From Curtobacterium sp. GC_Cur_3 (lineage in GTDB: Bacteria; Actinomycetota; Actinomycetes; Actinomycetales; Microbacteriaceae), in NCBI RefSeq assembly GCF_026544205.1, contig NZ_JALNUI010000013.1, positions 1 to 64,000 of the forward strand: 64,000 nucleotides of DNA. The letters are read 5' to 3'. Shown here one piece after another: positions 1 through 64,000 of this stretch (position 1 is its first letter; the number at the start of each line of letters is the position of its first letter). Made by a program: the position numbers and the translations under genes. Under the pieces are notes generated by a model that searched no databases, was not told the DNA's origin, and worked only from the letters and a program-made list of their open reading frames with translations.

Positions 1-675
1 GCGACCACAGCACCCCCCACGACCTCCGTGACTGCGACCACCGCAGCCGCGGCCGCCGTCGCGCTCGTCGCGACCACGACGTCCGAGCCCGGCCACCGCG
101 CCGAGGCGGGCCAGCGCGGGCAGGGCGACCCGAGCCTCCAGGCCGGACCGACCGGGCGCGCACCGGAGGTGGCGTTCGCACTCCCGACCACCGCAACCGC
201 CGCTCCGGCGCCGGCCACGGCACCGGCCACGACGACGGCCCCCGCGCCCGCACCGCTCGCACAGCAGCTCGCACGACCGCTGTTCACGCTCGCGCAGGCC
301 GGCACCGGTGAACACGTCGTGACCGTCCACCTGGTCCCCGACTCGCTCGGTCCGGTCACGGTCCGGGCAGCCGTCGGGGCGCACGGGATGCACGTCGAGC
401 TGTTCGCAGCCTCGGACGCCGGGCGCGACGCGGTCCGCCAGGTCCTGCCGGACCTGCGCCGCGACGCCGCCGGCAGCGGGGTCACGACGACGCTCGACCT
501 GTCGTCGCAGAACCACCCGGACCGACCGGCGGGCGACTCCGCCGGTCGCGACGGACGCCCGGCCGCCGGTGGGACCGGCGCCGACGACGACCGGGAGGCT
601 CGCCCCACCACCCTGCGCACCCTGCGTCCCACATCCACCTCCGTCCGCACCGCGGGACTCGACGTCCTCGCCTGA
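1..675 (+). CDS. fliK: Flagellar hook-length control protein FliK, C-terminal part
   Basis: The frame is open from base 1, so the N-terminus lies outside the window; about 224 residues are visible. An Ala/Thr/Pro-rich low-complexity stretch (the usual FliK linker) is followed by a compact region (about visible residues 85-165) with the hydrophobic pattern of the FliK C-terminal domain. In the family that domain contacts FlhB and switches export from hook to filament proteins. The gene ends 25 bp before flgD, the standard order in Gram-positive flagellar operons. Identification rests on position plus domain pattern, since FliK sequences diverge strongly. Confidence 0.8.
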   Translation, partial: ATTAPPTTSVTATTAAAAAVALVATTTSEPGHRAEAGQRGQGDPSLQAGPTGRAPEVAFALPTTATAAPAPATAPATTTAPAPAPLAQQLARPLFTLAQAGTGEHVVTVHLVPDSLGPVTVRAAVGAHGMHVELFAASDAGRDAVRQVLPDLRRDAAGSGVTTTLDLSSQNHPDRPAGDSAGRDGRPAAGGTGADDDREARPTTLRTLRPTSTSVRTAGLDVLA

Positions 676-700
676 GGCCTGACGACAAGGAACAGACACC

Positions 701-1135
701 ATGCCGATCGACGGGATCACCGGGAGTGTGGACCAGGCCGCGCAGGCCGCCGCACTCGCTGCGAACAGCAGCTCGAAGACGTCCCAGACGATGGACTCCG
801 AGGTGTTCATGAAGCTGCTCGTCACGCAGCTGCGGAACCAGGACCCGTCGTCGCCGATGGACACCAACCAGATGATCAGCCAGCAGACGCAGCTCGCGAT
901 GATGGAACAGGTCACCAACCAGACCACCACGGGGAACGAGAACTTCTCCCTGCAGATGCGGATCGCCGCGGCGAACCTCGTGGGCAAGCAGGTCAGCTAC
1001 ACGGACGCCGTGTCAGGGGCCTCGATCACCGGGACCGCATCAGCGGTCTCGTACGCCAAGAGCGTCCCGACCGTGACCGTGAACGGGAAGGAGGTCGATC
1101 TCGACGTGATCTCCGGTATCAAGACCGCCTCCTGA
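701..1135 (+). CDS. flgD: Flagellar hook capping protein FlgD
   Basis: FlgD caps the growing hook and guides assembly of FlgE subunits; it is shed when the filament forms. The 144-residue product carries the FlgD signature near residues 30-70: VFMKLLVTQLRNQDPSSPMD, then a Gln/Met-rich helix. It is short compared with enterobacterial FlgD (about 230 residues) and lacks the C-terminal Ig/tudor-like part, as is common for Gram-positive FlgD. A ribosome site AAGGAA (687-692) lies 8 nt before the ATG. It is co-directional with fliK and flgE and probably co-transcribed. Confidence 0.95.
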   Translation: MPIDGITGSVDQAAQAAALAANSSSKTSQTMDSEVFMKLLVTQLRNQDPSSPMDTNQMISQQTQLAMMEQVTNQTTTGNENFSLQMRIAAANLVGKQVSYTDAVSGASITGTASAVSYAKSVPTVTVNGKEVDLDVISGIKTAS

Positions 1136-1189
1136 TCCTCCTTCCCCCGCTCCTCCCTCTTCTTCCTCACGTTCTGAAAGGAACACCCC

Positions 1190-2365
1190 ATGCTCCGCTC
1201 GCTCTACTCCGGGATCTCCGGCCTCCGCTCGCACCAGGAGATGCTCGACGTCACGGGCAACAACATCGCCAACGTGAACACCGTCGGCTTCAAGGCCTCG
1301 TCGACCGTCTTCCAGGACACCCTGTCGCAGATGACCCAGGGCGCCGGGGGACCGCAGACCGGCATCGGCGGCACGAACCCCGCCCAGATCGGCCTCGGCG
1401 TGCAGGTCGCCGGCGTCTCCACCAACTTCGCGCAGGGCTCGGCGCAGGCCACCGGCAAGGCGACCGACCTGATGATCTCCGGTGACGGGTTCTTCGTCAC
1501 CCGCCTCGGCAACGACACCGTCTACAGCCGTGCCGGCGCGTTCGACTTCGACGCGAACGGCCGTCTGGTCAGCTCGGACGGCAAGATCGTCCAGGGCTAC
1601 CCGGCCACCAACGGCGTCGTGAACGACGGCGGCGCGCTCACCGACATCACCCTGCCGATCGACGCGGCTGCCCCCGCCACGGCCACCAGCTCGGCGACCG
1701 TCACGGGCAACCTGCCCTCCGACACCGCCGTCGGGCAGACGCTGAACCGCGACGCCACCGTGTACGACCAGTACGGCACCAAGCACACGATGTCCCTCGC
1801 GTACCAGCGCACCACCACGGGCTGGACCGTCACGGCCAGCAACGGCCAGGGCACCTCGAAGACGGCCGACATGACCTTCAAGGCCGACGGCACCATCGCC
1901 TCCGGTGGCACCATCGCGGTCGGCGGCATCACCGTCGACATGACGCAGCTCTCCGGCTTCGCGACGCTCAACACCGCGTCGATCTCGTCGCAGAACGGCC
2001 ACGAGGCCGGGTCGCTGCAGGGCTACTCGATCTCGAAGGACGGCACCGTCGTCGGCAGCTTCTCCAACGGCTCGTCGCTCGCCATCGGCCGCATCGCCCT
2101 CGCGACCTTCGCGAACCCGGCCGGCCTCGAGAAGACCGGTGCGTCCGGCTACCGCACCACCGCCAACTCGGGCCAGGCGAACGTCGGCACCCCGGGCTCC
2201 GCGGGCATCGGGTCGCTCGCATCCGGCACGCTCGAGATGTCGAACGTGGACCTGTCGCAGGAGTTCACGAACCTGATCGTCGCGCAGCGCGGCTTCCAGG
2301 CGAACGCCCGCATCATCACGACCTCCGACGAGGTGCTGCAGGAGCTGACGAACCTCAAGCGGTAG
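1190..2365 (+). CDS. flgE: Flagellar hook protein FlgE
   Basis: FlgE polymerises into the hook, the universal joint between basal body and filament. The 391-residue product has the conserved N-terminal D0 motif (LYSGISGLRSHQEMLDVTGN followed by NIANVNTVGFK) and the matching C-terminal D0 helix ending in GFQANARIITTSDEVLQEL. The middle is the variable surface-exposed region. GAAAGGA (1176-1182) is a well placed ribosome site, and a nearly pure pyrimidine tract fills 1137-1170 before it. It is the last gene of this flagellar segment: a strong hairpin follows at 2392, and the next flagellar gene (flbD) is 55 kb away. Confidence 0.97.
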   Translation: MLRSLYSGISGLRSHQEMLDVTGNNIANVNTVGFKASSTVFQDTLSQMTQGAGGPQTGIGGTNPAQIGLGVQVAGVSTNFAQGSAQATGKATDLMISGDGFFVTRLGNDTVYSRAGAFDFDANGRLVSSDGKIVQGYPATNGVVNDGGALTDITLPIDAAAPATATSSATVTGNLPSDTAVGQTLNRDATVYDQYGTKHTMSLAYQRTTTGWTVTASNGQGTSKTADMTFKADGTIASGGTIAVGGITVDMTQLSGFATLNTASISSQNGHEAGSLQGYSISKDGTVVGSFSNGSSLAIGRIALATFANPAGLEKTGASGYRTTANSGQANVGTPGSAGIGSLASGTLEMSNVDLSQEFTNLIVAQRGFQANARIITTSDEVLQELTNLKR

Positions 2366-2391
2366 TCGTCGGGTCATGACCGCAACGGCGT

Positions 2392-2439
2392 GACGGACGG
2401 GAGGCTCGGTGCCAGCTGGCACCGGGCCTCCCGTCCGTC
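2392..2439. terminator. Palindromic hairpin, repeat family A copy 1
   Basis: Nearly perfect inverted repeat with a self-complementary core GGTGCCAGCTGGCACC (2408-2423) and outer arms GACGGACGGGAGGC/GCCTCCCGTCCGTC. It lies between convergent flgE and the nucleotidyltransferase, so a bidirectional terminator without a U-tract (usual in actinobacteria) is the likely role. Six related hairpins occur in the window; this one marks the left border of the 55-kb insertion. Confidence 0.75.
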
Positions 2440-2479
2440 GTGGGGTCCGGATCAGGGCGGCCGGGCGGCCGCCACGTCC

Positions 2480-3079
2480 TCACCGGAACACGTCCGCCCA
2501 TGCTGATGCGGGGTGCGCCCGTGTGATCGCTTCGTGGAGCCACTGCCGCGCCTCGTCGTCCAGCAACGGTGTCACCGCTGCCCGGTCCGACTCGTCCTTC
2601 GCGGACGGGTCCGCGGACTTCCAGAGGAGCTGCACCTCGGGCGCCACGACCCGCAACCCCTCGACGTCGAGGACGGCCGCGGACCACGCCCGCTGGACCG
2701 TCGGCGCTCGGCGGTAGAGCCACGTGTCGATGTCGCCGGCCTCTCGGTTGACCTGCAGGCACCAGAGCCCGGATCGCTCGTCGAGACACCAGATGTTGTC
2801 CAGCGGCTCCGTGTCGACGGCTTCGTCGATGGGTGCGAGGTGCCCTGACTGGGCGGCGAAGAGCTGCATCCACCGGGGGAGCGTCGCGGCGAAGGCGGGG
2901 AAGTCCTCGTCGACGATGCTGACGTCGATGTCGCCGTGCGCGCGTGACGTGTACCCGAGGACGACGTCGATGCCGAACCCGCCGGAGAGCCACGCGGGAC
3001 TCCCCGCGATGACCTCTCGCACGTGCGCCACGGTCAGCGGTGCCCATCGGTCGACGGACGGGTCGTGGCGTCGGCGCAT
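2480..3079 (-). CDS. AadA/LinA-type nucleotidyltransferase-like protein
   Basis: A 199-residue protein with the nucleotidyltransferase pattern GGFGIDVVLGYTSRAHGDID near residues 30-50; the spaced aspartates of DID are the metal-binding type of this fold. The family includes aminoglycoside and lincosamide adenylyltransferases but also many proteins of unknown substrate, so resistance should not be assumed. The ATG at 3079 follows TATCGT (complement 3086-3091) by 6 nt, suggesting a leaderless mRNA. The frame continues open upstream into a decayed acetyltransferase gene, but that is not a natural fusion. Confidence 0.7.
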   Translation of the reverse strand: MRRRHDPSVDRWAPLTVAHVREVIAGSPAWLSGGFGIDVVLGYTSRAHGDIDVSIVDEDFPAFAATLPRWMQLFAAQSGHLAPIDEAVDTEPLDNIWCLDERSGLWCLQVNREAGDIDTWLYRRAPTVQRAWSAAVLDVEGLRVVAPEVQLLWKSADPSAKDESDRAAVTPLLDDEARQWLHEAITRAHPASAWADVFR

Positions 3080-3200
3080 GCCGTCACGATAAGCGCCTGC
3101 CCGGTGATCGCCTGCTGGGCCGCGAGTGCGCGTCGGGAGAACGTGGCGTGCTGGAGCCCCAGGTGCAGCGCGTTCCAGGTCGACGCGTTCGGCTACCGAG

Positions 3201-3427
3201 TCAGTCTGCGTCGGACACGGTGACCATCGCCACGATCGTCCCGTCCTGACGGACGACGAAGAGGTTCCCCACCTCCGCGTCGCGGAACAGAACGGCGTCG
3301 GGTACCGCGTCTGCCACTGGTCGATCCCACGCGATCGCAGCCACTGCCTGGCCTCGTCGAGGAGGCCCTGGGCAGCTGGGACGTCGGCGACGCAGGCACG
3401 GTCGACCACCAACACGTCTGGGTTCAC
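3201..3427 (-). pseudogene. GNAT acetyltransferase remnant, frameshifted and truncated
   Basis: Starting from a GTG at 3427, one frame encodes an N-terminal GNAT-like stretch (ADVPAAQGLLDEARQWL, then IDQW). After about 40 residues the similarity continues in another frame (DAVLFRDAEVGNLFVV, ending TVSDAD) and stops at 3201. A typical GNAT protein continues for another 80-100 residues with the acetyl-CoA-binding part; nothing like it is seen downstream. A one-base shift near 3305 plus loss of the C-terminal half explains the layout. Confidence 0.6.
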
Positions 3428-3519
3428 GGGACGACGGTAGCGGGAGTGGTGTTCGACCCGGAGCCCCGGTCACCGATCGTTGATCCATGCACCTCGTCTG
3501 GTGGGTAGGGTCCCGGGGC

Positions 3520-4428
3520 ATGGAAGCGACGACGCTGAGACCTCGTACGGTGGCCGCAGGCGACACGGTCGCGATCGTCTCGCCCGCCTCGTGGCCAGAG
3601 GAGTCCGTACCGAGCTGGATCGCGGAACGAGTCGAGTCATGGGGCCTGCGAGCAGTCGTCGCTCCCCACGCGCTCGACCAGCGCGGGTACCTCGCGGGCA
3701 GCGACGCCGACCGCGCGGCCGACCTGAACGACGCGATCCGAGATCCGGAGATCCGCGCCGTGATCGCCTCCGTCGGTGGGTGCGGCAGCTTCCGCATCGT
3801 GCCGGACGTCGACGTCGATGCGCTCCGCGCCGACCCGAAGATGCTCGTCGGGTACAGCGACATCACGGCGCTGCACCAGGTGTGGAACGCCGCAGGCGTC
3901 CCGACGCTGCACGGTGCGATCGCCGGCGCCCATGGTGATCACGTCCGGCGACTGCTCATGGAGGACGCGGAGACGGTCGTCGAGGCCGATCCCGGCGCGC
4001 TGTCGGCCGATCTGACGACGAGGGGGAGCGTGGAGGGGCCGCTGTTCGGCGGGAACCTCGAGATGCTGGCGCGGTCGGTCGGGGTGGTGGACTTCGACGT
4101 CGCGGGCGGGATCCTCCTCCTCGAGGTCAACCGGGCAGCTGGGCTGGGGATGGTCGATCGGGCGCTGACGCAGCTCCGGTACTCCGGAGCACTCGACGGT
4201 GTGGTGGGTGTCGCACTCGGCAGCATCGACCAGTTCGCGGGCTACGAGGACCGCGGCTGGACCATCGTCGACACCCTCCGCGACCACTTCGAGGCGCTAG
4301 GCGTACCGGTGCTCGGCGGGCTTCCCCTTGGTCACGTCGAGGACCTGGTCACGGTGCCCCTCGGAACAGCCGCCGTGCTCGACGTCGATCACGGTCGCCT
4401 GACGGTGGGGTCGCCGTCCGGGTCCTGA
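3520..4428 (+). CDS. LD-carboxypeptidase (peptidase S66, LdcA/MccF family)
   Basis: S66 serine peptidases cleave the L,D bond of muropeptide tetrapeptides during wall recycling; the MccF branch inactivates microcin C-like toxins. The 302-residue product shows the nucleophile elbow GYSDIT (Ser about residue 113), a GGNLEML segment, the LLLEVN acidic segment and the C-terminal LGHVEDL histidine, in family order. An ATG at 3487 is also in frame, but ATG 3520 follows TAGGGT (3506-3511) by 8 nt, matching leaderless starts elsewhere in the window. No toxin or wall genes adjoin, so physiological role is open. Confidence 0.8.
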   Translation: MEATTLRPRTVAAGDTVAIVSPASWPEESVPSWIAERVESWGLRAVVAPHALDQRGYLAGSDADRAADLNDAIRDPEIRAVIASVGGCGSFRIVPDVDVDALRADPKMLVGYSDITALHQVWNAAGVPTLHGAIAGAHGDHVRRLLMEDAETVVEADPGALSADLTTRGSVEGPLFGGNLEMLARSVGVVDFDVAGGILLLEVNRAAGLGMVDRALTQLRYSGALDGVVGVALGSIDQFAGYEDRGWTIVDTLRDHFEALGVPVLGGLPLGHVEDLVTVPLGTAAVLDVDHGRLTVGSPSGS

Positions 4429-4543
4429 ACACGGAAGGCGCCAGATCGCAGACCGTCGTGCGAGACAGCGAAACCAGGTGTTCGACCAGTTCCGACAGCA
4501 CGGCCCGGCCACCGATCGGTCGTTCGGGGGCCGGGTCGCGTGC

Positions 4544-5278
4544 TCAGATGACGGTGGTGCCCCCATCCGCGACGAGTTCCATGCCGTTGACGTAGCTGGA
4601 GTCGTCCGAGGCGAGGAACAGTGCAACCGACGCGATCTCGTCGGGACGGCCCATCTGCCGTCGCGGGATCACGGATTCGAACTGGGTCTTCATCTCGTCG
4701 CTCATGACCGACTCCATCATGGGCGACGACACCTGCCCCGGGGTCAACACGTTCACACGGATCCGGCGGTCGCGGAGCTCTGACACCCAGACTCGTGCGT
4801 AGGCCGGCAACACGGCCTTGCTCCCCGCGTACACGGTCCAGTCGGGGTAGCCCCTGAGCGACGCGTTGGAGCCGGTCATGATGATCGAACCGCCGTCGTT
4901 GAGCAGCGGCAGCGCCTTCTGCACGGTGAACAGCGTCCCCTTCGCGTTGAGGCTGAACGCGGCGTCGAACTGCTCCTCCGTGATCTCCCCGAGCCGCCCC
5001 TGCTCGCCGGCCCCGGCACTGGCCCAGAGCACGTCGACGGAGCCCTTCTCGTGCAGGACCGTGTCGAACAGGTGGTCGAGGTCGCCGAGGTCGCCGGAGT
5101 CACCCTGCACGCCGGTGACGTTCCTGCCGATCCGGTCGACGGCGGTGTCCAGCACGTCCTGTCTGCGGCCCATGACGAAGACGTGTGCGCCTTCCTCGAC
5201 GAACCGCTCGGCGCCGGCCAGCGCCATCCCACTGGTGCCGCCGGTGATCACCGCGACCTTGCCGTCGAGCTTCCCCAT
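4544..5278 (-). CDS. SDR-family oxidoreductase
   Basis: Short-chain dehydrogenase/reductase of 244 residues: TGGTSGMALA near the N-terminus (cofactor loop, with Ala where the third glycine usually lies), an active-site YAGSK (Tyr-x3-Lys), and a C-terminal SDR signature ending in a VADGGTTVI-type tail. The variant glycine loop is one I associate with a common SDR subgroup rather than decay. It starts 1 nt after the stop of the F420-type reductase gene, so the two form an operon, read away from the TetR gene and its inverted-repeat operator. Substrate unknown. Confidence 0.85.
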   Translation of the reverse strand: MGKLDGKVAVITGGTSGMALAGAERFVEEGAHVFVMGRRQDVLDTAVDRIGRNVTGVQGDSGDLGDLDHLFDTVLHEKGSVDVLWASAGAGEQGRLGEITEEQFDAAFSLNAKGTLFTVQKALPLLNDGGSIIMTGSNASLRGYPDWTVYAGSKAVLPAYARVWVSELRDRRIRVNVLTPGQVSSPMMESVMSDEMKTQFESVIPRRQMGRPDEIASVALFLASDDSSYVNGMELVADGGTTVI

Positions 5279-5279
5279 G

Positions 5280-5897
5280 TCAGCGGACCTCGACCTTCAG
5301 TGCGGCGCTGAAGCCGGCACCGTTGTTCGCCACGCCCACCAGCAGGATCCCGGCCCATTCGAGTGCGTGTGCCATGGCGAGGCTGCCGGCGTCGCGGGGC
5401 TGCATGCCGATGCTGGCGAGGAGCTCCGCGACGGCAGCCTTCGCCGTCGCGCTGTCGCCGGCCGTGAAGGCGTCGAGGGGCGCGTCCCCGGCGATGACTC
5501 CGCCGAAGATCGTGTTGAACGCCTTCACCACGTGGGCGCTGTCCGGGGCCACTGCAGCGATCTGCTCGGACACGGAGTGGCCGAGGGTCGTCACCACGCC
5601 GGTCGCGTCGTCGTTGAACGGGTTGGTGATGTCGACGAGGACCTTGCCCGCCAGCGCATCGCCGTGGTGCGCGACGACGTCGACGGCGTGTGCGTACGGG
5701 ACGGCGATGATGACGATGTCCCCCGCGGGCCTCGCTCCGTACGTGCCGACGGTGGCGCCGTGACCGACGCGGTCCGCGAGGCGCTGGGCCTTGTCCGCAC
5801 TGCGGCTGATGAGTTCGATGGTGTGTCCGTGCTGAGCGGCCCGGGTGCCGATGGCCTCGGCCATGGTGCCTGCGCCGATGATGCTGATGGTCGTCAT
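5280..5897 (-). CDS. NADPH-dependent F420 reductase-type NAD(P)-binding protein
   Basis: A 205-residue Rossmann protein starting IIGAGTMAEAIGTRAAQHGH, followed by SRSADKAQ (NADPH-type beta2 segment), IVIIAVPYA and VLVDITNPF, the usual order in the F420-oxidoreductase/DP-binding family. Such proteins reduce F420 with NADPH or act as flavin-linked reductases; the sequence alone does not show which. It is the first gene of a two-gene operon with the SDR. The operator-like inverted repeat at 5968-6019 lies 70 bp upstream, so TetR control by the divergent gene is likely. Confidence 0.8.
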   Translation of the reverse strand: MTTISIIGAGTMAEAIGTRAAQHGHTIELISRSADKAQRLADRVGHGATVGTYGARPAGDIVIIAVPYAHAVDVVAHHGDALAGKVLVDITNPFNDDATGVVTTLGHSVSEQIAAVAPDSAHVVKAFNTIFGGVIAGDAPLDAFTAGDSATAKAAVAELLASIGMQPRDAGSLAMAHALEWAGILLVGVANNGAGFSAALKVEVR

Positions 5898-5967
5898 GTC
5901 GGTGTCTCTTCCTCGTGTTCGCAGATCGTGCCCAGCCCGGGCACGACTCCGAAGCGGTCGCCTCTGT

Positions 5968-6019
5968 ACATGAGGCACCCCTCCGGTTCGTGGACCACAA
6001 CCGGAGGGGTGCCTCATGT
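5968..6019. promoter_or_regulatory. Perfect 21-bp inverted repeat, probable TetR operator
   Basis: Arms 5968-5988 and 5999-6019 are exact reverse complements, separated by 10 bp. Each arm contains GAGGCACCCCTC, itself a GAGG/CCTC quasi-palindrome, so two dimer sites are possible. It occupies the gap between the divergent reductase/SDR operon and the TetR gene. Binding by that TetR protein is inferred from position. Confidence 0.7.
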
Positions 6020-6050
6020 CATTCCCGGACGAGCGCGGTAGTTTTGTCGG

Positions 6051-6713
6051 GTGAGCACCACCGACGCCGAACAGACGCGAGTTCCGCTCCGGCGCGACGC
6101 CCGAGAGCGCCGCGCGAGACTCCTGGTGTCCGCACGGCAGGAGTTCGCCGCCCGAGGCGTCAACGCCTCCCTGGAGCAGATCGCGCGGAGCGCGGGCGTC
6201 GCCATCGGCACCCTGTACCGCCACTTCCCGACCCGACTGGACCTGCTCGAGGCCGCCTACGAGCCGCGCCTGCAGGACTTCCTCGACGAGGCGGACGCGG
6301 CACTCCGGACAGACGGACCCTGGGAGGGCTTCGTCTCGTACCTCCAGAACCTGTTCCGCGTCCAGGCTGGAGACCGGGGCTTCAACGACTTCCTGTCCCG
6401 CCGGTTCCCGGACAGTCCGGCGACCGAGCGGATCCACGACCGGATGTGTCAGCAGATCGACGACGTGCTCCGTCGCGCGCAGGACGCCGGAAGTGTCCGA
6501 CCGGACATCGCCCTGGCGGACATCGTGAACCTCATCTGGTCGAACGGACAGATGATCGACGCCACCAGGACCACCGCTCCTGACGCCTGGCGGCGGCAGC
6601 TCCACCTGATGCTCGACGCGTACCGAGCCGAGCGTGCACACCCGATCCCGGAACCGCCGATGAGCGACGATCAGCTCTACGCCGCCATGGTCCATCTCAG
6701 CCAGGCGGGGTAG
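6051..6713 (+). CDS. TetR/AcrR-family transcriptional regulator
   Basis: A 220-residue regulator with an N-terminal helix-turn-helix (about residues 20-60; EQIARSAGVAIGTLYRHFPT is a textbook TetR recognition region) and an all-helical effector domain. A GTG start follows TAGTTT (6039-6044) by 6 nt, which suggests a leaderless transcript. It is divergent from the F420-type reductase/SDR operon across the perfect inverted repeat at 5968-6019, so autoregulation plus control of that operon is the simplest model. Ligand unknown. Confidence 0.85.
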   Translation: MSTTDAEQTRVPLRRDARERRARLLVSARQEFAARGVNASLEQIARSAGVAIGTLYRHFPTRLDLLEAAYEPRLQDFLDEADAALRTDGPWEGFVSYLQNLFRVQAGDRGFNDFLSRRFPDSPATERIHDRMCQQIDDVLRRAQDAGSVRPDIALADIVNLIWSNGQMIDATRTTAPDAWRRQLHLMLDAYRAERAHPIPEPPMSDDQLYAAMVHLSQAG

Positions 6714-6868
6714 TTCGAAACTCCCGGATGCCTCCGCACGACGAGCGGCTCGCGGGATGCGATCACGGTGATGCTGCGCTCGACATGGTGGACATTGCCC
6801 TCTGTGCCGCGGGGGAGGACGGCCACCGGGACTGCTCGCGAGGTCGAGCCTGCGACGATGGTCCGGTG

Positions 6869-7300
6869 ATGGAAGGCATCGAACCCTCGCTCGTTCCCGA
6901 GCTGCTGGTGACCGACCTGGACCAGAGCCTCGAGTTCTGGTGCGGCGTGTGCGGCTTCGCCGTCGCCTACGCGCGTCCTGAGGAACGCTTCGCGTACATC
7001 GCGCTCGGTTCAGCGCACCTGATGCTCGAACAAGTCGGCGTGGGTCGCAACTGGATCACGGGGCCGCTCGAGCGCCCGCTGGGCCGCGGGGTGAATCTCC
7101 AGATCACCGTGCCGAACACGGAAGCACTGGTGCAGGCGCTCGGACGCCGAGGTGTCGAGCTCTTCATGCAACCCGAGACGAAGTGGTACGGCGTGGGCGA
7201 GGAAGAGGCCGGCGTGCACCAGTTCCTCGTCCAGGACCCCGACGGCTACCTCGTGCGGTTCCAGAGCTCACTGGGGCGACGGCCGGCGGTCCAGTCGTGA
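6869..7300 (+). CDS. VOC-family protein (glyoxalase/bleomycin-resistance fold)
   Basis: A 143-residue vicinal-oxygen-chelate protein with the repeated beta-alpha-beta-beta-beta pattern: ELLVTDLDQSLEFWCGVCGF at the start, a central ALGSAHLMLEQ strand, and the C-terminal FLVQDPDGYLVRFQ signature. Members include bleomycin-binding proteins, dioxygenases and isomerases, and the exact role cannot be read from this sequence. The in-frame region upstream (from 6728) lacks VOC features, so the internal ATG 6869 is preferred. Confidence 0.75.
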   Translation: MEGIEPSLVPELLVTDLDQSLEFWCGVCGFAVAYARPEERFAYIALGSAHLMLEQVGVGRNWITGPLERPLGRGVNLQITVPNTEALVQALGRRGVELFMQPETKWYGVGEEEAGVHQFLVQDPDGYLVRFQSSLGRRPAVQS

Positions 7301-7329
7301 TCAGCGGATGCGTCGGTTGCCGGGGGCTC

Positions 7330-7695
7330 TCACACCGAGCAGTCGACGTCGGTCTCCGTTCGCGCTTCGGTCAGATGCACCTCGTGTGGCACTGCGAGGG
7401 CGCCTCTCGCATCCAGGACGAGGCACCCGTACGCCGTTGAACCGTCGTGCGCATCGACTTCGCAGTCCTCGACTGACCCGTGGTCGACCGGGACATCGGT
7501 CCGCTCGCCAGGTCTGAGATCGTCGCGGTTGTCCCACGCGCACGTCAGATCGACGGAACGGCCGACGTCGTTCACGACGGTCACAGCGACCTGCGGACGG
7601 AGGAGCCCCGATGCCCAACCGACCGAGGCTGCTCCAGCCACCAGGAGAGCGCACGCAGAGATGCACACGAGCGTGACGATCGATCGGCGTCGCAT
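7330..7695 (-). CDS. Small exported or membrane-anchored hypothetical protein
   Basis: A 121-residue product with a basic start (MRRR), a hydrophobic segment about residues 6-30, then a soluble Asp-rich domain with cysteines at about residues 52, 78, 91 and 119 that could pair as disulfides outside the cell. No family recognised. The start codon follows TACGAT (complement 7703-7708) by 7 nt, the leaderless pattern. Confidence 0.6.
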   Translation of the reverse strand: MRRRSIVTLVCISACALLVAGAASVGWASGLLRPQVAVTVVNDVGRSVDLTCAWDNRDDLRPGERTDVPVDHGSVEDCEVDAHDGSTAYGCLVLDARGALAVPHEVHLTEARTETDVDCSV

Positions 7696-8005
7696 GACGT
7701 CGATCGTAGGGTGGCGCACCGGATCGGGAGGCGCTCGGTGGTCGCGCTCCTGGAGCACGTTGCCATGCGACCTGGCGGCAGAGGTCCTCCAAGTCACGCC
7801 GTGGGCGTGGTCTCGCAGCGGCGTCGGCCCTCGTCCTGCTCCGAGGAACGCGCGGCTCGGTCGATCTGCCAGTTGGGGAAGACGACCACCGCAGCACCGG
7901 TGACAGCGAGGGGGTTCACCGGTCGTGTGCGTCGACGCCGGAACGGGTCGCGTCGTCCTCAGCCCGCTCTCCTGAACGGTGAAGGCGCCGTCAGGGGGCA
8001 GGCCA
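7696..8005. other. Intergenic stretch without a supported gene
   Basis: Open frames exist on both strands but their translations are Arg/Ser/Pro-rich shadows without domain or start support. The 15 bases nearest 7695 hold the -10 box of the minus-strand gene. Nothing else was recognised. Confidence 0.5.
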
Positions 8006-8170
8006 TCAGACCGCGGCCTTCCGTCGTCGCCTGGCGCGCACGGAGAGAGCGATGCCCACCACGTCGAGCACGACGAGAAGGGCGATGGAGGGACCGTGCG
8101 CGCGTTGCACCACTGCGGGCGACGGTGGATCCTTGTCCTGATCCACCGCTTGCGAGCCAGGAGGACCCAT
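8006..8170 (-). CDS. Possible small membrane protein
   Basis: Candidate 54-residue protein: a short polar N-terminus, one hydrophobic helix (SIALLVVLDVVGIALSV) and a basic tail (RARRRRKAAV), the positive-inside layout of a single-pass protein. Its ATG shares bases with the divergent ATG of the peptidase E gene (8168-8171), so one of the two starts may be misassigned. It could also be the tail of a decayed longer gene. No family recognised. Confidence 0.35.
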   Translation of the reverse strand: MGPPGSQAVDQDKDPPSPAVVQRAHGPSIALLVVLDVVGIALSVRARRRRKAAV

Positions 8171-8831
8171 GAAGCTGCTGTTGACATCCGGAGGTGTCAC
8201 GAATCCGAGCATCCGCGCGGCGCTCGTGGGTCTGCTCGGCAAGCCGATCGAGGACAGCCACGCTCTGGTCATCCCGACCGCGCAGTGGGGTCATCCGATG
8301 TGTGGACCGACGTCGGTCCGGGGGCTCATCACCGGAGGCCACGACTTCCGGGACCTCACCGGCCTGGGCTGGGCGTCCCTCGGCGTCCTCGAGCTCACCG
8401 CACTGCCCACGATCGAGGTGCACCGGTGGGCCAGCTGGGTCCGGGACGCCGACGTCCTCCTCGTCGACGGCGGCGACGCCGCGTACCTGAGCCACTGGGT
8501 CCTGGAATCAGGGCTCGCCGAGATGTTGCCGTCGTTGCCCGAAGCGGTGTGGGTCGGGGTGAGTGCCGGGAGCATGGTGCTGACACCGCGGATCGGTGCC
8601 TCCTTCGTCACGTGGCCGATGGCCGCTGACGACCGGACGCTCGGCGTCGTCGACTTCTCGGTCTTCCCGCACCTCGACGCGTTCCCGGAGAACACGCTCG
8701 ACCACGCGGAGCGGTGGGCTGCCGACATCGGCGGACCCGCGTACGCCATCGACGAGCAGACGGCGATCACGGTGGTCGACGACACCGTTGCGGTCGTCTC
8801 GGAAGGCCGCTGGGTGGGGTTCGGGACGTGA
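8169..8831 (+). CDS. Peptidase E-type dipeptidase (family S51)
   Basis: A 220-residue serine peptidase of the PepE/cyanophycinase fold. The nucleophile elbow GVSAGS (Ser about residue 132) and FPHLD near residue 163 match family S51; PepE members cut N-terminal Asp-X dipeptides. An upstream LLVDGGDAAYL segment (about residues 97-107) is the usual oxyanion-side glycine motif. The gene stands alone; its neighbours are unrelated. Confidence 0.8.
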   Translation: MKLLLTSGGVTNPSIRAALVGLLGKPIEDSHALVIPTAQWGHPMCGPTSVRGLITGGHDFRDLTGLGWASLGVLELTALPTIEVHRWASWVRDADVLLVDGGDAAYLSHWVLESGLAEMLPSLPEAVWVGVSAGSMVLTPRIGASFVTWPMAADDRTLGVVDFSVFPHLDAFPENTLDHAERWAADIGGPAYAIDEQTAITVVDDTVAVVSEGRWVGFGT

Positions 8832-9053
8832 GCAGGGCGAGGACCGAGGCCTGGAGGACCTGACCGACGATGCGGTCGTGGTCGTGCTGCGGACGACGTC
8901 CACGGTCGTCCGTCCACGCGAGCGCGGAAGGACCCCGTCGGCAACACGGCGCTGCCGTCCACGACTCCGCCGCCCGATGTGGTCTGCTTGCGGTGTCACC
9001 GACTCTCGTCGCGTCTCACGATCATCTCATCGGTCCCCAGCCAGGTTTGGAGC

Positions 9054-9794
9054 ATGACGATTCACAGCATGGTCCGGTCCCTGGGCGCGGTTGCCCTGAC
9101 GGCGACGACTGCCGTGGCCCTCGCGGCGTGCGCGGCGGGCTCGACGACCCTCCCCGCTCCTCCCACCCGCGTCCCCTCCGCAACAGCGACGCCCTCCGCC
9201 GTGCGGACTCCGTCAGCCGCGCCGGCTCGGACCGGGACGACGCAGGCCTCGCCGTCGACCGGGACGACGCAGGCCTCGCCGTCGACCGGAACGACGGCAG
9301 GCACCTCGGGGACGTCGGCTGCCGCTGGTCCGGGAGCGGGTACCCGTTCGGGTGCGTGCTCGTTCGACCACCTGTCGATGTCGATCGAGGGCCAGGACGG
9401 CGGAGCGCGCGGCGTCAAGGACACGATGAACACGATCAACGTCTCGGTCGTCCTCCACAACACCGGGGCGTCGTCATGCACGGTGCAGGGGTGGCCCGGC
9501 GTCTCGTACGTCGGCCGCGGCAACGGCACGCAGGTCGGGGGTGCTGCCACCCTGACCCGGACCGTGCCGCACCCGACGGTGACGCTCCGACCGGGCGGGA
9601 CCGCCCAGGCCCACCTCACGGCTTCCGCTCTGCCGGAGAGCTGCACGACCGCCCCGGTGGACGGCCTCCGGGTGTACCCGCCCGGGAGCAAGCGGTCGTT
9701 CTTCAGCGACACGCGGCTCGTCACCACCGGGGGCGTGTGCGCCGATGCGTCGGTGTCGCTGCTCCGCGTCGAAGCGTTCATCCCGAACCCGTGA
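9054..9794 (+). CDS. DUF4232 lipoprotein
   Basis: A 246-residue predicted lipoprotein: signal peptide with lipobox LAAC near residues 22-25, then a Ser/Thr/Pro/Ala-rich linker (about 30-100), then a beta-rich DUF4232 domain with conserved Cys and Trp (SCTVQGWPGVSYV). The linker contains a duplicated nine-residue unit encoded by a 27-bp tandem repeat. The gene ends 7 bp before a two-component regulator, so the lipoprotein may be linked to that signalling pair. DUF4232 function is unknown. Confidence 0.75.
   Translation: MTIHSMVRSLGAVALTATTAVALAACAAGSTTLPAPPTRVPSATATPSAVRTPSAAPARTGTTQASPSTGTTQASPSTGTTAGTSGTSAAAGPGAGTRSGACSFDHLSMSIEGQDGGARGVKDTMNTINVSVVLHNTGASSCTVQGWPGVSYVGRGNGTQVGGAATLTRTVPHPTVTLRPGGTAQAHLTASALPESCTTAPVDGLRVYPPGSKRSFFSDTRLVTTGGVCADASVSLLRVEAFIPNP
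9231..9284 (+). repeat. 27-bp tandem duplication in the lipoprotein linker
   Basis: Two identical 27-bp units (9231-9257 and 9258-9284) with the start of a third, in frame, encoding TGTTQASPS twice. Copy number may vary between strains without breaking the frame. Confidence 0.8.
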
Positions 9795-9801
9795 CCGACG
9801 G

Positions 9802-10467
9802 ATGAGACTCCTGCTGCTCGAGGACGACGTCGCGCTGCGCCGTGAACTGGAGCGGGTCCTCCGCGACGCTGGCTGGGCGGTCGACACCGTCGACTCACTC
9901 GCCGATGGGGACCTGGCCGCGTCGGTCAACGAGTACGCGTGCTTCGTGTTCGATCGGATGGTGGGCGACGGGGACGCCGTGGACCTGCTGGCACTGCTCC
10001 GACGACGCGGCGACACCACACCGGCACTGCTCGTCACCGCACGCGACACCGTCGAGGACCGGGTCGGTGGGTTCGACCACGGCGCCGATGACTACCTGGT
10101 CAAGCCGTTCGCCCGTGCCGAACTGATCGCGAGGACCCGGGCGCTCGGACGCCGACACGGACAGCCGAGCGCGCCCCTGCTGCGCGCGGGGGACGTCGAG
10201 CTCGACGTCCAGCGGCACACGGTGTTCCGGGGTGGGGTGCTCCTGGCGCTCCGGGCGAAGGAGTTCGCAGTGCTGCACGAGCTCCTGCGGGCGGCGGGCG
10301 CCGTGCTCACCCGCTCCGACCTGATCGAACGATGCTGGGACGAGGCCCACGACCCTGCCTCGAACGTCGTCGACGCCGTCATCGCCCAGCTGCGTCGGGC
10401 ACTCGGTACGCCGGATCCCATCGAGACCGTGCGCAGCGTCGGCTACCGACTGCGCAGTCCAGCTTGA
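9802..10467 (+). CDS. OmpR/PhoB-type response regulator
   Basis: A 221-residue response regulator: receiver domain (about 1-115) with acidic pocket EDD (7-9), phospho-acceptor Asp51 in VFDRM, Thr in LLVTARD, and Lys in DYLVKPF; then a winged-helix DNA-binding domain (about 130-220) ending RSVGYRL. The ATG at 9802 is chosen because the receiver begins right there (MRLLLLEDD). The stop overlaps a possible TTG start of the histidine kinase, giving a standard operon pair, although the kinase is frameshifted. Confidence 0.9.
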   Translation: MRLLLLEDDVALRRELERVLRDAGWAVDTVDSLADGDLAASVNEYACFVFDRMVGDGDAVDLLALLRRRGDTTPALLVTARDTVEDRVGGFDHGADDYLVKPFARAELIARTRALGRRHGQPSAPLLRAGDVELDVQRHTVFRGGVLLALRAKEFAVLHELLRAAGAVLTRSDLIERCWDEAHDPASNVVDAVIAQLRRALGTPDPIETVRSVGYRLRSPA

Positions 10468-10508
10468 CGACACCGGAACGGCGACGCCTCCGACGGGTCC
10501 GATGGAGC

Positions 10509-11682
10509 ATGACCGCGTTCTTCGCCCTCGCGACGGCCCTGTCGTTGACCGTCTTCGCGATCGTCGCGGCGACGATCGACGCGCTCTCGGGAGCGCGCGG
10601 TCGACAAGGCGCTGACGATCGCCGCCGACCAGCTCGTGGAGACCGCCACCTGGTACGACGGCTTCACCTTCGATCCGGACGGTGTGCAGACCTGGGCCAC
10701 GCTGCAGGTGCACTTCGCCTTCGTCGACGACCAGGGCATCGCGGTCGCGACGCCGGACCAGGCGGGACTGCCGTCAGGCGCCCTCATCGACACCATGGTC
10801 CAGGACGCCCGCCGACACGACTCGACCGTGTACCGGCGAGCTCCCCAGGTGGGCGATGGCGCCGCCTCTGCCTGGGCGGCCGAGCGGCTGCCGGGTCAGC
10901 GGGACGCGGTGGTGCTCGTCGGCACCACCACCGGCCCGTCGACCGCCGCGCACGACCGGCTGGTCACGCAGCTCGTCCTGGCGGCCGCTGGCTTGACCGT
11001 CGCCGGTGCCGCCACGGGGCACCTGCTGTCCGGACTCGCGATGCGACCCGCGCTCCGAGGCATCGAGGGGCAGGAGCAGTTCCTCCGTGAGGCCGCCCAC
11101 GAACTCCGGACACCCCTGGCGACGATGCGGCTCGGAGTCGACGGCATCGCGGATGCGGACGCGCCGGCTGCGCTCAGACGCGTCGGCGAGCAGGTCGCTC
11201 GGATGTCCGAACTCACGCACCACCTGCTCGTGCGCGCCCGCCTGCGCGCCGCCGACGTGACCGGTGTGACGCTGACGCCCCTGCGTCTCGACCTGGTCGT
11301 CGAACGGGTCATCGAGGAGATGCCGGACGCAGGCGCCGTCCGCGTGCAGACCGTTCCGGTCGTGGTCGACGGTCACCCGGAGCTCCTCGGGCAGCTCGTC
11401 CGCAACCTCGTGCAGAACGCCCTCGACCACGGCGCACCGCCCGTGCAGGTCGTCGTCGGCGACAGCGCCCTGTCCGTCATCGACAGCGGAGCAGACCCCG
11501 TGGACGAACGCCGGCCCTTACGCACCGCACCGGGAACGACCACCAGCACGGGCACCGGATCTGGCCTCGCCATCGTGGCGTGGGTGGTGCAGGTGCACGA
11601 GGCGGCCCTGCGGTTCGACACGACCCGTGGTGGCGGACTCGACGCGACCGTCACGTTCCCCCAGCGCACGCCGACCGCCTGA
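10509..11682 (+). pseudogene. Two-component sensor histidine kinase, frameshifted
   Basis: The N-terminal membrane helix (MTAFFALATALSLTVFAIVA) starts at ATG 10509 (or a TTG at 10464). The rest lies in another frame: a sensor region from AVDKALTIAADQL, a second membrane helix, the H-box FLREAAHELRTPLAT (His codon 11098-11100), the N-box NLVQNALDHG, a G1-like VIDSG and the G2 GTGSGLAIV. The two frames join around 10575-10590, where one base appears gained or lost. If the shift is real, the kinase is dead or needs a downstream start without the first helix; a sequencing error is equally possible. Confidence 0.7.
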
Positions 11683-11792
11683 CCGGAACCGAAGCCGGAA
11701 CCGCACCGGAACCGGGGAGTCGTCGGCGAGGGACCCGGGACTGTCTAGTGTCGGTGGCAGGGACGCGCGGCGTCCCGAGGGGAGCACGACAC

Positions 11793-12686
11793 ATGCGAGT
11801 TGCGATCACGGGTGGGACCGGCTTCGTCGGTCGGCACCTGGCAGAGCGGTACGCCCCCGAGGACGTCGTGGTCGTCTCCCGTCGCACAGGGGTCGAGATC
11901 GACGACGTGGACGCGCTCACCACGGCGTTCGCGGGCGTCGACACGGTGGCGCACTGCGCGGGCATCAACCGCGAACTCGGTGACCAGTCGTTCGAGCGGG
12001 TCCACGTCCGCGGGACCGCTGCCGTGCTCGAGGCTGCGCGCCGGGCGGGGGTGCAGCGGGTCGTCCTGCTGAGCTTCCTGCGGGCACGGCCGGGCACAGG
12101 GTCCCCGTACCACGAGACGAAGTGGGCCGCGGAGGAGATGGTCCGGTCCTCCGGGCTCGACTACACCGTGCTCAAGGCCGGGATGATCTACGGCCACGGT
12201 GACCACCTCGTCGACCACCTCAGCCACACCGTGCAGACCGTGCCGCTGTTCGCGTCCGTCGGTCTCCGCGAGAAGACGATCAGCCCGATCCCGGTCGCCG
12301 AACTCGTCGACGTGCTCGTCGGCGCGCTGGAGGGACGGCTGTCACGTCGCACGGTCGCGGTCCGCGGTGGCGAGGCGCTGCTGCTCAGCGAGGCGGTCCG
12401 CCGCGTCGCGCGCGTGGTCGGCCGGCCGGTGCGGGTGTTCCCGGCGCCCGTCTGGGCGCACCTGGTGCTCGGCCAGGTCACCGAGTGGACGATGCGTGTG
12501 CCGCTCGTCGCCAAGGCGCAGGTGCGGATGCTCGCCGAGGGCGTCACGGAGGCGACGCAGCCGGCCGGGGAGCTCCCCGACGACCTGATGCCGAAGGCCC
12601 GGTTCGACGACGACCACATCCGGGCGGCACTGCCACCGCGAGGCGGTTTCACCGTGCGGGACCTCCGACTCCCAGGACGTCGCTGA
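11793..12686 (+). CDS. NAD(P)-binding epimerase/NmrA-like protein
   Basis: A 297-residue Rossmann protein of the atypical (extended) SDR group: ITGGTGFVGRHLAERY is the nucleotide-binding loop, followed by VDTVAHCAGIN and a YHETKWAAEE segment with the Tyr-x3-Lys pattern. C-terminal half resembles NDUFA9/complex I-type NAD(P)-binding proteins. GAGGGGAG (11777-11784) supports the ATG at 11793. It stands alone between the kinase and a convergent AraC gene; substrate unknown. Confidence 0.8.
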   Translation: MRVAITGGTGFVGRHLAERYAPEDVVVVSRRTGVEIDDVDALTTAFAGVDTVAHCAGINRELGDQSFERVHVRGTAAVLEAARRAGVQRVVLLSFLRARPGTGSPYHETKWAAEEMVRSSGLDYTVLKAGMIYGHGDHLVDHLSHTVQTVPLFASVGLREKTISPIPVAELVDVLVGALEGRLSRRTVAVRGGEALLLSEAVRRVARVVGRPVRVFPAPVWAHLVLGQVTEWTMRVPLVAKAQVRMLAEGVTEATQPAGELPDDLMPKARFDDDHIRAALPPRGGFTVRDLRLPGRR

Positions 12687-12720
12687 CGGCACCCATGACG
12701 GACGGGAGCCACGCGACGTG

Positions 12721-13925
12721 TCAGGCGGTTCTGGGCAGGGCGCGGCTGCGGAGACGTCGTGTCGGCAGCCCGCGGAGCGTCTCGCCCGGGTACTCCCCGA
12801 ACCGCTGCAGGTACGTGCCGGCGAAGCGTCCCATGTGCCGGAAGCCCCACTCGCGGGCGACGGTCGCGACCGTGACGGAGCCCGGGTCGGCGAGCTGCAG
12901 CGCGATCCGGACCCGGTCCAGGCGCATGTGCTGCAGGTACGTCATCGGGGTGCTGTCGGTGTAGCGCAGGAACGCGCTCTGCAGCGTCCTGGCGCTGACC
13001 CCGGTCGCGCGGCACAGGTCGGCGAGCGTGACCTGGTCGCCGCAGTGCTCCGCCAGGTACGCCTGCGCCAGCTCGACCGTCGTCCGGCCGGCGCCGAGCT
13101 CCCGCCGTTCCGAGCGTCCTCCGTAGGCGCGGACGACCCACTCCGCGAGCTGGACCTGCAGCGACAACCGCGCCTGCAGCGGGTCGCTCTCGCCGAAGGC
13201 CGCCGTGGCCACGGCGTGGATGCTGGTCTGCAGTCCCTGGAGCGCATCTGGGCGGGGCTGGGTGCGGAACACGGGATCGGTGGCGGTCCGTGCGCCCGAG
13301 AGCACGGCGTCGACGGTCTCGATGAACCCGAGGTCGATGCGCACCAGGTGGTGCACGCCCGCCGGGGTGACGATCGAGAACGGCCGGTCGACGGGGAACA
13401 CGACCGGGACTCCCGGATCCGTCACGAACCGAGCGGAGCCGTCGTCGATGTGGACACCACCGCTGGCTGTCCATCCCAGGGCCAGCCAGGTGCCGCCGTG
13501 CAGATCGCCGCTGCGGTCGGTGGTCGCGGCGGAGCTGACGAGTTCGATGTTGAGGTCACGGAGGGTCCGGTGGCTGTAGCGGAAGCGGTCGCCCCGGCCG
13601 AACACGACGCCCTCCGCGTCGTTCAGGTCCTCCTGCAGCTGGACGGCGTCGCGGCGGTCCGTGCCGGTGCGCTCCGAGAGTCGGCGTCCGATGACCCGTT
13701 GGCCGAGCAGTCGTGTGTCGGGCGGCGTCGCGCGTTCGGCGGTCAGCACGACAGCTCGGTCCGCCAGCACCGGGAGTCGACCGGCTGGGCACGCACGTCC
13801 ATCAGGTCCGTCGGCACCAGCGCACGGACCCAGTCCGCGTGCACCCGGTGCCGGGCGGTCGTCCCACTGGTCTCCCTGGTCCCGCTGGTGGCCGTCGCAC
13901 CAGCGCCTTGGTTGCATCCGCGCAT
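12721..13925 (-). pseudogene. AraC-family regulator, probable N-terminal frameshift
   Basis: The C-terminal two-thirds read as an AraC regulator: an effector-binding part (about 130-270 from the N-end) and a double helix-turn-helix (TLADLCRATGVSARTLQSAF, then VATVAREWGFRHMGRF). The best start, ATG 13925, has GGGAGG five bases upstream but is out of frame with this part and hits a stop at 13743; the frames join plausibly near 13750-13760 (RTELS into VLTAERATPP). Without the shift the gene could start at ATG 13917, which lacks a ribosome site. Whether this is decay or a base error cannot be told. Confidence 0.55.
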
Positions 13926-14109
13926 CGCGCCTCCCTGCAGCGAAAGGTCCTGAGTAGGACACCATGAGTATCGTCCGTACTGATTGCGTCCTGACAGGGG
14001 TTGACACAAGACGTTCTTGGTGGGAGCTGTGCACCCCGAACGGGTCACACGTCGTCGTCCGTGCTGGTGTCGTGCCCCCAGGGGGTGCAGGCGGGCTGCA
14101 GGCGCCGCC

Positions 14110-14694
14110 TCAGGCGGTGACGCCCTCGAGACCGGTCAGCAGCATCAGCAGGCCCGCCTCGAAGGCCTGGTCGTGAGTGGGGACGGTGAGGTGCTCGCTT
14201 GCTGCCGAGGCTCCGGCCTCCTCGGCGCCGTCGGCGTCCGGGTCGGCCTGTTGCTCGAGCGCGCTCCCGACGGTGAACCGACTCGCGGCGAGCATCCCCG
14301 CGATCGCGTCCGAGTGGGCCAGGCCGGCGTCGACGAGGAACGCGAACTTCTGCAGGAGCCGTTCGCGGGAGGCGCCGTCGGGGACGGAACCGGCATGGAG
14401 CCGTGCCCCGTCGCGATGGGCCAGGAGCGCGCCGCGGAAGCTCCGGTAGTTGTCCAGGAACCACGGCTTCCAGTCGTTGCCGGACCGGGGCAACGGGAGC
14501 TCGTCGTACTCCGCGAGCGCGGCTGCGGCCATCGCCGCCAACAGCTCCTGCTTGTTCTTGAAGTGCCAGTACAGGGACGGCTGCTCCACCCCGAGCCGTC
14601 GCGCCACCGCCCGCGTGCTCACGCCGTCGAGGCCCACTTCGTCGAGCAACGCCAGTGCTTCCCGGACTGCCACAGCCCGATCGATCTTCGCCAT
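14110..14694 (-). CDS. Tetracycline-repressor-type TetR regulator
   Basis: A 194-residue protein strikingly like Tn10 TetR. Its helix-turn-helix (RLGVEQPSLYWHFKNKQELL) aligns without gaps, keeping Arg28, Gln38, Pro39, Tyr42, His44 and Lys48, the operator-contact residues of TetR(B). In the effector core N82, F86, H100 and P105 are kept, but H64 is Asp and R104 is Val, so the ligand may differ from tetracycline. Between it and the divergent flavin monooxygenase lie two tetO-like sites, so both promoters are probably repressed by this protein. Recalled TetR numbering was used; no alignment was run. Confidence 0.88.
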   Translation of the reverse strand: MAKIDRAVAVREALALLDEVGLDGVSTRAVARRLGVEQPSLYWHFKNKQELLAAMAAAALAEYDELPLPRSGNDWKPWFLDNYRSFRGALLAHRDGARLHAGSVPDGASRERLLQKFAFLVDAGLAHSDAIAGMLAASRFTVGSALEQQADPDADGAEEAGASAASEHLTVPTHDQAFEAGLLMLLTGLEGVTA

Positions 14695-14704
14695 GCTTGA
14701 CAGA

Positions 14705-14717
14705 CTATCGCTGATAG
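14705..14717. promoter_or_regulatory. tetO-like operator 1
   Basis: CTATCGCTGATAG is a palindrome with CTATC/GATAG arms, the tetO core. It lies 11 bp upstream of the TetR start codon, a position that would block the regulator's own promoter. Its centre is 26 bp from that of operator 2. Confidence 0.8.
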
Positions 14718-14730
14718 GCGCACACTCCCA

Positions 14731-14746
14731 CTATCACTGATAGGGA
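14731..14746. promoter_or_regulatory. tetO-like operator 2
   Basis: CTATCACTGATAGGGA is the exact reverse complement of TCCCTATCAGTGATAG, the core of the Tn10 tetO2 sequence as I recall it. It sits 17 bp before the monooxygenase ATG, so bound repressor would block that gene. Confidence 0.85.
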
Positions 14747-14762
14747 AAGCGGGAGACGCACC

Positions 14763-16046
14763 ATGGTCACGAAGCAGAAGAAGTCGTTGAAGGTGCTCAT
14801 CGCCGGCGGGGGAGTCGCCGGTCCCGCGCTGGCGTTCTGGCTGGCGCGGGCCGGTCACCGCGTCACCGTGGCGGAGCGGTACCCGGCGCTCCGGGCAACG
14901 GGTGCGCAGGTCGACCTGCGCGGGCAGGGGATCGAGGCGATCGCGGCGATGGGCCTGTTGGACGAGGTCCGTGCCCACCTCGTCACCGAGCCGGGTGTCG
15001 CGTTCGTGAGCGGGTCGGGACGACGGCTCGGGACGATCATGGCGAACACGTCCGGTCAAGGGAAGCAGACGTTCACCTCCGAGTTCGAGATCATGCGCGG
15101 CGACCTCGTCCGCATCCTCCACGACGCCACGAAGGACGACGTCGAGTACCGCTTCGGGGTGACCGTCGAGGGCTTCGACCAGACGCAGGACGAGGTCGTC
15201 GCGCACTTCTCCGACGGCTCGGACGAGACGTTCGACCTGCTCGTCGGTGCTGACGGTCAGGGGTCTCGGATCCGTCGTGACGTGCTCCCCGAAGGAGCGG
15301 AGGTGACCTGGCGGACCGGCCTGCACATGGCCTACTGGTTCGTGCCCCGCGTCGCGTCCGACAGTGACGTCCGCGAGACCTCCGTGGCGCCCGGCGGTCG
15401 ACAGGTCATGCGGCGCAGCCACAACGCGACCGAGACGCAGGCGTACTTCATCCTCCGCGACTCGTCGGATGCAGCGTCCGCCGTCCACCGGGCCCCGATC
15501 GAGGACCAGCAGCGGTTCTGGGCCGACCGGTTCCGGGATGCCGGATGGCAGACGCAGCGGTTCGTCGACGGCATGGCAGGAGCGCCGTTCTTCTACTCGC
15601 AGGAGGTCCTGCAGATCCGCACCGACACCTGGTCGAACGGACGCGTCGTCCTGCTCGGAGACGCCGCCCACTGCGCGTCGCCGTACAGCGGCATGGGCGT
15701 CTCCGGCGGCCTGGTCGGTGCGTACGTCCTCGCCGGGGAGCTCACTGCCACGCCGGACGACCTGGAGGGCGCCCTCGGCCGGTACGACTCGACGCTCCGC
15801 CCCTTCGTCGACGAGATCCAGGCGGCCGTGAAGCCTCGCCTGCTCGCCTTCGGGCTCCCGCGACCGAGGATCGCCGTCACGGCGCTGCAGTCGGCGTTCG
15901 CCGTCGCCTGCGCGCTCCACATCCCCGAGCGGATCGCCGCACGAGCCACGACGGACCGAGGTGGTGCGTGGGCGCTTCCCCGCTACGAGCAGGCATCAGC
16001 GGAGCCGTCGGGGCGCGATGCGTCGACCGCTCCAGCCCGCAGCTGA
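14763..16046 (+). CDS. FAD-dependent monooxygenase, TetX-like
   Basis: A 427-residue class A flavin monooxygenase. Motifs in order: the FAD dinucleotide loop AGGGVAGPALA (about 14-24), an Arg-rich AERYPALRATGAQVDLRG stretch, the GADGQGSRIRR (DG) motif at about 162, and the GDAAHCASPYSGMGVSGG (GD) motif at about 299. TetX and aromatic hydroxylases share this layout. The divergent Tn10-like TetR and the tetO-like sites suggest a substrate-inducible detoxification pair. Activity on tetracyclines is not shown: TetX-like enzymes with other substrates are common in actinobacteria. Confidence 0.85.
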   Translation: MVTKQKKSLKVLIAGGGVAGPALAFWLARAGHRVTVAERYPALRATGAQVDLRGQGIEAIAAMGLLDEVRAHLVTEPGVAFVSGSGRRLGTIMANTSGQGKQTFTSEFEIMRGDLVRILHDATKDDVEYRFGVTVEGFDQTQDEVVAHFSDGSDETFDLLVGADGQGSRIRRDVLPEGAEVTWRTGLHMAYWFVPRVASDSDVRETSVAPGGRQVMRRSHNATETQAYFILRDSSDAASAVHRAPIEDQQRFWADRFRDAGWQTQRFVDGMAGAPFFYSQEVLQIRTDTWSNGRVVLLGDAAHCASPYSGMGVSGGLVGAYVLAGELTATPDDLEGALGRYDSTLRPFVDEIQAAVKPRLLAFGLPRPRIAVTALQSAFAVACALHIPERIAARATTDRGGAWALPRYEQASAEPSGRDASTAPARS

Positions 16047-16178
16047 GCAGCGCGCGCGGGGGAGGGCTTCCCTGTCAGGGTGTCCCTCCCCGCTGCGCCC
16101 GCTCGTAGCGTGGGGACAGCGGCGCACCAGATCCGAACTCCCGAGCGCCGCCTGGACACGAAATCGAAGGGGACCACC

Positions 16179-16586
16179 ATGTCGCAGGAGATCCTGCCGA
16201 AGACACCGACCGTCAAGAACCCGCCGGAGCAGTTCGCCGGTGACGTCTGGGTCGACCCGATCGCCACCCCGCAGAACGACGACCAGCGCGCCACGCTCGC
16301 CCTCGTCAAGTTCGCTCCCGGGGCTCGTACCGCGTGGCACTCGCACGCCCGGGGCCAGTTCCTGCGCGTCACCCAGGGGGTCGCGCACTTCGGGACTCGT
16401 GACGGGCAGGTGATCACCGCACACCCCGGTGACACCGTGCACGTCTCACCCGGCGAGGAGCACTTCCACGCGTCCGCCGAGGGCACCTTCATGGAGCACC
16501 TCGCGATGCTCGAGAACGCCGACGACCCCGCTACCACGACCACCTGGCTCGAGCACGTCTCCGACGAGGACCTCGCCGGGCACTGA
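16179..16586 (+). CDS. Cupin-domain protein
   Basis: A 135-residue single-domain cupin: motif 1 includes GARTAWHSHARGQFL (metal-type His residues) and motif 2 PGDTVHVSPGEEHFHAS. Small cupins of this type often sit next to carboxymuconolactone decarboxylases and oxidoreductases. GAAGGGGA ends 6 nt before the ATG. A 21-codon remnant of a paralogue occurs at 35485-35550. Followed by the DUF2255 gene, probably in one operon. Substrate unknown. Confidence 0.85.
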   Translation: MSQEILPKTPTVKNPPEQFAGDVWVDPIATPQNDDQRATLALVKFAPGARTAWHSHARGQFLRVTQGVAHFGTRDGQVITAHPGDTVHVSPGEEHFHASAEGTFMEHLAMLENADDPATTTTWLEHVSDEDLAGH

Positions 16587-16627
16587 CGCACGGGATCCGA
16601 CCCACCGACCGCTTGAACGGGAGCACC

Positions 16628-17014
16628 ATGTCCACCTGGACCCCAGACACCATCGCCGCGATCGCAGCGAGCGACGACCTCCACGTCAGCCCCTTCCGCG
16701 CCGACGGCACGACGTACGGCACGCCCACCTGGATCTGGTCGGTCGTGGTCGACGGCGAACTCTACGTCCGCGCGTACAACGGGCGCCGCTCCCGCTGGTA
16801 CCGCTCGGCCATCGAGCAGGGCGCCGGCAGGATCACCGTCGCCGGAGCTGACCACGAGGTGACGTTCGCAGCGATCGGACCGGACCTGAACAGCCGGATC
16901 GACGCCGCGTACGAGACGAAGTACGCGGGCAGCCAGTACCTGCCGCCGATGCTGCAGGACGGCCCGACCTCGGCCACCGTCCGGATCCGCCCGCGTCCCG
17001 ACATGCACTCGTAG
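16628..17014 (+). CDS. DUF2255-family protein
   Basis: A 128-residue soluble protein with the DUF2255 features: a WTPDTIAAIAASDDLHVSPF start, TPTWIWSVVVDGELYVRAYN and a GRRSRWYRSA turn resembling flavin-reductase-like split-barrel proteins, then a C-terminal RPRPDMHS. It lies 41 bp after the cupin gene and 9 bp before the MmyB-type regulator. Function unknown; the split barrel hints at a redox or flavin-related role, which is inference only. Confidence 0.75.
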   Translation: MSTWTPDTIAAIAASDDLHVSPFRADGTTYGTPTWIWSVVVDGELYVRAYNGRRSRWYRSAIEQGAGRITVAGADHEVTFAAIGPDLNSRIDAAYETKYAGSQYLPPMLQDGPTSATVRIRPRPDMHS

Positions 17015-17023
17015 GGTCGCCTC

Positions 17024-17929
17024 ATGAGCACGAACAGCGAGGACGTGAAGGACTTCCTGGTCAGCCGCCGTGCCCGGGTCCGCCCGGAACAGGTCGGCCT
17101 GCCGACGGGACCGAATCGCCGGGTCGCCGGACTCCGTCGTGGTGAGGTCGCGATGCTCGCCGACGTCAGCGTCGAGTACTACTCCCGACTCGAGCGCGGC
17201 AGCCTGTCCGGGGCCTCGGACAGCGTGCTGCACGCCGTCGCCGGTGCGCTGCTCCTCGACGACGCCGAACGCGACCACCTCTTCGACCTCGCCCGCGCCG
17301 CGAACGCCTCGCCGGTCCGCGCCGGACGACGCTCGACCACGCCGAAGACACTGCGTACCGGGCTGCAGTACGCGCTCGACGCCTTCACCGGCGGTCCGGC
17401 CTTCATCCGGAACGACCACCTCGACCTGCTCGGCGCGAACGCCCTCGGACGGGCCCTCTACGGCGACCTGTTCCGGAAGGCAGAGCGCCCGAACCTCGCC
17501 CGCGCCGCGTTCCTCGACCGCGACTGGTCGGACGCGTTCTACCCGGACTGGGACCTCGCCGCCGACCAGAGCGTCGCGATCCTCCGCGCCGCCGCCGGGC
17601 ACGACCCCCACGACAAGGACCTGCAGGACCTCGTCGGCGAGCTCTCGACGCGCAGTCCGGAGTTCCGGGCGAAGTGGGGTGCGCACGACGTCCGCCGGCA
17701 CGCCACGGGGGAGAAGCACTTCGTCCACCCGATTGTCGGTGCACTCGACCTGTCGTTCGAGGGCGCTCGGTTGATGAGCGACCCGAGCCTGAGCTTCCTG
17801 CTCTACACGGCGGAGCCCGGGTCGCCGACCGCCGACGCGCTCCGACTGCTCGGCTCCGTCGACGCCACCGACCGCCGCGACGCACTCCACGCCGCAGCCG
17901 AACCCCGCCAGCCAGGAGGACGCGCATGA
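17024..17929 (+). CDS. XRE-type regulator with MmyB-like ligand domain
   Basis: A 301-residue regulator: N-terminal helix-turn-helix (about 8-80; VAGLRRGEVAMLADVSVEYY, then RLERG), then the MmyB-like ligand-binding domain with its typical ARAAFLDRDW, FYPDWDL and GELSTRS motifs. TAGGGT (17012-17017) lies 6 nt before the ATG: leaderless. Its stop overlaps the ATG of a truncated aldo/keto reductase, the usual kind of target for this regulator family (oxidoreductase genes). A paralogue is at 37388-38272. Confidence 0.88.
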   Translation: MSTNSEDVKDFLVSRRARVRPEQVGLPTGPNRRVAGLRRGEVAMLADVSVEYYSRLERGSLSGASDSVLHAVAGALLLDDAERDHLFDLARAANASPVRAGRRSTTPKTLRTGLQYALDAFTGGPAFIRNDHLDLLGANALGRALYGDLFRKAERPNLARAAFLDRDWSDAFYPDWDLAADQSVAILRAAAGHDPHDKDLQDLVGELSTRSPEFRAKWGAHDVRRHATGEKHFVHPIVGALDLSFEGARLMSDPSLSFLLYTAEPGSPTADALRLLGSVDATDRRDALHAAAEPRQPGGRA

Positions 17930-18135
17930 AGACCAGGACGCTCGGAACCGACCTCGACGTGGCCGAGGTCGGACTCGGCTGCATGACGATGACCGGCGGC
18001 CACGGCGGCAGTCCCGACCGTTCCGCGATGGTCGATCTGATCCGCAGCGCCGGCTCGAGCCCGTGGTGCGAGGTTGCGCACCCGGTGCGAGGCTGTGTCC
18101 CCGCACCGAGCGATCAACCTCGCACCGGCCGGTGA
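17926..18135 (+). pseudogene. Aldo/keto reductase, truncated by a repeat element
   Basis: The first 40 or so residues (MKTRTLGTDLDVAEVGLGCM, then a TMTGGHG segment and RSAMVDLIRSA) are a typical aldo/keto reductase N-terminus. The match ends abruptly at about 18050, just before the 62-bp inverted-repeat element (18065-18126); translation then runs through the element and stops at 18133. About 280 residues of the usual barrel are missing. The start overlaps the upstream regulator's stop (ATGA), so the two were once an operon. Confidence 0.75.
18065..18126. repeat. 62-bp inverted-repeat element, copy 1
   Basis: Ends GGTGCGAGGTTG and CAACCTCGCACC are perfect 12-bp inverted repeats; the inside has further CACC/GGTG symmetry. 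Three more 62-bp copies lie at 52970, 53107 and 54528. This copy directly follows the broken aldo/keto reductase coding sequence. Confidence 0.8.
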
Positions 18136-18179
18136 TCGGCGCGTCCGAGCCGGCGGCAGCGTGACCCGCCCCTGCGCAC

Positions 18180-18536
18180 TCAGTCGCTGAGCGGCCACAG
18201 CCACTCGGCCTCGAGGTCACCCTCGACCAGGTCGGCCAACGTCCCGAAGTACTCCTGCATGTGCGGCTGCTGCACGTGGCGGGCGATGTCCGCGCCCGAC
18301 GACCAGCGCTCGTAGAACGCGAACGCCCCGGGCTGCTCCTTCGTGGTGTGCACCCAGTACTGCTCGTGGCCCTGCTCGGCGCGCACCGCCGGGATGACCG
18401 CGCGGATCGCGTCCTCCAGCGCCTGCTCCTTGCCGGCCTTCGCTCGGGCGAAGCCGTAGACGGCCACCGGGGTGGTCGAGGCCAGGACGTCGGCGGGCAT
18501 CAGGCCGTCGGGGACGGTGTCGTCAGTCGTGCTCAT
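18180..18536 (-). CDS. Putative quinol monooxygenase (ABM domain)
   Basis: A 118-residue protein with the antibiotic-biosynthesis-monooxygenase ferredoxin-like fold: VYGFARAKAGKEQALEDAI, then EQGHEQYWVHTTKEQPGAF and FYERWSSGADIARHVQQPHM. YgiN-type members oxidise quinols or handle reactive aromatics. The ATG at 18536 is preferred over an upstream in-frame ATG lacking conserved sequence. A short palindrome at 18611-18627 lies upstream, facing the divergent AraC gene. Confidence 0.8.
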   Translation of the reverse strand: MSTTDDTVPDGLMPADVLASTTPVAVYGFARAKAGKEQALEDAIRAVIPAVRAEQGHEQYWVHTTKEQPGAFAFYERWSSGADIARHVQQPHMQEYFGTLADLVEGDLEAEWLWPLSD

Positions 18537-18610
18537 GGGACGGTCTTCCTTCGTGTCGTCGTCGTCCGGGGCGTGCGCTCCGGACGTCCTCAACGCTAGG
18601 AGTGGCTGAT

Positions 18611-18627
18611 GAGGCACTCAATGCCTC
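18611..18627. promoter_or_regulatory. Candidate operator between ABM and AraC genes
   Basis: GAGGCA-CTCAA-TGCCTC is a perfect 6-bp inverted repeat with 5-bp spacing in the divergent gap, about 75 bp upstream of the ABM start codon. It could serve the AraC protein or another regulator; only position supports this. Confidence 0.4.
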
Positions 18628-18707
18628 GGAAGCCCATGTTCTTGTCCGAGAGCACCACCGCGGAGGCGTTCCTGGTGCTTCTGGACCAACGGCCGTAGAT
18701 TCGCTGC

Positions 18708-19646
18708 ATGGACGTCCTCTCCGAAGTGCTCGATGTCTCCGGTGTGCGTGGCAGTGCGGGTGCCCGGATCGCAGCAGCCGGCACCTGGGGCGTCGAGTGG
18801 GTCCGTGACCGCGACGCCGTCGTGTACGCGGTCACGGCCGGCATGGCCTACCTCGCTGTCGAGGGCGACGCCCCCCGGCTCCTGATGACGGGTGACGTCG
18901 TCGTCCTCGCGACCGGCGCAGCGCACTCGTTGTCCAGCGAACCCGGCGCCGACATCCACTCGTGTGACGTCGCGGCCGCCGACGACGCCCGCCGGCACGG
19001 TGACCTCCTGCGTCTCGGCGACGGGGAGGCGCAGACGCAGATCCTCGGTGCCTCGTACTCACACGACCCAGCGGGCTCCACGCCCGTCTTCGCCCTGCTC
19101 CCTCCCGTCGTTCACTTCCGGGCGCAGCAGCTCGACGCGGACCTCGAGGCCATCGTCCGACTCCTCGGACGAGAACTCGCGCGTTCCGGTCTGGCCACCG
19201 ACCTGGTGCTCGACCGTCTCGTCGACGTCCTCCTCGTCGAGGTCCTCCGCGCCTGGCTCGCTTCGTCCCCGGACGCTGACGCCTCGTGGTGGGGGGTCCT
19301 CCGCGATCCCCTCCTCATGCGGGCCGTCACGAGGATCCACGAGGCCCCGGGTCATCCCTGGACGGCCGAGGCGCTGGCTCGTGAGGTCGCGACGTCGAAG
19401 CAGACGCTGACCCGGCGCTTCGCGACGTTCGCGGGGACGACGCCGGGGGAGTACCTGACCCGCTGGCGGATGAGCCTGGCGGCTCGTCGACTCCGCGACA
19501 CCGACGACACGCTCGAAGCGATCGCAGCCGACGTCGGCTACACCTCGGTCTATGCCTTCAACCGGGCCTTCCGCCGCGAACGCTCGCTCCCGCCCGGGCG
19601 GTACCGGACGGCGTCGCGCGCCGAGGGCGGGTCTCCTGCGCGGTGA
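18708..19646 (+). CDS. AraC-family regulator with cupin N-domain
   Basis: A 312-residue AraC regulator: an N-terminal cupin-like sensing domain (about 20-100; MTGDVVVLATGAAHSL) and two C-terminal helix-turn-helix motifs (EALAREVATSKQTLTRRF, then DTLEAIAADVGYTSVYAFNR with a FRRERSLPPGRYR tail). The type often controls adjacent oxidoreductase or monooxygenase genes; here the divergent ABM protein is the candidate target. TAGATT (18696-18701) lies 6 nt before the ATG, indicating a leaderless mRNA. Confidence 0.88.
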   Translation: MDVLSEVLDVSGVRGSAGARIAAAGTWGVEWVRDRDAVVYAVTAGMAYLAVEGDAPRLLMTGDVVVLATGAAHSLSSEPGADIHSCDVAAADDARRHGDLLRLGDGEAQTQILGASYSHDPAGSTPVFALLPPVVHFRAQQLDADLEAIVRLLGRELARSGLATDLVLDRLVDVLLVEVLRAWLASSPDADASWWGVLRDPLLMRAVTRIHEAPGHPWTAEALAREVATSKQTLTRRFATFAGTTPGEYLTRWRMSLAARRLRDTDDTLEAIAADVGYTSVYAFNRAFRRERSLPPGRYRTASRAEGGSPAR

Positions 19647-19655
19647 CCACCCGCC

Positions 19656-19697
19656 GGACTGGAGGCTGGGTGCCAGCTGGTGCCGAGCCTCCAGTCC
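19656..19697. terminator. Palindromic hairpin, repeat family A copy 2
   Basis: Arms GGACTGGAGGCT and AGCCTCCAGTCC around a GGTGCCAGCTGGTGCC centre. It sits between convergent AraC and TetR genes, so a bidirectional terminator is likely. Confidence 0.7.
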
Positions 19698-19718
19698 GCC
19701 TGCTGGTCGCGCCCGTCG

Positions 19719-20294
19719 TCAGCGGTCAGCGCGGGGCTGGGGGCCGACCACGAGGTCGAGGGCGATCGCCATCGGCGCGGCGTACTGCTCACGCGTCTCG
19801 ACCTGGTGCTTGATGCCGATGGAGGCGCTGATCAGCGTGCGCGCGCGGTCCGGAGCGTCTGTCGGGTGCGATTCTGCGATGGCCGCGGTGACCAGGTCCT
19901 CGAAGTGTCGCGGTGCGCTGTGCAGCACCGGTCCCAGCAGCGCGGGGTCGAAGTCGCGCACGCTCCCGGTCTGGTCGGTGAGCGGGCCGATGAAGGAGCC
20001 GGCCCAGCGGTCGAACGCTTCGAGGAGCCGCTCCCGGAGGGGGCGTCCGTCGCTGAGGGCGTCCGCGACGGCGTCGAGGTCGCGGGCGAGCGCTCGCGTG
20101 ACGGCCTCGCGGAAGAGCGCTGGCTTGGAGTCGAACAGGAAGTACAGGCCCTGACGGGAGACCTGCGCCGCGCGGGCGACGTCGTCCATCGAGGTCTTCC
20201 GGTAGCCGAACCGGACGAACGTCTGCATCGCAGAGTCGAGGACGGACTCGCGCCGCCCCGCTCCGTCGCTGGTGGTCACGTCGTGTTCGGGCAT
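19719..20294 (-). CDS. TetR-family regulator
   Basis: A 191-residue regulator with a TetR helix-turn-helix (TSMDDVARAAQVSRQGLYFL) and a helical effector domain. The ATG at 20294 follows TACGCT (complement 20301-20306) by 6 nt, the leaderless pattern. It is divergent from an SDR gene, whose own -10 lies in the same 65-bp gap, so mutual control is likely. Ligand unknown. Confidence 0.85.
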   Translation of the reverse strand: MPEHDVTTSDGAGRRESVLDSAMQTFVRFGYRKTSMDDVARAAQVSRQGLYFLFDSKPALFREAVTRALARDLDAVADALSDGRPLRERLLEAFDRWAGSFIGPLTDQTGSVRDFDPALLGPVLHSAPRHFEDLVTAAIAESHPTDAPDRARTLISASIGIKHQVETREQYAAPMAIALDLVVGPQPRADR

Positions 20295-20359
20295 GACCAG
20301 AGCGTAGCGCACCGCTGCACGCACTAGACAGAGACTGCCACACGCGTACAGTCATCTTC

Positions 20360-21334
20360 ATGACTGCACCCGAACGCCTCATCACGACACCCTTCACCGC
20401 CGACAGCACGACCGACGACGTCCTGCGTGACGTTGACCTCGACGGCGTCAGGGCCGTCGTCACCGGCGCGTCCTCGGGCCTCGGCCGGGAGACAGCGCGT
20501 GCCCTCGCCGCAGCCGGCGCGGCCGTGACGCTCGCCGTCCGGAACCTGGAGGCGGGGGAGCGCGTCGCGGACGAGATCGCTGAGCTCGGGGCGTCCCAGC
20601 GACCGCGGGCCGTGGAGCTCGACCTCGCTGACCAGGCCTCCGTATGCCGGTTCGTCGAAACCTGGGACGGGCCGCTGCACCTGCTCGTCAACAACGCCGG
20701 CCTCGTCACCGGGGGACTCGAGCGCACGCGGGAGGGGTGGGAGCTCCAGTTCGCGACGAACCACCTGGGGCACTTCGCGCTGACGACGGGACTGCACCGG
20801 GCTCTTGCGGCAGGCGCCGCCGAGCGGGACGGCGCCCGGATCGTGGCGCTGAGTTCGACCGCCCACATGCGGGCGGGCATCGACTTCGACGACCTGCACT
20901 TCGAGCACCGGCCGTACGACCCGCAGATCGCGTACGCCCAGGCGAAGACTGCGAACTCGCTGCTCTCCGTCGAGGCGACCCGTCGGTGGGCGTCGGACGG
21001 GATCGTCGCGAACACCGTCAATCCCGGGGGAGTCGCCACCGGACTCCAGCGCAACTTCACTCCCGGGCAGAAGGCGTCACTCGACGCTGCCGAGGCCGCG
21101 GGCCTGTTCGCTTACAAGACCGTGCAGCAGGGCGCGGCGACGACCGTCGTCGCGGCGGTCCGGCCGGAACTGGCGCACAGCGGCGGGCACTACCTCGACG
21201 ACGCGCAGGAGGCCTACACCGTCACGGATGACGCCGATCTCGCCGACCACCCCCACGGCGTCAAGGCCTGGGCGCTCGACCCGACGGCTGCGGAGCGACT
21301 CTGGACCGTGTCGAGCGCCCTGCTGGCCCGCTGA
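20360..21334 (+). CDS. SDR-family oxidoreductase (retinol dehydrogenase-like)
   Basis: A 324-residue SDR with VTGASSGLGRETARALAAAG (cofactor loop), NNAG in LLVNNAGLVTGG, a catalytic YAQAK and VNPGGVAT. Its extra C-terminal length and motifs resemble retinol-dehydrogenase-like or light-dependent protochlorophyllide reductase-like SDRs, which act on varied hydrophobic alcohols. TACAGT (20347-20352) lies 7 nt before the ATG, suggesting a leaderless mRNA. Probably regulated by the divergent TetR protein. It converges with the ABC exporter, leaving a 2-bp gap. Confidence 0.85.
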   Translation: MTAPERLITTPFTADSTTDDVLRDVDLDGVRAVVTGASSGLGRETARALAAAGAAVTLAVRNLEAGERVADEIAELGASQRPRAVELDLADQASVCRFVETWDGPLHLLVNNAGLVTGGLERTREGWELQFATNHLGHFALTTGLHRALAAGAAERDGARIVALSSTAHMRAGIDFDDLHFEHRPYDPQIAYAQAKTANSLLSVEATRRWASDGIVANTVNPGGVATGLQRNFTPGQKASLDAAEAAGLFAYKTVQQGAATTVVAAVRPELAHSGGHYLDDAQEAYTVTDDADLADHPHGVKAWALDPTAAERLWTVSSALLAR

Positions 21335-21336
21335 GC

Positions 21337-23256
21337 CTAGGCGCGACTCGCGGACTCGGCCCCGCTCAGCGCTCCCTCGTCCGGCGCGACGTCCTTCTGC
21401 ACCGCGAACTGCGTCCGGTGCAGCTCCTCGTAGCGACCGCCCGCGGCCAGCAGCTCCTCGTGTGTCCCGCGCTGCACGATCGAGCCGTCCTCGACCACCA
21501 GGATCATGTCCGCGCTGCGGATGGTGGAGAGGCGGTGTGCGATCACCATCGCGGTGCGGCCCTCGAGCGCCTCGCTCAGGGCCGCCTGCACGGCGGCCTC
21601 GGACGTGGAGTCCAGCGCCGCCGTCGCCTCGTCGAGGATGACGACGCGCGGCTGGGCGAGCAGGAGCCGCGCGATGGTCATCCGCTGACGCTCACCGCCG
21701 GAGAGCCGGTAGCCGCGCTCGCCCACCATGGTGTCGAGCTGGTCCGGCAGGGACCGGATGAGCGGCTCGAGGCGTGCACGGCGGACCGCGTCCCACACCT
21801 CGTCCTCGGTGGCCTCGGGCCGCGCGAGCCGCAGGTTGGAGAGGATCGTCTCGTGGAACAGGTGGCCGTCCTGGGTCACCATGCCCATGGTGTGCCGCAT
21901 GGATGCGAAGGTGACGTCGCGGACGTCGGTCCCGCCGAGGCGCACGGCACCGCTGTCGACGTCGTACAGCCGCGACAGGAGCTGCGCGACCGTGGACTTC
22001 CCGGCGCCGGACGTGCCGACGAGGGCGACGGTCTGCCCCGGCTCGATCCGGAAGGACACGCCGTGCAGCACCTCGTCACCGCCGCGGGTGTCGAGGGTGG
22101 AGACCTCCTCCAGGGAGGCCAGCGACACCTTGTCCGCGGACGGGTAGGCGAAGCGGACGTCGTCGAACTCAACGGAGACGGGGCCGTCGGGGACGGTCAC
22201 GGCGTCGGGCTTCTCCTGGATGAGGGGCTTCAGGTCCAGCACCTCGAACACGCGCTCGAAGCTCACGACGGCGCTCATGATCTCGACCCGGGCGTTCGCG
22301 AGGCTGGTCAGCGGCGCGTACAGGCGGGTGAGCAGGAGGGCCAGCGTCACGACGTCACCGGTGTTCAGTCGACCACCGAGTGCGAGGGAACCACCGACCC
22401 CGTAGACGAGCGCGAGGGCGAGGGCGGAGACCAGGGTGAGCGCGGTGACGAAGACGAACTGCAGCAGTGCGCTCCGGACCCCGATGTCGCGGACGCGGGC
22501 GGCGCGCACCCGGAACTCCTCCGCTTCCTCGTCGGGACGGCCGAACAGCTTGACGAGGGTGGCGCCGGGCGCCGAGAACCGCTCGGTCATCTGCGTGCTC
22601 ATCGCGGAGTTGTGGTCGGCGGCCTCACGGCGCAGCGCGGCGAGGCGACTGCCCATCCGGCGTGCGGGGATGAGGAAGATCGGAAGCATGACGACCGCGA
22701 GCACGGTCACGAGCCAGGAGGTGCTGAGCATGACGGCGAGGGTGAGGACCAGCGCCACGACGTTCGTGACGACGCCGGACAGCGTGCCGCTGAAGGCCTG
22801 CTGTGCACCGATCACGTCGTTGTTGAGACGGCTCACGAGCGCGCCCGTCCGCGTGCGGGTGAAGAAGGCGATCGGCATCTTCTGCACGTGGTTGAACACG
22901 GCGGTGCGGAGGTCGAGGATCACGCCCTCACCGATCCGCGCCGAGTACCAGCGGGTCACCAGTGACGTGGCGGCGTCGGCCACGGCAACGAGGGCGATGA
23001 CGACGGCGAGCCACACGATCGTGTCGACCGCACCCCGGGCGGCGATGACGTCGACGACCTGGCCGGCGAGCACCGGCGTCGCGACAGCCAGGAACGCTCC
23101 GACCACGGAGAGGGCGATGAAGACCACCAGCTTGGCCCGGTACGGCACGGCGAACGTCATGATCCGCCGCACGGACTCGCGGGAGATGCCGTGCTTGCCG
23201 TCCCTGGCGGTGGAGATCTTGTAGAGCGAGCTCCAGGCCACGCCTTCCATGCTCAT
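21337..23256 (-). CDS. ABC transporter, fused permease and ATPase (exporter)
   Basis: A 639-residue half-transporter: six membrane helices (about 35-320) and a nucleotide-binding domain (about 360-610) with Walker A GTSGAGKST, the signature LSGGERQR, Walker B VVILDEAT and the H-loop VIAHRLST. Such MsbA/LmrA-like exporters work as homodimers or paired half-transporters; no partner gene is adjacent, so a homodimer is likely. Substrate cannot be read from sequence. Confidence 0.9.
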   Translation of the reverse strand: MSMEGVAWSSLYKISTARDGKHGISRESVRRIMTFAVPYRAKLVVFIALSVVGAFLAVATPVLAGQVVDVIAARGAVDTIVWLAVVIALVAVADAATSLVTRWYSARIGEGVILDLRTAVFNHVQKMPIAFFTRTRTGALVSRLNNDVIGAQQAFSGTLSGVVTNVVALVLTLAVMLSTSWLVTVLAVVMLPIFLIPARRMGSRLAALRREAADHNSAMSTQMTERFSAPGATLVKLFGRPDEEAEEFRVRAARVRDIGVRSALLQFVFVTALTLVSALALALVYGVGGSLALGGRLNTGDVVTLALLLTRLYAPLTSLANARVEIMSAVVSFERVFEVLDLKPLIQEKPDAVTVPDGPVSVEFDDVRFAYPSADKVSLASLEEVSTLDTRGGDEVLHGVSFRIEPGQTVALVGTSGAGKSTVAQLLSRLYDVDSGAVRLGGTDVRDVTFASMRHTMGMVTQDGHLFHETILSNLRLARPEATEDEVWDAVRRARLEPLIRSLPDQLDTMVGERGYRLSGGERQRMTIARLLLAQPRVVILDEATAALDSTSEAAVQAALSEALEGRTAMVIAHRLSTIRSADMILVVEDGSIVQRGTHEELLAAGGRYEELHRTQFAVQKDVAPDEGALSGAESASRA

Positions 23257-23388
23257 TGCGATTCCTTCCGTGGGCTCCAGGCCCGACGTGGATGTCAGGC
23301 GCCCGAGTTCGGGGTCCTCCCCGGCGGCGGCGAGCCGGCCTCAGCCTACGGCCCGGTACCGACGCCCGTGCCGACCGAGCCTGCCGGC

Positions 23389-23733
23389 TCAGTCGCCGGC
23401 GAGGCTCGCGCTGACGGCCACCGCCACGGGGACCCACGGCGCCATGAACGCGATGACCACCGCGACGACAGCGCCGACCCGGTGCCGGCCACGACGCAGC
23501 AGGACGACGGCCAGGACCACCGTCGCGACGGCCGAGGCCACGCTGACGACGGCGGCCGCGTCGAGACTGCGATGCCCGGCAGCGGCAGCCGACGGGGCCG
23601 GTGTCGTGGAGAGCGTGAACACGTCGAGGAGGGCGCTGGCCCACAGGACCGCGACGGCGACCCCGCACCCGACGACCAGGACCACCCACATCGCCGCGAC
23701 GATGCCGCGGGGACCCTCCTGTGCGCTGCTCAT
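23389..23733 (-). CDS. Small membrane protein, three to four helices
   Basis: A 114-residue protein made almost entirely of hydrophobic helices (about 12-40, 58-80 and 86-110) with short polar loops. No family recognised. The ATG follows TACGCT (complement 23740-23745) by 6 nt, which supports the start and suggests a leaderless transcript. Its ABC-exporter neighbour is separated by 130 bp, so a functional link is not established. Confidence 0.6.
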   Translation of the reverse strand: MSSAQEGPRGIVAAMWVVLVVGCGVAVAVLWASALLDVFTLSTTPAPSAAAAGHRSLDAAAVVSVASAVATVVLAVVLLRRGRHRVGAVVAVVIAFMAPWVPVAVAVSASLAGD

Positions 23734-23796
23734 GCCGTCAGCGTAGAGGTGCGTCGGCGCGTGGCGTCGACGGCGGAGGATCAGCGTCCCTCCGTG

Positions 23797-24273
23797 TCAG
23801 CCGACGCCCTCCTCCGACACCCGCCATCCGTCGGAGTGGTGACGCAAGCAGAGGCCCCAGACGTTCGGACCGGGTGTCATCCCGACGAGGCCGGACTCCC
23901 GCATCCCGTACTCGAAGCACTGCTCCGGATCGGAGCCGACTGACGTGCTGCGCAAGGTGGTCCAGGAGGACATCGTCGGGTCGCCCTCGCCGGTCCACTG
24001 CTCCCAGAGGCTGGCCGGGCACCAGGACGTGTCCTCCGGCTCGGAGAGGGAGCGCATGTCCCGGCAGTCCCGACGGACCGCAGCGTCGAGGAACGCGACG
24101 GCGACTGTCCGAGCGGATGCTCCGGACGGCGGCAGTGGTGCCTGCGGCCCGGAGCGACCGGGGACGGTGACGACGACCGCCCCTGCCACGACGACAGCGA
24201 GGGCAGCCGCCGAGACCACGAGGGAGATGCGACGCACCTGACCATCCTGGCGCTGATCGTTGGGCTCGGCCAC
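23797..24273 (-). CDS. Membrane-anchored hypothetical protein
   Basis: A 158-residue protein with a polar cytoplasmic start, one membrane helix (ISLVVSAAALAVVVAGAVVV, about 16-35) and an exported domain with about five cysteines (for example DCRDM, SWCPASL, QCFEYG and GLCLRHH), suggesting disulfide bonds. No family recognised. Divergent from the DUF1349 gene. Confidence 0.6.
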   Translation of the reverse strand: MAEPNDQRQDGQVRRISLVVSAAALAVVVAGAVVVTVPGRSGPQAPLPPSGASARTVAVAFLDAAVRRDCRDMRSLSEPEDTSWCPASLWEQWTGEGDPTMSSWTTLRSTSVGSDPEQCFEYGMRESGLVGMTPGPNVWGLCLRHHSDGWRVSEEGVG

Positions 24274-24323
24274 CCGGTGCGAAGAGCGGGGTCTCCGGCC
24301 GGACGGCCGGTACGTTCGGGACC

Positions 24324-24911
24324 ATGACCGACATCGACTGGAACTCCGGCACCTGGACGACCGCGCCCGCGCACGTGGAGATCGCCGACGACGGGATGCA
24401 CGTCACCGCCGTCGAGGAGAGCGACGCCTGGCGGATCACCTCCTACGGCTTCGTCCACGACACCGAGCACGCCCTCCTCGTCCCGTTCGAGCAGGACACC
24501 GCGGTGGAGGTGTCGTTCCTCCTTGACTTCTCCGCCCAGTTCGACCAGGCCGGCGTCTTCGTGAAGGTCGACGAAAGCACCTGGATCAAGACCGGTGTGG
24601 AACGCAGCGACGGCGAGGACAGCCTCGGTGCAGTCGTCACCCGGGGTGTCTCCGACTGGTCGCTCTCGCCCGTCCCCGGGTGGCACGACCGGGTCGTCAC
24701 GGTCCGCGCCAGCCGCTCCGGCGACGCGCTGACCGTCCGTGCCCGGGTGGACGACGAGCCGTGGCGCCTGGTGCGCGTCGCGCCGCTGGACCCGGACGCC
24801 GTCGTCACCGCGGGGCCGATGTGCTGCGCCCCCTCGCGGGATGACCTCACCGTCCACTTCACCGGGTGGCGGACCGGACCGGCGGACACGAGCCTGCACC
24901 CCGATGCCTGA
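24324..24911 (+). CDS. DUF1349 (concanavalin-like) protein
   Basis: A 195-residue beta-sandwich protein with DUF1349 hallmarks: DIDWNSGTWTTAP, the FDQAGVFVKVDESTWIKTGV core, and a VTRGVSDWSLSP turn. The family is lectin/glucanase-like and includes yeast Ree1 relatives; enzymatic activity is uncertain. TACGTT (24311-24316) lies 7 nt before the ATG, the leaderless pattern. Overlaps the next gene by 8 bp, so the two are translated from one mRNA. Confidence 0.8.
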   Translation: MTDIDWNSGTWTTAPAHVEIADDGMHVTAVEESDAWRITSYGFVHDTEHALLVPFEQDTAVEVSFLLDFSAQFDQAGVFVKVDESTWIKTGVERSDGEDSLGAVVTRGVSDWSLSPVPGWHDRVVTVRASRSGDALTVRARVDDEPWRLVRVAPLDPDAVVTAGPMCCAPSRDDLTVHFTGWRTGPADTSLHPDA

Positions 24912-25206
24912 GCCGCACCCCGCCGCCGAGGTCCGGTGCTCCGGGCGCCTCGTCTGCGCGACCGAGGACGAGGCGGACACCGTGCGACGCCACCTGCCGG
25001 ACCACGTCCGTCTGACCCGGGCCGAGGCCGGGTGCATCGCCTTCGACGTCCTCGAGACCGACGACGCGCTCGTCCGGTCGGTGGCGGAGCGGTTCACGGA
25101 CCAGGACGCGTTCGAACGGCACCAGCACCGTGTCGCAGGCAGCGAGTGGGGACGGGCCACCGCCGGGATCGAACGCCGCTACGTGATCGAGGCCGTGGCC
25201 GGCTGA
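24904..25206 (+). CDS. Small ABM-fold protein (putative monooxygenase)
   Basis: A 100-residue protein resembling YgiN-type antibiotic-biosynthesis monooxygenases: VRLTRAEAGCIAFDVLETDD and ERFTDQDAFERHQHRVAGSE. The ATG 24904 overlaps the DUF1349 stop, implying translational coupling. Role unknown; candidate for oxidation of quinols or a lyase-like role. Confidence 0.65.
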   Translation: MPEPHPAAEVRCSGRLVCATEDEADTVRRHLPDHVRLTRAEAGCIAFDVLETDDALVRSVAERFTDQDAFERHQHRVAGSEWGRATAGIERRYVIEAVAG

Positions 25207-25285
25207 GGACGCCGGACCGCGCGCACCGGGAACGACGCGTTCGTCACCCGGACCGGGACGAGACGGGCCGGAGGCTCCCCGCTGC

Positions 25286-26530
25286 TCAGGGTGCGGTCGT
25301 GGGCGCCGTCGCTTCGAGTGCCCAGGCGGTCACGTGGACGACCGATCCCGTGACGACGTCGTACTCGACCGGCCACGAGCCCCGCTCGTCGGTGGGGAAG
25401 GGCGCGGCGTACATGGTGCGTGCGACGAGCGCGTCCGAGGTCGCGCCGGCGTCCCAGCCGAGGGTCGTGACGGCCGACGCTCCGGCGGGGAGCTCGAACT
25501 GAGTGGACCCAGGGTCCTCGGCCAGGAACGAGCCGCCGTGCTCGACGGTCACCGCGAGCTCGTTGCCGTTCTGGTCCGCGAACGCCACGTCGGGGTAGCC
25601 CTCGACGACGCAGGGTGCGTCGGAGTGGTTCACGAAGCGGATCGTCTGGCTGCGGTGCCCCGTCGCGGCTCCTGGGTCGCCGAGCAGCAGCATCGCCTGG
25701 TCCTCGGTGCACCACGACGGGTCGCGGTCCGCGTCACCGGCCGGGGCACGCGTCGGGACGGGCGTGCCCGCGGCGTACGGGTCGGGCAGTGCGCCCTGCT
25801 CGGGGTCGGCCCCCTCCGCCCGGGCGGCCTCCTGTGCCGAGCTCACCCGCGCCGCGCGCTGTCCGAGGGCGCCCGTGGTCACGACGGCTGCGGCCGCGAC
25901 GACGGCGACCGCCACGAGGACGCCACGCCGAGTCCGCGCGGGAGTTCTCGGACCCGGATCGTCAGTGTCACGCAGCGCCGACAGGGGAACCGGGACGGCC
26001 GACCGTCGCAGGACCACGAGTGCCGGCAGCCAGCCCTGCACCACGCCCCACCAGGCACCGACGGTCGCGTTGGCTCCCAGACCGTCGAGCAGCATGCGGA
26101 GCCGTGGAGCCGGCAGCACGCCGACGATCGTCGCGAGGTCGACGGCGAGACCCGCCGCGGCCCCGCCCAGGACCACGGCGAACCAGGCGAGCGCGACCCG
26201 CACGGACCGGTCACTCGCCCGGTCGGTCAGCGGGACCACGAGCCGCACGACGAGGGCGACGACGAGCGCAGCGAGCACGGTCGTGGTCAGGCTCCAGGAC
26301 CAGGGGTGCACCACGGGTGAGAACGGCAGGGTCAGCGGCAGGACCGCGTTGACGCTGTTCGGCAGCACCCCGTTCCAGGTGACGGCGACCGCCAGGGCTC
26401 CGCTCAGCAGCCACAGCCCCGCCGCGACGGCCGGAACGACCAGCCAGGCGGCGCGCCCAGCGCGCTGCTCGCTCGTGCTGCCGTCGTCCTCGGACGACTC
26501 GACGGTCCTGTCCCCTGTGGTCACGTGCAT
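25286..26530 (-). CDS. Membrane protein with C-terminal DUF4232 domain
   Basis: A 414-residue protein: four or five membrane helices in the N-terminal half (from about residue 28 to 200, plus one near 230-250), then an external DUF4232 domain (about 290-410) with Cys pairs in PSWCTEDQ and DAPCVVEGYPDVAF. The domain resembles that in the lipoprotein at 9054-9794, so two differently anchored DUF4232 proteins occur here. Function unknown. It ends convergent to the ABM gene. Confidence 0.7.
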   Translation of the reverse strand: MHVTTGDRTVESSEDDGSTSEQRAGRAAWLVVPAVAAGLWLLSGALAVAVTWNGVLPNSVNAVLPLTLPFSPVVHPWSWSLTTTVLAALVVALVVRLVVPLTDRASDRSVRVALAWFAVVLGGAAAGLAVDLATIVGVLPAPRLRMLLDGLGANATVGAWWGVVQGWLPALVVLRRSAVPVPLSALRDTDDPGPRTPARTRRGVLVAVAVVAAAAVVTTGALGQRAARVSSAQEAARAEGADPEQGALPDPYAAGTPVPTRAPAGDADRDPSWCTEDQAMLLLGDPGAATGHRSQTIRFVNHSDAPCVVEGYPDVAFADQNGNELAVTVEHGGSFLAEDPGSTQFELPAGASAVTTLGWDAGATSDALVARTMYAAPFPTDERGSWPVEYDVVTGSVVHVTAWALEATAPTTAP

Positions 26531-26596
26531 CCCGCCGATCCCGATCGATCCTCCCACGGGCGCGACGGACGACCGGACGGCGGGACTGCCGGACTG

Positions 26597-26642
26597 CCGG
26601 ACGGGAGGCTCGGTGCCAGCTGGTGGGGAGCCTCCCGTCCGG
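26597..26642. terminator. Palindromic hairpin, repeat family A copy 3
   Basis: Arms CCGGACGGGAGGCTC and GAGCCTCCCGTCCGG enclose a GGTGCCAGCTGG centre. It ends 3 bp from the stop of the minus-strand SDR gene, consistent with terminating that gene. Confidence 0.7.
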
Positions 26643-26645
26643 TGG

Positions 26646-27404
26646 TCACCCGCGTCGCGCGGCCAACCAGTCCGCGAACTCGGTCGCGACGATCCGTTCG
26701 TCGTGCACGTCGGCGGCGTCATCGGACGCGAGCCAGCGGATTGGCTCCCGCATGGCGTCGGGGGAGAGCACCGTCAGCCCGGCGGGCTGCGCCGCGCCGT
26801 CGAGCATCCCCGTCGCCGTCGCGCCGCCCGGCAGCAGGATGTTCGCCCGGACCGGGGTGTCCGCCAGGTCCGCTGCCACGATCCGCGCGAAGGCCTCTGA
26901 GCCGGCGCGCGACGGACCGTACGGGACGAACCCGCGACGGTTCATCGTGCCGTGGTTCATGCTGATCGTGACGACGCGGCCGCTGCCGGCGGCGAGCATC
27001 CGGGGGACCACCGCACGCGCGACCAGGAAGTAGCCCGTCAGGTTCGTGTCCACGACGGCGCGGAACCCGTCGGGTGTGACGTCCCAGAAGCCCAGCGGCG
27101 TCGTCATGAAGTCCGGGTTGACCGTGCGCATGCCGATGCCGGCGTTGTTCACCAGCAGGTCGATGCCGCCGAGCGCCTCCCACGCGGCCGCGGTCCCGGA
27201 GACGACCGAGGCGTCGTCGCGGCTGTCCATCACGATGCCGACGGTGTCGGCGCCGATCGCCGACGCGCTCTCGGCGACACGATCGCCCGACCGGCCCGTG
27301 ACCGCGACCCGGGCGCCGGCCTCGACGAGTCCCTCGGCCATGGCGCGCCACAGACCCGAGGTCCCGCCGGTGATCAGTGCTCGGACGTGGTGCAGGTCGT
27401 CCAT
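26646..27404 (-). CDS. SDR-family protein with altered catalytic residues
   Basis: A 252-residue SDR fold: ITGGTSGLWRAMAEGL (Trp at the third glycine position of the cofactor loop), LLVNNAGIGM, then YGPSR where YxxxK is expected, and LLPGGATATGM. Both the loop Gly-to-Trp and the catalytic Lys-to-Arg change are unusual, though YGPSR versions may form a subgroup. It may have weak or no classical dehydrogenase activity. A GC-rich divergent gap with four G-tracts separates it from the GAF gene. Confidence 0.8.
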   Translation of the reverse strand: MDDLHHVRALITGGTSGLWRAMAEGLVEAGARVAVTGRSGDRVAESASAIGADTVGIVMDSRDDASVVSGTAAAWEALGGIDLLVNNAGIGMRTVNPDFMTTPLGFWDVTPDGFRAVVDTNLTGYFLVARAVVPRMLAAGSGRVVTISMNHGTMNRRGFVPYGPSRAGSEAFARIVAADLADTPVRANILLPGGATATGMLDGAAQPAGLTVLSPDAMREPIRWLASDDAADVHDERIVATEFADWLAARRG

Positions 27405-27654
27405 CGTTCCTCCGGTCGTCGTGGTCCTGGTGGTCGCGAGCCTACGGCCCGGGCCTGGGGCCGGGGCCGGGGCCGGGGTCGTCGTGTCGTTCTGTCACCG
27501 TCCCGTCCTGTCGTCGTCGTTCGCGTATCCTGACGGGCATCCCGCACCGTCTCGAGTTCAACCGACGTCGAGCAGCGGGGCTGCTGTCTCGACAGGGAGA
27601 CGGCCGAGGTCACGGCAGGTGCTCCCAGCCGCTCCTCGGGGGAACGGAGGACCG

Positions 27655-28656
27655 ATGGACACGGACGGAACCCCGTCACCCACGACCGCGTCCGCGAGCG
27701 GGCTCGACCCGGACCGCGTGCTGGTGCTCGGGGACGCACTGCTCCCGCCCGGCGTCGGACGGTCGACCGGAGCCCGGGTCATTGCGGACGACCTCGCAGC
27801 GAGCACCGGGCGGGGCGCTGACGTCACCGTGGTGCCCTGGTCGTCGTCGGGGCCGGGCGGCGTGGATGCCGGCCTCGGGCTGGACACGTCGACGTACGAC
27901 GTCGTGCTCCTCGCCGTCCCGGACGCCGCGGTGCTGGGCCGGGCGCCGTCGCACGTCGTCCTCGGTGTCACGGCCGTGATCGACGCGGTCCGGCCGGGCA
28001 TCGACCGCGCAGCGGTCGTCGTGGTGGCGCTCCCGGCCGGAGCCGAGCGGGGCTTCCTCGCTGCGGCCGTCCAGGCGTCCGGCCCCGGGATCGTCGCGCT
28101 CGCGGTCGACGGCGGGCCGGGTGCCCGCCCGAGGGTGATCGAGGTCCTGCACGCGGTCCTGGCGGAGCAGCGCGCACGCGCGGACAGCCCGCAGGGGCAC
28201 CGCGAGGGACCGCAGGACGAGCAGCGGCGGTACGAGGCCCTGGACCGCCTCGGGATCATCGACACCCCGGGCGAGGAACGCTTCGACCGCATCGTCGACG
28301 GGATGCGCCGGTTGTTCCGGACCCGAGGGGCGGCGATCAACTTCCTCCCGGAAGGTCGCCAGTGGACCAAGTCGGGCACCTGGAACGCGTCCGGGGACAC
28401 CGCGCTCGAGGACTCGTTCTGCAGGACGACGGTGACCGGACCGGGGCCGATGGTCGTCGGCGACGCCTGGCACGACGCCGGGGGCCTGCCGCGCAACGCG
28501 ATCCGCTTCTACGCCGGGTACCCGATCGAGACCCTCGACGGTGTCCGGGTCGGGGCGGTGTGCGTCTTCGACCCCACGCCCAGGAACGAGCTGTCCGTCG
28601 AGGTGGACCTGCTCCGTGACTTCGCCGTGCTGGCCCGGACGGAGCTCTACCGCTGA
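27655..28656 (+). CDS. Degenerate SGNH domain fused to GAF domain
   Basis: A 333-residue protein. Residues about 20-170 follow the SGNH/GDSL hydrolase layout but the block I serine is Ala (LVLGDALLPPGVG) and the block III GxND is missing (LLAVPDAAV), so hydrolysis is unlikely. Residues about 185-330 are a GAF domain of the type near GGDEF proteins (ALDRLGIIDTPGEERFDRIV, SFCRTTV, RFYAGYPIETLDGVRVGAVC). GGGGGAACGGAGG (27638-27650) supports the ATG at 27655. It converges with a BLUF gene 22 bp away. Ligand and partners unknown. Confidence 0.7.
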   Translation: MDTDGTPSPTTASASGLDPDRVLVLGDALLPPGVGRSTGARVIADDLAASTGRGADVTVVPWSSSGPGGVDAGLGLDTSTYDVVLLAVPDAAVLGRAPSHVVLGVTAVIDAVRPGIDRAAVVVVALPAGAERGFLAAAVQASGPGIVALAVDGGPGARPRVIEVLHAVLAEQRARADSPQGHREGPQDEQRRYEALDRLGIIDTPGEERFDRIVDGMRRLFRTRGAAINFLPEGRQWTKSGTWNASGDTALEDSFCRTTVTGPGPMVVGDAWHDAGGLPRNAIRFYAGYPIETLDGVRVGAVCVFDPTPRNELSVEVDLLRDFAVLARTELYR

Positions 28657-28678
28657 CGACCTCGGCGCGCCGGGATCG

Positions 28679-29095
28679 TCAGGACGCGCGCGCCTGGAAC
28701 CAGCCGACGAGTGCGCGGAGCGCTGGCACCGACGAGACGGCGTCGCCCTCGTGCGCGTCGAGGTCGTCGAAGGTCGCGCGGTAGCCGGGCACGTCCTCGA
28801 GCTCGTCCTCCGCGGGGAAGCCCATCGTCCACTCCGGGAACTGGCGGTCCTCGATGACGTCCTCCAGCAGCACCGAGACCTTCGTGTGGCGGGCGTCGTC
28901 CCGGATCGTCTGCATCTTGCGTCGGACCACGGCGTCGGGGCCCTCGAGCACCTGCAGGAAGTAGCCGTTCCGGTACAGCAGCATGCCGGTGATGCCGGTC
29001 TGCTCGTTCGACGCACGGCTCTGTGCCAGCAGCGCGGTGAGCTCCCGGGGCTCGAGGACGCTCGTCGCGACGCTGGAGTAGATCAAGGACAGCAT
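28679..29095 (-). CDS. BLUF-domain blue-light sensor
   Basis: A 138-residue BLUF photoreceptor that would bind FAD. The key positions are present: Tyr6 (LSLIYSS), Asn30 (SNEQTGITGMLLY) and Gln48 (GYFLQVLEGP), the trio that rearranges on blue-light absorption. A C-terminal extension of about 40 residues forms the usual cap helices. Short BLUF proteins signal through partners; the convergent pseudo-SGNH/GAF protein is a possible one, by position only. Confidence 0.92.
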   Translation of the reverse strand: MLSLIYSSVATSVLEPRELTALLAQSRASNEQTGITGMLLYRNGYFLQVLEGPDAVVRRKMQTIRDDARHTKVSVLLEDVIEDRQFPEWTMGFPAEDELEDVPGYRATFDDLDAHEGDAVSSVPALRALVGWFQARAS

Positions 29096-29229
29096 GTGGT
29101 TCCTCCGACGTCGCGCGGTGCATCCGCGCAGACCGGCCCCACTGAACTCGCGTCCTCCTGGGCAGAACGCTCCGCAGCGACGGATCACGGACAGTGATCT
29201 GCTGTGGGGCTGTACAGAGTGACCCGTTG

Positions 29230-29248
29230 TTAGGTTAGGCTTGCCTTG
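29230..29248. promoter_or_regulatory. DtxR/IdeR-type iron box
   Basis: TTAGGTTAGGCTTGCCTTG matches the DtxR/IdeR consensus TTAGGTTAGSCTAACCTAA at 15 of 19 positions, counted by eye. It lies about 130 bp upstream of the siderophore-binding lipoprotein gene, so iron-dependent repression of the whole operon is expected. Confidence 0.75.
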
Positions 29249-29379
29249 CCCGGCAGCCGGAGCGATCCGTCGCCCGCCGTCGGGACCACCTGTCCCACCG
29301 AGCCGACGCCGCAGCCCGTGCCGCGGCCGCCACCACACCCCTGCCCGGTCACTCGACCGCGCCCAGGAAGGACCCTCCC

Positions 29380-30429
29380 GTGCGCCCACTCCGTCCCGTC
29401 GCCGTCGCGGCCGCCGCCGTCGCCGTGCTGCTCACCGCCGCCTGCAGCTCGACCACCCCCGCCGCCGAGGGCACCTCGTCCGCGTCCGCCGACGGCGCCT
29501 TCCCGGTGACGATCGAGCACGCGCTCGGCACGACCACGATCGACGCGGAGCCGAAGCGCGTCGCGACGGTGCAGTGGGAGAACCAGGAGGTGCCGCTCGC
29601 GCTCGGCATCGTGCCCGTCGGCATGGCCCGGGCCGACTTCGGGGACGACGACGGCGACGGCGTGCTGCCGTGGGTCGCGGACAAGCTCGAGGAGCTCGAC
29701 GCGAAGACCCCGGTCCTGTTCGACGAGACCGACGGCATCGACTTCGAGGCGGTCGCCGACACGAACCCCGACGTCATCCTCGCCCCGTACTCCGGCCTGA
29801 CGAAGGACGACTACGAGACCCTCAGCGAGATCGCCCCGACGGTCGCGTACCCCGAGGCCGCCTGGGCGACCAACTGGCGCGAGTCCATCGAGATGAGCAG
29901 CGAGGCGCTCGGGCTCGAGGACCGGGGCGACGACCTGGTCGACGGCATCGAGGACGACATCGAGGCCGCCGTCGCCAAGCACCCGCAGCTCGAGGGCAAG
30001 TCCACGATGTTCCTCACCCACGTCGACACGAGCGACCTGAGCGAGGTCAGCTTCTACACGACGAAGGACACCCGCGCGCTGTTCTTCGAGGACCTCGGCC
30101 TCGAGGCCCCCGAGTCGATCGCCGAGGCCTCGAAGGGCAAGGAGTTCTCCAAGACCATCAGCGCCGAGAAGGTCGACACCTTCGACGACGTCGACATGAT
30201 CGTCACGTACGGGGACGACAGCCTGGTCACGACGCTCGAGTCCGACCCGCTCCTGTCGAAGATGCCCGCGGTCGCGAACAACGCCATCGTGGCCCTGCCC
30301 TCGGACGACCCGATCGGCACCGCCGCGAACCCGACGCCCCTCGCGATCTCGTGGGTCCTCGAGGACTACGTGCAGATGCTGGCCGACGCCGCCGACAAGG
30401 CGGACGCGGACTCCGCCGACGCCTCGTAG
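29380..30429 (+). CDS. Ferric-siderophore ABC transporter, substrate-binding lipoprotein
   Basis: A 349-residue periplasmic-binding-protein-like (FepB/FhuD fold) lipoprotein: signal peptide with lipobox LTAAC about residues 18-22, then EPKRVATVQWENQEVPLALG, DVILAPYSGLTKDDYETLSEIAP and a long linking helix. It captures an iron-siderophore complex at the cell surface for the FecCD-type permeases that follow directly. GTG start; the downstream gene begins on the base after this stop, implying coupled translation. Which siderophore is bound cannot be read. Confidence 0.92.
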   Translation: MRPLRPVAVAAAAVAVLLTAACSSTTPAAEGTSSASADGAFPVTIEHALGTTTIDAEPKRVATVQWENQEVPLALGIVPVGMARADFGDDDGDGVLPWVADKLEELDAKTPVLFDETDGIDFEAVADTNPDVILAPYSGLTKDDYETLSEIAPTVAYPEAAWATNWRESIEMSSEALGLEDRGDDLVDGIEDDIEAAVAKHPQLEGKSTMFLTHVDTSDLSEVSFYTTKDTRALFFEDLGLEAPESIAEASKGKEFSKTISAEKVDTFDDVDMIVTYGDDSLVTTLESDPLLSKMPAVANNAIVALPSDDPIGTAANPTPLAISWVLEDYVQMLADAADKADADSADAS

Positions 30430-31458
30430 GTGACCGCCCTCGTCACGACGACACCGCACCGGTCGCGCCCCTCGGCGCGACCGGTGTGGTTCGTCGTCAG
30501 CCTCGCCGTGCTGGCGGGCCTCGTCCTGCTCTCCGTGACCGTCGGCGCCCGCGCCGTCAGCGCGGACGAGGTGCTCGCCGGGCTGACGGGCTCGTCGCGG
30601 ACCGTGGGGGAGGCCGCGGTGGCGGTGCGTCTGCCACGCACCCTGCTCGCGGTGGTGATCGGAGCCTCCCTGGCGATCGCCGGCACCGTCATGCAGGGCG
30701 TGACCCGCAACCCGCTGGCCGACCCGGGGATCCTCGGCGTCAACGCCGGCGCCTCGCTCGCGGTGGTCACCGGGATGGCGTGGTTCGGGCTCTCCGCCGC
30801 GGTCGCGACCATGTGGGTGGCCGTCGCCGGAGCGGCGGTCGCCGCCGTCTTCGTGTACGTCGTCGGCTCACTCGGCCGTGGGGGAGCCACCCCGCTCAAG
30901 CTCGCCCTGGCCGGTGCGGCGTCGTCCGCCGCCTTCGCGTCGCTCGTCATCGCCGTCTCGCTGCCCCGCGGCGACATCGCCGAGGGCGTGCGGTCGTGGC
31001 AGATCGGCGGCGTCGGTGGAGCCACCGCCGACCGGATCCTGCAGGTGCTGCCGTTCCTGGCCGCCGGGGCGCTGCTCTGCGCCGCGACCGCGAAGGGCCT
31101 GAACACGCTGGCACTCGGTGACGACCTCGCCGCCGGCCTCGGCGAGCGCGTCGCCCTGACCCGCGGTCTCGCCGCGACGGGCGCCGTGCTGCTGTGCGGC
31201 GCGAGCACGGCCGTCGCCGGCCCGATCGGGTTCGTCGGACTCGTCGTCCCGCACGCGTACCGGCTGCTCGTCGGCACCGACCACCGCTGGCTGCTGCCGT
31301 TCTCCGCCGTCGGGGGAGCCGTGCTGCTCGTCGCGGCGGACGTGCTCGGCCGGGTCGTCGCCCGACCCGAGGAGATCGACGTGGGCATCATCACCGCGAT
31401 CGTCGGTGCGCCGGTGTTCATCGCGATCATCCGCCGGCGGAAGGTCCGGTCCCTGTGA
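30430..31458 (+). CDS. FecCD-type siderophore permease 1
   Basis: A 342-residue permease with about nine to ten membrane helices and the FecCD signatures GTVMQGVTRNPLADPGILGVNAGA and GPIGFVGLVVPHAYRL (split here for reading; the second is near residues 258-273). A GTG start lies directly after the lipoprotein stop. It pairs with permease 2 to form the membrane channel. The Gly-rich ATPase-contact loop (GxxxxGPIGFVGL) is intact. Confidence 0.93.
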   Translation: MTALVTTTPHRSRPSARPVWFVVSLAVLAGLVLLSVTVGARAVSADEVLAGLTGSSRTVGEAAVAVRLPRTLLAVVIGASLAIAGTVMQGVTRNPLADPGILGVNAGASLAVVTGMAWFGLSAAVATMWVAVAGAAVAAVFVYVVGSLGRGGATPLKLALAGAASSAAFASLVIAVSLPRGDIAEGVRSWQIGGVGGATADRILQVLPFLAAGALLCAATAKGLNTLALGDDLAAGLGERVALTRGLAATGAVLLCGASTAVAGPIGFVGLVVPHAYRLLVGTDHRWLLPFSAVGGAVLLVAADVLGRVVARPEEIDVGIITAIVGAPVFIAIIRRRKVRSL

Positions 31459-32576
31459 GCGCGCAGCAGCCGGGCGGTCCTGTGTCGGTGGAGGCCCATC
31501 AGCACCTCGACGCCGTCCGACAGGACGTCCCCGGCACCCCGGCGCCGGGCAGCACCGCGGCGACCGTCCGCCGCATCCGTCGTCGGCGTGCGGTGCGCGC
31601 CGGCGTGGTCATCGGCGTGCTCGCCGCCGTGGTCCTCGTCGCGTTCACCGCGACCCTCGTCGTCGGCGAGCGCTGGTACTCGGTCCCCGACGTCGTCGCC
31701 GTCGTCACCGGCCACGACGTCCCCGGTGCCTCGTTCACCGTGGGCCGTCTGCGCCTGCCGCGGGCCGTGCTCGGCGCCGTCACCGGGTTCTGCTTCGGGC
31801 TCGCCGGCGTAGCGATCCAGACGATGCTCCGCAACCCGCTCGCCAGCCCCGACGTCATCGGCATCAGCTCCGGTGCGAGCGCCGCGGCCGCCTTCGCGAT
31901 CATCACGCTCGGCCTGGCCGGTGCGGCCGTCTCGGCCTTCGCCATCGTCGCCGCCCTCGGCGTCGCCCTGGTCGTCTACCTGCTGGCGTACCGGGACGGG
32001 GTCGCCGGCACGCGGCTCATCCTGATCGGCATCGGGGTGGCCGCGATGCTGGAGTCCGTGACGGCGTACGTGCTGTCGCGCGCGGCCCAGTGGGACCTCC
32101 AGGAGGCGACGCGGTGGCTGACCGGCAGTCTCAACGGCGCCGACTGGGAGGCTGTGCTCCCGACCGTCGTCGCCCTCGCGGTCCTGGGACCCGTGCTCCT
32201 CGGACAGGGGCGTGGGCTCGCCGGGCTGCGGCTCGGTGACGACGCGGCATCCGCGCAGGGCGTCCGCGTGGAACGCACCAGGGTGCTCGTGATCGTCGCG
32301 GCCGTCGGCCTGGTGGCGTTCGCGACCGCGGCGTCCGGGCCGATCGCCTTCGTCGCGTTCCTGTCGGGGCCCATCGCCGCACGGCTCGTCGGTGCCGGGA
32401 CGTCGCCGCTCGTGCCCGCCGGGCTCGTGGGCGCCGCACTCGTGCTGCTCGCGGACCTGGTCGGGCAGAACGCGCTCGGGGTCCGGTACCCGGTCGGCGT
32501 CGTGACCGGGGTGCTCGGCTCGCCGTACCTCGTCTGGCTCATCATCCGCACCAACCGCAGGGGGACCTCGCTGTGA
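31455..32576 (+). CDS. FecCD-type siderophore permease 2
   Basis: A 373-residue permease with an N-terminal cytoplasmic extension (about residues 1-45; Arg-rich RRIRRRRAVRAG) longer than usual, then the FecCD body: VAIQTMLRNPLASPDVIGIS and ASGPIAFVAFLSGPIAARLV. The GTG start overlaps the previous stop (GTGA). Forms a heterodimer with permease 1, energised by the ATPase encoded next. Confidence 0.93.
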   Translation: MSAQQPGGPVSVEAHQHLDAVRQDVPGTPAPGSTAATVRRIRRRRAVRAGVVIGVLAAVVLVAFTATLVVGERWYSVPDVVAVVTGHDVPGASFTVGRLRLPRAVLGAVTGFCFGLAGVAIQTMLRNPLASPDVIGISSGASAAAAFAIITLGLAGAAVSAFAIVAALGVALVVYLLAYRDGVAGTRLILIGIGVAAMLESVTAYVLSRAAQWDLQEATRWLTGSLNGADWEAVLPTVVALAVLGPVLLGQGRGLAGLRLGDDAASAQGVRVERTRVLVIVAAVGLVAFATAASGPIAFVAFLSGPIAARLVGAGTSPLVPAGLVGAALVLLADLVGQNALGVRYPVGVVTGVLGSPYLVWLIIRTNRRGTSL

Positions 32577-33400
32577 CCACCGCCCACGACCTCCGCACGA
32601 CCGGCCTCACCCTCGCCTACGACGACCGGACCGTGATCGACGACCTGTCGCTGGAGCTCCCCACCGGCCGCATCACCGCGATCGTCGGCGCGAACGCCTG
32701 CGGCAAGTCGACCCTGCTGCGCTCGATGTCCCGGCTGCTCCGCCCCGCCGGCGGGCAGGTGCTGCTCGACGGCCGCGCCGTGCACCAGACACCCGCGCGC
32801 GAACTCGCCCGGACGCTCGGGCTGCTGCCGCAGTCGCCGATCGTCCCGGAGGGCATCTCCGTCGCCGATCTGGTCGGTCGCGGACGGCACCCGCACCAGC
32901 GGGCGTTCCAGCGGTGGAGCCAGGCGGACGACGACGCCGTGGGGACCGCCCTCGACGTCACCGGCACCGCCGACCTGGCGGACCGCAACGTCGACGAGCT
33001 CTCCGGCGGGCAGCGGCAGCGCGTCTGGATCGCGATGGCGCTCGCGCAGGAGACCGACGTGCTGCTGCTCGACGAGCCCACCACCTTCCTCGACGTGGCA
33101 CACCAGGTCGAGGTGCTCGACCTGCTGCGTGACCTCAACCTCCGCAACGGGACCACCGTCGTGATGGTGCTGCACGACCTGAACCTCGCGGCGCGGTACG
33201 CGGACCACCTGGTCGCACTGGCCGACGGCACCGTGTGTGCTGCGGGAGCGCCCGCCGCGGTGCTCACCGAGGAGACTGTGCGCCGGGTGTTCGGGCTCGA
33301 GAGCGTGATCACGACGGACCCGGTGTCGGGGTCCCCGCTGATGGTCCCGATCGGGCGGCACCATGCGGGTGGTGCGGGTGGTCGTTCGGCGTCGGCGTGA
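32573..33400 (+). CDS. Siderophore ABC transporter ATPase (FepC/FecE type)
   Basis: A 275-residue ABC ATPase: Walker A GANACGKST, Q-loop LLPQSP, signature LSGGQRQR, Walker B VLLLDEPT, D-loop FLDVAHQ and H-loop VLHDLNLAARY, all in the usual order for ferric-siderophore uptake ATPases. GTG start overlaps the previous stop by 4 nt. It completes a one-binding-protein, two-permease, one-ATPase importer. An array of GACACCGG repeats follows. Confidence 0.94.
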   Translation: MTTAHDLRTTGLTLAYDDRTVIDDLSLELPTGRITAIVGANACGKSTLLRSMSRLLRPAGGQVLLDGRAVHQTPARELARTLGLLPQSPIVPEGISVADLVGRGRHPHQRAFQRWSQADDDAVGTALDVTGTADLADRNVDELSGGQRQRVWIAMALAQETDVLLLDEPTTFLDVAHQVEVLDLLRDLNLRNGTTVVMVLHDLNLAARYADHLVALADGTVCAAGAPAAVLTEETVRRVFGLESVITTDPVSGSPLMVPIGRHHAGGAGGRSASA

Positions 33401-33410
33401 GGGGCGTGTG

Positions 33411-33665
33411 CGCAAGACACCGGTGTCTGGTGCAAGACACCGGCGCTCAGCGTGTGGGTTTGGTAAGACACCGGCGTCTCGGTGTGCGGGCTTGCTGGGA
33501 CGCCGGTGTCTGGGTGTGCGGGCGGGGTGAGACACCGGCGTCAGTGCGAGACGCCGTGATGCCCTCGAGACGCCGCCGTTTCCCGCGGTGTCTCGACGAC
33601 TTCGAGGCGTTTCGACGAGACACCGGTGTCTCAGTGTGTTCGTGTGCTGAGACGCCGTGTCTCAG
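33411..33665. repeat. Array of GACACCGGTGTC-type palindromes, locus 1
   Basis: The gap after the siderophore operon holds about ten short GACACCGG(T/C)GTC or GACGCCG motifs spaced 15-35 bp, with a hairpin GAGACGCCGC/GCGGTGTCTC (33568-33596). Several motifs are perfect 12-bp palindromes. Spacers are not of constant length, so this is not CRISPR. The same motif family fills 49652-49952. Confidence 0.7.
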
Positions 33666-33704
33666 CCAAGCGGCGCGGGCCGCGATGAGATCGACAGTTG
33701 CCCG

Positions 33705-34244
33705 TCAGCGGAGCCCCTGTCCGGCTTCCGAGTGACCGGCGGCGTCTCCGGCGTCCAACGAGGCGAGGAAGTCGGCGTTGCCGCGCAGGGCCGGCTTGTA
33801 CCGGTCGAGCTCCGGAGCGTGGACGTTCTCTGCGAGGAGCACGAGAAGGCTGGCGAGGGCGGTGTTCGGCCGGCCATCGGCGTGGAACGTCAGGGCTTCG
33901 AAGGCTCCGAGGGCGACCGAGTCAGGGAACTCCGCCCGTGCCCGCGCGAAAGCCTGGAGTGAGTCGTCGATCCGGCCGAGGTTCCGGAGGGTGCTCCCGT
34001 ACTGGAGCCAGCAGCGGCGTCGGACGTCTCCGGCGAGTCCTCGCTCCATCGCTCGCTCGTAGAAGTCGAGCGCCGTCGCCTCGTCTCCCGCCGTGTCGTA
34101 CGCACCACCGAGCTCGTAGAGGACCCGAGGGTCTTCCGGGTGCTTGGCGTGGATGGGAAGCAGCGCGTCGATGGTCGGGCCCATGTCCTCGCGGTTCCGG
34201 GCGGCGAAGATCGCGTCGAGCTGCGCCTCGATTGCGTCGGACAT
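33705..34244 (-). CDS. Tetratricopeptide (TPR) protein
   Basis: A 179-residue helical repeat protein with about three TPR-like units (VLYELGGAYDTAGDEATALD, FYERAMERG; QYGSTLRNLGRIDDSLQAF; and a further degenerate unit). TPR solenoids bind peptides or partner proteins; none is suggested by neighbours. ATG 34244 is preferred over ATG 34253 because GGGGGTG precedes it. It lies between the repeat array and a terminator. Confidence 0.75.
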   Translation of the reverse strand: MSDAIEAQLDAIFAARNREDMGPTIDALLPIHAKHPEDPRVLYELGGAYDTAGDEATALDFYERAMERGLAGDVRRRCWLQYGSTLRNLGRIDDSLQAFARARAEFPDSVALGAFEALTFHADGRPNTALASLLVLLAENVHAPELDRYKPALRGNADFLASLDAGDAAGHSEAGQGLR

Positions 34245-34315
34245 GGTCAGCACCCCCGATTCGAGCAGTCAAGTGACCGCGATGGCACAGTACCGGTCGT
34301 CTCGAGACGCGTCGG

Positions 34316-34356
34316 TCCTTCCGAGGGCGGCACGCGGAACGCCGCCCTCGGAAGGA
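34316..34356. terminator. Perfect 16-bp hairpin terminator
   Basis: Arms 34316-34331 and 34341-34356 are exact reverse complements (TCCTTCCGAGGGCGGC on the left) with a 9-nt loop. It lies 18 bp beyond the stop of the minus-strand alcohol dehydrogenase, consistent with terminating that operon. Confidence 0.75.
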
Positions 34357-34373
34357 GAGAGGGGATGCGAACG

Positions 34374-35408
34374 CTACGGTCGGATCAGGACCTTGAGGGC
34401 TTTGCGGTCGTCCATCAGCTTGTAGGCGTCCGCGATCGCGTCGAGGGGCATCTCGCGGTCGAAGACGCGTCCGGGGTCGATGGTGCCGTCGAGGACCTGT
34501 GGGATGGCGGCTTCGAGGTAGGCGCGGATGGCCGCGGGGCCGCCGGTGAGGGTGGCGTTCTTCCCGAACAGGGAGCTCATGCCCACGGCGGCTTCTTCGT
34601 ACTGGGGCACTCCGACGCGGCTGATGGTTCCTCCGGGGCGGACGATGCCGACGGCCTGTTCGTAGGCGGGCATGTGCCCGACGGCCTCGAGGACGACGTG
34701 GGACCCCTCGCCGTCGGTGAGTTCCATCACCTTCGCAACACCCTCATCGCCGCGTTCCGCGATGACGTGGGTCGCGCCGAACTCTCGGCCGAGGTCGGTG
34801 CGATCGGTGTGGCGTCCCATCAGGATGATGATCTCGGCACCGAGCTGCTTCGATGCGAGGACGGCCGAGAGACCCACGGCGCCGTCACCGATGACGGTGA
34901 CGGTCTTGCCCGGACCGACGTCGCCGCGGATGGCGGCGTGGTAGCCGGTCAGGTAGACGTCGGAGAGGGTCAACAGGGACGGCATGTACGACTCGTCGGT
35001 GCCCGCGGGGATCTTGACGGCAGTTCCGTCGGCTTCGGGGACGATCAGCTTCTCCGCCTGCGTGGCGGATGGTGCACCGTCGAAGAAGCCGCCGTGGATG
35101 CATGAGGTGGTGATCCCGTCGCGGCAGTACGCGCAGGTGTTGTCGGACCAGGCGAAGGGCACGATGACGGTGTCGCCGACGGAGAGTGTCGCGACGTCGG
35201 CGCCGATCTGCTCGACGACGCCGATCGCTTCGTGCCCCATCCGACGTCCCTCGGAGGTCTCCTCCAGGTCGTGGTACGGGTGCAGGTCCGACCCACAGAC
35301 GCAGGCGTACGTCACACGGACGAGGGCCTCGGTGGAGTGCTGGATGACGGGGTCGGCGACGTTCTCGACGCGGACGTCGCCGGCGCCGTACATGAGTGTG
35401 GCCTTCAT
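34374..35408 (-). CDS. Zinc-dependent alcohol dehydrogenase
   Basis: A 344-residue medium-chain dehydrogenase: catalytic zinc site with CVCGSDLH (Cys38 region) and GHEAIG (about 59-64), a shortened structural-zinc loop (CAYCRDGITTSC), then a Rossmann domain with VIGDGAVGLSAVLASKQLGA. Resembles glutathione-independent or threonine-type alcohol dehydrogenases. It lies downstream of the cupin remnant and decarboxylase genes on the same strand, so all probably belong to one operon ending at the hairpin 34316-34356. Confidence 0.88.
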   Translation of the reverse strand: MKATLMYGAGDVRVENVADPVIQHSTEALVRVTYACVCGSDLHPYHDLEETSEGRRMGHEAIGVVEQIGADVATLSVGDTVIVPFAWSDNTCAYCRDGITTSCIHGGFFDGAPSATQAEKLIVPEADGTAVKIPAGTDESYMPSLLTLSDVYLTGYHAAIRGDVGPGKTVTVIGDGAVGLSAVLASKQLGAEIIILMGRHTDRTDLGREFGATHVIAERGDEGVAKVMELTDGEGSHVVLEAVGHMPAYEQAVGIVRPGGTISRVGVPQYEEAAVGMSSLFGKNATLTGGPAAIRAYLEAAIPQVLDGTIDPGRVFDREMPLDAIADAYKLMDDRKALKVLIRP

Positions 35409-35484
35409 GGATGGGTCCTTCCCTGCGAGTCGGCCGGAGCCGATCGCGCGTGGTGTGAGGGTGTGAGGGTCGTGTCGGAGGGGG

Positions 35485-35550
35485 CTACACGTCGCCAGCG
35501 AACTGCTCCGGCGGGTTCCTGGTGGTCGGGTTGGTCGGTTCGATGTTCAT
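35485..35550 (-). pseudogene. Cupin remnant, 21 codons
   Basis: A complete small frame, MNIEPTNPTTRNPPEQFAGD plus Val and a stop, starts within the decarboxylase stop codon (ATGA overlap, the layout of a true operon gene). Its last ten residues NPPEQFAGDV are identical to residues 14-23 of the cupin at 16179-16586. The rest of the cupin is missing: the stop immediately follows and the next gene is the alcohol dehydrogenase. A functional micropeptide cannot be excluded. Confidence 0.65.
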
Positions 35551-35891
35551 CGGTCCTCTTCCTTCTCGGTCCCGAGGACCCGCTTGGCGACACCCATCGC
35601 TCCCATGCCCTTCGGCCAGCCGGCGTAGAACGTCACGTGCGTGATCGCTTCGATGAGTTCGGTTCGGGTGACCCCGTTCTCGACGGCGCGGCCGACGTGG
35701 AACTCGAGCTGAGCGAGGTCGCCGCCGGCGGCGAGGACGGCGACGGTGATGAGGCTGCGGTCACGGGTGGACAGGTCGGGGCGGTTCCAGACGTCGTCGA
35801 AGAGGACGTCGTCGGTGAGTCCGGCGAGCTTCGGGGCGAAGTCGCCGAGGGTGCGGCGGCCGCCGCCGATCTGACGTGCTTGTTCGGGCAT
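35547..35891 (-). CDS. Carboxymuconolactone decarboxylase-family protein
   Basis: A 114-residue all-helical protein of the CMD/AhpD group: FDDVWNRPDLSTRDRSLITV and HVGRAVENGVTRTELIEAIT, then FYAGWPKGM. The CxxC redox pair of AhpD is absent, so a decarboxylase-like or other role is more likely than peroxidase. First gene of an operon with the cupin remnant and alcohol dehydrogenase. Upstream (35935-35980) lie a run of nine G and four GCGGT repeats, possible slippage sites in its promoter region. Confidence 0.85.
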   Translation of the reverse strand: MPEQARQIGGGRRTLGDFAPKLAGLTDDVLFDDVWNRPDLSTRDRSLITVAVLAAGGDLAQLEFHVGRAVENGVTRTELIEAITHVTFYAGWPKGMGAMGVAKRVLGTEKEEDR

Positions 35892-35934
35892 GAGTGTTCC
35901 TTCCTCGGATGGGTGGTCGCGGGTCACTGCCTGC

Positions 35935-35980
35935 GGGGGGGGGCGAGCCTCCGGCACGGTGCGGTGCGGTGCGGTGCGGT
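35935..35980. repeat. G9 tract and GCGGT tandem repeats
   Basis: A run of nine G (35935-35943) and four perfect GCGGT units (35961-35980) lie 44-89 bp upstream of the decarboxylase start, in the 148-bp gap to the MFS gene. Both are simple repeats able to change length by slippage. Confidence 0.8.
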
Positions 35981-36039
35981 CCACGGTGCAGAGGCCTCCG
36001 CTCGCAACCGACGCACACCGCGTGAGGGTGCTCGGGTCA

Positions 36040-37233
36040 TCAGCCGGGCGCGTCGACGCGGGACGGAGTCGTGTCGGGCACCACGGCGGCGCGGACGTGC
36101 AGCGCGAGGATGCTGAGCGGGACGAGCATGAGCGCGGCGGCGACGATGCCGACGGTGACTGGGCCGAGCGGTCCGAGCGGCCCCTGCAGTGCTGTTGCGG
36201 CGATCCCGGTCCCGATGGCAGTGCCGAGGTTGAAGGTGCTGGTCGGCATCGCGGTGGTGAGGTTCGGTGCATCCCCTCCCAGCCTGGTGGCGAGGGCGAC
36301 GAGGATCGGGTTGGCCGAGAAGCCGACCAGGCCGAGGACCCCGAAGCTGATCAGCACGAGTGTGGGGTTCGTCGACGTCACCGCGATCGCGATCGTCGCC
36401 ACCAGCGTCACGACACCGAACCCGAGCGAGACACCGAAGGGCCTGCGGTCGCCGGCGCGGCCGCCGAGGATGCTGCCCACCACGGACCCGGCGCCGAAGA
36501 CGACGAGTGCGATCGGCACGGCGGTCTCGGGGAGGTCGGCGCGGTCGGTGAGGAGTGGGCTGATGTACCCGTAGGTGGACAGCACGCCGCCGGTGATGCA
36601 GGCGGTGGTGGCCAGGACCAACCAGAGCTCTGCGGACCGCAGCCCACGGAACTCAGCACGGAGCGAAACGTGCGTCGTCCCAGCGGACGGATCCACGAGC
36701 CTCCAGATCGGGAGAGCGAGGACGAGGGCCAGGAGCGCGAGCGCCCAGAACACGGTCTGCCATCCCACGAGCAGGCCTGCGAGAGCACCGAGCGGGACAC
36801 CGAGGACGTTGGCGATGTTGCCGCCGCCGATGACGACGCCGAGTGTTCGGGCTGCGGCGGCGGGGCCAGCGGCCTTGGCCGCGACAACGGAAGCGATCGC
36901 CCAGAACGCACCCGTCGCGAGGGCCGTGAGGAACCGAGCGGCGAGGAAGACCGCGAAGACCGGGACGCTCGCTGCGAGGACCTGTCCCGCGGCGAACGTC
37001 AGCAACGCCGCGATGAGCACCGCCCGGCGGGAGACCCGAAGCGTTGCGAGCGTGACGATCGGTGGGCCCACGACCATCCCGATCGCGAAGACCGTGATCG
37101 CGAGCCCGGCATGGCCGACCGAGACGCCGAAGGTGCGGGCGAGGTCGGGGAGGAGCCCGGCGACGACGAACTCCGAGGTCCCCATCAGGAACGTGCCCGC
37201 GGTCAACGGGAACGTCAGCCGGGGAAGAGCCAT
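36040..37233 (-). CDS. MFS transporter (DHA1 drug-efflux type)
   Basis: A 397-residue major facilitator with 12 predicted helices; an N-terminal TSEFVVAGLLPDLARTFGVS signature typical of AraJ/CmlA/NepI-type DHA1 exporters. Expected to be a proton-driven drug or metabolite exporter. CAGGAG supports the ATG at 37233. It is divergent from an MmyB-type regulator that may control it; a 7-bp inverted repeat lies in the gap. Confidence 0.88.
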   Translation of the reverse strand: MALPRLTFPLTAGTFLMGTSEFVVAGLLPDLARTFGVSVGHAGLAITVFAIGMVVGPPIVTLATLRVSRRAVLIAALLTFAAGQVLAASVPVFAVFLAARFLTALATGAFWAIASVVAAKAAGPAAAARTLGVVIGGGNIANVLGVPLGALAGLLVGWQTVFWALALLALVLALPIWRLVDPSAGTTHVSLRAEFRGLRSAELWLVLATTACITGGVLSTYGYISPLLTDRADLPETAVPIALVVFGAGSVVGSILGGRAGDRRPFGVSLGFGVVTLVATIAIAVTSTNPTLVLISFGVLGLVGFSANPILVALATRLGGDAPNLTTAMPTSTFNLGTAIGTGIAATALQGPLGPLGPVTVGIVAAALMLVPLSILALHVRAAVVPDTTPSRVDAPG

Positions 37234-37330
37234 CGGGTACTCCTGACAGGGGTCGTTGGGCGGACGCCAGCGCGGCACTGGCCTCAGCAACCACGACACC
37301 ACTGCATCGCCGCGGATGGAACGCCCTGCT

Positions 37331-37357
37331 GAGACGTGCCTCGAGAGGGAACGTCTC
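37331..37357. promoter_or_regulatory. Candidate operator, MFS/regulator gap
   Basis: GAGACGT (37331-37337) and ACGTCTC (37351-37357) form a perfect 7-bp inverted repeat with 13-bp spacing, about 18 bp upstream of the -10 box of the divergent regulator gene. Confidence 0.4.
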
Positions 37358-37387
37358 CGGAGCGTGAGGCCGCCGTACCCTGACGGC

Positions 37388-38272
37388 GTGGACAACAAGA
37401 CGGAAGTGCGCGAGTTCCTGATGTCGCGGCGCGCCCGACTCACACCGGAGCAGGCTGGCCTGCCCGGTGGTGGCCGCCGCCGAGTGGCGGGCCTTCGTCG
37501 TGGCGAAGTCGCCGCGCTGGCCGGGCTGAGCGTGGAGTACTACGGACGCATCGAACGCGGACAGGTCGCCGGGGCGTCCACGGCGGTGCTGGAGGCCCTC
37601 GCCCGTGCGCTTCAGCTGTCAGAACCCGAGCGGAGCCATCTCTTCGACCTCGCGCGAGCGGCCGACGGGAACACACTCGCGTCTCGGCCCCGGGGTCGAC
37701 GCTCCCCACGCGCTGCACAACGGCAGAGCATCCAGCAGGTCCTCGGCACGATCCACGACGGGATCGCGGTCGTCCGTGACCAACGGCAGAACCTCCTCGC
37801 CACGAACCAGCTCGCGAAGGCCTTCTACACCTCCGTCATCGGCGACGGATCCGGCATCCCCAACCTCGCACGGTTCCAGTTCCTCGACCCGGCATCGCGG
37901 GACTTCTACCCCGACTGGGACCTGTTCTCCGAGATGTGCGTCGCCGTGATGCGCGCCGAAGCCGGACGAGACCCGCACGACACCGAGCTGCAGGAACTCG
38001 TCGGTGAACTCTCCACCCGCAGCGAGGTGTTCCGACGTCTGTGGAGTGCGCACGACGTGCGCTCCCACGGCTCCGGGACCAAGCGCTTCCACCATCCGGA
38101 CGTGGGTGAACTGGTGCTGTTCTACGAGGAGCTGATGATCACAGCCGACCCCGGCACGGTCCTGATGGTCTACACCGCGGAACCCGGCACACCGACCGCG
38201 GAGCGGCTCGCGTTGCTGGCGTCGTGGGCGGCTGCTCCGACCGGTGCGACTGCGGACGTCGACGCCGACTGA
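37388..38272 (+). CDS. XRE-type regulator with MmyB-like domain, paralogue 2
   Basis: A 294-residue regulator with the same two-domain build as 17024-17929: helix-turn-helix (VAGLRRGEVAALAGLSVEYY) and MmyB-like domain (ARFQFLDPASRDFYPDWDLF, GELSTRS). The GTG start follows TACCCT (37376-37381) by 6 nt, a leaderless layout. Likely targets are the divergent MFS exporter and the convergent SDR; its stop abuts the SDR stop with no gap. Confidence 0.88.
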   Translation: MDNKTEVREFLMSRRARLTPEQAGLPGGGRRRVAGLRRGEVAALAGLSVEYYGRIERGQVAGASTAVLEALARALQLSEPERSHLFDLARAADGNTLASRPRGRRSPRAAQRQSIQQVLGTIHDGIAVVRDQRQNLLATNQLAKAFYTSVIGDGSGIPNLARFQFLDPASRDFYPDWDLFSEMCVAVMRAEAGRDPHDTELQELVGELSTRSEVFRRLWSAHDVRSHGSGTKRFHHPDVGELVLFYEELMITADPGTVLMVYTAEPGTPTAERLALLASWAAAPTGATADVDAD

Positions 38273-39013
38273 TCAACGACCGGGGAACGCGACGCCGGTC
38301 GCTGCCCCGAGGGCGAGCAGCAGCTCGTCCTGGAACTGCGGATCGCGCACGGACGGGTGCGGATCCTGCTGCCGATCGTGGAACCAGTACCCGCCGCTGA
38401 CCATCGTGTCGGGATCACCGATCAGGCGCTCCTGCGTGCGGTGGCCCAGCTCCAGGTCGTCCGGTGCTCCCGCGCCGCCCATCTTCGTCGGCACCCAGCC
38501 CGGATCGACCGCGTTCGCCTGCACGGACGGCCACCGAGTCGCGACCGCGGCAGCGAGTGCGGTGACGAGGAGCTTGCTGTCCGAGTAGCTGCTCGAGGCC
38601 GAGCCGCCCGACCAGTCCACGCCGGCGACACGGGCTCTGCCGCCGCGATGCATGCTGCTGCTGAGGTAGACGTGCCGGCTCGCGCTCGTCAGCACGGCCG
38701 TGAGCAGGTACGGCGCCACCACGTTCACCGGGATCACCGCAGCGCCGGAGATGACGCCCGCGTTGTGGACGACGCCGTCGACCGGTGGCTCGGCCTGCAT
38801 CCGCTGCGCGGCGGCGAGCACCTCGTCCCGGTCGGCGAAGTCCGCCACGACGAGGTCAGCGCCGAGCCTGGTCAGATCCGACACCGCCTCGGCGCGGCGA
38901 TGGGAACGTGCGTGGACGATGACGTCGTGCCCCTGACGGAGCAGGGTCTCCGCGGTCGCTCGTCCGAGCCCGTCGGTGGAGCCCGTGACCAAGATGCGTG
39001 CCATGAGGTCCAT
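38273..39013 (-). CDS. SDR-family oxidoreductase
   Basis: A 246-residue SDR with VTGSTDGLGRATAETLLRQG, HNAGV, and an intact catalytic YSDSK. The motif set is typical of plant-like or daunorubicin C-13 ketoreductase-type SDRs. Two in-frame ATGs exist (39013, 39004); 39013 has a GGAG upstream. Its stop abuts that of the MmyB-type regulator. Substrate unknown. Confidence 0.85.
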   Translation of the reverse strand: MDLMARILVTGSTDGLGRATAETLLRQGHDVIVHARSHRRAEAVSDLTRLGADLVVADFADRDEVLAAAQRMQAEPPVDGVVHNAGVISGAAVIPVNVVAPYLLTAVLTSASRHVYLSSSMHRGGRARVAGVDWSGGSASSSYSDSKLLVTALAAAVATRWPSVQANAVDPGWVPTKMGGAGAPDDLELGHRTQERLIGDPDTMVSGGYWFHDRQQDPHPSVRDPQFQDELLLALGAATGVAFPGR

Positions 39014-39202
39014 GGTGCTCCGATGCGGTCTCCGTACCGGTGCCCTGACAGGGCATCGCACGTTGGTGACCGGCGCCACAGCGTCACTGCACGATCACTG
39101 ACCGAGTCGGTCCGGCGGCGCGGACGTCTCGGCGCACAGGAGTACGACGCACTCCGGGAAGCGAATCCACGATGGAGTAGTCCGTCCTCGGTCCCGCGAC
39201 GG

Positions 39203-39703
39203 CTACCGAGGCGGCAGCGCTGTCCACACCTCGGCCCAGACGACCTCGAAGCCGACCCGGTCGACGTCCCCCGCGCGACGAGCGCGTTCGACGAGCAGGA
39301 GTGCGTCGAGCGAGGCTTCGAGGAGTCGGACGTCGCCGTGCACCTCGGGGCGGCCGTTGCCGTGGAACACCGTGGTCGTGAGTGACCGGACCTGTGGCCT
39401 GGTGCGCCTGGTCGCGGCGCCGAGGACGCCGAAGCCGAGGGCGTAGACCCCGGCGGCTGCGGCGAGCCCGAGGCCGCGCGGATGACCGAGCGTGAGCATG
39501 ACCACGACGGCCACCACCGCGCCGAGCACCGGCCACACGTGCCAGGCACGCAGGAGCACGGCGTCCCGAACGGTGGTCCCCGGGGCGAACACCACGAGGG
39601 TCCTGCTGCTCCACATCGTCCGGCTGACGGGGTGTTCCGTGTACCGGCCCCACCGGTGCACGCCGTGGGACAGCGGGGTGTGGTGTGCGGTGGTCGCGCT
39701 CAT
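39203..39703 (-). CDS. Hypothetical membrane protein, paired with 39700-40302
   Basis: A 166-residue protein with two predicted membrane helices (about 57-75 and 79-97) between a cytoplasmic N-terminus (HGVHRWGRYTEHP) and a soluble C-terminal region. No family recognised with confidence. It overlaps the stop of the preceding gene by 4 nt, so the pair is co-translated. Confidence 0.6.
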   Translation of the reverse strand: MSATTAHHTPLSHGVHRWGRYTEHPVSRTMWSSRTLVVFAPGTTVRDAVLLRAWHVWPVLGAVVAVVVMLTLGHPRGLGLAAAAGVYALGFGVLGAATRRTRPQVRSLTTTVFHGNGRPEVHGDVRLLEASLDALLLVERARRAGDVDRVGFEVVWAEVWTALPPR

Positions 39704-40302
39704 CGGTGGTCCTCGCCGGTCCCGAGGCGTCCGACCTCGACGGCGCGGATGCCGCCGACCTCGGCGCGGACCGGAGTCGCGACCGGCGCGTGTGCGACGT
39801 CCCGGTGTCGCAGTGCCACGAGGCAGGGGAAGCAGAGCAGGTCGCCCTCGTGCACGTCCGCCGGCAGCGGTGCCGGCAGCCGGTGGAACGGCCCGTCGGC
39901 GAACCCGTCGCACGGACTCACGACGTACGTCTGCGTCGCCGGGGCGGTGCTCGCCCGACCGATGAGCCGCACCTGGTCCAGCACGGCGCTCTGCGGCAGG
40001 ACGGCGTCGAGTTCGACGAGCACCACCCCGGACAGCGGCCGGCGGACGCGCAGCACCGACGCCACGGCCACGCTCACGTCGCGCGGCTGCCAGTCCCGCG
40101 GTCGGTACCGGGGCGGTGCCTGCTCCGCGGTGTGGACGCACGGCGTCCCGACGACGTCCGCGAGCCGCGCCATCGAGATCGCGGCGATGCAGACGTCCGC
40201 CGTGGTGGCAACGGTGCGCGCCGGCCAGAGGGACGGTTCCAGCGGTTCGGGGATCGACGCCCGCAGCGTCGGCATGATCGTGGTGAGTGTCACGTCCGTC
40301 AC
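39700..40302 (-). CDS. Hypothetical soluble protein, paired with 39203-39703
   Basis: About 200 residues, no membrane helix, two cysteine clusters (SPCDG and LLCFPCLVAL). No family recognised. A GTG at 40302 preceded by GGGGACGG is chosen; ATGs at 40326 and 40275 are alternatives. Translationally coupled to the membrane protein downstream. Confidence 0.5.
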   Translation of the reverse strand: MTDVTLTTIMPTLRASIPEPLEPSLWPARTVATTADVCIAAISMARLADVVGTPCVHTAEQAPPRYRPRDWQPRDVSVAVASVLRVRRPLSGVVLVELDAVLPQSAVLDQVRLIGRASTAPATQTYVVSPCDGFADGPFHRLPAPLPADVHEGDLLCFPCLVALRHRDVAHAPVATPVRAEVGGIRAVEVGRLGTGEDHR

Positions 40303-40498
40303 GATGCCGTCCCCGGCGGTGCACACTGCCGATCCTCACGGAGTCCCGACGGCCGCACGGCGACTCCGCACGGATCACTCACACCGCAGCTGTCCCTTGG
40401 ACCGAGCGGCGAGGAAGCCACTGTCCTGGACGCCCTCCACCGACGCTCGCTACGGTTGACCGCCGCTCCGTCAAGCGGCCCCGACCCGAGGAGCACGG

Positions 40499-40768
40499 AT
40501 GACCATGACGACCGATGCCGACACGGCTCCCTCTCGACGGGTGGCCCCCGCACTGCTCGGTCTGTCCGTCGTCCTGCAGGTCCTCAGCAACCTCGTCTTC
40601 CCCGGCCTCGGCATCGCCTTCGTCGCGTTGCTCTGGTGGCGTCGAGCACGGCTGACCCGACCGTTCGTCGTCGTGCTGATCGTGGTCGCCGTGCTCAGCG
40701 CGGCATTCCTCGCGGTCGCCGTCGCGGACGTCGTCTGGGGTCCCCAGGTCGGGTACCACTTCGGCTGA
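40499..40768 (+). CDS. Small membrane protein, two helices
   Basis: An 89-residue protein with two membrane helices (about 18-45 and 54-76). GAGGAG lies 6 nt before the ATG. No family recognised; neighbours are unrelated and convergent. Confidence 0.6.
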   Translation: MTMTTDADTAPSRRVAPALLGLSVVLQVLSNLVFPGLGIAFVALLWWRRARLTRPFVVVLIVVAVLSAAFLAVAVADVVWGPQVGYHFG

Positions 40769-40771
40769 CCG

Positions 40772-41629
40772 TCAGGACAGCGAGCTGTCCTCGGCCACCT
40801 CGAACGCCTCGAACCGCTCGTCAGCCAGCACGGCGTCGACCAGGGACCGCGGCCCCGCGACGATCGTCGAGTCCCAGTCGATCTCCGATGCCATGACCCA
40901 GGCGTGGTCCTCGGGCCAGAACAGCTGCGGGGTGTGCTGCAGCGGAACCACGGGACCGAGGCGAGTGTGCTCGAGCCACGTGGGATCGGCCAGCGTCGGC
41001 AGGTCGGTCGCAGCGAGGATGAGGTCCCGACCGGGCCAGCCGAACCGAGGCACGGACAACGCCGACGTGATCGCGTCCTGGGCTCGCCGGTGCTCCGCAG
41101 TGCGGTCGGCCATGTACTCACGGAGTTCGACGCGTTCCTCGGCAGACGGGGTGTCGGCACTCTGCCATCCGAACGCCATGGTCGAGCCGCCGCTGAGGTC
41201 GCTCTGGCCGTCCCAGAACCCGGCCACGAGGTCATCGGGCGTCGAGGTCGCACGCCCGAGGTGTTCCGTGAGCGCGGCGAGCACCACGGGGTCGAACCAG
41301 CCCTCCTCGGGCGGCGACACCCGCCACCCGTCCGGGAACGGCACGTCGGACTCGTCGTCGCGCCCGCTGGCGGCAGCCCAGGTCACGCTCGGGGAGACCG
41401 CGCTCCCGGTGCGTGCGGCGACGTCCGCCCATCGCCACCGCACCTCGTCGAGCACCGGGTGGTCCCAGTACTCGTCAGCGATCGACCGGTCCTCGAGCAC
41501 CGCGGTCAGTGGGTGGAGGATCCGGGCGTACGCCGCGAAGCCCGTCCCCGCGATGCCGCCGACGCCGTCGCCGTCGCCGGCCCGCGCGAGCAGCCACGTG
41601 CCACGGCCGGCGTCACGGTTGAGGTCCAT
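40772..41629 (-). CDS. Hypothetical soluble protein
   Basis: A 285-residue acidic, Trp-rich soluble protein without recognised motifs (for example PPEEGWFDPVVLAAL and LPTLADPTWLEHTR). TACGCT (complement 41636-41641) lies 6 nt before the ATG, supporting a leaderless start. Confidence 0.6.
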   Translation of the reverse strand: MDLNRDAGRGTWLLARAGDGDGVGGIAGTGFAAYARILHPLTAVLEDRSIADEYWDHPVLDEVRWRWADVAARTGSAVSPSVTWAAASGRDDESDVPFPDGWRVSPPEEGWFDPVVLAALTEHLGRATSTPDDLVAGFWDGQSDLSGGSTMAFGWQSADTPSAEERVELREYMADRTAEHRRAQDAITSALSVPRFGWPGRDLILAATDLPTLADPTWLEHTRLGPVVPLQHTPQLFWPEDHAWVMASEIDWDSTIVAGPRSLVDAVLADERFEAFEVAEDSSLS

Positions 41630-41649
41630 GCCCGCAGCGTACCGGCGGG

Positions 41650-42219
41650 TCAGAACCGGACGGGGCCGATCCGCTCGTCGTGCTCCAGGAACCGCCGCGT
41701 CTGCCGTTGCTGCGCCACGCCGACGATGACCGCCGCGACGACGAGCCCGACTGCGGCGACGAGGAGCCCGCTGCTGAACACGTTGGCCCCGTGGCCGATG
41801 ACCTGCGCGAGCTGGTTCATCGCGATCGACACCCCGAGGCCTCCACTCTGGACGGCGGACAGCACGATGCCGTCCCGGGACTGGAACGCGTAGTCGGCGG
41901 CGACGAGCTGTTCGTCCGCCGACAGGTCGTCGGTCGAGTCACGTCGGATCGCCCGCCGGATCCGGCGGACAGCGTCCTGGTCACCGAACCGCCTGCCGTT
42001 CGACCAACCCGTTCCCAGTGACGCCCGCAGCGTCAACGCCGTGATCATCAGGGCCAGCCCGGCCACCGAGGCACCGATGACCACGGAGCGCCAGCCCAGT
42101 CCGACGAGGAAGCCGGCGAGCACACTCGTCACGACGAACGCCACGACCGAGACGACCACCAACCGTGTCACTGCAACGCGCATGACGAGCCGTCCGTCCC
42201 CGTCGGTCACACTGCGCAT
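41650..42219 (-). CDS. Hypothetical membrane protein
   Basis: A 189-residue protein with two N-terminal helices (about 17-62), a charged central segment (DSTDDLSADEQLVAADYAFQ) and two C-terminal helices. No family recognised. Confidence 0.6.
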   Translation of the reverse strand: MRSVTDGDGRLVMRVAVTRLVVVSVVAFVVTSVLAGFLVGLGWRSVVIGASVAGLALMITALTLRASLGTGWSNGRRFGDQDAVRRIRRAIRRDSTDDLSADEQLVAADYAFQSRDGIVLSAVQSGGLGVSIAMNQLAQVIGHGANVFSSGLLVAAVGLVVAAVIVGVAQQRQTRRFLEHDERIGPVRF

Positions 42220-42315
42220 CAGTGGCCCCTTCGCCGTCGTCCCGCAGCGAGCATACGCACCACTGACGCACCGGGCCGCCGACGGACGGGCGCGCCCCAC
42301 CCCTACGATCGCAGC

Positions 42316-43032
42316 GTGACGAACGACAGGCCACGGCCTGGGTCCCAGGCATGGCTCATCCGGCACCCGTGGGCGGTCTCCCTTGGCAGCGCGGGCTTCG
42401 TGCTCGCGATGCTCTGGATCGCCGCGTCGGTCGACTGGGACCTCGGCGCGACCATCGGCGGCGGTTCTCGCCACGCCCCGCTCTGGCTGCTGCTCCTGCT
42501 CGGCGGACCGCTGTTCGGGGCCGGCGTGGTGGTGGGGATCGTCCGGCAGGTCCGGGTGCTGACCGGTCACACGCCGGGGGCACAGATCGACCTGCCGCGG
42601 GACGGCTTCCACCGGCTCGTCGTCGTGAGCCCGCACGGTGCCGGTCGCGCTCCGATCGCGGCGGCGTACCTCCGCCGGCTCCTGCCCGCGGACGTCGAGG
42701 TCACCGCGCGGGCGCTCGACCCCGCGTCTCGGATCGACCCCGAGGTCGTGGCCGCCATGCACCTCGACCACGTCGACCTCGACCCCGACGCTGCGCCGGT
42801 CCGCCTCCACCCGCAGGACCTCGCGGACGCCGACCTCGTCGTCCGCATCGGCTGCCGCGACACCTGCCCCGTGCCCCGCGGGACCCAGGTGCAGGACTGG
42901 TTCGTCGGAGCGGCCGACGGCGGCGTCGTCGCGTGGTCAGCGGCCCGCGACGCGATCCACGGCCGCGTCGATCGGCTCGCCCAACAGCTCGGCGTCGTCA
43001 TCGCCGCGAGCCGCCCCCGCGACGCCCCCTGA
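42316..43032 (+). CDS. Membrane-anchored pseudo-phosphatase, ArsC/LMW-PTP-like
   Basis: A 238-residue protein: two membrane helices (about 20-80), then a domain with the low-molecular-weight phosphatase/arsenate-reductase layout. The P-loop reads VVVSPHGAGRAPIAAAYL: the CX5R cysteine is Ser (S-x5-R). Later VVRIGCRDTCPVPRGTQVQD aligns with the second conserved block of actinobacterial ArsC, then a DWFVGA loop. Without the nucleophile it should lack classical activity and may bind a phospho-ligand instead. GTG start 6 nt after TACGAT (42304-42309). Confidence 0.65.
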   Translation: MTNDRPRPGSQAWLIRHPWAVSLGSAGFVLAMLWIAASVDWDLGATIGGGSRHAPLWLLLLLGGPLFGAGVVVGIVRQVRVLTGHTPGAQIDLPRDGFHRLVVVSPHGAGRAPIAAAYLRRLLPADVEVTARALDPASRIDPEVVAAMHLDHVDLDPDAAPVRLHPQDLADADLVVRIGCRDTCPVPRGTQVQDWFVGAADGGVVAWSAARDAIHGRVDRLAQQLGVVIAASRPRDAP

Positions 43033-43137
43033 CCGGTCGCAACACCCCGCTCACGTCTGACGAGCGGTCACCACCGGTCGCACGGGTCGGCGCGCAGCGA
43101 CGATCCATGGCCGCTCGGCGACTGACGCACCCCGGAC

Positions 43138-43179
43138 GGACTGGAGGCTCGGTGCGGGCCGGCACCGAGCCTCCAGTCC
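43138..43179. terminator. Palindromic hairpin, repeat family A copy 4
   Basis: Perfect 18-bp arms (GGACTGGAGGCTCGGTGC and its complement) with a 6-nt loop, between convergent pseudo-phosphatase and alpha-galactosidase genes. Confidence 0.75.
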
Positions 43180-43192
43180 GCAGCTGGTCACC

Positions 43193-44740
43193 TCAGACGG
43201 AGCGGGACCCTGACTCGGTCAGCCGCTCGCGACCGGCGCGCGCTTCGCGCACCGCCGGACCGAAGTCCACCGTCCGGCCGTCCACCAGGAACCGGTCGTC
43301 ACCGAGGCGTTCGACGACGGGGGACTGCCGGAGGAAGCGCTCCATCGCCTCCCGCTCGGGGGCCTCGAGCCACGCGACGGGGTCGGAGGTCGACCGGAAG
43401 CCGGACACGACGGCGAGGTCCGCGATCGTCTGTCGCTGCTCCGGCGTCAGCGTGGTCTCGCGGGAGCGGAAGTACGCGACGTCGGGGTCGACCTGGTACA
43501 GGTCGCCCATCCAGAGTCGCGGAACCGATGCGGCGACACCGTTGAGCCCGCCCTCGTGGCTCGGGTCGGCGACGCAGGCCGGGTACGTCCAGTCCGACGC
43601 CGTGTCGGGCCCGACGCGGACCCCGTCGAAGACCCCGATTGACGGCAGCATCGGCACGCCGCAGCCGAGCAGGTACACGTCGGGCCCGGCCGCCGCTCGG
43701 ATGAGCTCGACGGCGTCCCGCCAGACGCGCTCGCGCGGCAGGTCCTGGTGCCGGACACCACGCAGGGCCCCGGCGTACATGAAGTCGAGCTTGAGGTAGC
43801 GGAAGCCCCAGCCGACCACCCGGCGGATCACCGTGTCGAGGTGCTCCTGCACGTCGGGGCGGGTGGTGTCGAGGGCGAAGTAGTGCGAGTCCCAGTTGTG
43901 CCCGGCGACGAGCGGCCCGCCGGACGGGTCCTGCACCAGCCACTCGGGGTGCTCGGTGGCCGTCCGTGAACCGGGCAGGCAGATGAGCGGGGCGAGCCAG
44001 AGCCCTGGGCGCGAACCCCGGGCGGCCAGTCGCTCGGCGAGGGCGTCCATGCCGGACGGGAACTTCTCGTTCGGCAGCCAGTCGCCGACGATCGTCTCCC
44101 AGCCGTCGTCGACCTGCACGACGTCGATCGGCAGCGTGCCGAGGTCGTCGACGGCCGTCGTGATCAGCTGTTCGTCGATGTCCTCGAAGTACGAGTACCA
44201 GCTGCACCAGAGCGTCGAGACCGGGGGAGCGCTCGGGGTGCCGAGGCGTTCTCGGAGCAGCTCCGCGTACCGGGCGAAGACCGTGTCCTCGGGCCCCAGG
44301 CCGAGGAACCACCCGGAGCCGTCGTCGTGCTCGACGGTGCCGCTGAGTTCGGCGTGCGATGCCCCTCCGTGCGACGCTCCGACGCGCGATGCCCCGACGC
44401 GCGGGGTCCCGAGGCCGAGGGCGCCGAGCAGCAGGACGCGGCCGTCGGCCAGTCGGACGGCGCCGACGCCGTTGCCCTCGTGGCGGTCCGGCGTGTCGTT
44501 GGCGGCGTCGTCGGCGGTCTGCCGGCGCTCGTCGTCACCCCAGATCCGCAGGGGGCTCTCGTCGAGCGGCGCCCAGCCCGAGGGCGACCACGAGGTCCAG
44601 CCCTGCCGGTGGAAGTCCGTGACGTCCGAGTCGAGCGTGACGGTGACCGGGCCGGAGCCGACGAGCCACCCGTGCTCGGTGGCGTCGAGTCCCGCCGCGT
44701 CGGCGATGGTCGTCCCGTCGAAGCGGAGTGGTCGGGTCAT
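43193..44740 (-). CDS. Alpha-galactosidase-like glycoside hydrolase, family GH36
   Basis: A 515-residue enzyme with GH36/melibiase motifs: WCSWYSYFEDID, IDVVQVDDGWE, the nucleophile region YLKLDFMYAGAL and the acid/base region GVRVGPDTASDW. Members hydrolyse alpha-galactosides such as raffinose or melibiose. Residues about 110-130 form a Gly/Ala/Ser/His repeat (VGASRVGASHGGASHAE), probably a loop expansion. No sugar transporter adjoins; no signal peptide, so it is cytoplasmic. Confidence 0.88.
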   Translation of the reverse strand: MTRPLRFDGTTIADAAGLDATEHGWLVGSGPVTVTLDSDVTDFHRQGWTSWSPSGWAPLDESPLRIWGDDERRQTADDAANDTPDRHEGNGVGAVRLADGRVLLLGALGLGTPRVGASRVGASHGGASHAELSGTVEHDDGSGWFLGLGPEDTVFARYAELLRERLGTPSAPPVSTLWCSWYSYFEDIDEQLITTAVDDLGTLPIDVVQVDDGWETIVGDWLPNEKFPSGMDALAERLAARGSRPGLWLAPLICLPGSRTATEHPEWLVQDPSGGPLVAGHNWDSHYFALDTTRPDVQEHLDTVIRRVVGWGFRYLKLDFMYAGALRGVRHQDLPRERVWRDAVELIRAAAGPDVYLLGCGVPMLPSIGVFDGVRVGPDTASDWTYPACVADPSHEGGLNGVAASVPRLWMGDLYQVDPDVAYFRSRETTLTPEQRQTIADLAVVSGFRSTSDPVAWLEAPEREAMERFLRQSPVVERLGDDRFLVDGRTVDFGPAVREARAGRERLTESGSRSV

Positions 44741-44810
44741 GGCGTACGTCCTCGTCGTCCGTTGCCGCGGTGCACGGCCGTCGTCGAGCGTATGGCCGGG
44801 ACACGACGAC

Positions 44811-44855
44811 GGACAGGAGGCTCCACGCGCGTCCGGCGAGTGGGGCCTCCTGTCC
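44811..44855. terminator. Palindromic hairpin, repeat family A copy 5
   Basis: Arms GGACAGGAGGCTCCAC and GTGGGGCCTCCTGTCC with a GC-rich loop (one mismatch pair near the loop). Lies 14 bp beyond the stop of the minus-strand ABC-2 permease. Confidence 0.7.
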
Positions 44856-44868
44856 TGAGGTGGTTGGG

Positions 44869-45741
44869 TCAGACGTCGCGCGAGCGCGCCACCGCGATGG
44901 CGGCGGCGCCGATGACGACGACCTCACCCGCGAGGACGGCGAAGCCGCCCCAGCCGTTCAGCACCAGACCGGTCTGCGCGCTCGCGCCCCCGTACGAGTA
45001 CGCGTACAGCTCGGCGCCTGCGGCTGACGGCAGCAGGGTCGCGATGTCGGCGACCCACTGGGCCTCGGTCAGCTGCGCGAAGATCGACAGGATCACCGGG
45101 AGCACCAGGAAGATCCCGAGCGTGATGGCGATGCCACCGGCGCTCGATCGGACCAGCAGGCCGATGCCGTAGGCGAAGAGCGCCACCAGCGTGACGTAGA
45201 CGGACGCGCCGAGGATCGGCATCCACACGGCCGGGTCGCCGAACTCCGGATGGATGTCCTTGCTGGCCTGCAGACCGGCTGAGATGGCGACGCCGATGCC
45301 CGTCGAGACGACGCTGACGACGAAGGTCGCGAGCGCGAGGACGAACGCCTTGGCGAGGATGACACCCGTGCGGCCGGGGTCGGCCGTGAACGTGGAGCGG
45401 ACCTGCCCGGTGCCGTACTCGCCCGTGATGATGAGCACGCCGAGCACGCCGACGACCAGTGCCGTCAGCGAGACGCTCACGGTGTTGATGTTGACGAAGC
45501 CGCCGTTGACGGCGTCCTGCGGCATGCGTTCTGCGCCCGCGTCGACGACCGCGCCGAGGAGCACGGCCATCGCGATCGTCAGCAGCACCAGGATGGCGTA
45601 GCACCAGACGGTGGACCGGATGCTGCGGAGCTTGATCCACTCGCTGCGGACCAGGTGCGGGAAGCTCAGGCCGACGCCGTCCGGCACGGAGGCCTCGCGG
45701 TGCCGGTGCTGCTGGGCGGGGGCGGTGTTCGGCGCGCTCAT
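44869..45741 (-). CDS. ABC-2-type transporter permease
   Basis: A 290-residue permease with about six membrane helices and the ABC-2 features LVRSEWIKLRSIRSTVWCYA and GEYGTGQVRSTFTADPGR. Partner of the overlapping ATPase gene (45738-46670): the 4-nt overlap implies coupled translation. Substrate unknown; such pairs often export lipids, antibiotics or peptides. Confidence 0.88.
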   Translation of the reverse strand: MSAPNTAPAQQHRHREASVPDGVGLSFPHLVRSEWIKLRSIRSTVWCYAILVLLTIAMAVLLGAVVDAGAERMPQDAVNGGFVNINTVSVSLTALVVGVLGVLIITGEYGTGQVRSTFTADPGRTGVILAKAFVLALATFVVSVVSTGIGVAISAGLQASKDIHPEFGDPAVWMPILGASVYVTLVALFAYGIGLLVRSSAGGIAITLGIFLVLPVILSIFAQLTEAQWVADIATLLPSAAGAELYAYSYGGASAQTGLVLNGWGGFAVLAGEVVVIGAAAIAVARSRDV

Positions 45742-46670
45742 CGGACGCCCTCCGATCGGTACTCGACGTCGTCGCGGGTGAGGGCCATGTACGCCTCTTC
45801 CAGGCTGGCGCCCATCGGTGTCAGCTCGTGCAGCACGACGCCGGCCCGGGCGGCGATGGTGCCGACCGTGGGGGCGTCCGGACCGACCACGAGGAAGGAG
45901 CCGTCGTCGCGCGGGGTGACCGCGGTGGCCGCCTGGCCGATCGCGGCGAAGAGCTGGTCGGGCGACGGGGTGCGCACGACGACGCGACTGCCACCACCCT
46001 GGCCGTCGGCAAACCCGCCACCGGCGACGAACTCGGCGATGGGGGCGTCCGCCAGGACCTTGCCGCGGCCGAGGACGACCACGCGGTCAGCGGTCTGCGC
46101 CATCTCGCTCATCAGGTGGCTGGAGAGGAAGACCGTGCGGCCGTCCGCGGCCATCCGGCGGGCGAGCTGCCTGACCCACAGCACGCCGTCGGGGTCGAGG
46201 CCGTTCACCGGCTCGTCGAGGATGAGGGTCTTCGGGTCACCGAGCAGCGCCGCGGCGATCCCGAGTCGCTGACCCATGCCGAGCGAGAAGCCGCCGACGC
46301 GCTTGCGGGCGACGGAGTCGAGCCCGGTCATGTCGATGACCTCGTGCACGCGGGACTTCGGGATGCCGTGAGTGGCCGCGAGCGAGAGCAGGTGGTTGTA
46401 GGCACTGCGGCCCGAGTGGACCGCCTTGGCCTCGAGCAGCGCGCCGACCTGCCGGAGCGGGTCGCGGAAGGCCGTGTAGGGCTTCCCGTTCACGGTCGCG
46501 GTGCCGGCGCTCGGCCGGTCCAGTCCCATGATCATGCGCATCGTGGTGGACTTCCCGGCGCCGTTGGGGCCGAGGAAGCCGGTCACGCTGCCCGGCCGCA
46601 CGACGAACGAGACGTCGTCGACGGCGAGCTTGGGACCGTAACGTTTGGTGAGATGGGCGACTTCGATCAC
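45738..46670 (-). CDS. ABC transporter ATPase (drug/ABC-2 type)
   Basis: A 310-residue ABC ATPase: Walker A GPNGAGKST, signature FSLGMGQR (the drug-export type variant), Walker B LILDEPVNGLDP and H-loop FLSSHLMSEM. The C-terminal 80 residues are the regulatory domain of CcmA/DrrA-like ATPases. The GTG at 46670 follows TACCGT (complement 46678-46683) by 7 nt, so the mRNA may be leaderless. A GATCGGCCGATC palindrome (46735-46746) lies in the divergent gap. Confidence 0.9.
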   Translation of the reverse strand: MIEVAHLTKRYGPKLAVDDVSFVVRPGSVTGFLGPNGAGKSTTMRMIMGLDRPSAGTATVNGKPYTAFRDPLRQVGALLEAKAVHSGRSAYNHLLSLAATHGIPKSRVHEVIDMTGLDSVARKRVGGFSLGMGQRLGIAAALLGDPKTLILDEPVNGLDPDGVLWVRQLARRMAADGRTVFLSSHLMSEMAQTADRVVVLGRGKVLADAPIAEFVAGGGFADGQGGGSRVVVRTPSPDQLFAAIGQAATAVTPRDDGSFLVVGPDAPTVGTIAARAGVVLHELTPMGASLEEAYMALTRDDVEYRSEGVR

Positions 46671-46769
46671 GCTCGCCACGGTAGGACAGCCCGGGCGTCG
46701 GGCGCCTCCCCCGGGAGTATGAGATCTGATGTGTGATCGGCCGATCGGCGTGCCCCGTAGTGTCGCCCC

Positions 46770-47933
46770 ATGACCACTGAAGGAACCGCAACGCCGCTGC
46801 TCCGCCTCGGCGTCCTGGCGCACTCCGCCAAGGCCGACGAGTGGCGACTCCCCGTCCACCCGGCGCACATCGCCCGGATCGACCCCGACCTGCGCGCCGC
46901 GATGGTGCTGGAGCGCGGCTACGGGCTGCGGTTCGGCGTGCCGGACGACCAGATCGAACCCCTCGTCGGCGCGATGGCCGACCGCGCCGAGGTGATCGCC
47001 GCCGCCGACGTCGTCCTGCTCCCGAAGCCCCTCGCCGCCGACCTCGAGGACCTGCGCGACGGCCAGGTGCTCTGGGGGTGGCCGCACTGCGTGCAGGACC
47101 GGGCGCTGACCCAGTCCGCCATCGACAAGCGCCTGACGCTCATCGCCTGGGAGTCGATGAACCACTGGCGCGCGGACGGCGGCTTCGGGCTGCACGTCTT
47201 CCACAAGAACAACGAGCTCGCCGGGTACTGCTCGGTCATCCACGCGATGCAACTCTGCGGGTCGACGGGGGACTACGGCCGTCGGCTCTCCGCCGTGGTG
47301 ATCGGCTTCGGGGCCACGGCCCGCGGCGCCGTCACCGCGCTGAACGCCCACGGGGTGCACGACGTGCGCGTCCTGACGAACCGGGACATCGCCGCGGTGG
47401 GGTCGCCGATCCCGTCCGTGGACATGCTGCACTTCGAGCACGACCCGGACGCGCCCTACGCCAGCACGGTCGACACCCCGGACGGGCCCGTCGCACTCGC
47501 GCCGTACCTCGCCGACCACGACATCGTCGTGAACTGCACGCTGCAGGACCCGAACGCGCCCCTGACGTACCTGCGCGAGGTCGACCTCGGGGCCTTCCGT
47601 CCCGGCAGCCTCGTCATCGACGTCTCCATCGACCCGGGAATGGGCTTCGACTGGGCCCGTGCGACGTCCTTCGACGAGCCGCTCGTGACCGTGGGGGAGT
47701 GGACCAACTACTACGCCGTCGACCACAGCCCGTCGCTGCTGTGGAACTCGGCGACGTGGGAGATCAGCGAGGCGCTGTTGCCGTTCCTCCGACCGGTGAT
47801 GGAGGGCCGCTCGGCCTGGCAGGAGTGCGAGCCGGTCCGCCGTGCGGTCGAGATCGAGGACGGGCAGGTCCGCAACGAGGCGATCCTCGCGTTCCAGGGT
47901 CGCGCCGCCGCGTACCCCCACGAGGCGTCGTGA
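46770..47933 (+). CDS. N5-(carboxyethyl)ornithine synthase-like protein (AlaDH/PNT family)
   Basis: A 387-residue protein of the alanine dehydrogenase/transhydrogenase N-domain family, closest in layout to N5-(carboxyethyl)ornithine synthase, which joins pyruvate and ornithine with NADPH. Seen: an N-terminal LGVLAHSAKADEWRLPVHP block, GDYGRRLSAVVIGFGATARG (nucleotide loop) and DIVVNCTLQDPN. Substrate is inferred by family, not by tested residues. TAGTGT (46758-46763) lies 6 nt before the ATG. Overlaps the RibD-like gene (GTGA). Confidence 0.7.
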   Translation: MTTEGTATPLLRLGVLAHSAKADEWRLPVHPAHIARIDPDLRAAMVLERGYGLRFGVPDDQIEPLVGAMADRAEVIAAADVVLLPKPLAADLEDLRDGQVLWGWPHCVQDRALTQSAIDKRLTLIAWESMNHWRADGGFGLHVFHKNNELAGYCSVIHAMQLCGSTGDYGRRLSAVVIGFGATARGAVTALNAHGVHDVRVLTNRDIAAVGSPIPSVDMLHFEHDPDAPYASTVDTPDGPVALAPYLADHDIVVNCTLQDPNAPLTYLREVDLGAFRPGSLVIDVSIDPGMGFDWARATSFDEPLVTVGEWTNYYAVDHSPSLLWNSATWEISEALLPFLRPVMEGRSAWQECEPVRRAVEIEDGQVRNEAILAFQGRAAAYPHEAS

Positions 47934-48589
47934 GCACGTCACGGGTCCGGGTGCACAACTTCGCCGTCTCGCTCGACGGCTTCGGCGCCGGAGCGGACCA
48001 GTCGCTCGACCACCCCTTCGGGCACGCCGACGGGCGGCTCACCGACTGGTTCACCGGCACCTCGACCTTCCGCGCGATGGTGAGCGCCCCCGGCGGCGAC
48101 ACCGGGCTGGACGACGAGTTCGCCAGCGCCTGGGGACCGGGCATCGGCGTCGAGGTCATGGGCCGCAACAAGTTCGGACCCCAGCGCGGGCCGTGGACCG
48201 ACGACGACTGGACGGGCTGGTGGGGCGACGAACCGCCGTTCCACACGCCGGTCATCGTGCTGACCCACCACCCGCGTCCGCCGATCACGATGAGCGGTGG
48301 GACGACGTTCCACTTCGTCGACGCGTCGCCGGCCGAGGCGCTGGCGACGGCCCGAGCAGCGGCCCCCGGGACCGACGTCCGGATCGGGGGCGGCGTGCAG
48401 ACCGTCCGCGAGTTCCTGCAGGCCGACCTGGTCGACCACCTGCACGTGGTGGTCGTGCCGATCGTGCTCGGTCGTGGCGAGCGGCTCTGGGACGGGCTGG
48501 AAGGCATGGAGGAGCGCTTCGAGGTCACCACCACCCCGTCCCCGTCCGGCGTGGTGCACCTGACGTTCGAGCGACGTAGCGACGCCTGA
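47930..48589 (+). CDS. Dihydrofolate reductase/RibD C-terminal-like protein
   Basis: A 219-residue RibD_C/DHFR-like reductase: VHNFAVSLDGFGAG at the start, DVRIGGGVQTVREFLQADLV (NADPH loop) and DHLHVVVVPIVLGRGERLW. These proteins usually reduce pyrimidine-type or unknown substrates with NADPH. GTG start overlaps the previous gene's stop by 4 nt, so it is co-translated with the carboxyethylornithine-synthase-like enzyme. Confidence 0.85.
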   Translation: MSTSRVRVHNFAVSLDGFGAGADQSLDHPFGHADGRLTDWFTGTSTFRAMVSAPGGDTGLDDEFASAWGPGIGVEVMGRNKFGPQRGPWTDDDWTGWWGDEPPFHTPVIVLTHHPRPPITMSGGTTFHFVDASPAEALATARAAAPGTDVRIGGGVQTVREFLQADLVDHLHVVVVPIVLGRGERLWDGLEGMEERFEVTTTPSPSGVVHLTFERRSDA

Positions 48590-48601
48590 GCGGCGCTGTT
48601 C

Positions 48602-48675
48602 CCGTTCTCCGCGATGACGGATCCGGACGTCTCGACCCGAGGTTCCCGACCCGGATTCGTCACCGCCGAGAACGG
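48602..48675. terminator. Long imperfect hairpin
   Basis: Arms 48602-48626 and 48651-48675 are reverse complements at 22 of 25 positions (counted by eye) with a 24-nt spacer. It starts 13 bp after the RibD-like gene, so a terminator is the simplest reading. A relic of a mobile element is a second possibility. Confidence 0.5.
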
Positions 48676-48869
48676 AGTCCTGCTCACCGACGTTTGGTCG
48701 AGCGCACCGACGAGCTGCAGCTCGAACGGGGGTCCGGCCTCCGAGCAACCACGCAGCGACCTCGAAGCGAGCCCTGAGGAACACAGTCCGGAGCAGTCCT
48801 ACGATGACGGCAGATCCGGCCTCCAAGGCCGGACACCACGACACCACGACACCGAAAGGGGACTCTCAC

Positions 48870-49298
48870 ATGACCATGACGTTCGATCCTTTCACCGAAC
48901 TGGACCGTCTCACCGGGGCGCTGCTCGGCGGGCGTCAGAGCCTCAAGCCGATGCCCGTCGACCTGCACCGCGACGGCGACCGGTACGTCCTCAACGCCGA
49001 CCTGCCCGGCATCGACCCCGGTTCGGTCGACGTCAACGTGGACGGCCAGCTCCTCACGATCCGCGCCGAGCGCAGCGCCCCGGAGCGGTCCGGCAACGGC
49101 TGGCTGCTGCAGGAGCGCCCGCACGGCTCGTACCTGCGGCAGTTCAGCCTCGGCGAGGGCGTCGACTCCGATGCGATCTCCGCGCACTACGACAACGGCG
49201 TGCTCTCCCTCGTCATCCCGGTCACGCCGAAGGCCAAGCCCCGGAAGATCGCGATCTCGAGCGGCGCCCCGACCGACCAGCAGGCCCTCGCCGGCTGA
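48870..49298 (+). CDS. Hsp20/alpha-crystallin small heat-shock protein
   Basis: A 142-residue small heat-shock chaperone: MPVDLHRDGDRYVLNADLPG opens the alpha-crystallin domain, followed by IRAERSAPERSG and the NGVLSLVIPV strand near the end. It holds unfolding proteins until ATP-dependent chaperones act. GAAAGGGGA (48853-48861) precedes the ATG. No CIRCE or HAIR-type (CTTGAGT) element was seen upstream; TACGAT at 48798 could be a -10 box. Confidence 0.92.
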   Translation: MTMTFDPFTELDRLTGALLGGRQSLKPMPVDLHRDGDRYVLNADLPGIDPGSVDVNVDGQLLTIRAERSAPERSGNGWLLQERPHGSYLRQFSLGEGVDSDAISAHYDNGVLSLVIPVTPKAKPRKIAISSGAPTDQQALAG

Positions 49299-49318
49299 CC
49301 GACACGGAGGGCACTGCG

Positions 49319-49570
49319 GTGGAACTCGTTGCCTCGGTGGAGACGCCGGACGCAGCGGTCCACGACGCGGAGGCCGTGGTCGTCGAAGCGCTGTTCGCGG
49401 ACGTGGTCCGCGGGCTGGTCCTGACGACGACCACGGTGGTCCTGCCCGGCCGGGGCCGTCCGGCCGACGGCCGACTCCTGTGGCCGGTGCGGCTGGTGCG
49501 CCAGCCGCGGCGGGACGTCCGCTCGTGGGTCGCCCGGTGGGCGAGGTCGCCCCCGGCGCACACTGCCTGA
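49319..49570 (+). CDS. Small hypothetical protein downstream of Hsp20
   Basis: An 83-residue product from a GTG, with GGAGG (49306-49310) eight bases upstream, 20 bp after the Hsp20 stop. Valine/threonine-rich first half (VVVEALFADVVRGLVLTTTT), Arg/Trp-rich end (RRDVRSWVARWARSP). No family recognised. The ribosome site, spacing and following terminator make it a plausible operon gene. Confidence 0.45.
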   Translation: MELVASVETPDAAVHDAEAVVVEALFADVVRGLVLTTTTVVLPGRGRPADGRLLWPVRLVRQPRRDVRSWVARWARSPPAHTA

Positions 49571-49579
49571 CCACGGCCA

Positions 49580-49611
49580 GGAGGCCCGGTGCCAGCTGGC
49601 ACCGGGCCTCC
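49580..49611. terminator. Palindromic hairpin, repeat family A copy 6
   Basis: Perfect GGAGGCCCGGTGCC/GGCACCGGGCCTCC arms around AGCT, the same GGTGCCAGCTGGCACC core as copy 1. Follows the Hsp20 operon and precedes the second palindrome array. Confidence 0.75.
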
Positions 49612-49651
49612 CGTCCGTCTGCTGGCCGCGTCGCGGCGGGTGCAGCGCCGG

Positions 49652-49952
49652 AACGCCGGCGTCTGGACGAGGTCCCGCCGCGAGACACCGGCGTCAACGC
49701 GAGACGCCGTGCGAGGGCCGAGACGCCGCAGTTTTCGGCGGCGTCTCGAGAACCCAGCGGTGTTTCGCCAAGACACCGGTGTCTGGGAGATGTGCCGCGA
49801 GACACCGGCGTCAACGCGAGACGCCGTGCGAGGGCCGAGACGCCGCAGTTTTCGGCGGCGTCTCGAGAACCCGGCGGTGTTTCACCAACACACCGGCGTC
49901 TGCGGGCGACACCGGCGTCTGGGTGAGACACCGGTTTGTGGGGGAGACTCCG
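49652..49952. repeat. Array of GACACCGGTGTC-type palindromes, locus 2
   Basis: The gap before the MFS gene is filled with GACACCGG(C/T)GTC, GAGACGCCG and hairpin motifs. About 105 bp starting at 49678 is repeated at 49795 (offset 117 bp) with four mismatches counted by eye; each copy contains the hairpin GAGACGCCGC-AGTTTTCG-GCGGCGTCTC. Same motif family as 33411-33665. Confidence 0.75.
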
Positions 49953-49965
49953 GCGGCGCGGCGGC

Positions 49966-51213
49966 TCAGGTGGTGCGCGGTGTGGTCGTCTGACGACCGG
50001 CGGCAGATGCGATGACGACGGCGACCACGAGGAGCGCCAGGGGGACGAGCATCGCGACCCGCAGTCCGAGGTGCTCCCCGAGGAAGCCGAGCGCCGGCGG
50101 GCCGACCAGGAACGCGACGTAGCCGGCGGTCGCGACGACGGACACCCGGCGGTCGCCGTCGGTGGGGTGGTCGCCGGCGGCCGAGACGGCGAGCGGGAAC
50201 CCGAGCGCGATGCCGAGGCCCCACACGGCAGCGGCTGCGGCGGTCACGATCGGGGACGGCGAGAGCACGACGGCCACCACGCCGACGGCTCCGACGACCG
50301 CGCACGTCCGGACGACCGTCGCCCGTCCGAACCGGGTGACGAGGGGTGTCCCGGCGGAGCGGCCGATGAGCATCGCGACGGAGAAGCCGGTGAAGACGAG
50401 CGATCCGAGGACCTCGGGGGCGTCGTGGTCGCTCGTCATGAGGAGGGGGAGCCAGTCGCTCGCAGCACCCTCGGCGAAGGCCATCGCGAGGGTGATGACG
50501 GCGAGGAGCAGCAGCTGGACGGTGATCACCGAGCGTCGCCGGGCGGTGGCGGTCGCGGCCGTTGCACCGGGGACGCCGGGCTCGGCAGCCGCGTCGAGGT
50601 CGGCAGCGGCAGCCGCGTCCGGGTCGGGACGGGGCATCGGGCGGAGGTTGAGCGCGGCGACGAGGGCGAGCGCGGCCATCACGACGGCGGCCACGGGCAG
50701 GTGTACCACGACGGGCACCCGGGCCGCGGTCATCGCGATGCCGACGAGTCCGCCGGCGACGGTGCCGAGGCTGAAGCACGCGTGCAGGACCGGCACGACC
50801 GGGCGCTCGATGACCCGTTCGACGGCGGCGGCCTCGACGTTCAGACCGATCTCGGCGACCCCCGCACCGAACCCGACGAGGAACAGGCCGATCCACACCC
50901 CGGCTGGCAGCTGCGCCGGTGCCGCGAGCCCGACCAGCAGCACGCCGAGCACGGGCAACGCGCCGCCGAGCAGCACGAGCGGTCGGGTCCCGACACGGCG
51001 GATCAGGGCGCCCGCCCCGAGGATCCCGATCATCGAGCCGACCGAGAGGCCGAAGAGGACCAGGCCCATGGCCTCGAGCGAGGCGCCGAGGTCGTCGCGG
51101 ACGGCCGGCGTGCGGGTGATCCACGACGCGATGCCGAATCCGGTCGTGGTGGACGTCGCGAACAGTGCCAGGCGATGACGTCGGGTCGGCAGCGGCGCCG
51201 TTGCGGTTCCCAC
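49966..51213 (-). CDS. MFS transporter
   Basis: A 415-residue major facilitator with 12 predicted helices. The first half shows ASLEAMGLVLFGLSVGSMIG and GFGAGVAEIGLNVEAAAVER, typical of the YfmO/fucose-permease-like MFS groups; the centre holds an Ala/Asp-rich loop (PDPDAAAAADLDAAAEPG). The GTG at 51213 is chosen because conserved sequence starts there; upstream in-frame codons read as non-coding. Substrate unknown. Confidence 0.8.
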   Translation of the reverse strand: MGTATAPLPTRRHRLALFATSTTTGFGIASWITRTPAVRDDLGASLEAMGLVLFGLSVGSMIGILGAGALIRRVGTRPLVLLGGALPVLGVLLVGLAAPAQLPAGVWIGLFLVGFGAGVAEIGLNVEAAAVERVIERPVVPVLHACFSLGTVAGGLVGIAMTAARVPVVVHLPVAAVVMAALALVAALNLRPMPRPDPDAAAAADLDAAAEPGVPGATAATATARRRSVITVQLLLLAVITLAMAFAEGAASDWLPLLMTSDHDAPEVLGSLVFTGFSVAMLIGRSAGTPLVTRFGRATVVRTCAVVGAVGVVAVVLSPSPIVTAAAAAVWGLGIALGFPLAVSAAGDHPTDGDRRVSVVATAGYVAFLVGPPALGFLGEHLGLRVAMLVPLALLVVAVVIASAAGRQTTTPRTT

Positions 51214-51347
51214 GCCCCCACTCTGGCAGGTCGACGCGGTGAGCGCGTCCGGGACGGAATGCACAGGGCACCTCGTTGCGCTGACTCTCCACAGGTGCGC
51301 ACTTCCCGGCACCGCCCACATCGACGCCATGTCAGGCTGTGTCACCC

Positions 51348-52937
51348 ATGGAACTCATCGCACCAGAACTCGTCGTCGTGCTCGCCACGGCGATCGCCGT
51401 CGCCACGGCGATCTCCGGACGCCTGCGGGTCGCGCCGCCCGTCCTGCTGCTCGCCTTCGGCGCCGGCATCGCCTTCATCCCCGTCTTCGGGAAGCTGGAG
51501 CTGCCGGCGGACGCGGTCCTGCTGCTGTTCCTCCCCGCGCTGCTGTACTGGGAGAGCCTGACGATCTCGCTGCGGGAAATCCGCGCGAACTTCCGCGGCA
51601 TCCTGCTCATGGGGACGTTGCTCGTCGTGCTGACCGCGGGCGGGGTCGCCGCGCTGCTGCACCTGCTCGGGATGCCGTGGGGTCCGGCGTGGGTGCTCGG
51701 TGCCGCCGTCGCCCCGACCGACGCGACCGCCGTGGGTGCACTGACGCGGTCATTGCCCCGGCGGAACACGACGGTGCTCCGTGCGGAGAGCCTGGTGAAC
51801 GACGGCACGACGCTCGTGATCTACGGCATCGCGGTGGCCGTCACGGCCGGGGAGCAGACGCTCACCGTCTGGAACGTCTCCGGCATGCTGCTGCTCTCGT
51901 ACGTCGGGGGCATCGCGGCTGGGCTGCTGGTGTCCTGGCTCGGGATGCTCGTGCTGCGCCGGCTGTCGGCGGTGATCCTCGAGAACCTCCTGACGTTGCT
52001 CGTGCCGTTCGTGGCGTTCCTCGCGGCCGAGGCGATCGGGGCCTCCGGCGTGCTCGCCGTCGTCGTGGCCGGGCTCGTCGTCAGCCAGGTCGCACCGAAG
52101 CTCGACCGCGCCGAGACCCGACAGCAGGTGCGCTCGTTCTGGTCCTTCGCGACGTTCCTGCTCAACGGCGCCCTGTTCGTGCTCGTCGGGATCGAGGCCA
52201 TGATCGCCATCCGTGAGCTCCAGCCGCGCGAGCTCCTGGTCGGACTCGGCATGATCGGGCTGGTGTCGCTCGCGGTCGTCGTGCTCCGGTTCGCGTTCCT
52301 CAACCTGTCGTGGGGCACCATCCGGCTCGTGACCCTGCGCACCGGCGGGGGTCCGCGCGAGGGACACCGCGACCGTGTGGTGAGCGGCTTCACCGGCTTC
52401 CGTGGGGCCGTCTCACTGGCTGCCGCCGTCGCCGTGCCGCGCATGGTCGAGAGCGGCGGGGCGTTCCCCGACCGTGACCTCATCGTCTTCGTGGTCGCCG
52501 GCGTCGTCGTCGTGACGATCGTCGCGCAGTCGCTCGTGCTCCCCGCAGTGGTGCGGTGGGCGGACTTCGACGGCAGCGGCGAGGTGGTCGAGGAACGTCG
52601 CCGTGCCGAGCGCATGGCGATCGAGGAGGCGCTCGACGCCCTGCCGCGGCTGGCCAAGCGCGCTGGCGCCGACGACGAGGTCGTGCAGCGTGTCCGCGAG
52701 GAGTACGAGGGCCACCTCGCCCTCGTGCGCGCCGAGCAGAGTGACGACGACGACCACCCGCTGCTGCAACAGCGCGGTGCCGCGGTGGAGCTCGAACTCG
52801 CGCTCGTGCGGCTGAAGTCGGCGCGGGTGATCAAGATGCGCGACGACGGCGACATCGACGACCTCGTGCTGCGCCAGGTCCGTGCCGAGTACGACGCCGA
52901 GGAGACCCGGCTGCTCCGGCAGGGCGAGCGGGAGTAG
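51348..52937 (+). CDS. Na+/H+ antiporter, CPA1/NhaP type
   Basis: A 529-residue cation/proton antiporter: about 12 helices (residues 5-410) with GAAVAPTDATAVGAL and the conserved SLVNDGTTLVIYG (the CPA1 ND pair), plus a cytoplasmic tail of 110 residues rich in Glu/Arg helices that may sense pH or ions. GTCACCC precedes ATG 51348; two nearby in-frame ATGs exist but lack added conservation. Role: sodium or potassium efflux and pH homeostasis. Confidence 0.9.
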   Translation: MELIAPELVVVLATAIAVATAISGRLRVAPPVLLLAFGAGIAFIPVFGKLELPADAVLLLFLPALLYWESLTISLREIRANFRGILLMGTLLVVLTAGGVAALLHLLGMPWGPAWVLGAAVAPTDATAVGALTRSLPRRNTTVLRAESLVNDGTTLVIYGIAVAVTAGEQTLTVWNVSGMLLLSYVGGIAAGLLVSWLGMLVLRRLSAVILENLLTLLVPFVAFLAAEAIGASGVLAVVVAGLVVSQVAPKLDRAETRQQVRSFWSFATFLLNGALFVLVGIEAMIAIRELQPRELLVGLGMIGLVSLAVVVLRFAFLNLSWGTIRLVTLRTGGGPREGHRDRVVSGFTGFRGAVSLAAAVAVPRMVESGGAFPDRDLIVFVVAGVVVVTIVAQSLVLPAVVRWADFDGSGEVVEERRRAERMAIEEALDALPRLAKRAGADDEVVQRVREEYEGHLALVRAEQSDDDDHPLLQQRGAAVELELALVRLKSARVIKMRDDGDIDDLVLRQVRAEYDAEETRLLRQGERE

Positions 52938-52969
52938 GCGCCGCTCACGCGTGCGCGGCGCCGGCGCTC

Positions 52970-53031
52970 GGTGCGAGGTTGGCCACCCCGTGCGGCGAAA
53001 TGGTCCAGCAGGGAGTGGTCAACCTAGCACC
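52970..53031. repeat. 62-bp inverted-repeat element, copy 2
   Basis: Ends GGTGCGAGGTTG and CAACCTAGCACC (one mismatch). Exactly 62 bp, like copies 1, 3 and 4; the downstream flank CAGCCGGGGAAGCGCGCACG is shared with copy 3. Confidence 0.8.
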
Positions 53032-53106
53032 AGCCGGGGAAGCGCGCACGGTGCGATGTGCGGGCGCGGGCGCGGCACGCATGCGTCACGCGCGTGCGCG
53101 GCGCCC

Positions 53107-53168
53107 GGTGCGAGGTTGGCCACCCCGTGCGGCGCAACGGCCCGGCACCAAGTGGTCAACCTCGCACC
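53107..53168. repeat. 62-bp inverted-repeat element, copy 3
   Basis: Perfect ends GGTGCGAGGTTG and CAACCTCGCACC. The segment GGCCACCCCGTGCGGCG directly after the left end is identical in copies 2 and 3. Copies 2 and 3 form a direct repeat with period 137 bp. Confidence 0.8.
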
Positions 53169-53230
53169 AGCCGGGGAAGCGCGCACGGTGCGACGCGCGG
53201 GCGCCGGCGCGGGCGCGGCCCCGCCCCGCC

Positions 53231-54388
53231 TCACCCCCGCGCCGGGCGGAGCCCCGCGCGCCGCACCCACGCCCGCCAGGGCAGGGACGACGCCAGCGCC
53301 AGGCCGATCACGACCGTGCCGAACCACCCCACGAGCACGCCGGGGATCGGCACGAGCAGACTCGTCCACAGCAGCACCGCCAGCACGCCGAGCACGTACG
53401 CCGCACCGGCCTTGAGGTAGCGCAGCCGCTTCAGCCCGGCGGCCTCGTCCAGGCGCGAGGTCAACCGCGCCAGGAACAGCGCCCCGATGCCGATCGCCGC
53501 AGCACCGACGGCGGCCTGCTCGAGCGCGCTGAGCCCGTCCGCGCCGAGCACGCCGGAGCCCGACAGCGAGTACACGCCGTCGAGGATCTCGAACAGCATG
53601 AACACGACGAGCCCGCGCTCGAACACCACGGTCGACGCGTACACGTGGATGCGCCACGCCCCGCGCCCGGTCCCGACCGAGTCAGTGTGAGTCCCGGCAG
53701 CCGGACCACCGGCAGCCCGACGACCGACAGCCGCACCCCCGTGCAGCGCCCACCCGGCGAGCCGCTTCGACCCGAGGTACGCGCCGATGCCCAGCACGCC
53801 GCCGAGGACCACCGGCACGACCTCGGACGACTGCCACGCGGCGGCGGAGGCGACCAGGACGCTCGTCAGCGCGACCCCGGCCGTGGCGGTGACCAGCGAC
53901 CAGACGCGAGGGCGCGCGACGGCGGCGAGTCGAGCCTCCAGGCGGCCGAGCCAGGACCGTCGCGACGCGCGGTCCGTGTTGAACAGGTACTCCGCGAACA
54001 CCAGCCAGATGAACGCGGCGCCGAAGGCGGCGAGGGCGGGCCGGACCTCCTGCAGGTGGGCGGCGAAGGCGCCAGGGGCGAAGACGGCCTCGCCGACGGT
54101 GGCGGTCGGGTCCTCGGCGGAACCCACGACGACCGCGACGGGCGGCAGCATGAGCCGCATCGCGAGGACGCCGGCCACGATCCCGAGCGACAGGAACAAT
54201 CGCCTGGCGGGGGAGTGCAGGCGCCCGGCGATGCCGGCCATCGGCACGGAGGAGTCGGCCGCCATCGCGATCTCGAGCAGCGCGAGCGCCACGAACGCGA
54301 GCGCGGCGGCCGGACCGAGCACGATCCACGCGAGCGCGGCGGCGACGACGGTGAGGGACAGGGGGACGGTCAGCAGGGATCTGGCCAT
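53231..54388 (-). CDS. DUF475 (TerC-like) membrane protein
   Basis: A 385-residue protein with about nine membrane helices. The block LALLEIAMAADSSVPMAGIA followed by SLGIVAGVLAMRLMLPP matches DUF475, a TerC-related family implicated in metal or tellurium resistance in other bacteria. The gene is bracketed by copies 2-3 and copy 4 of the 62-bp element. Function unknown here; no ter genes adjoin. Confidence 0.75.
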   Translation of the reverse strand: MARSLLTVPLSLTVVAAALAWIVLGPAAALAFVALALLEIAMAADSSVPMAGIAGRLHSPARRLFLSLGIVAGVLAMRLMLPPVAVVVGSAEDPTATVGEAVFAPGAFAAHLQEVRPALAAFGAAFIWLVFAEYLFNTDRASRRSWLGRLEARLAAVARPRVWSLVTATAGVALTSVLVASAAAWQSSEVVPVVLGGVLGIGAYLGSKRLAGWALHGGAAVGRRAAGGPAAGTHTDSVGTGRGAWRIHVYASTVVFERGLVVFMLFEILDGVYSLSGSGVLGADGLSALEQAAVGAAAIGIGALFLARLTSRLDEAAGLKRLRYLKAGAAYVLGVLAVLLWTSLLVPIPGVLVGWFGTVVIGLALASSLPWRAWVRRAGLRPARG

Positions 54389-54527
54389 GCCTCGATGGAG
54401 CGCTCCCGACCTGCGCTGGTGCTGTGGTCGGCCTGGGCAACGGCCGGGAGGACCGGGTCGGTTCACCCGGTCGGGTGACGGCCCGTCCCCCCTTGCGTGG
54501 ACCTGTCGGCGGTGGCTCGTCGCACGT

Positions 54528-54589
54528 GGTGCGAGGTTGGGCACCCCGTGCGCGGGGACAGGGCCGCACGGAGTGCGCGACCTCGCACC
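54528..54589. repeat. 62-bp inverted-repeat element, copy 4
   Basis: Ends GGTGCGAGGTTG and CGACCTCGCACC (one mismatch). Flank GAGCGCGCACGGTGCGA matches copies 2 and 3. It lies in the gap between the anti-sigma and DUF475 genes. Confidence 0.78.
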
Positions 54590-54677
54590 AGCCGAGCGAG
54601 CGCGCACGGTGCGAGGTGCGCACCGCGCCCGCGCGTCGGCGCACGCGCGGCCGAGCCCACGCGTCCGAACCCGGGCG

Positions 54678-55472
54678 TCAGGCCCGCTTGTGGAGGGTGC
54701 CTCGCACGACGGAGTCGCCCGAATGCGTGGGGTCACCGTCGTCGGACTCGGCGGAGACGTCCACGACGGGGTACCGGGACGGGTCGACGCCCGACGGCAC
54801 CACGAACCGGCCGGTGTCGCCGTCGAGGAACCCGACGCTGACCAGCCCGCTGAGGTCGGAGCGCATCATCCACACCTCGCGGAGGGGTGCTGCGCCGTCG
54901 GCCGCCCGGTGGTCGAGGTCGACGACCAGGCTGAGTCGACCGTCCCCGTCCCGCTCGAGCTCGGCGGACCCGCGGACACCGGACCAGCCGGGCAGCGGGT
55001 CGAGCGCCGTGCGGGACACCACCGTGTCGCCGCTGCCCGGGCCACCGGTGAACAGGTACCAGCCACCGCCGAGGCCGAGCACGAGTCCCACGACGGCCGC
55101 CGCCGCGGCGAGGAGCAGCGCGGTGCGCCGACGCACCCGGGACCGGCGACGCGGCACCAGGTGCTCAGCAGCAGCAGCAGGAGGAGCAGCAGCAGGCGCA
55201 GCAGCCACCGCAGCCGCAGGCGCGAGCTCCGCTGCCGGCACGGCCGACCGGTCGTCGAACCCGAGGTCCGTCGCGATCCGGTCCCACACCCGGGCGGACG
55301 GCTGCGCGAGCTCGACGTCCTGCGCGGACTTCGCCACGGTCACCACGTGCCGCAGGTCGGCCAGCTCGGCGCGGCAGGCCGGGCACGCCGCGAGGTGCTC
55401 GGCGGCCGCACCGGAGGGCGCGTCGTCGCCGATGGCGAGCAGCGCGAGGGTCTCCTCGTCGATGTGGTTCAT
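54678..55472 (-). CDS. Anti-sigma factor, zinc-finger (RskA-like)
   Basis: A 264-residue protein: an N-terminal ZAS-type anti-sigma domain (EHLAACPACRAEL, with His26-x3-Cys30-x2-Cys33), an Ala/Pro-rich linker, one membrane helix (about 118-142) and an external RskA-like domain. It overlaps the sigma-factor stop by 4 nt, the classic arrangement of a sigma/anti-sigma pair. It should hold the sigma factor at the membrane until an external signal triggers release. Confidence 0.9.
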   Translation of the reverse strand: MNHIDEETLALLAIGDDAPSGAAAEHLAACPACRAELADLRHVVTVAKSAQDVELAQPSARVWDRIATDLGFDDRSAVPAAELAPAAAVAAAPAAAPPAAAAEHLVPRRRSRVRRRTALLLAAAAAVVGLVLGLGGGWYLFTGGPGSGDTVVSRTALDPLPGWSGVRGSAELERDGDGRLSLVVDLDHRAADGAAPLREVWMMRSDLSGLVSVGFLDGDTGRFVVPSGVDPSRYPVVDVSAESDDGDPTHSGDSVVRGTLHKRA

Positions 55473-56017
55473 TCGATCACCTCCAGACGTGTTCGGAGCC
55501 GAGCCAGACTTCGACGGATGTGGCTCTTGACGGTGCCGAGCGGCAGCCCGAGCCGTTCCGCGATCTCACGGTGGCTGAGTTCCTCGAAGAACGCCAGTCG
55601 CATCACCGTGCGGGGCACGTCCTCGAGCCGGTCGAGCTCCCCGGCGACGAGCACGCGTTCCGCCATCCCGTCGTGCGGGTCCTCGGCGGGAGCGCTCCGT
55701 TCCTCGTCGGCGACGGCGTGGGCGAGCCGTTCTTGCCGTGCCCGTTCGGCCAGCGCGTCGGCGACGCAGTTCCGGGTGATGCCGACCAGCCAGGCGCCGA
55801 GCGGGGCCGTGTCGGGACGGTACGTGTGCCGCCCTCGCCAGGCCCGGACGAACACCTGCTGGGTGACGTCCTCGGCCGCCGCGACGTCGGTGAGCGAGCG
55901 CAGTGCGAGCGTGTACACGAGGGACGACCACCGCTCGTAGACCGCCCGGAGGACGCGCTCGTCACCGCTGCCGAAGGCGTCGGCGAGGTCGCTCTCGTCG
56001 GGCTGGTTGGTCGTCAC
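55469..56017 (-). CDS. ECF-type sigma factor (SigK-like)
   Basis: A 182-residue RNA polymerase sigma factor with region 2 (YERWSSLVYTLALRSLTDVA, DVTQQVFVRAW) and region 4 (LSHREIAERLGLPLGTVKSH, IRRSLARLR). The start is a GTG; no in-frame ATG fits. Paired with the anti-sigma factor through a 4-nt overlap and preceded by sortase and DUF4397 genes on the same strand, so it probably controls surface or stress genes, including its own operon. Confidence 0.92.
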   Translation of the reverse strand: MTTNQPDESDLADAFGSGDERVLRAVYERWSSLVYTLALRSLTDVAAAEDVTQQVFVRAWRGRHTYRPDTAPLGAWLVGITRNCVADALAERARQERLAHAVADEERSAPAEDPHDGMAERVLVAGELDRLEDVPRTVMRLAFFEELSHREIAERLGLPLGTVKSHIRRSLARLRTRLEVIE

Positions 56018-56106
56018 GTCGTCGTGGTGCCTTCCGGGGGCCGCTCGGGACCCCTGCCCCGATGGTAGGGCGCGCGGCCGGGTCGTGGTGGGGAGTCGGG
56101 GATCGG

Positions 56107-56781
56107 TCACAGCGGCGTCGCGGTCACGACGAGGTTGCTGCGGTAGTGGTGCGTGGCGGTGTCGAACGTGCCGCCGCAGGTGACGAGCACGAGACGCCGG
56201 GGTCCGTCGTGGTCGAACACGCTCGCCCAGGGGACGCCGGTCTTCGCGAGCAGGTCGACCGTGGCGACGGCGTACCGCATCGTGGTGCCGTCCGCGCTCG
56301 TGACGGTGACCCGCGTGCCGACCGGCACGTCCACGAGGTGTGCGAACGGGCCGATCCCGTACCCGACCGCGTCCACGTGGGCGGCGAGGACGGTGGAGCC
56401 CACCGCGGAGGCCGGGGTCGAGCCGAAGCGCCACCAGCCGGCGACGGCCGGGTCCGGGGGGAGGGCCATCGCGCCGGTGGGGTCGACGCCCTCCGGTCGC
56501 ACGGCCTGGTCGATGCCGAGGCTCGGGACGGCGACACGCACGGGGGCGACCACGGCCGGCACCTCGGTCGGGAGCGCCGCGTCGCGCAGGGGCACGGCGG
56601 TCGAGAACGCCGACGGCGCCGGCGTCGGCGCGACGGGCACGGCCGGAGCGGACGACGCACCGTCCCCCGAGAGCGGGCGCCCGCCGGGGACACGGTCCGC
56701 CGACGAGCACCCGGTCAGGCAGGCCAGGGCGACGGTGGCGGCGAGGGGGACCGCCACCGCCGCCCCGACCCGGTGGTGCAC
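56107..56781 (-). CDS. Class F sortase
   Basis: A 224-residue sortase: N-terminal export signal (about 1-25, LACLTGCSS also fits a lipobox), a Pro/Ala-rich spacer, and the catalytic barrel with His in VLAAHVDAVGYG, Cys in LVLVTCGGTF and Arg in HHYRSNLVV. Class F sortases attach surface proteins in actinobacteria. The upstream DUF4397 gene, 2 bp away, is the likely partner or substrate. Confidence 0.88.
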   Translation of the reverse strand: MHHRVGAAVAVPLAATVALACLTGCSSADRVPGGRPLSGDGASSAPAVPVAPTPAPSAFSTAVPLRDAALPTEVPAVVAPVRVAVPSLGIDQAVRPEGVDPTGAMALPPDPAVAGWWRFGSTPASAVGSTVLAAHVDAVGYGIGPFAHLVDVPVGTRVTVTSADGTTMRYAVATVDLLAKTGVPWASVFDHDGPRRLVLVTCGGTFDTATHHYRSNLVVTATPL

Positions 56782-56783
56782 GG

Positions 56784-57626
56784 TCAGCGCCGTGCGGCTC
56801 GGACGGCGCTGGCGCGACGTCGGAGGACCAGGAGCGCCAGGCCGGCGAGGACGACGCCAGCGCCGCCGATCACGAGCGGGGCGGTCTCCGTGCTGTTGGT
56901 CGCGACGAGTCCGGCGTTGCCGGCCGGCACGCCGTTCGGGTCACCGCCGAGGCCGCTGATCGTCTGCGTGGCGAGCATGAGGTTCTTGTCCTCCAGGCTG
57001 CCCCACGCGTACACGATCGTGTCGGAACCCGCGGTGACGGCGACGTCGGCCGGGCCGATGACCGGAGCGGTCGTCCCGGTCGCCGCGACCGTGGCGGACA
57101 CGGTGCCGGCGGGCAGCACCAGCGCCTGCTCGTCCGGGTTCGACAGGTTCGACACGACGGCCTTCCCGCCGGCGAGGACGTCCACGGCGGGTGCCGCTGC
57201 GACGTGCCGCACGACGAGACGGCCCTGCCCGGCGGGGACCGCGGAGGTGTCGTTCGTGAACACGGTCGCCGTCGGGGTGCCGTCTGCCTTCAGGTGGGCC
57301 ACCGCGGTGGAGTTGCTGCCGGCGGCGAACGACACGTCGGCCGGGCCGATGATCGGCTTCGAGTCGTCGGTGGCGTCGCTCGCCGTGATCGCGAGCGTGT
57401 GGGCTCCGGCGGCGACGGACATCGGTCCGGCCATGGTGCCGGGCGTGAAGTCGTCGATCGCCCGGGCGCCGTCGAGCCAGACGTCGACCGTGGTGTCGGG
57501 GACGGCGTGCAGGACGCTGAGCGTGGCGTCGCCAGGTGCAGCGGTCGCCGCGGTCGCGGGGACCGCGATCGCGAACGCCGCGAGCAGTGCGCCGGCGCCG
57601 ATGCCGGTCACGAGGTTCTTGCGCAT
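56784..57626 (-). CDS. DUF4397 surface protein
   Basis: A 280-residue secreted protein: signal peptide (about 1-30, AFAIAVPATAATAAPGD), two DUF4397 Ig-like repeats (each opening with LSVLHAVPDTTVDVWLDGAR or LVVRHVAAAPAVDVLAGGKA), and a C-terminal helix plus Arg-rich tail (VIGGAGVVLAGLALLVLRRR). The sequence before the helix is LVATN, not LPxTG, so it is either a non-canonical sortase signal or a plain membrane anchor. First gene of the sortase/sigma operon. Confidence 0.85.
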   Translation of the reverse strand: MRKNLVTGIGAGALLAAFAIAVPATAATAAPGDATLSVLHAVPDTTVDVWLDGARAIDDFTPGTMAGPMSVAAGAHTLAITASDATDDSKPIIGPADVSFAAGSNSTAVAHLKADGTPTATVFTNDTSAVPAGQGRLVVRHVAAAPAVDVLAGGKAVVSNLSNPDEQALVLPAGTVSATVAATGTTAPVIGPADVAVTAGSDTIVYAWGSLEDKNLMLATQTISGLGGDPNGVPAGNAGLVATNSTETAPLVIGGAGVVLAGLALLVLRRRASAVRAARR

Positions 57627-57736
57627 GGTGTGCCTCCAGGTCGGCCCTCAGGGCCGGGTCGGGTGGGCGTCGTCATCGACACCCACCACCACTACCGCCC
57701 GGAGTGCCTGTCCGGATGCACCCACCCGGGAACTGC

Positions 57737-57776
57737 CGGACGGGAGGCTCCCCACGCTCCCGCAACGAGCCTCCCG
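57737..57776. terminator. Palindromic hairpin, repeat family A copy 7
   Basis: Arms GACGGGAGGCTC and GAGCCTCCCGTC match copies 1 and 3, but the loop differs. Unlike the others it lies in a divergent gap, where neither neighbour needs a terminator. It marks the right border of the 55-kb insertion, 11 bp before the flbD promoter. Confidence 0.7.
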
Positions 57777-57787
57777 TCTGTGGGCAC

Positions 57788-57814
57788 TAACGGGGACACG
57801 GCGACGGCCGATAG
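57788..57814 (+). promoter_or_regulatory. Sigma-28 (FliA/SigD)-type promoter of flbD-mot
   Basis: TAAC (57788-57791), 15 bp, then GCCGATAG (57807-57814) match the flagellar sigma-28 consensus TAAA-N15-GCCGATAA closely. The hairpin just upstream would insulate the promoter. It implies that flbD and the mot genes are late flagellar genes transcribed independently of flgE. Confidence 0.75.
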
Positions 57815-57897
57815 AGCGCACTGACCACCCACGGACGGGTGGTCGGACGACCTGCCCCACGGACGGTGGCAGGTGAGACACCCCAGGGACGGACCCC

Positions 57898-58200
57898 ATG
57901 ATCGTCGTCACACGACTCAACGGCAGCGGCTTCGCTGTCAACCCCGACCTCGTGGAGCGCATCCAGGAGACGCCGGACACGACCCTCATCATGGTCGACG
58001 GCGCGAAGTACATCGTCCGCGAGTCCATGGCTGAGGTCATCGAGCGGATCGCCGCGTACCGCGCCCGCATCGTCACCATGGCCTACGGCACCGAGCCGCG
58101 CACCGTCACCGGGCCGCAGCCGACGCTCGCTCCCGTCGCCGCCCTGCACGCGGCGCCCGCCCTGCACGCAGCAGCCCGGACGCAGGACGGGGGTCGCTGA
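57898..58200 (+). CDS. flbD: Flagellar protein FlbD
   Basis: A 100-residue protein whose first 60 residues are FlbD-like: MIVVTRLNGSGFAVNPDLVE, TPDTTLIMVDGAKYIV and RESMAEVIERI. In Gram-positive bacteria FlbD precedes motAB and its role is poorly defined. Here it has an extra Ala/Pro/His tail of about 35 residues absent from short homologues. One base separates it from motA. Confidence 0.88.
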   Translation: MIVVTRLNGSGFAVNPDLVERIQETPDTTLIMVDGAKYIVRESMAEVIERIAAYRARIVTMAYGTEPRTVTGPQPTLAPVAALHAAPALHAAARTQDGGR

Positions 58201-58201
58201 C

Positions 58202-59020
58202 ATGGACATCGCGACGATCGTCGGCATCCTCCTCGCCTTCGGCGCCCTCTTCGGCATGATCGAGATGGAGCACGTCGAGCTCGGCGGGCTGTTCCTCCCC
58301 GCGCCGATCATGCTCGTGTTCGGCGCCACCATCGGCGCCGGCATCGCGAGCACCACGCTGAAGGACGCCATCGCGAGCTTCAAGGCCGCGCCCAAGGCCT
58401 TCACCGGTAAGGTCACCCCGCCGGCGTCCGTCATCGAGGACGTCGTGGGTCTGGCCGAGGTCGCCCGCTCGAACGGCCTGCTGGCGCTCGAGCAGGAGGC
58501 CGACAAGCACGACGACCCGTTCATGAAGAAGGCGCTGCAGAACATCGCCGACGGCACCGACGGCGACGAGCTCCGGATCCTGCTCGAGGACGAGATCGAG
58601 TCGAACGCCGCCCCGATGCGCAGCGCGAGTTCGTTCTTCATGGGCCTCGGCGGGTTCGCCCCGACCGTCGGCATCATCGGCACCGTCGTGTCGCTGACCC
58701 ACGTGCTCGCCAACCTCGGCAAGCCGGACGAGCTCGGCCCCCTCATCGCGAGCGCCTTCGTGGCGACGCTCTGGGGCCTGCTCACCGCGAACTTCATGTG
58801 GCTGCCCATCGGCGGCAAGCTCCGCAAGCTCGCGCAGCTCGAGTCCGACCGGCAGACCCTCCTGATGGAGGGGCTGCTCGCGGTGCAGGCCGGCAGCCAG
58901 CCACGCCTGCTCGGGGAGCGCCTGAAGGCCATGGTCCCGCCCGCCGCCCGCAACGAGACCGGCGGCAAGGGCAAGGCGGCCAAGGGCGCGACGGCCGACG
59001 ACCAGCAGCTGGCGGCCTGA
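58202..59020 (+). CDS. motA: Flagellar stator protein MotA
   Basis: A 272-residue stator protein with four membrane helices. The two conserved prolines are seen in GFAPTVGIIGTVVSL and FMWLPIGGKL, and the charged cytoplasmic loop (VARSNGLLALEQEADKHDD) has the Arg/Glu pair that drives FliG. With MotB it forms the ion channel that powers rotation. Ion type is not evident. Its C-terminus is Lys/Ala-rich (ETGGKGKAAKGATADDQQ). Confidence 0.93.
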   Translation: MDIATIVGILLAFGALFGMIEMEHVELGGLFLPAPIMLVFGATIGAGIASTTLKDAIASFKAAPKAFTGKVTPPASVIEDVVGLAEVARSNGLLALEQEADKHDDPFMKKALQNIADGTDGDELRILLEDEIESNAAPMRSASSFFMGLGGFAPTVGIIGTVVSLTHVLANLGKPDELGPLIASAFVATLWGLLTANFMWLPIGGKLRKLAQLESDRQTLLMEGLLAVQAGSQPRLLGERLKAMVPPAARNETGGKGKAAKGATADDQQLAA

Positions 59021-59022
59021 CG

Positions 59023-60072
59023 ATGAGCGCGAACCCCCGTGGCCGCGGGCGTGGTCGGAAGAAGGGCGGTCACGACGACGCCGAGCACCCCGACGAGCGG
59101 TGGATGGCGTCCTACATGGACATGATCACCGTGCTGATGTGCATGTTCCTGGTGCTCTTCGCGATGTCGACGGTCGACCAGGAGAAGTACATCGCCCTGA
59201 AGAACTCCCTGGCGACGGGCTTCGGCGAGGTGAAGTCGCAGAAGGTCGACACCGCGAGCGGCACCGTCGTGACGAAGGACCAGGTCGAGGACGGCTCCGG
59301 CTACTCCACGGACAAGGCCCAGGCGGACCACTCGACGGCCGCGTCCGGCGCGAAGGACACGAACGTCGACCCGGCCTCGACCGTGGTACCCGTCACCGCG
59401 ACGAAGAAGGACCTCGCTGCGGCGGAGCAGGAGCTCGACGACCTCAAGGCCATCCAGAAGGCGATCACGGGCAACCTCGACAAGGCCGGTCAGACCGCCA
59501 ACGTCACGTTCACCGTCGACGCCCGCGGGCTCATCGTGCGCCTGGTCGGCAGCGAGACGTACTTCGGCACGAACAGCGCGGACCTCTCCGGGCAGGCGAA
59601 GACGATCATGGACGCCATCGCCCCGGTGCTGAAGACCGCCGGGCACGACGTCAGCATCGAGGGGCACGCCGACCAGCGGAACTCGACCGCCCCGTACGCC
59701 ACGAACTGGGAGCTCAGCTCGGCCAGGGCGACCGGGGTGCTGCGGGACCTGGTCGAGCGCGGCGGGATGCCGGGCGACCACGTGCAGAGCGTCGGGTTCG
59801 GGTCGAGCCGCCCGCTGTCCAAGGGGGAGACCGACGCGGACCTCGCCCTGAACCGCCGGGTCGACATCGTGGTGCTGTCGAACCAGGACCAGGACGTCAG
59901 CTCGCTGATGCCGGCGCTGGCCGCGGCGCAGGACCACGCCCGCGGGACCGGCGGCACCGGTGCCGCCGCCGCCCCGACGACGAAGACCACGACGACGAAG
60001 ACCACGACGACGACCAAGGACACCGCCGCGGCCGACACCCACGGCGACACCGGGAGCGATGCCGGCCACTGA
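59023..60072 (+). CDS. motB: Flagellar stator protein MotB
   Basis: A 349-residue MotB: one membrane helix with the channel aspartate in ASYMDMITVLMCMFLVLFAM, a plug-like linker, and a C-terminal OmpA-like peptidoglycan-binding domain (SIEGHADQRNSTAPYATNWE, RRVDIVVL). It starts 2 bp after motA. The last 50 residues are Thr/Lys/Ala-rich low complexity (TTTKTTTTTKDTAAAD), an extension not needed for the fold. The ATG 59023 begins a basic, cytoplasmic N-terminus. Confidence 0.93.
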   Translation: MSANPRGRGRGRKKGGHDDAEHPDERWMASYMDMITVLMCMFLVLFAMSTVDQEKYIALKNSLATGFGEVKSQKVDTASGTVVTKDQVEDGSGYSTDKAQADHSTAASGAKDTNVDPASTVVPVTATKKDLAAAEQELDDLKAIQKAITGNLDKAGQTANVTFTVDARGLIVRLVGSETYFGTNSADLSGQAKTIMDAIAPVLKTAGHDVSIEGHADQRNSTAPYATNWELSSARATGVLRDLVERGGMPGDHVQSVGFGSSRPLSKGETDADLALNRRVDIVVLSNQDQDVSSLMPALAAAQDHARGTGGTGAAAAPTTKTTTTKTTTTTKDTAAADTHGDTGSDAGH

Positions 60073-60103
60073 GCACCCGCCGCCCCACTACGGGGTACAG
60101 CAC

Positions 60104-60131
60104 TGACGGAGGACACTCAGGCGGCCGATAG
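60104..60131 (+). promoter_or_regulatory. Sigma-28-like promoter of fliM
   Basis: TGAC, a 16-bp spacer, then GCCGATAG (60124-60131): same -10 as the flbD promoter and very similar flanks (CACTGACGG versus CACTAACGG), but a weaker -35 and one base more spacing. The -10 ends 8 nt before the fliM GTG. Confidence 0.55.
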
Positions 60132-60139
60132 ACGCCTCC

Positions 60140-61018
60140 GTGACCGAGACCCTGCCCGCGCCCGAGGTGTACGACTTCGCGCGCCCCTCGACGCTCGCCC
60201 GCGAGCACGCCCGGGTCCTCGAGCTCGCCTTCGAGACGTTCGCCCGACAGTGGGGCACGCAGCTGACCGCGAAGGTCCGCGTCGTGAGCCAGGTCACGTG
60301 CGAGCAGGTCCAGATGATGACGTACGACGAGTACGCCGCGTCCCTGCCCGCACTGACCGGCATGGCGCTGCTGCCGATCGTGGACACCGCGCCGAAGGGC
60401 GTGCTGCAGGTCCCGCTCGACGCCGCCCTGACCTGGGTGTCGCACGCGCTCGGTGCCTCGCGCCCGCTGCCCGCCCCCGACCGCACCTTCACGCCGATCG
60501 AGCAGGCCCTGGTCCGCAAGCTCGTCGAGGACGCCCTCGACGACCTCCGCTACTCGTTCGGCGGCCTGCTCGCGCAGGACGTCGGCGTGAGCGGCTTCCA
60601 GTACAACAGCCAGTTCGCCCAGGCCGCGCAGAAGGGCGACCTGATGATCGTCGCCTCGTTCGACATCCGCGTGGGGGAGCGCGTCGCCCCCGGCACGCTG
60701 GCCCTGCCCGCCGAGGCCGTCCTGCCGCAGCTCGGCGAGGCCGCGGCGACGGTGTCGTCCGCCGACGCCCGCGCACTCCTCGACGTGCAGCTCGCCGGCG
60801 TCCCCGTCGGCGTCGCCCTGCACTTCGCGCCCGCCACCGTGCTGCCGTCGCAGGTGCTGCGGCTCGCCGTCGGCGACGTCCTGCCGCTGCCGCACCCGCA
60901 GCACCGTCCCCTCACCATCGCGGTCGACGGCGAGCCCGTCGGCACCGCCGCCGTCGGCTCGAACGGCTCGCGCCTCGCCGGCATCGTCGTCACCACCACA
61001 TCGGAGCAGCCCGCATGA
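60140..61018 (+). CDS. fliM: Flagellar motor switch protein FliM
   Basis: A 292-residue C-ring protein: YDFARPSTLAREHARVLELA at the start of the middle domain, EQALVRKLVEDALDDLRYSF, and a C-terminal SpoA domain (RLAVGDVLPLPHP). The usual N-terminal CheY-binding peptide (QxEIDALL) is missing: the protein starts eleven residues before YDFARP. The GTG start lacks a ribosome site and lies 8 nt after a sigma-28-type -10, so the mRNA may be leaderless. Overlaps fliN (ATGA). Confidence 0.92.
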   Translation: MTETLPAPEVYDFARPSTLAREHARVLELAFETFARQWGTQLTAKVRVVSQVTCEQVQMMTYDEYAASLPALTGMALLPIVDTAPKGVLQVPLDAALTWVSHALGASRPLPAPDRTFTPIEQALVRKLVEDALDDLRYSFGGLLAQDVGVSGFQYNSQFAQAAQKGDLMIVASFDIRVGERVAPGTLALPAEAVLPQLGEAAATVSSADARALLDVQLAGVPVGVALHFAPATVLPSQVLRLAVGDVLPLPHPQHRPLTIAVDGEPVGTAAVGSNGSRLAGIVVTTTSEQPA

Positions 61019-61728
61019 CCGCCACCACCACCCTCCACACCGGCGCCGCCGAGGCACTCGTCGGTCAGCTCCCGACGACGGTCCCGCTGCACGCATCGGT
61101 CCTGCCGGGAGGCGCGACCCCCGCCGGCATGCAGGCCGCGGTCGACGGCGTGGTCGCGTCGTACGTCGGCGAGCTCTCCGCGGACCTCGCGCTGGTCCTC
61201 ACCGACCTCGACGGCATCACGGCCGCCGGCGGCACGGACCACGGCCTGGTCGACGTCACCGACGTGCTCCGCCCGTCGCTCGAGGCCGCGTCGTCGGTCC
61301 TCGGCGTCGGCGTCCTCGGCGAGGCCCGCCGTGAGTCGGCCGCCTCGCTCTTCGCCGACCCCGACACCGTCGTGTTCGAGCTCACCGCGGGCGGCGTGCC
61401 CGGCGGCTGGTTCGCCGTGCGCATCCGCGAGAACGGCGTCGTCGGTGCCACGACCCAGGCGCCCGCCCTCGGCATCCCCGCGGGGAACCTCGGCCGGATC
61501 AACAACGTCGAGATGACGCTGACCGTCGAGATCGGCCGGACCCGGATGTCCGTCCGCGACGTCCTCGGCATGGAGCCCGGCGCGGTCGTAGAGCTCGACC
61601 GCTCCGCCGGTGCGCCCGCCGACGTGCTGCTGAACGGCCGACTCATCGCGCACGGCGAGGTCGTCGTCGTCGACCAGGACTACGCCGTCCGCATCACCAA
61701 GATCCTCGACGTCGCCGAGACGGTCTGA
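61015..61728 (+). CDS. fliN: Flagellar motor switch protein FliN
   Basis: A 237-residue protein: an N-terminal CheC/FliY-like region (about 20-130; acidic, no clear CheC phosphatase helices) and a C-terminal SpoA domain (MTLTVEIGRTRMSVRDVLGM, NGRLIAHGEVVVVDQDYAVR). It builds the C-ring with FliM. The ATGA overlap with fliM implies coupled translation. Longer than E. coli FliN (137) because of the N-terminal domain. Confidence 0.92.
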   Translation: MTATTTLHTGAAEALVGQLPTTVPLHASVLPGGATPAGMQAAVDGVVASYVGELSADLALVLTDLDGITAAGGTDHGLVDVTDVLRPSLEAASSVLGVGVLGEARRESAASLFADPDTVVFELTAGGVPGGWFAVRIRENGVVGATTQAPALGIPAGNLGRINNVEMTLTVEIGRTRMSVRDVLGMEPGAVVELDRSAGAPADVLLNGRLIAHGEVVVVDQDYAVRITKILDVAETV

Positions 61729-61733
61729 CCCGC

Positions 61734-62330
61734 GTGGACACCCTCGTCATCACCCTCCGCGTCGCGCTCTCGCTCGGCGTCGTGCTCGCCCTGATGTGGG
61801 TGCTGCACCGCCGCATGGCGAAGGGGCAGTTCGGCCGGGCGAAGGCCAGGGGTCGTCGCTCCGCCGCGATCGAGGTCGTCGGCCGCACCGGCATCGGCGG
61901 CAAGGCCAGCGTGGTCGTCGTCGACGTGGAGGGCGAGCGCCTCGTCCTCGGCGTCACCGAGCACGGCGTGAGCCTGCTCACGAGCGGCGAGGCCCCCGCG
62001 CCCGAGCTCACCATCGTCACCGGACCGGTCCAGCTGCCCGTCCGTGCGGCCGCGGCTCCCACCCCGAGCACGACCGCGGCTCCGACCACGACCTCGGTCC
62101 CGACGCCGTCGGCGGAGGCGTTCCGTCAGGAACTCGCGCTGCAGGACCAGGCCGCCACGAGCCTCCCGTCCGCCCCGGCGGCGGAGCCGCTCCCGATGCG
62201 TCCGCGCAACCGCGACCGTCGCCCCCAGCGCACCGTCGTCCCCACGTCCGCGCAGCTGCAGGGCTCGCTCCTGTCCGCCGACACCTGGCGGCAGGCCGCC
62301 GCCGCGCTGCGCTCCCGGCGGGCCGGGTGA
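61734..62330 (+). CDS. fliO: Flagellar export component FliO
   Basis: A 198-residue protein with one N-terminal membrane helix (LVITLRVALSLGVVLALMWV), a basic HRRMAKGQFGRAKARGRR segment, then the FliO domain (IEVVGRTGIGGKASVVVVDV, LVLGVTEHGVSLL) and a long disordered Pro/Thr/Ala tail. It helps FliP assemble in the export gate. GTG start; its stop overlaps fliP (GTGA). Confidence 0.85.
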   Translation: MDTLVITLRVALSLGVVLALMWVLHRRMAKGQFGRAKARGRRSAAIEVVGRTGIGGKASVVVVDVEGERLVLGVTEHGVSLLTSGEAPAPELTIVTGPVQLPVRAAAAPTPSTTAAPTTTSVPTPSAEAFRQELALQDQAATSLPSAPAAEPLPMRPRNRDRRPQRTVVPTSAQLQGSLLSADTWRQAAAALRSRRAG

Positions 62331-63148
62331 CCGCCGCGCGCGGTGCCAGGCTCGTCCTGCTCGCGATCCTCGGCGTGGCGGTGGTGGCCGGGTTCCTGAT
62401 GCTCACCGCGACCGGCGCCCACGCGGCCGGCGTCGTCCAGCCGACCACCCCCGCCACCCCCTCCGCCCCGACCGGCGGCGGCTTCTCGGTCAACGTGAAC
62501 GGCCCGGACGGGGCACCCTCGTCCGCCGTCGTCACGCTGATCGGCATCACGCTGCTCAGCGTCGCCCCGGCGCTGATGCTGATGATGACGTCGTTCACGA
62601 AGATCTTCGTCGTCCTCGCCATGACCAGGAACGCGCTCGGCCTGCAGTCGATCCCGCCGAACCAGGTCATCGCCGGCCTGGCCCTGTTCCTCTCGCTGTT
62701 CGTCATGGCCCCGGTGATCGGGCACATCAACGACGACGCGCTGCAGCCCTACCTCGCCGGACATCTCGACTTCCAGCAGGCCGTCGACATCGGCACCAAG
62801 CCGCTGCGCACCTTCATGCTGCACCAGACGCGCGAGGAGGACGTGGCGCTCATCACCCGCGCCGCCGGCCTCCACAACCCGAAGACGCTCGCCGACGTGC
62901 CGATGACCACCGTCATCCCCGCGTTCATCATCTCCGAGCTCCGCAGCGCGTTCATCATCGGGTTCGTCATCTTCATCCCGTTCCTCGTGATCGACCTCGT
63001 CGTGTCCGCGGCCCTGATGTCGATGGGCATGATGATGCTCCCGCCGGTGATGATCTCGCTGCCGTTCAAGGTGCTGCTGTTCGTGCTCGTCGACGGATGG
63101 GGGCTCATCATCAAGTCGCTCATCGAGAGCTACCAGGTGGTGCACTGA
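62327..63148 (+). CDS. fliP: Flagellar export gate protein FliP
   Basis: A 273-residue FliP: signal-like first helix (about 8-35), then the conserved core TLLSVAPALMLMMTSFTKIF, PPNQVIAGLALFLSLFVMAP, SELRSAFIIGFVIFIPFLVI and MMLPPVMISLPFKVLLFVLV. It forms the export gate ring with FliQ and FliR. GTG start overlaps the fliO stop; TGATG overlap couples it to fliQ. Confidence 0.96.
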   Translation: MTAARGARLVLLAILGVAVVAGFLMLTATGAHAAGVVQPTTPATPSAPTGGGFSVNVNGPDGAPSSAVVTLIGITLLSVAPALMLMMTSFTKIFVVLAMTRNALGLQSIPPNQVIAGLALFLSLFVMAPVIGHINDDALQPYLAGHLDFQQAVDIGTKPLRTFMLHQTREEDVALITRAAGLHNPKTLADVPMTTVIPAFIISELRSAFIIGFVIFIPFLVIDLVVSAALMSMGMMMLPPVMISLPFKVLLFVLVDGWGLIIKSLIESYQVVH

Positions 63149-63423
63149 TGGACCAGCAGGCGGTCATCGACCTCGTCCTCCAGGCACTCGTCGTCGCCGG
63201 CAAGCTCGCGGCGCCCGTGCTGATCACGTCGCTCGTCGTGGGCTTCGCGATCTCGCTCTTCCAGTCCGTCACCCAGATCCAGGAGGTGACGCTGTCGTTC
63301 GTGCCGAAGGCCCTCGCGGTCGCCGTCGCGCTGGTCGTCTGTGGCAACTGGATGATCTCCGAGATGATCGGGTTCACGCACTTCGCATTCGACCAGATCC
63401 CGAAGCTGCTCGGGGCCGCCTGA
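63148..63423 (+). CDS. fliQ: Flagellar export gate protein FliQ
   Basis: A 91-residue protein with two membrane helices and the FliQ motif LISLVVGFAISLFQSVTQIQ-like sequence (here ITSLVVGFAISLFQSVTQIQ), then EVTLSFVPKALAVAVAL. It binds the FliP/FliR ring as a lateral gate. Overlapping stop/start codons on both sides. Confidence 0.96.
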   Translation: MDQQAVIDLVLQALVVAGKLAAPVLITSLVVGFAISLFQSVTQIQEVTLSFVPKALAVAVALVVCGNWMISEMIGFTHFAFDQIPKLLGAA

Positions 63424-64000
63424 TGGAGCTCGCGATCGACTTCGACGGGCTCGAGGGCACGATGCTCGCCGGCGTCCGGCTCATCGCGTTCTTCATGATC
63501 GCGCCGCCGTTCTCGTACAAGGCGTTCCCCGCGACGGCCAAGCTCATCCTGGCGCTCGGGCTCGCCGTCGGGGTCGCTCCGCGCGTCACCGCCGGGTACA
63601 CCTCGCTCGACACCGGTGCCTTCCTCGTCGCGCTCGTCACGCAGCTCGGCGTCGGACTCGTCCTCGGGTTCCTCGTCTACCTGGTCTTCTCCGCCGTGCA
63701 GTCCGCCGGCGCGCTCATCGACCTGTTCGGCGGCTTCACGCTCGCGCAGGCGTACGACCCGCAGTCGCAGGTGAACGGCGCGCAGTTCACGCGCCTGTTC
63801 CAGATGGCGGCGCTCGCGCTGCTCTTCGCGAGCGGTGGGTACCAGCTCATCGTCGCCGGCATCGTCCGCTCGTTCGAGGCGGTGCCGCTGGTCGACGGCA
63901 CGGGGCACGTCGGCACGATGGCGTTCGGCGGCGTCGCCGGGCTCCTCGTCGCGGCGCTGTCGCAGATGTTCCTCGCGACGCTGCAGATCGCCGGCCCGCT
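63423..64000 (+). CDS. fliR: Flagellar export gate protein FliR, N-terminal part
   Basis: The ATG overlaps the fliQ stop. About 192 codons are visible and the frame stays open to the window end. Conserved sequence: MLAGVRLIAFFMIAPPFSYK, LVLGFLVYLVFSAVQSAGAL and IDLFGGFTLAQAYDPQSQVN. FliR completes the FliPQR gate; flhB would normally follow. Confidence 0.95.
   Translation, partial: MELAIDFDGLEGTMLAGVRLIAFFMIAPPFSYKAFPATAKLILALGLAVGVAPRVTAGYTSLDTGAFLVALVTQLGVGLVLGFLVYLVFSAVQSAGALIDLFGGFTLAQAYDPQSQVNGAQFTRLFQMAALALLFASGGYQLIVAGIVRSFEAVPLVDGTGHVGTMAFGGVAGLLVAALSQMFLATLQIAGP

Follow-up and report, generated by a model that had tools for sequence, protein, structure and literature searches.

The window, by which we mean the whole 64,000-nucleotide stretch of Curtobacterium sp. 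GC_Cur_3 DNA analysed here, holds a flagellar gene cluster in two parts. flgE ends at position 2365 and flbD starts at 57898, 55.5 kb away, with FlgE, FlbD and MotA identified by models; the separation of about 55 kb reported in a preliminary description of this DNA is therefore real. The features of the locus, from gene calls made with our own codon-usage caller, are collected in Table 1. The long zone between flgE and the antiporter gene encodes oxidoreductases (SDR among them), regulators of the TetR and other families, ABC transporters, one of them an FecCD-type uptake system, and MFS transporters, with no mobility gene among the best 25 of its 76 Pfam families. The genes of the module at the right edge recur in 22-24 of 56 Curtobacterium intervals, and its member without a Pfam match is a putative anti-sigma factor.

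Table 1. Features of the split flagellar locus (positions in the window)
Feature	Position	Strand	Basis or remark
flgE	1190..2365	+	left border of the proposed hotspot, conserved; flagellar hook models
Family-A hairpin after flgE, terminator-like	2397..2434		hairpin pattern, folding
Hypervariable zone, flgE to antiporter	2480..51213		gene calls, Pfam, clusters
Family-A hairpin variant, inside interval	19658..19695		hairpin pattern, folding
Family-A hairpin, inside interval	26601..26638		hairpin pattern, folding
Family-A hairpin variant, inside interval	43140..43177		hairpin pattern
Family-A hairpin variant, inside interval	44813..44853		hairpin pattern
Na+/H+ antiporter (CPA1)	51348..52937	+	PF00999; TIGR00831 over cut-off
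DUF475 protein gene, right zone	53231..54388	-	PF04332; in 27/56 intervals
Right-edge module: gene without Pfam match, sigma-70 factor, sortase, DUF4397 protein	54678..57626	-	Pfam
Family-A hairpin between divergent genes	57740..57777		hairpin pattern, folding
flbD	57898..58200	+	right border, conserved; PF06289
motA	58202..59020	+	profile models

flgE was found in 64 and motA in 65 of 66 Curtobacterium genomes, and 56 loci with both genes on one contig were compared; this set omits seven genomes with the two genes on separate contigs (G011, G014, G022, G027, G036, G050, G059), two without a flgE match (G061, G065) and the divergent, closed G002. All 56 are split at the flgE|flbD junction; the break point and the orientation do not vary, and the flanking flagellar genes keep their order around an interval of 5,954-79,794 bp (6.0-79.8 kb; median 26 kb). 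Both 15-kb flanks align in 20 of the 20 genomes fetched, the left one throughout; in the outermost 1 kb on the right, 78 of 190 pairs are comparable. An assembly join or a rearrangement confined to this strain, which the preliminary description kept as its alternative, could be suspected from the draft state of the assembly (66 contigs) and from the window starting at a contig start. Because all 56 same-contig loci are split at these borders, 15 of them in single-contig genomes, and because the three nearest relatives (G054, G053, G033) have many syntenic blocks in common with the window across the interval, this alternative is refuted and we give it practically no weight. Since the junction is split in every Curtobacterium genome where it can be checked, the 55-kb gap is one state of a genus-wide gene-exchange hotspot and not a one-off accident.

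The content of the interval varies strongly between genomes. Its 1537 proteins in the 56 loci fall into 682 clusters, 428 of which occur in the interval of one genome only, and the 1101 genes that 53 genomes have on the flgE-to-antiporter side form 577 clusters, of which 372 are single-genome. The sole near-constant gene is the Na+/H+ antiporter, whose cluster is present in 53 of 56 intervals at a median of 5.2 kb from flbD (minus strand in 36, plus strand in 17). The preliminary description reasoned that an ancestral layout would show as most relatives carrying the same genes between flgE and flbD; the layout is indeed common to them, but the genes differ. One could still suppose an old, fixed genus layout modified by ordinary gene loss with no special turnover, and the universal split among same-contig genomes and the near-universal antiporter fit such a history. 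The 428 single-genome clusters, however, make it improbable, as do the multi-gene blocks by which the intervals of close species differ, such as the 9.8 kb block separating G031 from G032 at 97-98% flank identity.

Outside the genus, we compared 44 genomes of 26 other Microbacteriaceae genera, a set that omits G096, G112 and G113 (genes on different contigs or strands). In 28 of them flgE and motA lie less than 1 kb apart (0.33-0.68 kb), which bears out the earlier statement that the two halves are normally adjacent; because they are adjacent in most of these genomes, we regard the cluster as opened by insertion. The remaining 16 genomes, from nine genera, have the two genes 1.3-15.9 kb apart. 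Fourteen of these open loci were read (G120 and G128 left out), and they hold mostly different genes: of their 67 called proteins, 8 have a counterpart among the Curtobacterium interval proteins (E<=1e-10). Frigoribacterium loci have genes in common, and in four genera (G066, G220, G181, G196) the junction carries a DUF222 protein, which in three cases includes an HNH nuclease domain; judging from these DUF222 genes, the outgroup contents are not wholly independent of one another. The same genes would suit a nuclease-driven insertion, in which genes are brought in when homing-type or HNH proteins cleave the junction, as would the one reverse transcriptase found in a relative's interval. The junction DUF222 proteins, however, have no relatives in Curtobacterium intervals at E<=1e-10 and may be located there by chance, so that we consider this route improbable as well, conceivable though it is in those four genera.

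As the preliminary description had it, neither an integrase nor a tRNA is seen: the window contains no tRNA and its contig no PF00589 gene, the two PF00589 genes of this genome lying on other contigs. Among the matches listed, compared by eye, no PF00589 gene falls inside a Curtobacterium interval. For 533 interval proteins, the PHROG families listed (at most 25 per batch, with 12, 17, 7 and 13 families of batches A2-A5 outside those listed) include no integrase and two transposase families of one member each. A defence island was also considered and set aside: in batches A3 and A4 (219 proteins; best 25 of 32 and 4 of 4 families, respectively, with A1, A2 and A5 outside the scan), PADLOC matched a single protein to each of its reverse-transcriptase, Lmu and mad3 models. 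The family scans excluded 149 clusters shorter than 150 aa and 14 clusters crossing fetch borders. Mobility genes are scarce in the Curtobacterium interval among the matches listed. GC content is 0.719 in the interval and 0.714 in the flank, and an island defined by composition was rejected for want of contrast. A single integrative island or prophage, inserted between flgE and flbD and since decayed, would agree with the fact that, compared with most other genera, Curtobacterium does have an insertion here. It is nevertheless very unlikely, since the intervals have no common backbone but one antiporter, no integrase appears among the matches listed, the window has no tRNA, interval and flank show no GC contrast, and the junction is likewise open, around mostly different genes, in other genera.

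A hairpin of one repeat family, family A, lies near each edge of the interval, the first 35 bp past the last matched FlgE codon (32 past the stop codon) and the second 121 bp before flbD; both fold better than 200 of 200 shuffles. This genome contains 116 exact-arm copies of the family, a reversed control pattern matching 0 times, and the window interval holds 3 of them where 1.7 are predicted by length. Among gaps of at least 60 bp, a hairpin is found in 58 of the 167 between convergent genes, in 68 of the 557 between codirectional genes and in 2 of the 287 between divergent genes, usually no more than some tens of bases from a stop codon. This placement suggests that they are terminator-like elements ending resident operons, and because no U tract follows the flbD-side copy in 57600-57950, the one site scanned, a terminator role for that copy would be read from its position. 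The claim that the same palindrome stands at both edges holds at the level of the family only: the 38-nt cores of the two share 27 of 38 bases, less than the all-pairs mean of 29.3 (117 hairpins), and in 80% of pairs the likeness is equal or greater. With 116 exact copies in the genome and a below-average likeness between this pair, a hairpin near each edge is not by itself a signature. Among 58 loci (56 split, two compact), a family hairpin lies within 250 bp after flgE in nine and within 350 bp before flbD in seven. The flgE-side hairpin has a counterpart at the same place in G054 (37 of 38 bases alike) and in G053, and was not found at that place in G033 or most other species.

The flbD-side hairpin stands between divergent genes, an odd placement that we confirm and that looks like a product of recombination. 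It was found in six of the eight loci that carry an azt zinc ABC transporter block adjoining flbD and in one of the 48 others, namely this window (Fisher P = 6e-6). The preliminary description saw in the two edge hairpins the halves of a single flgE-flbD terminator. This does not hold, because family-A hairpins are absent between flgE and flbD in both compact loci (G002 and G018 contig 2) and because the flbD-side copy tracks the azt block; the 27/38 agreement of the cores also speaks against it. The azt block is present at the flbD side in the three nearest relatives and absent from the window, and this genome has no close aztC elsewhere (best match 28%). By NCBIfam models the block of G054 encodes AztC over the cut-off and AztA and AztD just below theirs. 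It is bracketed by hairpins in G054 and likewise in G053, where one copy is truncated. The outer flanks of the two G054 hairpins match those of the single hairpin in the window, whose inner stem is not close to either of them (30/38 and 29/38). On combined flanks G000 and G054 are sisters at 0.98, a relation that fails on the right flank alone; it would give the direction of azt loss, with that part of the alignment not supporting it. On these comparisons the hairpin before flbD is best read as a putative deletion scar: two hairpins may occasionally recombine and delete the DNA between them, and the window would have lost its azt block in this way.

Recombination at dispersed hairpins, proposed earlier as the mechanism, thus has support for the flbD-side scar; as a general mechanism it does not. 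If it were the main engine, genes would move as hairpin-bounded cassettes, as seems to be the case where the window has one hairpin in place of the G054 azt block between two, and where G019 has a 5.2-kb block, missing from G038, with a hairpin at each end and also near the junction. Across 240 indel blocks, not all of them independent, a hairpin is present at both ends in 5 (three genomes), at one end in 52 and at neither in 183, and the association of hairpins with breakpoints is not significant in any orientation class (pooled odds ratio 1.41, P = 0.10). Intervals without a family hairpin also vary widely (30 kb in G034, 25 kb in G015 and 30 kb in G007, against 6 kb in G024 and G032), and the window interval holds 3 exact copies against a prediction of 1.7. 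We therefore hold this explanation unlikely, though less so than the rivals above. An integron-like array, with sites bounding each cassette, receives no support from the hairpins either, which bound 5 of the 240 blocks at both ends. Taken as a whole, the preliminary observation is partly confirmed and its interpretation partly supported.

One flank hints at another route. Of the 47 flank segments, the last 600 bp of flgE are the least concordant (rho 0.21, jackknife 0.17-0.28), with values of 0.45 and 0.61 farther out, although segments far from the hotspot are also low (0.24 and 0.30) and a single low segment among 47 may have causes other than recombination. Because concordance does not drop on the right flank (rho 0.75 at motA), flank recombination is suggested on the left only. 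The correlation of flgE with motA identity over 1540 pairs (rho 0.45) has no baseline and is hence uninformative. The analysis as a whole compares species, which leaves individual transfer events undated. As to place on the chromosome, in 10 of the 15 single-contig genomes flgE falls 0.45-0.53 of the way along the record (assessed by hand). A dif-like motif has a match on the motA contig in 18 genomes; in 16 of them it lies at 90-157 kb from motA and without exception on the motA side, and the other two matches (G028, G038) have a different spacer and lie more than 1 Mb away. A hotspot at dif itself was rejected, the locus being terminus-proximal with the dif-like site at that distance.

Most likely, then, what lies at flgE|flbD is a hotspot poor in integrases whose content is exchanged through homologous recombination in the genes on either side. 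Incoming DNA would recombine with conserved flanks, flgE on the left and shared modules or flbD-motA on the right, so that segments enter and leave; the position of the junction, between two transcription units and within a terminus-proximal part of the chromosome, may make such turnover tolerable. For the joint reading, in which flank recombination is the main source of turnover, the hairpins are terminator-like and the flbD-side copy is a scar of azt loss, we estimate a probability of about three in four. A broader proposition, rather doubtful at present, is that the boundary between hook and stator genes serves throughout Microbacteriaceae as a standing port for foreign genes, worked by flgE-anchored recombination and perhaps opened by nucleases, with hairpins sometimes acting as cut-points in cassette loss. 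If true, the port has stayed open in every sampled Curtobacterium species, and the flagellar cluster also serves as a docking site for adaptive genes. In these plant- and soil-associated bacteria the junction is a predictable address for largely species-specific genes, and surveys of flagellar clusters in the genus will meet two half-clusters. Since the family includes both closed and open states, in some cases within one genus, the locus is also a clean test case for hotspots without an integrase.

Several known systems resemble parts of this locus. Like intrinsic terminators and REP-like intergenic hairpins, the family-A elements are dispersed GC-rich inverted repeats just after stop codons; here, in distinction, exact arms are repeated 116 times and the one scanned site has no U tract. 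For C. pomorum, a flagellar region of 16 genes and, apart from it, an island of 60 kb have been described (PMC12889094), the text examined making no mention of a split, and the titles and abstract openings searched contain no description of a flgE|flbD hotspot. The closest parallel is with hotspots of horizontal gene transfer, which Oliveira et al. (2017; PMC5635113) present as fixed spots between core genes with high turnover, often with no recognizable mobile element. The likeness lies in the fixed spot between core genes and in the high gene turnover: all 56 same-contig loci have the same conserved flanking genes, and their content is diverse (682 clusters, 428 single-genome). In the present case, by contrast, the hotspot interrupts a flagellar cluster and a recombination signal was seen on one flank only, and this one spot is open throughout the genus and again in other genera.

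Family models placed flgE, flbD and motA in the window where the preliminary description had put them, and the reported split of the flagellar cluster by about 55 kb is confirmed, with flgE and flbD 55.5 kb apart. Its framing as an event in one strain proved too narrow, as the same split is found in 56 of 56 same-contig Curtobacterium loci. FlgE was detected in 64 and MotA in 65 of the 66 genus-group genomes, and in all 56 genomes carrying both genes on one contig (the window's genome included; the divergent G002 and the second flagellar set of G018 tallied separately) the flgE-flbD gap spans 5,954-79,794 bp (median 26 kb) with constant orientation. Fifteen of these are single-contig assemblies, which rules out an assembly join, offered earlier as an alternative, as a general cause. 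Two loci depart from this pattern, G002 (gap of 0.55 kb; FlgE 56% identical to that of the window) and the second set on G018 contig 2 (0.17 kb; 55%). We therefore regard the 55-kb split, with a probability of about three in four, as one state of a genus-wide hotspot of a known kind. Among the papers that a literature search listed, none was found to describe a Curtobacterium flgE|flbD hotspot.

Features of the window and their positions
Feature	Position	Basis or occurrence
flgE	1190-2365	family model
Hairpin after flgE	2397-2434	
MmyB-like regulator gene (assumed)	17024-17929	Pfam
MmyB-like regulator gene (assumed)	37388-38272	Pfam
Na+/H+ antiporter	51348-52937	sole near-constant interval gene, 53/56 intervals
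Hairpin before flbD	57740-57777	
flbD	57898-58200	family model
motA	58202-59020	family model

Its closest named relatives mark the organism as a Curtobacterium: the FlgE proteins of Curtobacterium sp. VKM Ac-1395, MMLR14_010 and VKM Ac-2865 share 98-100% identity with that of the window. In G018 the second, divergent set is found apart from the chromosomal one, on a 567-kb contig where flgE, flbD and motA are direct neighbours, and its FlgE shares 57% identity with that of G002 and likewise 57% with the chromosomal copy. A record titled Vibrio cholerae 35D has a FlgE 64% identical to that of the window, and is possibly a mislabelled or contaminated assembly.

Across the family, FlgE was found in 51 of 159 genomes searched, four of the 51 belonging to the genus group. 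In 44 outgroup genomes from 26 other genera, with flgE and motA sharing contig and strand, the two genes lie less than 1 kb apart in 28 (closed state) and 1.3-15.9 kb apart in 16, from nine genera (open state), both states being present within four genera. The view that hook and stator genes are normally adjacent holds for most of the outgroup genomes compared, and fails for the other 16 and all 56 same-contig Curtobacterium loci. Fourteen open loci, out of the 16, and six closed ones were read. The open ones yielded 67 called proteins, which mostly differ between genera; eight match Curtobacterium interval proteins (E<=1e-10) at 31-54% identity. Contents are not independent in two respects: three genes are common to both Frigoribacterium loci, and DUF222 genes occupy the junction in four genera (L152, L154, L143, L146), three of the four with an HNH nuclease domain; no relatives were found in Curtobacterium intervals at E<=1e-10. 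These genes leave room for a nuclease-linked insertion route in other genera, and slightly reduce our confidence in the hotspot reading.

The hotspot's contents are highly variable. Our gene caller gave 61 genes in the window interval; Pfam matches for 60 of them (25 of 76 matched families listed) include short-chain dehydrogenases, TetR and other regulators, ABC and FecCD transporters and MFS proteins. The 1537 proteins of the 56 intervals form 682 clusters, 428 of them confined to a single genome. Left of the antiporter lies a hypervariable zone (1101 genes, 577 clusters), and to its right a zone with a smaller number of modules that recur among genomes (355 genes in 107 clusters). Some gene types come back to the hotspot: two related genes of the window, which we assume to encode the two proteins matched by MmyB-like regulator models, group together in a cluster whose 14 members come from 11 of the 56 intervals.

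Hairpins at both edges had suggested recombination at dispersed copies as the mechanism. The arms ACGGGAGG...CCTCCCGT occur in 116 exact copies in the window's genome and in 26-217 per other genus genome, with just five in G002; its abundance in Curtobacterium and rarity there suggest that the family spread inside the genus proper. When each arm was permitted one mismatch, 147 hairpins were found in 1.98 Mb of loci read, versus six in reversed controls. They occupy 58/167 convergent, 68/557 codirectional and 2/287 divergent gaps (of at least 60 bp), usually with a stop codon within tens of bases, which is a terminator layout. No U tract was found downstream of the flbD-side hairpin. The edge hairpins, described as the same palindrome, have 27 of 38 bases in common, fewer than the family mean of 29.3. 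Among 240 between-species indel blocks, 183 have a hairpin at neither end, 52 at one and five (three genomes) at both, and breakpoint gaps are not significantly enriched (pooled odds ratio 1.41, P = 0.10; convergent 1.13, codirectional 1.32 and divergent 3.67, all non-significant). Hairpins are not the driver of the hotspot.

The flbD-side hairpin has a more local history. A DUF4397 gene adjoins flbD in 16 loci including the window, and none of the other 15 has a hairpin at that position. In eight other loci the zinc-transporter (azt) block adjoins flbD, six with a hairpin directly before flbD, versus 1 of 48 loci lacking the block, namely the window (Fisher P = 6e-6). In G054 two hairpins flank the block, and the window's lone hairpin joins the left flank of the first to the right flank of the second. 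G053 and G033 also carry the block, G053 with a full right-end and a truncated left-end hairpin, and G033 with a left-end hairpin only. G054 is the window's sister with combined flanks (0.98) and the left flank (0.96), a relation not recovered from the right flank alone; no close aztC was found elsewhere in the window's genome. The simplest reading is a scar of azt-block deletion: the two bracketing terminators would have recombined, leaving a single hairpin before flbD, so that a terminator-like element would end up between divergent genes. The core matches the two G054 hairpins at just 29-30 of 38 bases, and later change or conversion must therefore be assumed.

Mobility genes are scarce. 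Five PHROG scans of 533 interval proteins (60 from the window, 473 representatives from relatives) gave no integrase among the families listed; transposases were represented there by two families, each with a single member. The window's genome has two PF00589 genes, each on another contig, and comparison by eye placed none of the listed matches inside genus intervals. The reported absence of tRNA genes held throughout the 64-kb window, and no GC contrast was found between interval and outside. Reverse-transcriptase models and Lmu models, which we take to be Lamassu-type, match single proteins in relatives' intervals (alignments A3 and A4).

In 16 of the 18 genomes with a same-contig match, a dif-like site was located at a distance of 90-157 kb from motA, and this chromosomal position may help the hotspot. 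The window's genome has such sites at C1:1794 and elsewhere, e.g. C12:161840-161858; at C44:14746-16251 two dif-like sequences 1.5 kb apart possibly mark a plasmid or Xer-integrated element.

The borders are sharp, mobility genes are scarce and contents vary by entire blocks, which makes recombination at the conserved flanks the likeliest way for genes to enter and leave; the flanking genes would recombine with incoming DNA. Concordance data back this in part: the flgE 3′ end is the lowest of 47 flank segments in 20 genomes (rho 0.21), values climb outward (0.45, then 0.61), and the motA segment is not low (0.75). Recombination between conserved flanks is described for other hotspots in PMC5635113.
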